Below are positions 1 through 25,221 of a stretch of DNA of 25,221 nt, piece by piece. Below the pieces are notes generated by a model. The model ran no database searches and had not been told where the DNA came from. It saw only the letters and a list, made by a program, of their open reading frames with translations. Source of the stretch: a virus; the IMG/VR virus record IMGVR_UViG_3300017963_002715, positions 1 to 25,221 of that record; one strand, written 5' to 3'. The position numbers and the translations under genes were made by a program. How positions within the stretch are numbered: position 1 is the stretch's first letter; each line of letters opens with the position of its first letter.

Positions 1-110
1 CGCCTCCGCCGCCCCCGCCGGTGCCGGCGACGGCCCCGCCCGCAGCTCAGCCGGCCGGGCAAAGTCTGGAACAGCTACAGGGTCAGCTCGAGGGCAAGCC
101 CCAGGGGTAG
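1..110 (+). CDS. 3' end of an upstream gene, Pro/Ala-rich tail (partial)
   Basis: Frame 3 is open from the window edge to TAG at 108-110. The visible 35 residues are a run of Pro, Ala and Val, then a Gln/Gly-rich end (LEQLQGQLEGKPQG). Such tails are common linkers or disordered C-termini, so the function cannot be read. The stop lies three bases before the recombinase ATG, which suggests co-transcription. The last part contains a near copy of the dispersed motif (AAAGTCTGGAAC, 61-72). Confidence 0.55.
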   Translation, partial: PPPPPPVPATAPPAAQPAGQSLEQLQGQLEGKPQG

Positions 111-113
111 GTC

Positions 114-1202
114 ATGGCGAAGCGAAAGCCGGCGAAGGCGAAGAGGCGGAAGCCGGCGCGTGCTCGCCAGCCCCGGCGAGACCCACTGGCAGAGTTCGGA
201 GCCGCCATCGGCCAGGACGGGCACGCGCAGTCGCTCACCCTGGCCGATGACGTGCTCTCGAAGGTGAAGACGTGGATCTCGACGGGTAGCCTCGCGCTCG
301 ACCGCCTCATGGCTGGAAAGGGCGTGCCGTGTGGCCGCGTGACGGAGATGTACGGGCCCAACCACATCGGCAAGTCGACGCTGCTCGACCACATGTTCGC
401 CGAGTGCCAGCGCATGGGCGGGTACGGCATTCTGCTCGACATCGAAGGCGCACGCGACGAGGCCTACACCCAGTCGATCGGCGTCGACATCTCCAGACTG
501 AGCGTGCTCGAGTTCGACCGCGCCCACCTCGTGATGGAAGAGGTCGTCGACAAGATCTTCGACTCGATCGACTTCTGGTATCGCGAGTTCCCCGACGTGC
601 CCATCGTCATCGGGTGGGACGCGCTCGGGAGCACGCGCACGCGCGACGAGGCGAACAAGTCGATGGGCGAGGACCCCATCGTCGCTGCGGCGGCCTCGGT
701 CATGCGGCGGGCGTGCCGCGCCATCATGCCGCACGTCGGTGGTACGAACATCGCGCTCGTCGTCTGCAATCACAGCTACACCCAGGTGCAGACGAGCGGC
801 GGCGTCCAGCGCCAGGTCACCTACGCGGGAGAGGCGCTCCGGCACGCGGCAACCTTCCGACTCAAGCTCCGCTCGGCGTACCCCAACCAATGGATCAAGT
901 CGACGGACGGTATCATCCTGGGGCGCCAGATCATTATCAACGTCGAGAAGAATCGCTTTGGCAATCCGTGGAACGAAGCGCGGGTCGCGCTGATGTCCGG
1001 CCACGGCATCGACAACGTCTGGTCCGTCTACGAAGAGCTGAAAGCGCGCGGCTTCATCACGACGAGCGGGTCGTGGTCGGCGATCAACCTCGACGGCGAG
1101 GTGCTCAAGTTCCAAGGCTGGAATGGGCTCAACGCCAAGATTGCAGATGACGAGACGCTATTTCCCAGGCTCGTGTCGGTCTACCAGCAGCTGGAGGCGT
1201 GA
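114..1202 (+). CDS. RecA/UvsX-like DNA recombinase
   Basis: A 362-residue strand-exchange ATPase, close to bacterial RecA length (about 350). Residues 1-22 form a Lys/Arg-rich extension. The Walker A motif is GPNHIGKST (81-89), in place of RecA's GPESSGKT. The segment LLDIEGARD (108-115) aligns with RecA's FIDAEHALD, so E111 is the likely catalytic glutamate. PIVIGWDAL (163-171) is Walker B. Residues 211-245 (ALVVCNH, then AGEALRH) match the RecA L2/DNA-binding region with its GGNALKF motif. It would coat single-stranded DNA and drive homologous pairing in phage recombination and replication. The ATG follows a weak AGGGG. It is followed with a one-base overlap by the FmdB-like gene, and the SbcD/SbcC-like genes lie in the same unit, which supports the role. 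The fold is clear; RecA versus UvsX subfamily is not decided. Confidence 0.9.
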   Translation: MAKRKPAKAKRRKPARARQPRRDPLAEFGAAIGQDGHAQSLTLADDVLSKVKTWISTGSLALDRLMAGKGVPCGRVTEMYGPNHIGKSTLLDHMFAECQRMGGYGILLDIEGARDEAYTQSIGVDISRLSVLEFDRAHLVMEEVVDKIFDSIDFWYREFPDVPIVIGWDALGSTRTRDEANKSMGEDPIVAAAASVMRRACRAIMPHVGGTNIALVVCNHSYTQVQTSGGVQRQVTYAGEALRHAATFRLKLRSAYPNQWIKSTDGIILGRQIIINVEKNRFGNPWNEARVALMSGHGIDNVWSVYEELKARGFITTSGSWSAINLDGEVLKFQGWNGLNAKIADDETLFPRLVSVYQQLEA

Positions 1203-1450
1203 TGCCAATCTACGAATACGAGTGCACGGGGTGCTTCTATCGCTTCGACGACATTCGCAATGTCGACGACGTGCCTGACGAGATCGCTATCGACTGCCCG
1301 AAGTGCTCTCGTACGTGCATGGCCAAGCGGGTGAAGGTGACGCCGTTCGCGCACCGCTGGAACCATCAGACGGCCGCGATCATGGCCGACGGGTCGCGCG
1401 TGAAGGGGCACTTCGGCAAGGAAGCGAAGCGCATCAGGAGGAAGAAGTGA
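1202..1450 (+). CDS. FmdB-type zinc-ribbon protein
   Basis: An 82-residue protein beginning MPIYEYECTGC, the standard opening of FmdB-family putative regulatory zinc ribbons. Cysteines C8/C11 and C32/C35 (CPKC) form one zinc site, and the tail is basic (KEAKRIRRKK). The family is annotated as regulatory, but its biochemical role is poorly defined; here it could bind DNA or a replication protein. The ATG at 1202 overlaps the recombinase stop by one base. A GTG directly before it (1199) is a possible alternative that adds one residue. The family start motif favours 1202. Confidence 0.8.
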   Translation: MPIYEYECTGCFYRFDDIRNVDDVPDEIAIDCPKCSRTCMAKRVKVTPFAHRWNHQTAAIMADGSRVKGHFGKEAKRIRRKK

Positions 1451-1959
1451 GCGAGCGGGAGTCGAAAGAGTTGGACAGTGCCACCGTGGGGCCGAGCAGC
1501 GTTACCGTCAACATGGACGCGGGGGCCGTCGACGCCTTCTTCCGCAACATGGGCTTCAACACGAGTCAGATGATTCGCCAGGTGGGCGCGAACAGCCGGG
1601 CGCTCGTCGACATGAAAGCGCTGATGCGCGAAGGTGCCGACCTGGCGTACAAGGTCATCGAGTGGCTCGACGAGGCATCGGAGATCCCCGGCGTGCCGCC
1701 CGAGGTCAGCGAGCTTGCTGACTGGGCAGGGCAGATACAGGTCGGCGTCATGCCCCGCAACAAGAACAAGGAGGCGCTCGAGCGCGTGATGGGCTTGATC
1801 GCGGTCATGGCCGGAGCGCTTCCGGAAGAGCTGCGGGAGCCGATGCCGGGGATCTTAGAGGACCCGAACCTTCAAGCGGTAGCGGTGCCACCTCACGCGG
1901 CGCGCGCGGTGCTCGCTGTGATCGACTTCCATCGTGGCTGGAACAGGAGATCGCTGTGA
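1447..1959 (+). CDS. Hypothetical protein in recombination operon
   Basis: A 170-residue protein that I do not recognise. It starts at GTG 1447 with AGGAGG at 1436-1441 (5-base spacing), and the GTGA overlaps the previous stop. The same frame is open further upstream, but that part lies on top of the FmdB-like gene. The protein is mostly predicted helix with a central acidic stretch (EWLDEASEIPGVPPEVSELADWAG). No cysteine pairs, membrane segment or nucleotide-binding motif is visible. Its place between the recombinase and the SbcD-like nuclease, with a GTGA overlap at both ends, suggests translation coupled to the recombination proteins. Confidence 0.75.
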   Translation: MSERESKELDSATVGPSSVTVNMDAGAVDAFFRNMGFNTSQMIRQVGANSRALVDMKALMREGADLAYKVIEWLDEASEIPGVPPEVSELADWAGQIQVGVMPRNKNKEALERVMGLIAVMAGALPEELREPMPGILEDPNLQAVAVPPHAARAVLAVIDFHRGWNRRSL

Positions 1960-2948
1960 TCATCTTCACCGACCTGCACCTGAGAGAAGAGAGCGCGGCC
2001 ACCGTGCTGGGAGAGGTGCTGCCGGGCATCCTCCAGGCGGCCCTCGCGCACAATGACCTCGACGTCGTCTTCCTGGGGGACTGGTGGCATGTCCGCAATC
2101 GCATTCCGGTCGTTCTACTCAACGCCGTCGACGCGGAGCTTGCGCGCTGGGGTGCTGCGGGCGTTCGTCTCCGAGTCTTGCCGGGTAACCACGATCAGGT
2201 GGATGTGGCCGGGCGAAACGCTCTCGAGGTCTTCGACCGCCTACCACACGTTTCCGTCTATACAGTTCCCACCCGGGACGCCGATGGCCTCTGGGTGCCG
2301 TACCGGAAGAGCGTCGACGAGCTGACGCGCCTGGTGACTTACGGCCAGTCGGAAGCATTGAAGGCCGGCGACCAGCCGGCCGTGCTCTTCGGTCACTTCG
2401 GGGTCACCGGCGCGCTCAAGGGCGTGAACATCTACGACGACGACGGCGTGCCGCTCGAGGCGCTGCAAGGCTGGCCTATGGTGCTGCTCGGGCATTACCA
2501 CCGCCGGCAGCAGCTCGGCAACGTGCAGTACATCGGCAGTCCCTGGGAGACGCGCGCCGACGAGATGGGTGACCCGAAGGGCTACGCGCGCCTCGTCGAC
2601 GGCCAGCTCACCTTCTACGATACGGCCTGGGGGCCGAAGCATTACGTCATGCACATCTCGAAGGGGCAGCCCGTCGACGGTACCGGCCTGCGGCCCCAGG
2701 ACATCGTCCACGTGCACGCCGAGCACGACGTCAACGTCGAGGCTGTCGGCCACGCACTGAGGTCGATGGGCGTGCACAACCACACCATAGCGCGCGAGGT
2801 GGCGCCGACGGTGGAGCGGCTCGAGGTGCCTCAGCAAGAGGGCGCGGCGCCTACCTTCCGCGCCTACGCGGAGGCCTTCATCCGCGCGCACCCGTGCGAG
2901 GTGCCCGAAGAGCTGCTGCTGTCGACACTGGCGGAGATTGTGGAGTAG
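1956..2948 (+). CDS. SbcD/Mre11-like metallophosphoesterase nuclease (T4 gp47 type)
   Basis: A 330-residue calcineurin-like phosphoesterase carrying the full metal-binding series: D6-x-H8 (FTDLHL), GDWWH (41-45), GNHD (77-80), GHFG (146-149) and GHYH (179-182). This is the nuclease subunit that with an SbcC/Rad50 ATPase trims double-strand ends and hairpins; T4 gp47 is the phage counterpart. The partner gene follows four bases downstream. The start is GTG 1956, overlapping the previous stop as GTGA, with AGGAG at 1945-1949. The C-terminal 130 residues would be the capping/partner-binding part. All expected motifs are intact. Confidence 0.9.
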   Translation: MIIFTDLHLREESAATVLGEVLPGILQAALAHNDLDVVFLGDWWHVRNRIPVVLLNAVDAELARWGAAGVRLRVLPGNHDQVDVAGRNALEVFDRLPHVSVYTVPTRDADGLWVPYRKSVDELTRLVTYGQSEALKAGDQPAVLFGHFGVTGALKGVNIYDDDGVPLEALQGWPMVLLGHYHRRQQLGNVQYIGSPWETRADEMGDPKGYARLVDGQLTFYDTAWGPKHYVMHISKGQPVDGTGLRPQDIVHVHAEHDVNVEAVGHALRSMGVHNHTIAREVAPTVERLEVPQQEGAAPTFRAYAEAFIRAHPCEVPEELLLSTLAEIVE

Positions 2949-2951
2949 GCC

Positions 2952-4973
2952 ATGCGAGCGAAGCGAATGCGGTTGAACAACTATGGCTCGTTCTACGGGC
3001 GGCACGAGTTCAACCTGGGCGGGCGCGGTCTGGTGTTGATCGACGGTGACAACCGCGACGACCCGTGCACCATCAGCAACGCGTCGGGCAAGTCGACGCT
3101 CATGGAGGCGCTCGACTGGTGCTGGTACGGCGAGGTGCCGCGCAAGGATGACGCCGACTCCATCGTCAATGAGGAGGCGGAGAAGGACACCTTCGTCGAG
3201 GTGGAGCTTGAGGACGAGGACGGCACCGAGCTGCGCGTCCTCCGTTTCCGCAAGGAAGGGAAGAAGTCTGGAAAGAGCGGCGTACGCCTCTTCGTGAACG
3301 ACGTCGAGCAGACCTTCCTCGACGCCAAGGAGACGCAGCTCGAGATCAACAGGCACCTGGGCATGGACCGCCACGTCTTCAAGGCGGCGGTGATGTTCTC
3401 CCAGTTCGATCGCTTCAACTTCGCCGAGTCCACCGACGCTGAGCGCGTCGAGACGCTGACGAAGATCCTCCAGCTCGAGACCATCGACGTGTGGCTGGCG
3501 AAGGCGAAGGCGCTGCGTGACCAAGCCGCGAGCGGCGCCGCAGCTGCGCGTGAAGAGAAGGTACGTGCAGAGGCCGCGCTCGACTCGTCGGCGCGCATCC
3601 TGGTCGAGTATGGCGAGCAGCAAGGGCGGTGGGAGACCGAGCGGCAGACCAAGCTCGAAGACCTGGCCAAGTCGCGGGCGGAGGTCGAGCAGTACCTCGA
3701 AGAGACGCGGCCGCTGGTGGCCGGACTCGAGCGCGACCGTGCAGCGCTCTCCCAGGCTGAGGCGGCCCGACCGGCGCCACCCCCGGAGATCGCCCAGGCC
3801 CAGGCCGCGCGCGACCAGGCGATGCAGGCGGCCGCGGGGCTCAACGGCGAGGCCCAGGGCTTCCTGCGCCAGGCGGCGGAGGTCGAGCGCGAAGTGCAGC
3901 GCTTCGGCGCGCTGAAAGTCGGGAAATGCTCCACCTGCGGCCAGGACGTCACCGCCGAGCATCTCCAGGCGGAGGTCGAGGCTCGCGGGCAGGTCGCCCA
4001 GAGTCACGTCGCCGCGGCGGAGGCGAAGAGGCAGGAAGCGGAAACTCTGGAAAGCGAGGCCGCTGGCCACGCGGCCCAGCTCGAGCAGCTTTCCAGCCTT
4101 TACGACGCCGAGCTGCGCGCGCATGGGGAGAGGGTGCTCGAGCTGCGGCAGAAGGTCGACGCCGCGGCCAACGCCCAGGGCTACGTGCACAGCGCTGAGC
4201 AGTCGCTCTGGCGCATTGACGAGGACGTCCGCGGGTGGACGGCCGCGGTCAACCCCTACGTCGAGAAGCTCGCGGCGACCCAGGAAGAGCGCGCGAGCCT
4301 GGAGCTGCGTCTCGGCCAGCTCGTGCAGCACGCGGAGGCGCTGCGCCTGCGAGAGGCGGCCTTCGACTACCACGTGAAGGCGTGCGGCCCGAAGGGCATC
4401 AAGTCGTACATCCTCGACGCGCGGCTGACCGACCTCACCGAGGCGGCCAACCGTTGGGTGCAGCTGCTCACCGGTGGCGCGATCTGGGTGCAGTTCACCA
4501 CGCACGGCATGACGACGAAGAAGACGCTGAGCAACAAGGTCGAGGTCAAGGTCTTCAAGTACAACGCGCGCGGCACCGTCACCGAGCGCGGCTACCGGAG
4601 CTGGTCGGGCGGCGAGAAGGGCAAGGTCGCCCTGGGCATCGACTTCGGCCTGGCCGCGCTCGTTGCCAGGCGCGCACACAAGCGCTTCGACATCCTGATC
4701 CTCGACGAGCTATTCCGGCACCTCGACGGCGCGGGGAAGGAAGCCGTCGTCGAGATGCTCACCTACCTGCGCCAAGAGAAGAGCAGCATCTTCGTCGTCG
4801 AGCACGACGTCGACTTCGCCGACGCATTCGAGAACCGCATCGTCATCGTCAAGGAAGGCGGCCGTAGCCGCATCACCGAGGGAGGTAACAGTGAGACCCC
4901 GAAACCGCGCAGAGCGCAAAGGCGCACACGTCGTCCGGTTCGTTCCCCTGTTCGAACATCCGGAGAAGCCTAG
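2952..4973 (+). CDS. SbcC/Rad50-like ATPase (T4 gp46 type)
   Basis: A 673-residue SMC-like ATPase, nearer to phage gp46 length than to E. coli SbcC (about 1050). Walker A is SNASGKST (42-49). The Q-loop is FSQFD (Q151). A long Ala/Glu/Gln-rich coiled coil (about 180-470) is broken by a zinc hook, CSTCG (C326, C329). The ABC signature is WSGGEKGK (551-558), Walker B ILILDE (581-586), D-loop RHLDG (589-593), and the H-loop histidine is H618. It pairs with the SbcD-like nuclease in DNA end processing. The last about 28 residues are very basic and Pro/Arg-rich and are encoded where the next gene overlaps by 83 bases. Two variants of the dispersed motif and one exact copy lie inside. Confidence 0.9.
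   Translation: MRAKRMRLNNYGSFYGRHEFNLGGRGLVLIDGDNRDDPCTISNASGKSTLMEALDWCWYGEVPRKDDADSIVNEEAEKDTFVEVELEDEDGTELRVLRFRKEGKKSGKSGVRLFVNDVEQTFLDAKETQLEINRHLGMDRHVFKAAVMFSQFDRFNFAESTDAERVETLTKILQLETIDVWLAKAKALRDQAASGAAAAREEKVRAEAALDSSARILVEYGEQQGRWETERQTKLEDLAKSRAEVEQYLEETRPLVAGLERDRAALSQAEAARPAPPPEIAQAQAARDQAMQAAAGLNGEAQGFLRQAAEVEREVQRFGALKVGKCSTCGQDVTAEHLQAEVEARGQVAQSHVAAAEAKRQEAETLESEAAGHAAQLEQLSSLYDAELRAHGERVLELRQKVDAAANAQGYVHSAEQSLWRIDEDVRGWTAAVNPYVEKLAATQEERASLELRLGQLVQHAEALRLREAAFDYHVKACGPKGIKSYILDARLTDLTEAANRWVQLLTGGAIWVQFTTHGMTTKKTLSNKVEVKVFKYNARGTVTERGYRSWSGGEKGKVALGIDFGLAALVARRAHKRFDILILDELFRHLDGAGKEAVVEMLTYLRQEKSSIFVVEHDVDFADAFENRIVIVKEGGRSRITEGGNSETPKPRRAQRRTRRPVRSPVRTSGEA
3264..3274 (+). 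repeat. Dispersed motif AAGTCTGGAAA, exact copy 1
   Basis: Exact 11-base core inside the SbcC-like gene, read as KSGK. Confidence 0.7.
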
Positions 4974-5457
4974 CGCCGTCGTCGAGGGCCCGGAGCACTA
5001 CATCGAAGGGCAGCTCGAGGAGTTTCTCGTCGTCAGCGTGCCCCAGGACATCACGCACGCCGCTGCGGAAGAGCTACAGGTGAAGCTCAAGGAGCAGCTG
5101 GGCGACCGGCCGATCATCGTCATCACTCACAACGTCACCTTCGGGCGTCTCGAGAAGCTCTCGCCGAACGAGGCCGCGCGGGTGATCCATCGAATCGAGA
5201 GCGTGATCTATGACAAGGGTGAGGACACCGGTATCTGTGACGCCGACGGCAACCCCATCCACGTCGGAGACCTCGAGAAGGGAACCGCCAAGCTCGCAGT
5301 GGTGGACGGGCCCTTCGACCCCGACAACCCCGACGACGTCAAAGGACTCGCCGCCGAGCACATCGACCGGTCCTACGTCGACAAGGGCGGAACAATCATC
5401 GAGCAGTCGGGAGCCGGAGAAGACGAGGGCGGGGGCGATAACGGCTCTGGGGATTGA
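4891..5457 (+). CDS. Hypothetical acidic protein overlapping SbcC-like gene
   Basis: A 188-residue protein of unknown function. The N-terminus is basic and the tail acidic and Gly-rich (GAGEDEGGGDNGSGD). The middle has a beta/alpha segment ending in a hydrophobic strand (RPIIVITHNVTFGRL), but I see no catalytic motif. GTG 4891 follows GGGAGGT (4880-4887), a strong Shine-Dalgarno, and no later start of equal quality exists in frame. I therefore accept the 83-base overlap with the SbcC-like gene. The resolvase reading frame emerges at its 3' end. Confidence 0.7.
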   Translation: MRPRNRAERKGAHVVRFVPLFEHPEKPSAVVEGPEHYIEGQLEEFLVVSVPQDITHAAAEELQVKLKEQLGDRPIIVITHNVTFGRLEKLSPNEAARVIHRIESVIYDKGEDTGICDADGNPIHVGDLEKGTAKLAVVDGPFDPDNPDDVKGLAAEHIDRSYVDKGGTIIEQSGAGEDEGGGDNGSGD

Positions 5458-5992
5458 CCCGGGCTTTGCGGCCGGCGGCGCGGTGGTGCTGCGTCAGGAC
5501 GCTCAGGGTGCACCGATACGCTTCGTCGACGGCGTGGTGCTCGAGACGAAGAAGGCTGGAAAGAAGGAGCGCAAGTCGCTGCGGGTGACCGACGACGACG
5601 CGCGGCGAGTGCGAGAGATCTACGACATGGCCGACGAGCTGCGCAAGCGTCACCACGTCAACGTCATCGGCGTCGAGGCCTACATGCCCTTCGGCAAGAA
5701 CGCGAGCGGTTGGAAGGCCGGCGGCATCTACTACGGCTTTATGATGGCAGGCCGCGCGTGGGGTATCCCGGTGCTCCCCTTCGTGCCCCAGGATCTCAAG
5801 CGGGCCTTTCACAAGAAGCAGAACGTCAGCAAGGCGGCGATCGGTGATACACTGGCTGGAAAGGTCAACGGCCTGGGCGAGTTCGTCGCTACCCTGGCGA
5901 AGGGCAAGCGCGAGCACGTCACCGACGCGGCCGGGCACGCGTACCTGGCCATCGTCGAGGCCTACAACCTGCGTCAAATGATGGGAGTCTGA
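5438..5992 (+). CDS. RuvC-like Holliday junction resolvase, start codon non-canonical
   Basis: The protein has the RuvC/RNase H fold signature: GIDPG with the first catalytic Asp, then IGVEAYMP with the catalytic Glu about 73 residues later, and HVTDAAGHAYLA with the C-terminal Asp. These residues cut four-way DNA junctions and resolve branched replication products before packaging. The family normally begins a few residues before GIDPG. Here no ATG, GTG or TTG exists in frame near that point. The nearest codons are ATA 5438 and CTG 5447, behind GAGGGCGGGGG. The only canonical upstream start is ATG 5210, which would add about 79 low-complexity Ser/Thr/Pro residues and overlap the previous gene by 248 bases. 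I chose 5438 as a practical limit; the body of the gene is firm, the start is not. Confidence 0.75.
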   Translation: MTALGIDPGFAAGGAVVLRQDAQGAPIRFVDGVVLETKKAGKKERKSLRVTDDDARRVREIYDMADELRKRHHVNVIGVEAYMPFGKNASGWKAGGIYYGFMMAGRAWGIPVLPFVPQDLKRAFHKKQNVSKAAIGDTLAGKVNGLGEFVATLAKGKREHVTDAAGHAYLAIVEAYNLRQMMGV

Positions 5993-5993
5993 G

Positions 5994-6314
5994 ATGATCT
6001 TCCTACTCAACAGGGAGCGCGTGATCAATGAGGTCATGGAGTGGTTCCAGCTCCACGCTTGCAACGCGCTCCAGATCCCGCTCGAGAAGTTCACGGTCGA
6101 GCTGTCCGTCGATGAACGCGGCAACATGACGCCCAACGTCGAGGTCGCCCGGGAGGACATCGAAGGCGTCAGCGACGAGCAGTTCTCTGAGCTGATGGCG
6201 GGGCTCTACAGAGTGGCTGTGGGTATGTTCCACGACCGCAACGAGGGGTTGAAGGAATGTCGAAGAAGCACATCCAAGACGGCTTCGGCCGAACCGTCCC
6301 CGACTACCTCCTAG
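5994..6314 (+). CDS. Hypothetical protein
   Basis: A 106-residue protein, not recognised. ATG 5994 comes two bases after the resolvase stop, with GGGAG upstream. The first about 85 residues look like a compact alpha/beta domain with amphipathic helices (VINEVMEWFQLHACNALQIPLEKF; EQFSELMAGLYRVAVGMF). The final 19 residues (Ser/Thr/Pro-rich) are encoded in the 58-base overlap with the next gene and are probably disordered. Confidence 0.7.
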   Translation: MIFLLNRERVINEVMEWFQLHACNALQIPLEKFTVELSVDERGNMTPNVEVAREDIEGVSDEQFSELMAGLYRVAVGMFHDRNEGLKECRRSTSKTASAEPSPTTS

Positions 6315-6991
6315 AAGAGGCGACGCGGACGAAGAAGACGAAGGCGACCGTCGACATCCACCTGCCGTCGGAGAAGCCGGACCTCGAAGAGCTGGCGCGC
6401 ACGGACCTGCGCACGGTAGCGAAGCTCTACTACGTCACCGATCTGCACGAGTGTTCCGTCGAGGACATGGCCTCTCTCGCCCAGTTCTCGTCGGTGTCGC
6501 TGAGCACCCTACGCGCTTGGTGCACGAAGGACGGCTGGGTTGAAGCCCGTCGCCAGGTGAAAGACGACTGGCAGAAGAAGCTCGAGAGCAAGCTCGGCGA
6601 AGAGATCACCCGGCAGCGGCTGGTCTTCCTCGACGAGATGCAGACGATCTGGCAGCAGGGCATGAAGATGGTCGACCTCAGCAAGATCGGCGAGCCCGAC
6701 GCTGACGGTATCGTCGCGCTGCCGAAGACCTGGGAGGGCGTCGTCGGGGCGATGGTGAAGCTCGGCGGCATGATGGATCAGATGGCGACGTCTATCCGTG
6801 ACGACGTGGCGCCGAAGGAGAACGCCCAGGGGAAGGGCGGCAACCGGCTGCAAGTCGAGCTGGAGCTGACAGAGGAAGAGTCCCAGGGCGCGGTCAAGGC
6901 CATCCTCGAGAAGCGACGGCTTACTACCCGGCAGAAGGCCGGCATTGAAGACGAGGACATACTCGATGCCGACTACAAAGAGGTCAAGTAG
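6257..6991 (+). CDS. HTH protein, possible terminase-small-subunit-like DNA-binding protein
   Basis: A 244-residue protein. Residues about 55-100 read as a helix-turn-helix: LAQFSSVSLSTLRAW followed by CTKDGW, a pattern seen in phage terminase small subunits and related HTH proteins (start of recognition helix, then a W-x-x-x-GW turn). The rest is helical with a Lys/Glu-rich C-terminus. ATG 6257 has GAAGGA immediately before it and overlaps the previous gene by 58 bases. The large terminase is about 14 kb away, so a packaging role is only possible. A transcription or replication-origin binding role is equally open. Confidence 0.7.
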   Translation: MSKKHIQDGFGRTVPDYLLEEATRTKKTKATVDIHLPSEKPDLEELARTDLRTVAKLYYVTDLHECSVEDMASLAQFSSVSLSTLRAWCTKDGWVEARRQVKDDWQKKLESKLGEEITRQRLVFLDEMQTIWQQGMKMVDLSKIGEPDADGIVALPKTWEGVVGAMVKLGGMMDQMATSIRDDVAPKENAQGKGGNRLQVELELTEEESQGAVKAILEKRRLTTRQKAGIEDEDILDADYKEVK

Positions 6992-7715
6992 GTGGACACC
7001 TGCGCAAGCGGGGGCGCTGCTGATCGGCATCGGCGCATACGGCCGGGACTGGTTCAAGCGCAAGACGGGCAGGACCATCCCCGCCATCATGGCCCAGGCG
7101 CGCAAGCGCTATGGGACGGCGTCGCTCACCAGGGGGACGTGGTCGCTGCGCAAGGCGATGGCGGAGACCGGCTACTCGCGCTCGCAGCTCCTGCGCGCGC
7201 AGAGCGCACTGGGGCAGAAGTGGCGGCGCACGTCGGCGCGCGGGCGCTACATCATCTCCGAAGAGCAGCTGCGGGAGTTGACCGACTGGCTGGTGCACGA
7301 CTACTGGTCGACGTCGAAGTCGCTCTACAACTGTCTCTGGTGCACGACGACGGAGCGGCCGACCTATGCGATCGGCCTGTGCCGGTCGTGCTACAAGGCG
7401 CACGCGCGGCGCGCGCACTCGTTAGGGGTGCCCGTGGCCTTGTGCGGGCAGCGACAGTTCGTGTTAGCTTTGCAGGCCGAAGGGGTAGAGAGTGACGTAT
7501 TCTGGAGACCAGCACTGGCCCGGCTCGAGATGGGGATCGCACTTGACTTCCGACAGCTCACTACGCTTGGGCGATTGGCACAGTCTCTTGAGACTAGCGG
7601 CGGAGCTGCGCGCGGACACGGCGACGGAAGCGTTTGTCGATCTGGTGGAGGCCTGGTGGTCGTCGACGAACCTGACGAAGGGCGAGATGCTGACGGTGTT
7701 GAAGAGGGTTCATAA
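6966..7715 (+). CDS. HTH and zinc-ribbon protein
   Basis: A 249-residue protein if it runs to 7715. Residues 55-80 resemble a helix-turn-helix (TWSLRKAMAETGYSRSQLLRA). A zinc ribbon follows with C123/C126 and C139/C142 (CLWC, CRSC). ATG 6966 has GAGG at 6953-6956 and overlaps the preceding gene by 26 bases; a TTG at 6945 is less likely. Phage DNA-binding proteins of unknown role often combine such HTH and zinc-ribbon parts. From about 7560 this frame loses coding character (a Gly/Ser/Arg-rich composition) while another frame becomes protein-like. The true C-terminus may therefore be shorter in origin, or a frameshift may have extended it. Confidence 0.7.
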   Translation: MPTTKRSSRWTPAQAGALLIGIGAYGRDWFKRKTGRTIPAIMAQARKRYGTASLTRGTWSLRKAMAETGYSRSQLLRAQSALGQKWRRTSARGRYIISEEQLRELTDWLVHDYWSTSKSLYNCLWCTTTERPTYAIGLCRSCYKAHARRAHSLGVPVALCGQRQFVLALQAEGVESDVFWRPALARLEMGIALDFRQLTTLGRLAQSLETSGGAARGHGDGSVCRSGGGLVVVDEPDEGRDADGVEEGS

Positions 7716-7827
7716 CGGGCTCGCGTTGAGCCCCGCGTTCAACGAGCGCGATGCGCTCGAGGGCGCCTTGTCGACGGTGATGACGGCTTGGGCAGCCGGC
7801 GCCCCGTCAGGAGACGTGGAACAATGA
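7492..7827 (+). CDS. Hypothetical small helical protein
   Basis: A 111-residue protein, not recognised. From residue about 20 on it looks like genuine helical protein (DWHSLLRLAAELRADTATEAFVDLVEAWW, then GEMLTVLKRVHNGL). The start is GTG 7492 behind GGGGTAGAGA. It overlaps the previous gene by 224 bases, far more than any other pair here, and the first about 20 residues are less convincing. The end joins the clamp gene through ATGA. The frame from about 7560 to 7827 is well supported; the exact start is not. Confidence 0.6.
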   Translation: MTYSGDQHWPGSRWGSHLTSDSSLRLGDWHSLLRLAAELRADTATEAFVDLVEAWWSSTNLTKGEMLTVLKRVHNGLALSPAFNERDALEGALSTVMTAWAAGAPSGDVEQ

Positions 7828-13641: not shown

Positions 13642-14526
13642 ATGACCGCATTCACCGACATCACGAGCTTCCGCAGTGTCGACCACGTCTGTGACACCGC
13701 CCGCGAGATCATCCGCGAGTGTGTCGAGGCGCGGTTCGAGACCCGGCCCAACCCCTTCGAGGTGCGGCCGCTCACCGAGCAGCTCCAGGGCCTCGCCGAC
13801 GCCATCGGGCACGAGGGTGTGCTGCGGGCGCTCTGTCAGCCCGGGATGCGCGAGGCGCTGACCGGGCTCGACGTCGGCTGCCTCTGCGGTAGCGGGCGCT
13901 CGAAGGTGCTCGGCTACGACGAGGCGGGGCTCTATGTCGTCTCCGAGCAGTACCGCCCCGGGGTCTTCGCCGTCCGCTGGGTGAGCCCCTACAACTGCGA
14001 CGACGCGAAGCTCGAAGACATCATGCCGCGCCTCTCCTGCTTGAAGACGCTCGCCGACGCCAAGGGTGACTACCGGCCCACCATCCATCCCGACGACGCC
14101 GGCCACATCCTCTTCGCGAAGAAGTACGATCACGCCGTCAAGCGTCACAACATGTACGTCTTGGCGACCTCGTCGAAGAAGAAGCCGAGCTGGCCCGGTC
14201 TCGAGGCTGCCAAGCTCTCGGCTGACGCCGCGCAGGTCGAGGCCGACCGCCGCAACACTGCGCTCTCTGCCAGAGCCGCAGTCAAGCGCGTCCAGGCCAA
14301 CATCAAGAACAACAAGGTCACGGGCCCCATCGGTGAGCACAAGCGCATTCTCAACGCTGACCCGTCGACGGCGTTCAAGCACGAGGGCAACCTCTACGTC
14401 CGAGTGGGCGCGCGCGGCAAGTGGATCGTCATCTTCCAGCGCAGCCTCTCCCAGAGCTACGGCCGGTCGATCGGCTGCTTCGCCCGCGTTGAGTGCGGGA
14501 CCGCTAACCTTCAGCCGAGCAAGTGA
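13642..14526 (+). CDS. Hypothetical protein under promoter B
   Basis: A 294-residue protein, not recognised. An N-terminal helical part (HVCDTAREIIRECVEARFE) precedes a cysteine pair in GCLCGSGRSK. A long Lys/Ala-rich helical segment (about 190-225) separates it from a C-terminal strand-rich part (NLYVRVGARGKWIVIFQRSLSQSYG). ATG 13642 follows GGAGGGAGAGACG at 7 bases; the frame is open upstream to 13582, but that part lies in the promoter leader. Being directly behind a dedicated promoter suggests strong early or middle expression. Confidence 0.7.
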   Translation: MTAFTDITSFRSVDHVCDTAREIIRECVEARFETRPNPFEVRPLTEQLQGLADAIGHEGVLRALCQPGMREALTGLDVGCLCGSGRSKVLGYDEAGLYVVSEQYRPGVFAVRWVSPYNCDDAKLEDIMPRLSCLKTLADAKGDYRPTIHPDDAGHILFAKKYDHAVKRHNMYVLATSSKKKPSWPGLEAAKLSADAAQVEADRRNTALSARAAVKRVQANIKNNKVTGPIGEHKRILNADPSTAFKHEGNLYVRVGARGKWIVIFQRSLSQSYGRSIGCFARVECGTANLQPSK

Positions 14527-14536
14527 GGGGGACACC

Positions 14537-14983
14537 ATGACGACGACACTGACCACCGAGCCGATCACCGCGATGCTCTACTTCCACGGCGGCCGCGACT
14601 GCATCGTCATCGGCGCGCTGCACAGCGGTGCCGACATCTTCATGGCGACCAACCAGGCCGGGCGCTGCTACCTGCTCGGCCGCAAGTCGCAGAAGGAGAC
14701 CGCGAAGGGCTACACCCAGGCCAAGATGCTCGACGAGCTGGACCTCGCCAAGGGCAAGGTCTACGACGCCGCCCACGCCCTGGAGGTGCTCAAGCAGATC
14801 GACGCGCACCTCGACAACATCCGCCGGTCTCTGACCAAGGGCGAGCGCACCAGGGACGAAGAGCGCGGCGCCGCGCGTCACCACTGGCTGGGTTGGGCAC
14901 CGGAGGAAGAGAAGCGGGCGCGCCTGCTCGAGCTGGGCGATGCGCGCCTGGGCTTCGCCAAGCGGCACGGGCTTGAGGACTGA
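14537..14983 (+). CDS. Hypothetical protein
   Basis: A 148-residue protein. The N-terminal part is strand-rich (AMLYFHGGRDCIVIGALHSGADIFMATN) and the rest is helical and highly charged, with a KGERTRDEERGAARHHW segment. ATG 14537 has GAGGGGG upstream. The open frame extends 5' over the previous gene, but composition and the ribosome site fix the start here. Function unknown. Confidence 0.7.
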   Translation: MTTTLTTEPITAMLYFHGGRDCIVIGALHSGADIFMATNQAGRCYLLGRKSQKETAKGYTQAKMLDELDLAKGKVYDAAHALEVLKQIDAHLDNIRRSLTKGERTRDEERGAARHHWLGWAPEEEKRARLLELGDARLGFAKRHGLED

Positions 14984-15029
14984 AACTCTGGAAAATGGCG
15001 ACCGACGACGGCGCCTGGAGGGACTCACC
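14983..15029 (+). promoter_or_regulatory. Short leader with motif variant and hairpin
   Basis: AACTCTGGAAAA (14984-14995) overlaps the stop region of the previous gene. It is followed by a bulged hairpin, GGCG-A-CCG-ACGA-CGG-CGCC (14997-15015), and a GGAGGGA ribosome site. The segment CCGACGACGGCGCCT is shared with the leader of the gene at 15662. Confidence 0.5.
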
Positions 15030-15623
15030 ATGACGACGATCAACGGCTACCGACCCCAGGACTTCCGCATCGGCAAGGTGCTCGACAACGTCGAGGCGCA
15101 GGCGAAGACCCTGCCCCACCTCGGTGTGGTCACCGAGACCGAGATCAACCGGCTGGAGAAGGTCGCGAGCAAGCTCCGCTACGAGATGCAGTTCAAGCGC
15201 AACGAGCCCGGCCACCCCGGGCACGCGTTGCTCAGCCGCGTCGAGGGCGCCATCGAAGCCTTCCTCGTGCCGTGCAACGGTGAGGCGCACAGCAACGCCT
15301 TCATCGACAACTGCATGTGCTGCGCGCCGCGGTGGGGCAAGGTGATCGGTCCCCGCGTCATCCGGCTCGAGGACGAGCCCCTCAAGAACGGCCTGACCCG
15401 TGGCCAGGACCGCTTCCTGCGCGCCGCGCTCGAGGCGGTCGACGGCGAGGGCAAGGTCGATAGCTACGACGTGATGGGCGGGCGGTCCATCAACCAGCGT
15501 GAGAAGATGCTCGCCCAGTTCCCCAAGGCGGTGAAGCAGCGGCCCGAGCAGTACGGGCGGTACTACGACGTCGACGTCACCGCGGTCGAGTCGCTGCTGG
15601 CCGGAGAGAAGCTGTACCGGTAA
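15030..15623 (+). CDS. Hypothetical protein with Cys/His cluster
   Basis: A 197-residue protein. The centre holds CNGEAHSNAFIDNCMCC (C82, H87, C95, C97, C98), a possible zinc or iron-sulfur site. The first 75 residues are helical and charged, and the last 60 are strand/helix mixtures with many Tyr (QYGRYYDVDV). ATG 15030 has GGAGGGA upstream. No family is recognised. Confidence 0.7.
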   Translation: MTTINGYRPQDFRIGKVLDNVEAQAKTLPHLGVVTETEINRLEKVASKLRYEMQFKRNEPGHPGHALLSRVEGAIEAFLVPCNGEAHSNAFIDNCMCCAPRWGKVIGPRVIRLEDEPLKNGLTRGQDRFLRAALEAVDGEGKVDSYDVMGGRSINQREKMLAQFPKAVKQRPEQYGRYYDVDVTAVESLLAGEKLYR

Positions 15624-15625
15624 TG

Positions 15626-15647
15626 GTTGCCGACGACGGCGCCTAGA
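15626..15647 (+). promoter_or_regulatory. Leader hairpin GCCG-ACGA-CGGC
   Basis: The gap before the DUF2786 gene contains GCCG-ACGA-CGGC (15629-15640), followed by a GGAGGGAG ribosome site. The sequence CCGACGACGGCGCCT also occurs in the leader at 14983-15029, so the two leaders are related. Confidence 0.4.
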
Positions 15648-15661
15648 CGGAGGGAGACGAG

Positions 15662-16444
15662 ATGACGCAGCAAGAGATACTCAAGAAGGTCAAGAAGCTC
15701 CTGGCGCTCTCGCAGAGCGACAACGCCAACGAGGCCGCGCAGGCGGCCGCTCGCGCGCAAGAGCTGCTCGACAAGTACCAGCTCAGTCGTAACCTGCTCG
15801 ACATCGACGCGGCTGACGACGAGGACCGCGCCGGTGACGACGAGCCCATCTTCGACTTCTCGTCGAAGGGCGCGCCCCTCGACGATCCCGGCACCAAGAT
15901 GCCCAGGTGGCGCGGGTCGCTGGCCACGGTGGTGTGCCGCGCGAACAGCTGCCGTGCCTACCAGGAGACCTACTACATCGGCACCAAGGCGAAGACGCGG
16001 ATCGCCATCGTCGGGCGCCCGTCTGACGTCGAGAAGGTCCGCTACCTGCACGCCTTCCTCGTGCGTGAGGTCAAGCGTCTCGTCGACCGCGACGGCCAGG
16101 GCTGCGGCATCACGTGGCGTAACAACTACTGCATCGGTGTCGTCGACACCATCCGCCGCGAGTTGAAGCTCAGCAAGTCGCGCGCGGCCGACAAGCTGCG
16201 GCGTGACGCCGGCGGCGACATGTTCGCCCTGGTGCGGGTCGACAAGGCGCTGGCCAGGCTCGAGAAGCGTAGCGCCGATGTTGACGCCTGGGTCGAGGCG
16301 AACCTCAAGCTCGGGTCGGTGAGCGGCAGCAGCGCGCGCGGCCATTGGGGAGCGCGGCAGGCCGGGCAGCGGGCCGGCAAGGAGATCAGGATGGGCGGCG
16401 CCCGTGGCGCGCTCGGCAGCGGGAGGAAGGCTCTGACGAACTGA
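15662..16444 (+). CDS. DUF2786 family protein
   Basis: A 260-residue protein. The N-terminal 42 residues (EILKKVKKLLALSQSDNANEAAQAAARAQELLDKYQLS) are the DUF2786 signature. The remainder, with the segment CRANSCRAYQETYYIGTKAKTRIAIVGRPSDVEKVRYLHAFL, resembles the domain usually attached to it. The C-terminus is Gly/Arg-rich and may be disordered. Phages and plasmids often encode DUF2786 proteins; their biochemical role is not settled. ATG 15662 follows CGGAGGGAGACGAG. Confidence 0.75.
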   Translation: MTQQEILKKVKKLLALSQSDNANEAAQAAARAQELLDKYQLSRNLLDIDAADDEDRAGDDEPIFDFSSKGAPLDDPGTKMPRWRGSLATVVCRANSCRAYQETYYIGTKAKTRIAIVGRPSDVEKVRYLHAFLVREVKRLVDRDGQGCGITWRNNYCIGVVDTIRRELKLSKSRAADKLRRDAGGDMFALVRVDKALARLEKRSADVDAWVEANLKLGSVSGSSARGHWGARQAGQRAGKEIRMGGARGALGSGRKALTN

Positions 16445-16456
16445 CGAGCTGCAATT

Positions 16457-16486
16457 CCCCTCGCCGACGGCGACGTGGGCGAGGGG
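16457..16486 (+). promoter_or_regulatory. Stem-loop in intergenic gap, terminator-like without U-run
   Basis: CCCCTCGCC pairs perfectly with GGCGAGGGG (9 bp) around a 12-base loop. No T-run follows, so it is either a weak or factor-assisted terminator or an RNA processing/stability element after the DUF2786 gene. Confidence 0.45.
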
Positions 16487-16513
16487 GGTGGCCGCTGGTC
16501 AATCAACCCAGGA

Positions 16514-16532
16514 GGCCGTCACGACGACGGCC
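16514..16532 (+). promoter_or_regulatory. Leader hairpin GGCCGTC-ACGAC-GACGGCC
   Basis: A perfect 7-bp stem with a 5-base loop, seven bases before the GAGGGAG ribosome site of the gene at 16546. It sits in the same place relative to the ribosome site as the hairpins before 10080, 13642, 15030 and 15662. Confidence 0.5.
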
Positions 16533-16545
16533 AGAGGGAGAGGCG

Positions 16546-16956
16546 ATGACGACGAAGCAGAAGAAGAAGGCCGCGAAGAAGACGAAGCGCGCGAAGGCCA
16601 AGAAGCTCACCCTGGCGGAGGCGCGCAAGCAGCTCAAGTCGATGGGTGTGGAGATGCGCCGCTTGCAGATCGCGACATCGGACAAGGACGGGGAGCTGAG
16701 CGACCTGCGCGGGCGCTACAGCAAGATTCACATCGCGCTGCACGAGGCGGAGCACCGTCACACACACCGCACGCACGAGATGCTGCTCGGGTTCGCCTGC
16801 GGCATCGGCTGCGACGTCGATCCCGACTACGGTTGCGACCTCCAGCAGTCCGTCGTCATCCTGCCCGACTACGACGGCACCCACAAGGGTAGCAGGCTCA
16901 TCGTCGTGGCGGCGAACGGTAACGTCTACCACGCCACCGTCACGGACGTGAAGTAG
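16546..16956 (+). CDS. Lys-rich hypothetical protein
   Basis: A 136-residue protein. Residues 1-20 are a Lys/Arg-rich extension (MTTKQKKKAAKKTKRAKAKK), followed by a helical charged region and then a His/Cys-bearing core (HEAEHRHTHRTHEMLLGFACGIGCDVDPDYGCDL) and a beta-rich end (LIVVAANGNVYHATVTDV). The basic tail suggests nucleic-acid binding. ATG 16546 follows AGAGGGAGAGGCG; the frame is open further upstream only through intergenic hairpins. Confidence 0.65.
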   Translation: MTTKQKKKAAKKTKRAKAKKLTLAEARKQLKSMGVEMRRLQIATSDKDGELSDLRGRYSKIHIALHEAEHRHTHRTHEMLLGFACGIGCDVDPDYGCDLQQSVVILPDYDGTHKGSRLIVVAANGNVYHATVTDVK

Positions 16957-16965
16957 GAGAACGAG

Positions 16966-17244
16966 ATGAAGATCAAGATCCACGGCCAAGCCGTGCTCAT
17001 TCACGACAACGAAGGCAAGCTGCTCCAGGCGTTCTCCTACGACACCTGCCTGGCGGCGCGTTCGCCGAAGGGCACCGCCATCGTCAACGTGACGTCGTTC
17101 TCGGTGACGACGAGCAAGCACCAGTCCAAGGTCTGGGACGCGCTCGGCACCGAGCGCACCATCCGCGTCAAGGCGCCGATGAACGCCGAGCCCGCCGACC
17201 TCGTGCGCCTCGCCAGCGAGGTGGTCAACGGAGGTGCGTCGTGA
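16966..17244 (+). CDS. Hypothetical protein
   Basis: A 92-residue, beta-rich protein (MKIKIHGQAVLIHDNEGKLL; GTAIVNVTSFSVTTSK) ending in a helix. It has no recognisable motif. ATG 16966 has AGGAG in the stop region of the previous gene, and its stop overlaps the next start as GTGA. Probably a small single-domain protein. Confidence 0.7.
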   Translation: MKIKIHGQAVLIHDNEGKLLQAFSYDTCLAARSPKGTAIVNVTSFSVTTSKHQSKVWDALGTERTIRVKAPMNAEPADLVRLASEVVNGGAS

Positions 17245-17657
17245 GCGACGCCTACGCGGTGACCTGGCAGGGCAACGTCTACTGCGCCGGGTGCATCCCC
17301 GACGGCCCACCGAAGCTCGAGGCTCAGCCGCTGCTACCGTCGGCTGTCGTCGACGACTACCCCAGCTGCGACGTGTGCGGGGAGTTGCACGACTACATGC
17401 AGCTCGAAGTGGCGGGTGAGAGTCCGCGCGAGCTGGTGCAGCTCGCGATCGATGACCTCGACAGGTTGCTCGAGCGCGCGAGCTTCGTGCCTGGCGCCGA
17501 TCAGCCGCGGCGGGTCCGAGCTGTCAACGCAACCCAGTCCAGGCTCGGCGCGCTCGAGCGGAGGATCAAGCAGGATGACTACACGGACACCGAAGCGCAG
17601 CGCGACCTCGCCTGGCTCCAGACCACTGGTGACACCGTCAGACAATGGCTCGGGTGA
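17241..17657 (+). CDS. Zinc-ribbon hypothetical protein
   Basis: A 138-residue protein. C15/C18 (CAGC) and C43/C46 (CDVCG) form a zinc ribbon, with H50 nearby. The C-terminal half is helical. This ribbon-plus-helix plan recurs in many phage small proteins; function unknown. GTG 17241 overlaps the preceding stop (GTGA) with a weak GGAGG further upstream. Confidence 0.7.
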   Translation: MSDAYAVTWQGNVYCAGCIPDGPPKLEAQPLLPSAVVDDYPSCDVCGELHDYMQLEVAGESPRELVQLAIDDLDRLLERASFVPGADQPRRVRAVNATQSRLGALERRIKQDDYTDTEAQRDLAWLQTTGDTVRQWLG

Positions 17658-17661
17658 GGGT

Positions 17662-18456
17662 GTGCCGACGAAGGTCCGGCCGGGCGGCAAGCCCTTCGTC
17701 CAGACACTGCATTGCGATGCCGTGCACGCACTGCGCGCGATGGCGCCCAGCTCGATCGACATCGTGGTGACCGACCCGGCCTACGAAAGCCTGGAAAAGC
17801 ACCGCGCCCGTGGAACCACGACCCGGTTGAGCCACAGCAAGGCCAGCTCGAATGACTGGTTCAACATCTTCCCCAACAGCCGCTTTCCAGACTTCTGCGC
17901 GGAGCTGTACCGCGTGCTCCGGCCGGGCTCGCACTGCTACGTGATGTGCGACGACGAGACCAGCGACGTGCTCAAGCCCGAGCTGGCGGCCGCCGGTTTC
18001 AAAGTCTGGAAACGGCTGGTCTGGGACAAGATGAAGATCGGCATGGGCTACCACTACCGCGCGCGCTACGAGTTCATCCTCTTCGCCGAGAAGGGCAAGC
18101 GCAAGCTCGCCGACCTGGGCGTGCCCGACGTGCTCAAGGGGCCCGCGGCGCTCGACGAGATCGACGACGTGCTCGAGGTGCCCAGGGTCTGGCGGGGCTA
18201 CCCGACCGAGAAGCCTGTCGAGCTGGCGGAGATCCTCATTCGTCAAAGTGCCGGCGCCGGCGATATACTCTGTGACCCCTTCATGGGGAGCGGCGCGTTC
18301 GGGGTGGCGGCAGTGAAGCACGGACTCGATTTCATCGGCATCGACGCGTGCGAGGAAGCCTTCGAGGCGGCCTCCGCGCGCGTCTGGGAAGCAGCGGGCG
18401 CGGCAGCTGCTCAGGCAGCCGCAGAGGGCAACACAGAGGGCGCCTGGTGGCGCTAG
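17662..18456 (+). CDS. DNA methyltransferase, beta-class (DPAY type)
   Basis: A 264-residue SAM-dependent DNA methyltransferase. Motif IV, TDPAYE (D38-Y41), comes first. A variable middle region includes the phage-family blocks NDWFNIFPNSRFPDF, WDKMKIGMGYHYRARYEFILF and YPTEKPVELAEILIRQS. The SAM-binding motif I, DPFMGSGAFG (205-214), comes near the end with FIGID. The order IV-TRD-I defines the beta class, which methylates adenine N6 or cytosine N4. The target is unknown. No restriction partner is adjacent, so protection from host restriction or epigenetic control are likely uses. GTG 17662 is chosen because the first strand follows closely; its ribosome site (GGTGAGG) is only 2 bases away, so the start is uncertain. 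Three copies of the dispersed motif lie in the gene. Confidence 0.85.
   Translation: MPTKVRPGGKPFVQTLHCDAVHALRAMAPSSIDIVVTDPAYESLEKHRARGTTTRLSHSKASSNDWFNIFPNSRFPDFCAELYRVLRPGSHCYVMCDDETSDVLKPELAAAGFKVWKRLVWDKMKIGMGYHYRARYEFILFAEKGKRKLADLGVPDVLKGPAALDEIDDVLEVPRVWRGYPTEKPVELAEILIRQSAGAGDILCDPFMGSGAFGVAAVKHGLDFIGIDACEEAFEAASARVWEAAGAAAAQAAAEGNTEGAWWR
17884..17894 (-). repeat. Dispersed motif AAGTCTGGAAA, exact copy 6
   Basis: Reverse-strand core in the methyltransferase gene, read as RFPDF. Confidence 0.7.
18002..18012 (+). repeat. Dispersed motif AAGTCTGGAAA, exact copy 7
   Basis: Core in the methyltransferase gene, read as KVWK. Confidence 0.7.
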
Positions 18457-18464
18457 GAGGTCAC

Positions 18465-18770
18465 GTGCGTGGGAATGGAGCGCAAGAGCGCAGGGGCAGC
18501 GGCAGAGGCATGGGCGGCAACGGTCGAGGCGACCGGCCGCCGCTCCCGCCGCTGGATTGGCAGACTGTCGATACTCTGGAAAACGGCGACCTTCATCTCG
18601 AGGTCCGTCAGGCGGCTCTGTCTGACGGTCGCGGCTACCGCACGTCGTTCTCCGTCGGCCGGAAGACGCGGAACGACCGTACCACCAAATGGTTCCGGTC
18701 TTCCGACGCCACCGACCTGATCCAGCTCTTGGAAGACTACAAGGCGTGGATGGAAAGCCGAGTGCGCTGA
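18465..18770 (+). CDS. Hypothetical protein
   Basis: A 101-residue protein. The N-terminus is Gly/Arg-rich and probably disordered. The rest forms a small domain (DTLENGDLHLEVRQAAL; TSFSVGRK; WFRSSDATDLIQLLEDYKAWM) that looks globular. GTG 18465 has AGGAGG at 18455-18460, only 4 bases away but the best site nearby; GTG 18471 and ATG 18475 are out of frame. It includes a motif variant (TACTCTGGAAA, 18572-18582). Function unknown. Confidence 0.6.
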   Translation: MRGNGAQERRGSGRGMGGNGRGDRPPLPPLDWQTVDTLENGDLHLEVRQAALSDGRGYRTSFSVGRKTRNDRTTKWFRSSDATDLIQLLEDYKAWMESRVR

Positions 18771-18771
18771 C

Positions 18772-19056
18772 ATGCTGCGCTGGGCTACCGTGGCTGTCCT
18801 AGCCTTCGTCGCCAGTGCGGCGGTGACCTGGCTGTGGTTGCAAAACGGTGCCCAGGGGCGCGAGCTGGAGCGCCTGCGTCGTCAGGTAGCTGAGCAGCGG
18901 CAGACAGCTCTGGTGCAGCAGCGGGTGTGCGAGCGGCTCGCCATCGCCAACCGAGAGTATGAGCGATCCCTGGCGGGCGCAGCTCGCCGACATGCCGCAG
19001 TGAATAGTCTGGAATTGCATGGGCCGATTCCGACGAGGACCGGCGCGCCACCGTAA
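18772..19056 (+). CDS. Membrane-anchored coiled-coil protein, possible i-spanin-like
   Basis: A 94-residue protein. Residues 4-24 are a transmembrane segment. It is followed by a charged helical region (RELERLRRQVAEQRQTALVQQRVCERLAIANREYERSL) and a Pro/Thr-rich end. This build, N-in with a coiled coil outside, is typical of Rz-like inner spanins, which act at lysis in hosts with an outer membrane. Size fits the shorter end of that family. It follows another small gene, not the endolysin, so the assignment rests on topology only. ATG 18772 starts one base after the preceding stop. Confidence 0.55.
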   Translation: MLRWATVAVLAFVASAAVTWLWLQNGAQGRELERLRRQVAEQRQTALVQQRVCERLAIANREYERSLAGAARRHAAVNSLELHGPIPTRTGAPP

Positions 19057-19098
19057 CGATCGCGGCGCTGATGTGTTTTACCTAGTAGGGGAGGCGCC

Positions 19099-19299
19099 AT
19101 GAAGAAGACCGACGGCGACGAGAAGGGGCGGGAAGCCTGGAAAGCGCTCGGATGGCTGCTGCTGCTCGTACTGCTGATCGTGGGATGGGGCTCGTGCGAC
19201 TACGCGTGCTGGCGTGCCCAGCACCCGGACGCACCGACGTGGTCGTACGGCTGCCACTGTCTGGACAACAAGGGCGGCAGCGGGAGCAAGCGCAAGTGA
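19099..19299 (+). CDS. Small membrane protein with cysteine-rich ectodomain
   Basis: A 66-residue protein: a short charged N-terminus, a hydrophobic helix (LGWLLLLVLLIVGWG, 17-31), then C33, C37, C52 and C54 in a small domain outside the membrane. The segment before C33 is only loosely like a lipobox. As the partner of the preceding spanin-like protein it could be an outer-membrane or periplasmic component, but that is inference. ATG 19099 follows GTAGGGGAGG. A motif variant, AAGCCTGGAAAG, lies within. Confidence 0.55.
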   Translation: MKKTDGDEKGREAWKALGWLLLLVLLIVGWGSCDYACWRAQHPDAPTWSYGCHCLDNKGGSGSKRK

Positions 19300-19340
19300 A
19301 AGTCAGGAAAGTTGAGCGCGTGACGACGGACTGGTAGGGT
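19299..19340 (+). promoter_or_regulatory. Possible promoter with upstream motif
   Basis: A motif variant AAAGTCAGGAAAG (19299-19311) is joined directly to TTGAGC (19312-19317). After a 17-base spacer comes TAGGGT (19335-19340), and the expected start is about 3 bases before the ATG at 19350. The arrangement motif, then -35, copies the other two promoters, but both boxes are weaker. Confidence 0.35.
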
Positions 19341-19349
19341 AGGCGCTTC

Positions 19350-19946
19350 ATGTCGAACGGCTTGCGAGTTCTGATATACGACGCGGTGCGGGCGCCTGGG
19401 CTGCTCGACGAGACCTGGGCGTTCGGCGCCTACTGGGCGCGCAAGTTCGGCCGCTTCGACGTCGTCATCCCCGCAGTGGACTGGTCGTCGACGTTGCGAG
19501 CTGCCGCGCTGATCGAGCAGCCCGACCCGATCGCAGAGCTTCACTTCTGGGGACACGGCAGCCCCGGCCGCGTCTACGTCGGCGGCAAGGCGATCAACCG
19601 CGTGGTCTTCACCAGTCCGACGCATCCCTGGCACGCGCCCATGGTGGCGTTGTCGTCGAGGATGCGCCCCGAGAGCTTGGTCTGGTGGCGGACGTGCTCG
19701 ACGTTCGCGCGCGAGCGCGGGCAGGCGTTCGCCCGGGAGTGCGTCGACTTCTTCGGCTGCCGCGTGGCGGCGTCGACGTTCAACATCGGGCTGTTTCACT
19801 CCGGCATCCATTCTCTGCGCCCAGGTGACGAGCCGAGCTGGCCCGCCGACGAGGGCGTGTCGACGAAGGGCGGGCAGCGCTCGTCGTGGCCGTGGCGCCC
19901 GAACACGATCAGCTGCTTTCGCTCACGCATCCCCAGCGAGTGGTGA
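19350..19946 (+). CDS. Hypothetical protein with caspase-like His/Cys signature
   Basis: A 198-residue protein. A predicted beta strand runs into HFWGHGSPGRVYVGG (H69), and a second strand, SLVWWRTCSTFARERGQAFARECVDFFGCRVAASTF, carries C116. The order strand-H-G and strand-C followed by a helix and an LG-CRVAAST strand resembles caspase-fold proteases and related CHAT/clostripain proteins. The remaining part (IHSLRPGDEPSWPADEG) is conserved-looking but of unknown meaning. The protein could be a protease or an inactive relative. ATG 19350 has AGGGTAGG upstream and lies close to a weak predicted promoter. Confidence 0.6.
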   Translation: MSNGLRVLIYDAVRAPGLLDETWAFGAYWARKFGRFDVVIPAVDWSSTLRAAALIEQPDPIAELHFWGHGSPGRVYVGGKAINRVVFTSPTHPWHAPMVALSSRMRPESLVWWRTCSTFARERGQAFARECVDFFGCRVAASTFNIGLFHSGIHSLRPGDEPSWPADEGVSTKGGQRSSWPWRPNTISCFRSRIPSEW

Positions 19947-19947
19947 C

Positions 19948-20289
19948 ATGGACAATCCCAACCCGCACATCTTCGACGCTGAGGCGCAGAAGCTCCCCGA
20001 GAGTGAGCGCATCACGCGAGGTGACCAGGCGGTGAACGAGTGCCGGCGCATGATCGACGAGTGCGCCGCTTTCCGTCGACAGATCGACCTGATGGGGACC
20101 AACCCGCAGAGCTTCGGCGTGTCGGTGCGAGCCTACAAGCGGATGGGCTGGCAGCTCATGGTGAAGACGGGCGGCGTGCTCGGCGAGATCAAGGGCTACT
20201 ACCGGACAGGGACCATCGGCCAGGTGGCGTTCGATCTGCTGTGCAAGGAAGCAGAGAGCACCATCGGCGTCGGCATCATTCAACCGTGA
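19948..20289 (+). CDS. Hypothetical protein
   Basis: A 113-residue protein, not recognised. A central Cys/Arg helix (NECRRMIDECAAFRRQIDLMG) is followed by a strand-rich end (VSVRAYKRMGWQLMVKTGGVLGEIKGYYRTGTIGQVAFDLL). ATG 19948 starts two bases after the previous stop. The gene lies two genes upstream of the coiled-coil protein before the terminase, but no packaging motif is visible. Confidence 0.65.
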   Translation: MDNPNPHIFDAEAQKLPESERITRGDQAVNECRRMIDECAAFRRQIDLMGTNPQSFGVSVRAYKRMGWQLMVKTGGVLGEIKGYYRTGTIGQVAFDLLCKEAESTIGVGIIQP

Positions 20290-20298
20290 GGTGACGAC

Positions 20299-20646
20299 GT
20301 GTGTGAAGTCTGTCCCGTCTGCGAACTGGTATATGACGACTTCCGCACAGGGTTCACCTACCAAGACATCTACGGGATGCTGTGGAGCGCGAGCGATGAC
20401 CCGTCGACGTGGCGCTACAAGCGGCGCCACACCATCCTCGGGCTCTGGCACCAAATCAAGAAGGAGATGTGGCGCGACCACGTCGCTGACTGCCGTGAGC
20501 AGCAGCGTGAAGAGGCGGCGGCTGAGGTAGAGGTCTCTGTCCAGGCCGCTCGTGAGGTCGCAGATCTCGAGGTCGACATCGCGCTTCTCGTCGCGCTGGC
20601 GGCCACTGGTAACAACCCGGCGCACGCTGACGCTGTGCCGTTCTGA
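20299..20646 (+). CDS. Hypothetical protein with N-terminal CxxCxxC
   Basis: A 115-residue protein. The N-terminus MCEVCPVCEL holds C2, C5 and C8, and a further Cys sits in HVADC, so a zinc site is plausible. The middle stretch YQDIYGMLWSASDDPSTWRYKRRHTILGLWHQIKKEMW looks like a conserved small domain seen in other phage proteins, but I cannot name it. The tail is helical. GTG 20299 has GAGGTG at 20288-20293. Confidence 0.65.
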   Translation: MCEVCPVCELVYDDFRTGFTYQDIYGMLWSASDDPSTWRYKRRHTILGLWHQIKKEMWRDHVADCREQQREEAAAEVEVSVQAAREVADLEVDIALLVALAATGNNPAHADAVPF

Positions 20647-20660
20647 CTGGAGTTGACGGC

Positions 20661-21071
20661 ATGGGTGACGTCGGTATGATGGGTGTGGCTGCCCAAGCCA
20701 TGACCGGCAGCTCGACGCTCGGCGCGGTCCTCCCCCCCGACTGCAATGAGCTAGAGCTGCCGGTCTCTTCTTCACAGCAGGGACTGATGCAACACAGAGA
20801 CTGGCGCTACGAGGACGAGGTCCACGCGTTGCGCGCTCAAGCGATTGCGCTCGAGTCGCAGGTGGAGAGCTGCAAGACGCAGGTGGAGTCGATGACGACG
20901 ATGCTCAAGGCGCTCGACGAACAAGTGCACGTGCTGCGCTGGCGCCTGACGCAAGCGGAGGCAGAGACCAAGGTTCGACAAAGTCTGGAAAGTGAGGCAG
21001 ACTCGAAGGATGGAAAGTCAGGAAAAGCCGCGCCGCCGACGGCCGGTGAAGAGGACCCCGGCCAAGCGTGA
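20661..21071 (+). CDS. Coiled-coil protein before the terminase
   Basis: A 136-residue protein. The first 45 residues are Gly/Ser/Met-rich; residues about 50-110 are a strong coiled coil (HALRAQAIALESQVESCKTQVESMTTMLKALDEQVHVLRW); the tail is Lys/Glu/Pro-rich. It overlaps the terminase start by 62 bases. As a coiled-coil protein next to the large terminase it could be a small-subunit analogue, but no HTH is visible. ATG 20661 has GGAG in the preceding spacer. Two motif copies lie in the overlap region. Confidence 0.65.
   Translation: MGDVGMMGVAAQAMTGSSTLGAVLPPDCNELELPVSSSQQGLMQHRDWRYEDEVHALRAQAIALESQVESCKTQVESMTTMLKALDEQVHVLRWRLTQAEAETKVRQSLESEADSKDGKSGKAAPPTAGEEDPGQA
20981..20991 (+). repeat. 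Dispersed motif AAGTCTGGAAA, exact copy 8
   Basis: Core in the coiled-coil gene near the terminase start; the full 13-base form is 20980-20992. Confidence 0.7.
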
Positions 21072-22857
21072 CGAGCACGGCCGCTTCTCACCGAAGCCGA
21101 GCGCGCTAGAGACCGCAATGGAGAACGCCGGCGTCACCGACGGCGCGGGTGCGCTTGCGGTCGAGGTGCAAAAGGCTGGAAAGCTCGGGGAGCATCTACA
21201 GCAGCTGCTCGACTACAGCTGCGCCTTCTTCGCCAGCGAGGTGCTCAGCGGGCCGCCTGACCCACCGTACAACGGCAGGTTCCTGATCGGTCGCCATCAC
21301 GAAGAGTGGGACGCGTTGGTGCGCGAGCACCATCGTATCTGCATCATGGCGCCTCGCGACCACTCCAAGACCTTCTTCTTCGACCTGGCCTATCCGATCT
21401 GGCGCGCGTCGAAGGAGCCCAACGGGATCGGCTTCATCTTCTCGGCGACAGCTCCCCAGGCCGAGCGCATCTTGCAGGACATCAAGGACGAGCTGGAGCG
21501 CAACCCGAAGCTCCAGCACCTCGTGCCCAAGAACAAGACGATGTGGTCGTCGACGGCAATCAAGCTCAGCAACGGCCACCGCATCTACGCACGCGGGTTC
21601 GGCACCAAGGTCCGCGGCGCTCACCCAACGTGGATCGTCGTCGACGACGGCCTCAATGACGAGGACGCCTACAGCGAGACCGTGCGCAAGAAGCACGTGG
21701 ACTACTTCTACACCGCCATCACGAACATGATCGTGCCGGGTGGTCAGATCATCGTCGTCGGTACGCCGTTCCACGAGGCGGACCTCTACGCCCAGCTCCG
21801 CACGAACGTCGAGTATAAGTTCGTCCGCTATCAGGCCCTCGACGAGGACACCGGGCGCGTGCTCTGGCCGGAGCGCTACAACCGCGAGCGGCTCGAGCAG
21901 AGGCGTCGAGAGATCGGCACCGTGCGCTTCGCGCGCGAGTTCCAATGCGTGCCGGTCAGCGACGAGATGTCGCTGTTCCCCTCGACGCTATTCCAGGGCT
22001 CACCGATCGAGCAGCCGCTGGTCAAGCTGGGTATGCCGATCGAGTTCTGGCGCAAGGCAGGCATCCGCAGCGTCTTCATGGGCGTTGACATCGCGCTGTC
22101 GTCGTCGGCCGGCGCTGACTACACCGTGATCTGGACGATGGGTATCGACGTCTTCGAGAACCGGTGGATACTGGACATCTTCCGAGACAAGGGGCTCGAC
22201 TACCACGTGCAGCTGAGCCACATCAACAGCATCGCCAGGCGCTACAAGGCGGACTTGATCTTCATCGAAGCGAACCAGGCGCAGCGAGTGTTCGGCACCG
22301 AGCTGATACGCACGACCGACCTACCGGTGAAGCTCTACGAGACTGGCGAAGAGAAGCACAGTCTCGAGAAGGGCGTCCCGTCGCTGCGTGTGAAATTCGA
22401 GAACAAGAAGTACCGCATCCCGCGCGGGGACACGCGCAGCGTCGAGCTGACCGACGTGTGGGTCGCCGAGCTGCGCGCCTTCACCTTCGACGAGGGCAAG
22501 GTGGTGTCCGTGGCTACGCACGACGATACCGTGATGGCGAATTGGATGTGCGAGAACGCCATCAGCCAGGGCGCGTTCTCGTTCTCATTCGGTGACGAAG
22601 AGGATGACTACGTCGACCACAAGATCGCCAAGGGGGAGTTGAAGGAGAGCGCGCTCACCAAGGAAGAGCTGGAGAAGTACATGGCCGAAGTGGCGGCCGA
22701 CCAGAAGCGCGTGCTCGAGGCGGTGGCCGCTGGCACAGTGAAGACGGAAGAGAAGGTGCCCGACGCCAGTGCACCGAAGTTCAACCTCGTCGACGAGGAT
22801 ACGGGTACGCTCAAGGAAGGCGCGCCGTCGCCATCGCAGATGGGAAGGTTCTGGTAG
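21010..22857 (+). CDS. Terminase large subunit
   Basis: A 615-residue ATP-dependent DNA packaging motor and nuclease. An Arg/Lys-rich N-terminus precedes the ATPase domain: variant Walker A MAPRDHSKT (113-121), Walker B WIVVDDGLND (208-217) with adjacent acidic residues, and coupling segment TPFHEADLY. The RNase H-like nuclease follows: FMGVDIALSSSAGADYTVI (D360), LIFIEANQAQ (E420) and HDDTVMANWM (D505/D506). It joins the procapsid to translocate and cut concatemers. ATG 21010 is chosen; a GTG at 20992 would add six residues, and the ribosome site is weak for both. The first part carries several motif copies (20981, 21014, 21171). Confidence 0.9.
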   Translation: MESQEKPRRRRPVKRTPAKRDEHGRFSPKPSALETAMENAGVTDGAGALAVEVQKAGKLGEHLQQLLDYSCAFFASEVLSGPPDPPYNGRFLIGRHHEEWDALVREHHRICIMAPRDHSKTFFFDLAYPIWRASKEPNGIGFIFSATAPQAERILQDIKDELERNPKLQHLVPKNKTMWSSTAIKLSNGHRIYARGFGTKVRGAHPTWIVVDDGLNDEDAYSETVRKKHVDYFYTAITNMIVPGGQIIVVGTPFHEADLYAQLRTNVEYKFVRYQALDEDTGRVLWPERYNRERLEQRRREIGTVRFAREFQCVPVSDEMSLFPSTLFQGSPIEQPLVKLGMPIEFWRKAGIRSVFMGVDIALSSSAGADYTVIWTMGIDVFENRWILDIFRDKGLDYHVQLSHINSIARRYKADLIFIEANQAQRVFGTELIRTTDLPVKLYETGEEKHSLEKGVPSLRVKFENKKYRIPRGDTRSVELTDVWVAELRAFTFDEGKVVSVATHDDTVMANWMCENAISQGAFSFSFGDEEDDYVDHKIAKGELKESALTKEELEKYMAEVAADQKRVLEAVAAGTVKTEEKVPDASAPKFNLVDEDTGTLKEGAPSPSQMGRFW

Positions 22858-23123
22858 TGCCGCGCTACGGCAACAAGCGGCGCCCGAGCACTATCCACTG
22901 TCCGGCGTGTCACGGCATCGCGGCGACGAGGAAGGGAAGCGCGTGCAGGTTCTGCGGAGTGAGGCTCTACTACGTTGGCGAGATCATCGTCGACGATGAC
23001 AAGCAAGCATTCGTCTGGGTCGACGACGGTTGGAGACCCGTCACCGACTCGAAGGGGACAACCAATGGCGACGAAACGGGCAGCCAAGAAGAGCGCGATC
23101 AAGCGCGGGCGGGCGCAGACTAA
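22857..23123 (+). CDS. Zinc-ribbon hypothetical protein
   Basis: An 88-residue protein. C15/C18 (CPAC) and C30/C33 (CRFCG) form a zinc ribbon, followed by a small strand pair (GEIIVDDDKQAFVWVDDGW). The acidic/charged end is encoded in the 59-base overlap with the next gene. GTG 22857 shares one base with the terminase stop (TAGTG). Function unknown. Confidence 0.65.
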   Translation: MPRYGNKRRPSTIHCPACHGIAATRKGSACRFCGVRLYYVGEIIVDDDKQAFVWVDDGWRPVTDSKGTTNGDETGSQEERDQARAGAD

Positions 23124-23550
23124 ATTCGAGGTGCCGTACACCGTCGGTGATCGGTTCTATCTCGTCGACGAGTTCGAGGGTAGCTTCGCAGGCTGTGACG
23201 TCTGTGACGACGTGGGCTATCTGCACAGCGACGACCAAGACGAGGACTTCACGTGTCCAGCGTGTGAGGGAAGCGGCCGAGGCGGGCAGGTATCCGAGTT
23301 CCGCATAATCAAGTACCAGATCACCGCGTTCACTATCAGGCTCGCGCGCTGCGGCCGCATCCGGCCGGCGAAGTTGGCGCCGCAGGTGTTCTACCGCCTG
23401 GATGAGATGAAGGTCGAACTGAGCACCTTGCAGGACAACCCCCGCTGGTGTCGCACCAAGCGCGAGGCTGAGGCGGTGGCGCGCAAGCTCCGCATGGGTG
23501 AGTCGATCGGCTACACGCACCGCCCCAGTGAGGAAGGTGCGGGTCTCTGA
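23065..23550 (+). CDS. DnaJ-type zinc-finger protein
   Basis: A 161-residue protein. The basic start (MATKRAAKKSAIKRGRAQTK) leads to C44/C47 (CDVCDDVGY) and C64/C67 (CPACEGSGRG), which match the CxxCxGxG repeats of the DnaJ zinc finger, though the first one is degenerate. The remainder mixes strands and a helical, charged end. Such fingers in phages often serve small nucleic-acid or protein-binding proteins. ATG 23065 has AAGGGG at 23052-23057. Confidence 0.65.
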   Translation: MATKRAAKKSAIKRGRAQTKFEVPYTVGDRFYLVDEFEGSFAGCDVCDDVGYLHSDDQDEDFTCPACEGSGRGGQVSEFRIIKYQITAFTIRLARCGRIRPAKLAPQVFYRLDEMKVELSTLQDNPRWCRTKREAEAVARKLRMGESIGYTHRPSEEGAGL

Positions 23551-23801
23551 TGCTCAAGGCGTGGCACGTCTGGTGCGGATCAGACCCTAGCGACGGGTCG
23601 CTGCTCGTCTTCGAGGCGACGGTCGGAGCTGCGAAGGCTTTGGCCTGGCGCAAGACGCCATACGACTGGGACTACTTTCCAGACTTGCACATCCGCCGCG
23701 CGCCGGACTGGGACGCCTACGCTGACACGCCCAGGGTGGTCGAGACCAACGAAGAGATGCCGGAGAGCGCGCCGGCGTTCTATGACGACGAGCGGTGCTG
23801 A
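23550..23801 (+). CDS. Hypothetical protein
   Basis: An 83-residue protein, probably one alpha/beta domain (AWHVWCGSDPSDGSLLVFEATVGAAKALAWRKT) with an acidic tail. The ATG overlaps the preceding stop. An exact reverse-strand copy of the dispersed motif (23676-23686) encodes YFPDL. Function unknown. Confidence 0.65.
   Translation: MLKAWHVWCGSDPSDGSLLVFEATVGAAKALAWRKTPYDWDYFPDLHIRRAPDWDAYADTPRVVETNEEMPESAPAFYDDERC
23676..23686 (-). repeat. Dispersed motif AAGTCTGGAAA, exact copy 9
   Basis: Reverse-strand core in the small gene at 23550, read as YFPDL. Confidence 0.7.
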
Positions 23802-23802
23802 T

Positions 23803-24063
23803 ATGAACGTGACGAGCTTGACGATTCGCTTCCGTGGTGACGACGGGAAGGTGCATTCCCAGACGTGGGACATGCGCGGCTTCGATTTCGAGATGCGAGA
23901 AGACATCGGACACGACACCATGGATATGCCCGCGTCGCATGGGACAGAATTGCGGCACGTGCCGACGGGGGCGCGCAGTATCTACATCAAAGCGATACGG
24001 CCGCCGCAGCCGGGAGTGTACGCTCGAGCAGTGAAGAAGATCTTGCGGGAGTTAGGGGGCTGA
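23803..24063 (+). CDS. Hypothetical protein
   Basis: An 86-residue, beta-rich protein (NVTSLTIRFRGDDGKVHSQTWDMRGFDFEM) with a basic C-terminal helix. ATG 23803 is chosen because it lies just after the preceding stop; an in-frame ATG at 23782 would overlap by 20 bases and add seven residues. Neither has a strong ribosome site. Function unknown. Confidence 0.6.
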   Translation: MNVTSLTIRFRGDDGKVHSQTWDMRGFDFEMREDIGHDTMDMPASHGTELRHVPTGARSIYIKAIRPPQPGVYARAVKKILRELGG

Positions 24064-24065
24064 CG

Positions 24066-24359
24066 ATGTGGGTGACGACGAGAATGATCCTGACGGCGGC
24101 GCTGCGTGACCTGGCCGAGCTGGGTGCGATCATGCTGGCCATCTTCATCCCGCTGACGTTCTACGTCTGCGTCGTCGGGGCGTGCGCTACGACGGCCGAC
24201 GAGCGGCCGCTCTACCACGTCTGCGAGGCGATGTGTCGACGGGCCTTCACCCGGTGCCAGCACCTCGAAGAGGCCTATGCGCGGCAGCTCGCGTGCGGCG
24301 ATCAGTACGTCGACTGTCTCAAGGTGGAGTGCAAGCTCCCCGAAGGAGAAGAGCGATGA
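24066..24359 (+). CDS. Membrane protein with cysteine-rich helical ectodomain
   Basis: A 97-residue protein. A transmembrane segment (19-38, GAIMLAIFIPLTFYVCVVGA) is followed by C40 and then a helical region with C53, C57, C64, C77, C84 and C89. The spacing CX3CX6C-X12-CX6CX4C is nearly symmetrical and suggests a disulfide-stapled helical hairpin outside the cytoplasm. VVGAC resembles a lipobox loosely, so a lipoprotein is possible. ATG 24066 follows AGGGGG. The role is unknown; a membrane or lysis accessory is one option. Confidence 0.6.
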   Translation: MWVTTRMILTAALRDLAELGAIMLAIFIPLTFYVCVVGACATTADERPLYHVCEAMCRRAFTRCQHLEEAYARQLACGDQYVDCLKVECKLPEGEER

Positions 24360-24586
24360 AGACCTATGTGGTGACGCTGCCTGTGGTGACGTCGGTGAAT
24401 GTAGCCGTTGAGGCTGAGGGCGAAGAGGCGGCGATCAGCAAGGCGCAGATGCTAGACCTACGCTTCGACGTGACCGGCGAGGGCGATCCAGAGATAGGCG
24501 AAGAGGTGGCTATGCCGCGCGCTGTCGTGCAGGGCAACGTCTACCACGGGCCGATCAATGAGGCTTACGCCGAGGTAGAGCCATGA
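24356..24586 (+). CDS. Hypothetical small beta-rich protein
   Basis: A 76-residue acidic protein. It starts MKTYVVTLPVVTSVNVAVEAEGEEAAISKAQ, a strand-strand-helix pattern seen in many small phage proteins of unknown function. ATG 24356 overlaps the preceding stop as ATGA, with AAGGAGAAG upstream. Its stop overlaps the next start. Confidence 0.7.
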   Translation: MKTYVVTLPVVTSVNVAVEAEGEEAAISKAQMLDLRFDVTGEGDPEIGEEVAMPRAVVQGNVYHGPINEAYAEVEP

Positions 24587-24795
24587 GCGGCGGCACCGCG
24601 TGCCAGTGCGAAGAGCGGCAGAAGCCGCCGGTGGATCGCGACTGGTGCGTGCTACAGCGGCAGTGCAATCACTCCGCGTTCAACGGCGGGCGTTGGACAC
24701 CGAGCGAGTGGTCACACGTGATGTGCATGAGTTGCGGCGCCAGCTGGCGGACGAAGGCGCGCTATGTGCGGCGCCTCCCCGACGCTATGGAGTGA
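24583..24795 (+). CDS. Zinc-finger hypothetical protein
   Basis: A 70-residue protein with C7, C9, C22, C28, H30, C48 and C51 (CMSCGASWRTKARY), enough for one or two zinc sites. The WTPSEWSHVMCMSC part is typical of small phage zinc-finger proteins. ATG 24583 overlaps the preceding stop as ATGA. Function unknown. Confidence 0.65.
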   Translation: MSGGTACQCEERQKPPVDRDWCVLQRQCNHSAFNGGRWTPSEWSHVMCMSCGASWRTKARYVRRLPDAME

Positions 24796-24798
24796 GCG

Positions 24799-25221
24799 AT
24801 GACTGAGACAGTGCAGAAGTTCGACGAAGAAGAGAAGTCGCTGCGCCCGGACCAGCGCAAGTGTCCCGACTGTGGCGAGGTCGTGACCGTCGTCGGCTAC
24901 TTCCTCGGGCCGTGCTACACGCACAACCCCGGCGACGTGTTGTGCCTTCGCAACCAGCTCGCCCAGGCCAAGCGCGAAGCGGTCGAGCGCGTGCGATCAT
25001 TCGAGCTACTCGCGCTCGAGCGCAGGCAGATCATCCACGGCGCGCTGATCTTCCTCGAAGAGGGTATGCCGAAGACCGCGGAGAACATGCTGCGCACGAT
25101 GCGGGTGAGCATTCACGAAGTGTACATGGGCCCGACGCTGAAGTTCTGCGAAGAGGCGCCCGAAGCAGAGATGGGGACGATCTCCCTGGGTGAAGGCGAC
25201 GACGGCACGTTGTCATACGGC
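24799..25221 (+). CDS. Zinc-ribbon hypothetical protein (3' partial)
   Basis: The frame stays open from ATG 24799 to the window edge (141 codons). A zinc-binding N-terminus holds C22/C25 (CPDCGE), C39, H42 and C49, followed by a coiled-coil-like helix (QLAQAKREAVERVRSFELLALERRQII) and a further domain. GAGTGAG precedes the start. Its C-terminus lies beyond the window. Confidence 0.6.
   Translation, partial: MTETVQKFDEEEKSLRPDQRKCPDCGEVVTVVGYFLGPCYTHNPGDVLCLRNQLAQAKREAVERVRSFELLALERRQIIHGALIFLEEGMPKTAENMLRTMRVSIHEVYMGPTLKFCEEAPEAEMGTISLGEGDDGTLSYG

Follow-up and report, generated by a model that had tools for sequence, protein, structure and literature searches.

A dispersed short word with family dialects in large, apparently lytic myoviruses, and a candidate phage-encoded reader

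Introduction

The stoperators of cluster A mycobacteriophages are asymmetric 13-bp sites that vary between relatives and bind a monomeric protein that has two DNA-binding domains; in L5 and Bxb1 they number up to ~30, lie in short gaps and promoters, and are oriented with transcription (PMC9283540, PMC6550527). The dialects of the DNA uptake sequences (DUS) keep an invariant CTG core (PMC3630211), and Pasteurellaceae phages accumulate the uptake sequences (USS) of their hosts, the large lytic ones being poor in them (PMC6776037). The highly iterated palindrome HIP1 of cyanobacteria, a word found on the chromosomes of bacteria, goes together with GATC/CGATCG methyltransferases (PMC4390886), and the nick sites of T5, phiKMV-like and tf phages lie on a single strand and number 9-17 (PMC3517423).

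Here we describe a dispersed motif in a viral genome that, judged by its form, appears to work most like DNA uptake sequences. It shares with DUS/USS a length of 9-12 bp, a density of ~1 per kb and occurrence on both strands, within genes as well as between them (PMC3630211), as well as lineage dialects about a fixed core, from which a TCCGGA dialect departs; USS also occur in phages (PMC6776037). Unlike DUS/USS, it belongs to apparently lytic phages and is known from phage genomes alone, one of its dialects is palindromic, and positional selection is seen within phages.

Results

The window, that is, the whole 25,221-bp IMG/VR record analyzed here, is part of a myovirus. Contig 3300028840_002926 (37,877 bp) covers window positions 1-17743 at 100% identity and contig 3300028840_002336 (70,144 bp) covers 17706-25221 with one mismatch. 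As the two, which stem from the same metagenome, also share sequence at both of their ends, they join into a closed phage circle of 107,856 bp. The closed phage has 65.5% GC, and 111 of its 113 called genes lie on one strand. Its major capsid protein is of the SPO1 type (PHROG 752), with the best cultured match (37%) in Bacillus SPO1-like phages. It encodes structural proteins (portal, prohead protease, tail sheath, baseplate, terminase), replication and recombination proteins (DnaB-type helicase, primase, PolA-type polymerase, UvsX-like recombinase, SbcCD), a RuvC-like nuclease, a processivity factor and an N4/N6 methyltransferase. Searches of this phage and its close relatives for tyrosine or serine integrases and for ParB came up empty; the phage is therefore apparently lytic, and the same absence speaks against a temperate repressor system.

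A preliminary description of the window had listed nine exact copies of AAGTCTGGAAA, all of which were recovered at the same coordinates and on the same strands, together with close variants that exist as well, some of them one base away from the positions first given (Table 1). No other 11-mer of the window is as over-represented as AAGTCTGGAAA (9 copies vs 0.002 expected from an order-3 Markov model). The motif first put at 11-13 fixed bases is thus real, but its length is better given by a refined 12-bp consensus, AAWGKCWGGAAA. With a weight matrix, we located 121-132 sites of this form in the closed phage, 35 of them inside the window, and 8-14 in the reversed sequence used as the control. 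The closed phage holds 19 exact copies (14 on the + strand and 5 on the - strand) and 62 copies with ≤1 mismatch (51 and 11). Sixty synonymous-codon shuffles gave means of 0.35 and 0.32 exact copies on the + and - strands (maximum 2), and of 1.8 and 1.5 copies with ≤1 mismatch (maximum 4), so preserving the codons does not reproduce the excess (14/5 exact copies vs ~0.3 per strand). The Markov expectation and the shuffles together rule out chance and codon usage as its origin, and, as the preliminary description had argued, protein sequence does not explain the motif; copies on the coding strand occur in all three frames (30/15/33).

Table 1. Motif copies and the candidate reader gene in the window
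Feature	Position	Strand	Evidence or remark
Motif copy AAGTCTGGAAC	62..72	+	weight matrix, 18.7 bits
Exact motif within SbcC-like gene, translated as KSGK	3264..3274	+	exact match and weight matrix
Variant AAGTCGGGAAA	3916..3926	+	weight matrix
Variant AACTCTGGAAA	4043..4053	+	weight matrix
Variant AAGGCTGGAAA	4090..4100	-	weight matrix
Variant AAGGCTGGAAA	5552..5562	+	weight matrix
Gene of candidate reader (Myb-like module, MerR-like winged helix and Cys4 zinc site)	6945..7715	+	alternative ATG 7089
Variant AAGTCGGGAAT	7875..7885	+	weight matrix
Variant AAGGCTGGAAA	8040..8050	+	weight matrix
Exact motif	8463..8473	-	exact match and weight matrix
Variant AAGCCTGGAAA	8998..9008	+	weight matrix
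Exact motif	9097..9107	+	exact match and weight matrix
Exact motif, upstream copy in promoter array 1	9934..9944	+	exact match and weight matrix
ATTGTCAGGAAA, 50 bp past first copy of array 1, adjoins -35-like TTGAAG (9999)	9984..9994	+	
AGAGTCTGGAAA within -35/-10 spacer of promoter-like site 9999-10026	10004..10014	+	weight matrix
Variant TACTCTGGAAA	12356..12366	+	weight matrix
Exact motif, upstream copy in promoter array 2	13491..13501	+	exact match
ATTGTCTGGAAA, 50 bp past first copy of array 2, adjoins TTGAAC	13541..13551	+	weight matrix
Variant in gap ahead of gene start 15030	14984..14994	+	weight matrix
Variant AAGCCTGGAAA	17787..17797	+	weight matrix
Exact motif within N4/N6 methyltransferase gene	17884..17894	-	exact match and weight matrix
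Exact motif	18002..18012	+	exact match and weight matrix
Variant TACTCTGGAAA	18572..18582	+	weight matrix
Intergenic variant TAGTCTGGAAT	19005..19015	+	weight matrix
Variant AAGCCTGGAAA	19133..19143	+	weight matrix
Intergenic AAGTCAGGAAA, immediately upstream of TTGAGC-N17-TAGGGT	19300..19310	+	weight matrix
Exact motif shortly ahead of terminase start	20981..20991	+	exact match and weight matrix
Variant AAGTCAGGAAA	21015..21025	+	weight matrix
Variant AAGGCTGGAAA	21172..21182	+	weight matrix
Exact motif	23676..23686	-	exact match and weight matrix

The excess of copies in gaps that had been noticed in the window holds for the whole phage, with 1.9-2.4 sites per kb in non-coding DNA vs 0.53 per kb in coding DNA, although ~80% of the copies still sit within genes; the gap enrichment is 3-4 fold in this phage and in its relatives G037 and G042. 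Orphan genes are poorer in sites than other genes (0.69 vs 1.10 per kb in this phage, 1.72 vs 2.28 in G037). Clustering was borne out to the extent that pairs <100 bp apart are in excess, but the effect is mild (spacing CV 1.26); tandem pairs ≤80 bp apart number 102 vs 58 expected, and the spacing analyses revealed neither regular spacing nor helical phasing of the sites. In two gaps of the window (9926-10079 and 13480-13581), paired copies lie exactly 50 bp apart. These two promoter regions are paralogous, and in them the second copy adjoins a -35-like TTGAA. The motif at 10004 falls between the -35 and -10 elements of a promoter-like site (9999-10026), and the gap at 13480-13581 fails a promoter scan. 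Start-associated sequences of cluster K phages lie immediately upstream of translation starts. The likeness to them that had been proposed does not hold, as just 5 of 68 strict sites are in gaps and ≤40 bp from a start.

Both strands carry the motif, as first described, but not evenly: the + strand has 101 sites and the - strand 31 genome-wide, and the window has 31 and 4. The bias is strong at 0-80 kb of the map (82 vs 15) and absent at 80-108 kb (11 vs 11; p=0.001), although gene direction is uniform across the map. Orientation tracks the A-over-T excess of the + strand. The motif itself is rich in A on just one of its strands, and we therefore read the strand bias as compositional opportunity, not function. 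A polar function was rejected, because the bias follows the AT skew rather than gene direction. The relatives' dialect TTTTCTGGAA, which is balanced in T and A, is unbiased in orientation in G037 and G042, with 139 and 116 sites on the two strands of G037.

Scanning with the capsid yielded 49 viral loci, and scanning with the recombinase 68. The family consists of large, apparently lytic myoviruses of 105-110 kb. TTTTCTGGAA is the top word in five contigs, G037 (109 kb), G042 (97 kb), G039, G041 and G052, at a density of ~2.3/kb over both strands (255 sites in G037, 221 in G042). Other members have dialects of their own: ATT[T/G]CTGGA in G078, TTGCTGGA in G045 (50 copies vs 1.9 for permuted words), AAATCTGGAAA in G044 (7.7 kb) and perhaps CGACTGGG in G079, where the signal is weak and the genome partial. 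Most dialects have the core CTGG, across phages of 46-66% GC. G077 has instead the palindrome TCCGGA (319 vs 58 expected), which may be a different system. The lack of dyad symmetry noted in the window is true of this phage; among its relatives the words range from the quasi-palindromic TTTCTGGAA to the palindromic TCCGGA. No dialect was found in the family member G046, and no motif in G063, G069, G071 and G074, more distant phages of comparable genome size; other palindromes occur in further distant phages (a CAATTG core in G060, CTTCSGAAG in G062/G081).

The conservation of individual sites was examined in G042 and G037, which are 72.5% identical across 65 kb. Sites of TTTCTGGA are fully conserved in 66% of cases vs 5-7% for permuted words. 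Per-base identity rises from ~0.67 outside the motif to 0.84-0.92 across it, in a block that spans just the nine motif bases, and third codon positions are 0.80 identical inside the motif, compared with 0.48 in the flanks and 0.51 genome-wide. Each frame and strand class is conserved at 50-76% vs 7-12% for random coding 8-mers, and after matching for flank identity 64% are conserved vs 8.6% expected; comparisons of G042 with G052 and with G039 agree. Conservation at synonymous sites, on which the preliminary description had made its case depend, is thus strongly positive in the relatives with this sister dialect. Taken together, these alignments show purifying selection on TTTTCTGGAA sites as duplex DNA at fixed positions; because conservation extends to every frame and to either strand, the reading is of duplex DNA and not of protein or of a single mRNA strand. 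An mRNA-level element was rejected for this dialect, as sense sites outdo antisense sites neither in frequency nor in conservation. For the dialect of the window, selection is suggested by kinship with TTTTCTGGAA. In a comparison with few alignable sites, this phage had no site positions in common with G037 or G045.

Selection keeps the copies in place in two relatives, so the word must have a reader. The protein encoded at 6945-7715 is probably the best candidate. Its proposed tie to the motif is co-occurrence: it is conserved in each of the eight family genomes in which the replication module is present (this phage, G037, G042, G045, G077, G078, G079 and G080). It is also present in G080, a partial genome where no motif is clear. 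Its N-terminus is predicted to form a Myb/SANT-like helix bundle, with a weak Pfam match in two members; the other modules are a MerR-like winged helix (helix-turn-helix) and a zinc site made up of four cysteines. The AlphaFold model (pLDDT 72, pTM 0.44) locally resembles the DNA-binding domains of RacA and pSK1 Par (probability 0.99, E about 0.2-0.4); the likeness lies in the predicted winged helix, and the overall protein differs. One member matches PHROG 323, a 'D5-like transcriptional regulator' (T5). It is plausible that such a protein could read a long asymmetric site.

A host carrying the word was sought as well. A capsid-alignment scan of genome contigs returned two MAGs with a related capsid gene (Myxococcales and Latescibacterota), in which the motif is not enriched, and 237 Myxococcota genomes showed no comparable enrichment, the best-looking one, G289, being merely AT-rich.

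Discussion

Our data support the class to which the motif had been assigned, dispersed recognition sites of phage or host. The reading that we favor, tentatively and with a confidence just short of even, is that the motif is a family dialect of a dispersed double-strand recognition sequence whose reader is a phage-encoded DNA-binding protein. Such a sequence-specific protein would sit on the phage chromosome at some one to two sites in every kb and thereby mark and organize it, and at the few sites in promoters its binding would also regulate early transcription. Because orientation is unconstrained, it might not be a roadblock but act as a chromosome marker, in the manner of proteins with a RacA/Par-type DNA-binding domain. 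The majority of the sites are intragenic, which is odd for a regulator. A bolder version seems to us rather doubtful. In it, the word, which forms dialects, recurs at 1-2 per kb and is kept within genes by selection, would be an address tag that these lytic phages put on their entire genome and by which one of their proteins distinguishes phage from host DNA; the tag would serve organization, replication, packaging or protection.

The main alternative, possible though we lean against it, is that the motif is a shared host signal (USS/DUS, Chi or HIP-like) whose readers are the host's own proteins for competence, recombination or repair, and that the phage acquired the word through long co-evolution or in order to pass as self. 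Uptake sequences are iterated in the genome of their host, whose competence receptor binds them. The density, the intragenic sites, the gap enrichment and the dialects about a fixed core all resemble DUS dialects, and the somewhat lower number of sites in orphan genes is what slow accumulation predicts. On the other hand, the family lacks tyrosine and serine integrases and ParB, and large lytic phages are USS-poor in the known case (PMC6776037). Neither the two capsid-bearing MAGs nor the Myxococcota are enriched, although the host may lie outside this sample, and the CTGG core tracks the phage family across very different GC contents. Chi in particular is polar, non-palindromic and over-represented in its host; the palindromic TCCGGA of G077, impossible for Chi, and the balanced orientation in G037 and G042 speak against it.

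In a stoperator system, known from cluster A mycobacteriophages, the immunity repressor of a temperate phage binds oriented sites and stops elongation; such a system had been named among the comparable cases. As there, the sites are asymmetric (12-13 bp), dispersed and different among relatives, some copies are in promoters, the 101:31 bias runs with transcription, and the candidate monomer has several DNA-binding modules. The likeness nevertheless fails in orientation, number and placement, which makes this explanation improbable: orientation is unconstrained, being balanced in G037/G042 and at 80-108 kb of the map, there are 100-250 sites (~120 here, ~250 in G037) instead of up to ~30, at least ~80% of them are in genes, and no integrase is present.

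We consider it very improbable that an enzyme which modifies or nicks DNA (HIP-like methylation or a T5-type nick) acts at the copies, with repair linked to the enzyme spreading or keeping the word. Palindromes elsewhere in the phage set (TCCGGA, CAATTG, CTTCSGAAG) and the N4/N6 methyltransferase of this phage would fit such an enzyme; like HIP1, the word is iterated genome-wide and has palindromic dialects in part of the set, and like phage nick sites it is a short consensus repeated across a phage genome. However, words of the HIP1 type are palindromes that overlap a methyltransferase site, and this dialect is asymmetric. A search for PF01555 found a methyltransferase of this type in just this phage and G052 among 16 records, so that it is not common to the family and a link to it was rejected. 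Known nick sites, moreover, are one-stranded and number 9-17 (PMC3517423), whereas both strands are used here (101 + and 31 -; 139 and 116 in G037). A compositional or coding by-product is scarcely credible, since the synonymous shuffles and the conservation of sites in all frames refute it for the excess itself, and it stands for the strand bias only, which follows the A-over-T excess of the strand.

Selection on a short word every ~400-1000 bp in a lytic phage implies a protein that reads the whole chromosome, for self-recognition or chromosome organization, a layer of phage biology with few known examples. If an address tag of the phage's own were true, viruses would have in it their equivalent of DNA uptake sequences; if the motif were host-derived, it could link phages to hosts. 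In either case the dialects are natural variants for mapping protein-DNA specificity.

All 33 additional viral contigs caught by a 16-mer were chance matches (32 with a single copy and one with two). A two-copy pattern scan of viral contigs for the TTTTCTGGAA dialect recovered the known relatives and, among the dense matches that we inspected, repeats unrelated to the family, namely tandem repeats of the GGxTTTCTGGA type whose translation resembles collagen Gly-x-y.

A single phage catalogued as three contigs

Joined to IMGVR_UViG_3300028840_002336 and IMGVR_UViG_3300028840_002926, the window closes into a circle of 107,856 bp, and these three viral contigs, which were catalogued apart, are a single phage. 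It encodes two PAPS-reductase-like proteins, one of which is part of a 1909-aa virion-region protein, and a DNA methyltransferase that most relatives do not carry.

Genes of the phage and polymerases with insertions in its relatives (map, the closed circle)
Feature	Coordinates	Family
PAPS-reductase-like domain protein	window 10080-11270	PHROG 424
PAPS-reductase-like domain protein	map 50846-56575	PHROG 424
N4/N6 DNA methyltransferase	window 17416-18456	
PolA-type polymerase with an intein, Hint and HNH domains (G037)	L109:13893-16712	
Polymerase with an insert (G042)	L111:10107-12881	

Insertions, repeated words and capsid genes elsewhere

The intein of the relative G037 lies inside a PolA-type polymerase, and the polymerase of G042 holds an insert about as large at a roughly equal position, for which no intein match was found. 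In the related genome G045 (L116-L121), GAGGAGAGCGA is an extended ribosome-binding or start-associated sequence: of its 18 coding-strand copies, 15 have a start codon ≤14 nt away. G078 (L333 and L354-L359) contains ~25 tandemly repeated AGCTTGAGG(AG) units, predominantly on one strand. Among more distant SPO1-type phages, dispersed palindromes were found in G060 (CGACAATTGTCG; L128-L130) and in G062 and G081 (CTTCSGAAG; L083/L094), at a density of ~0.8-1.5 per kb. Capsid genes with ~60% identity to that of the window's phage are also located inside two chromosome-level MAGs of Myxococcales and Latescibacterota, CP070713.1 (L279) and CP070677.1 (L280), suggesting prophages or binning artefacts.
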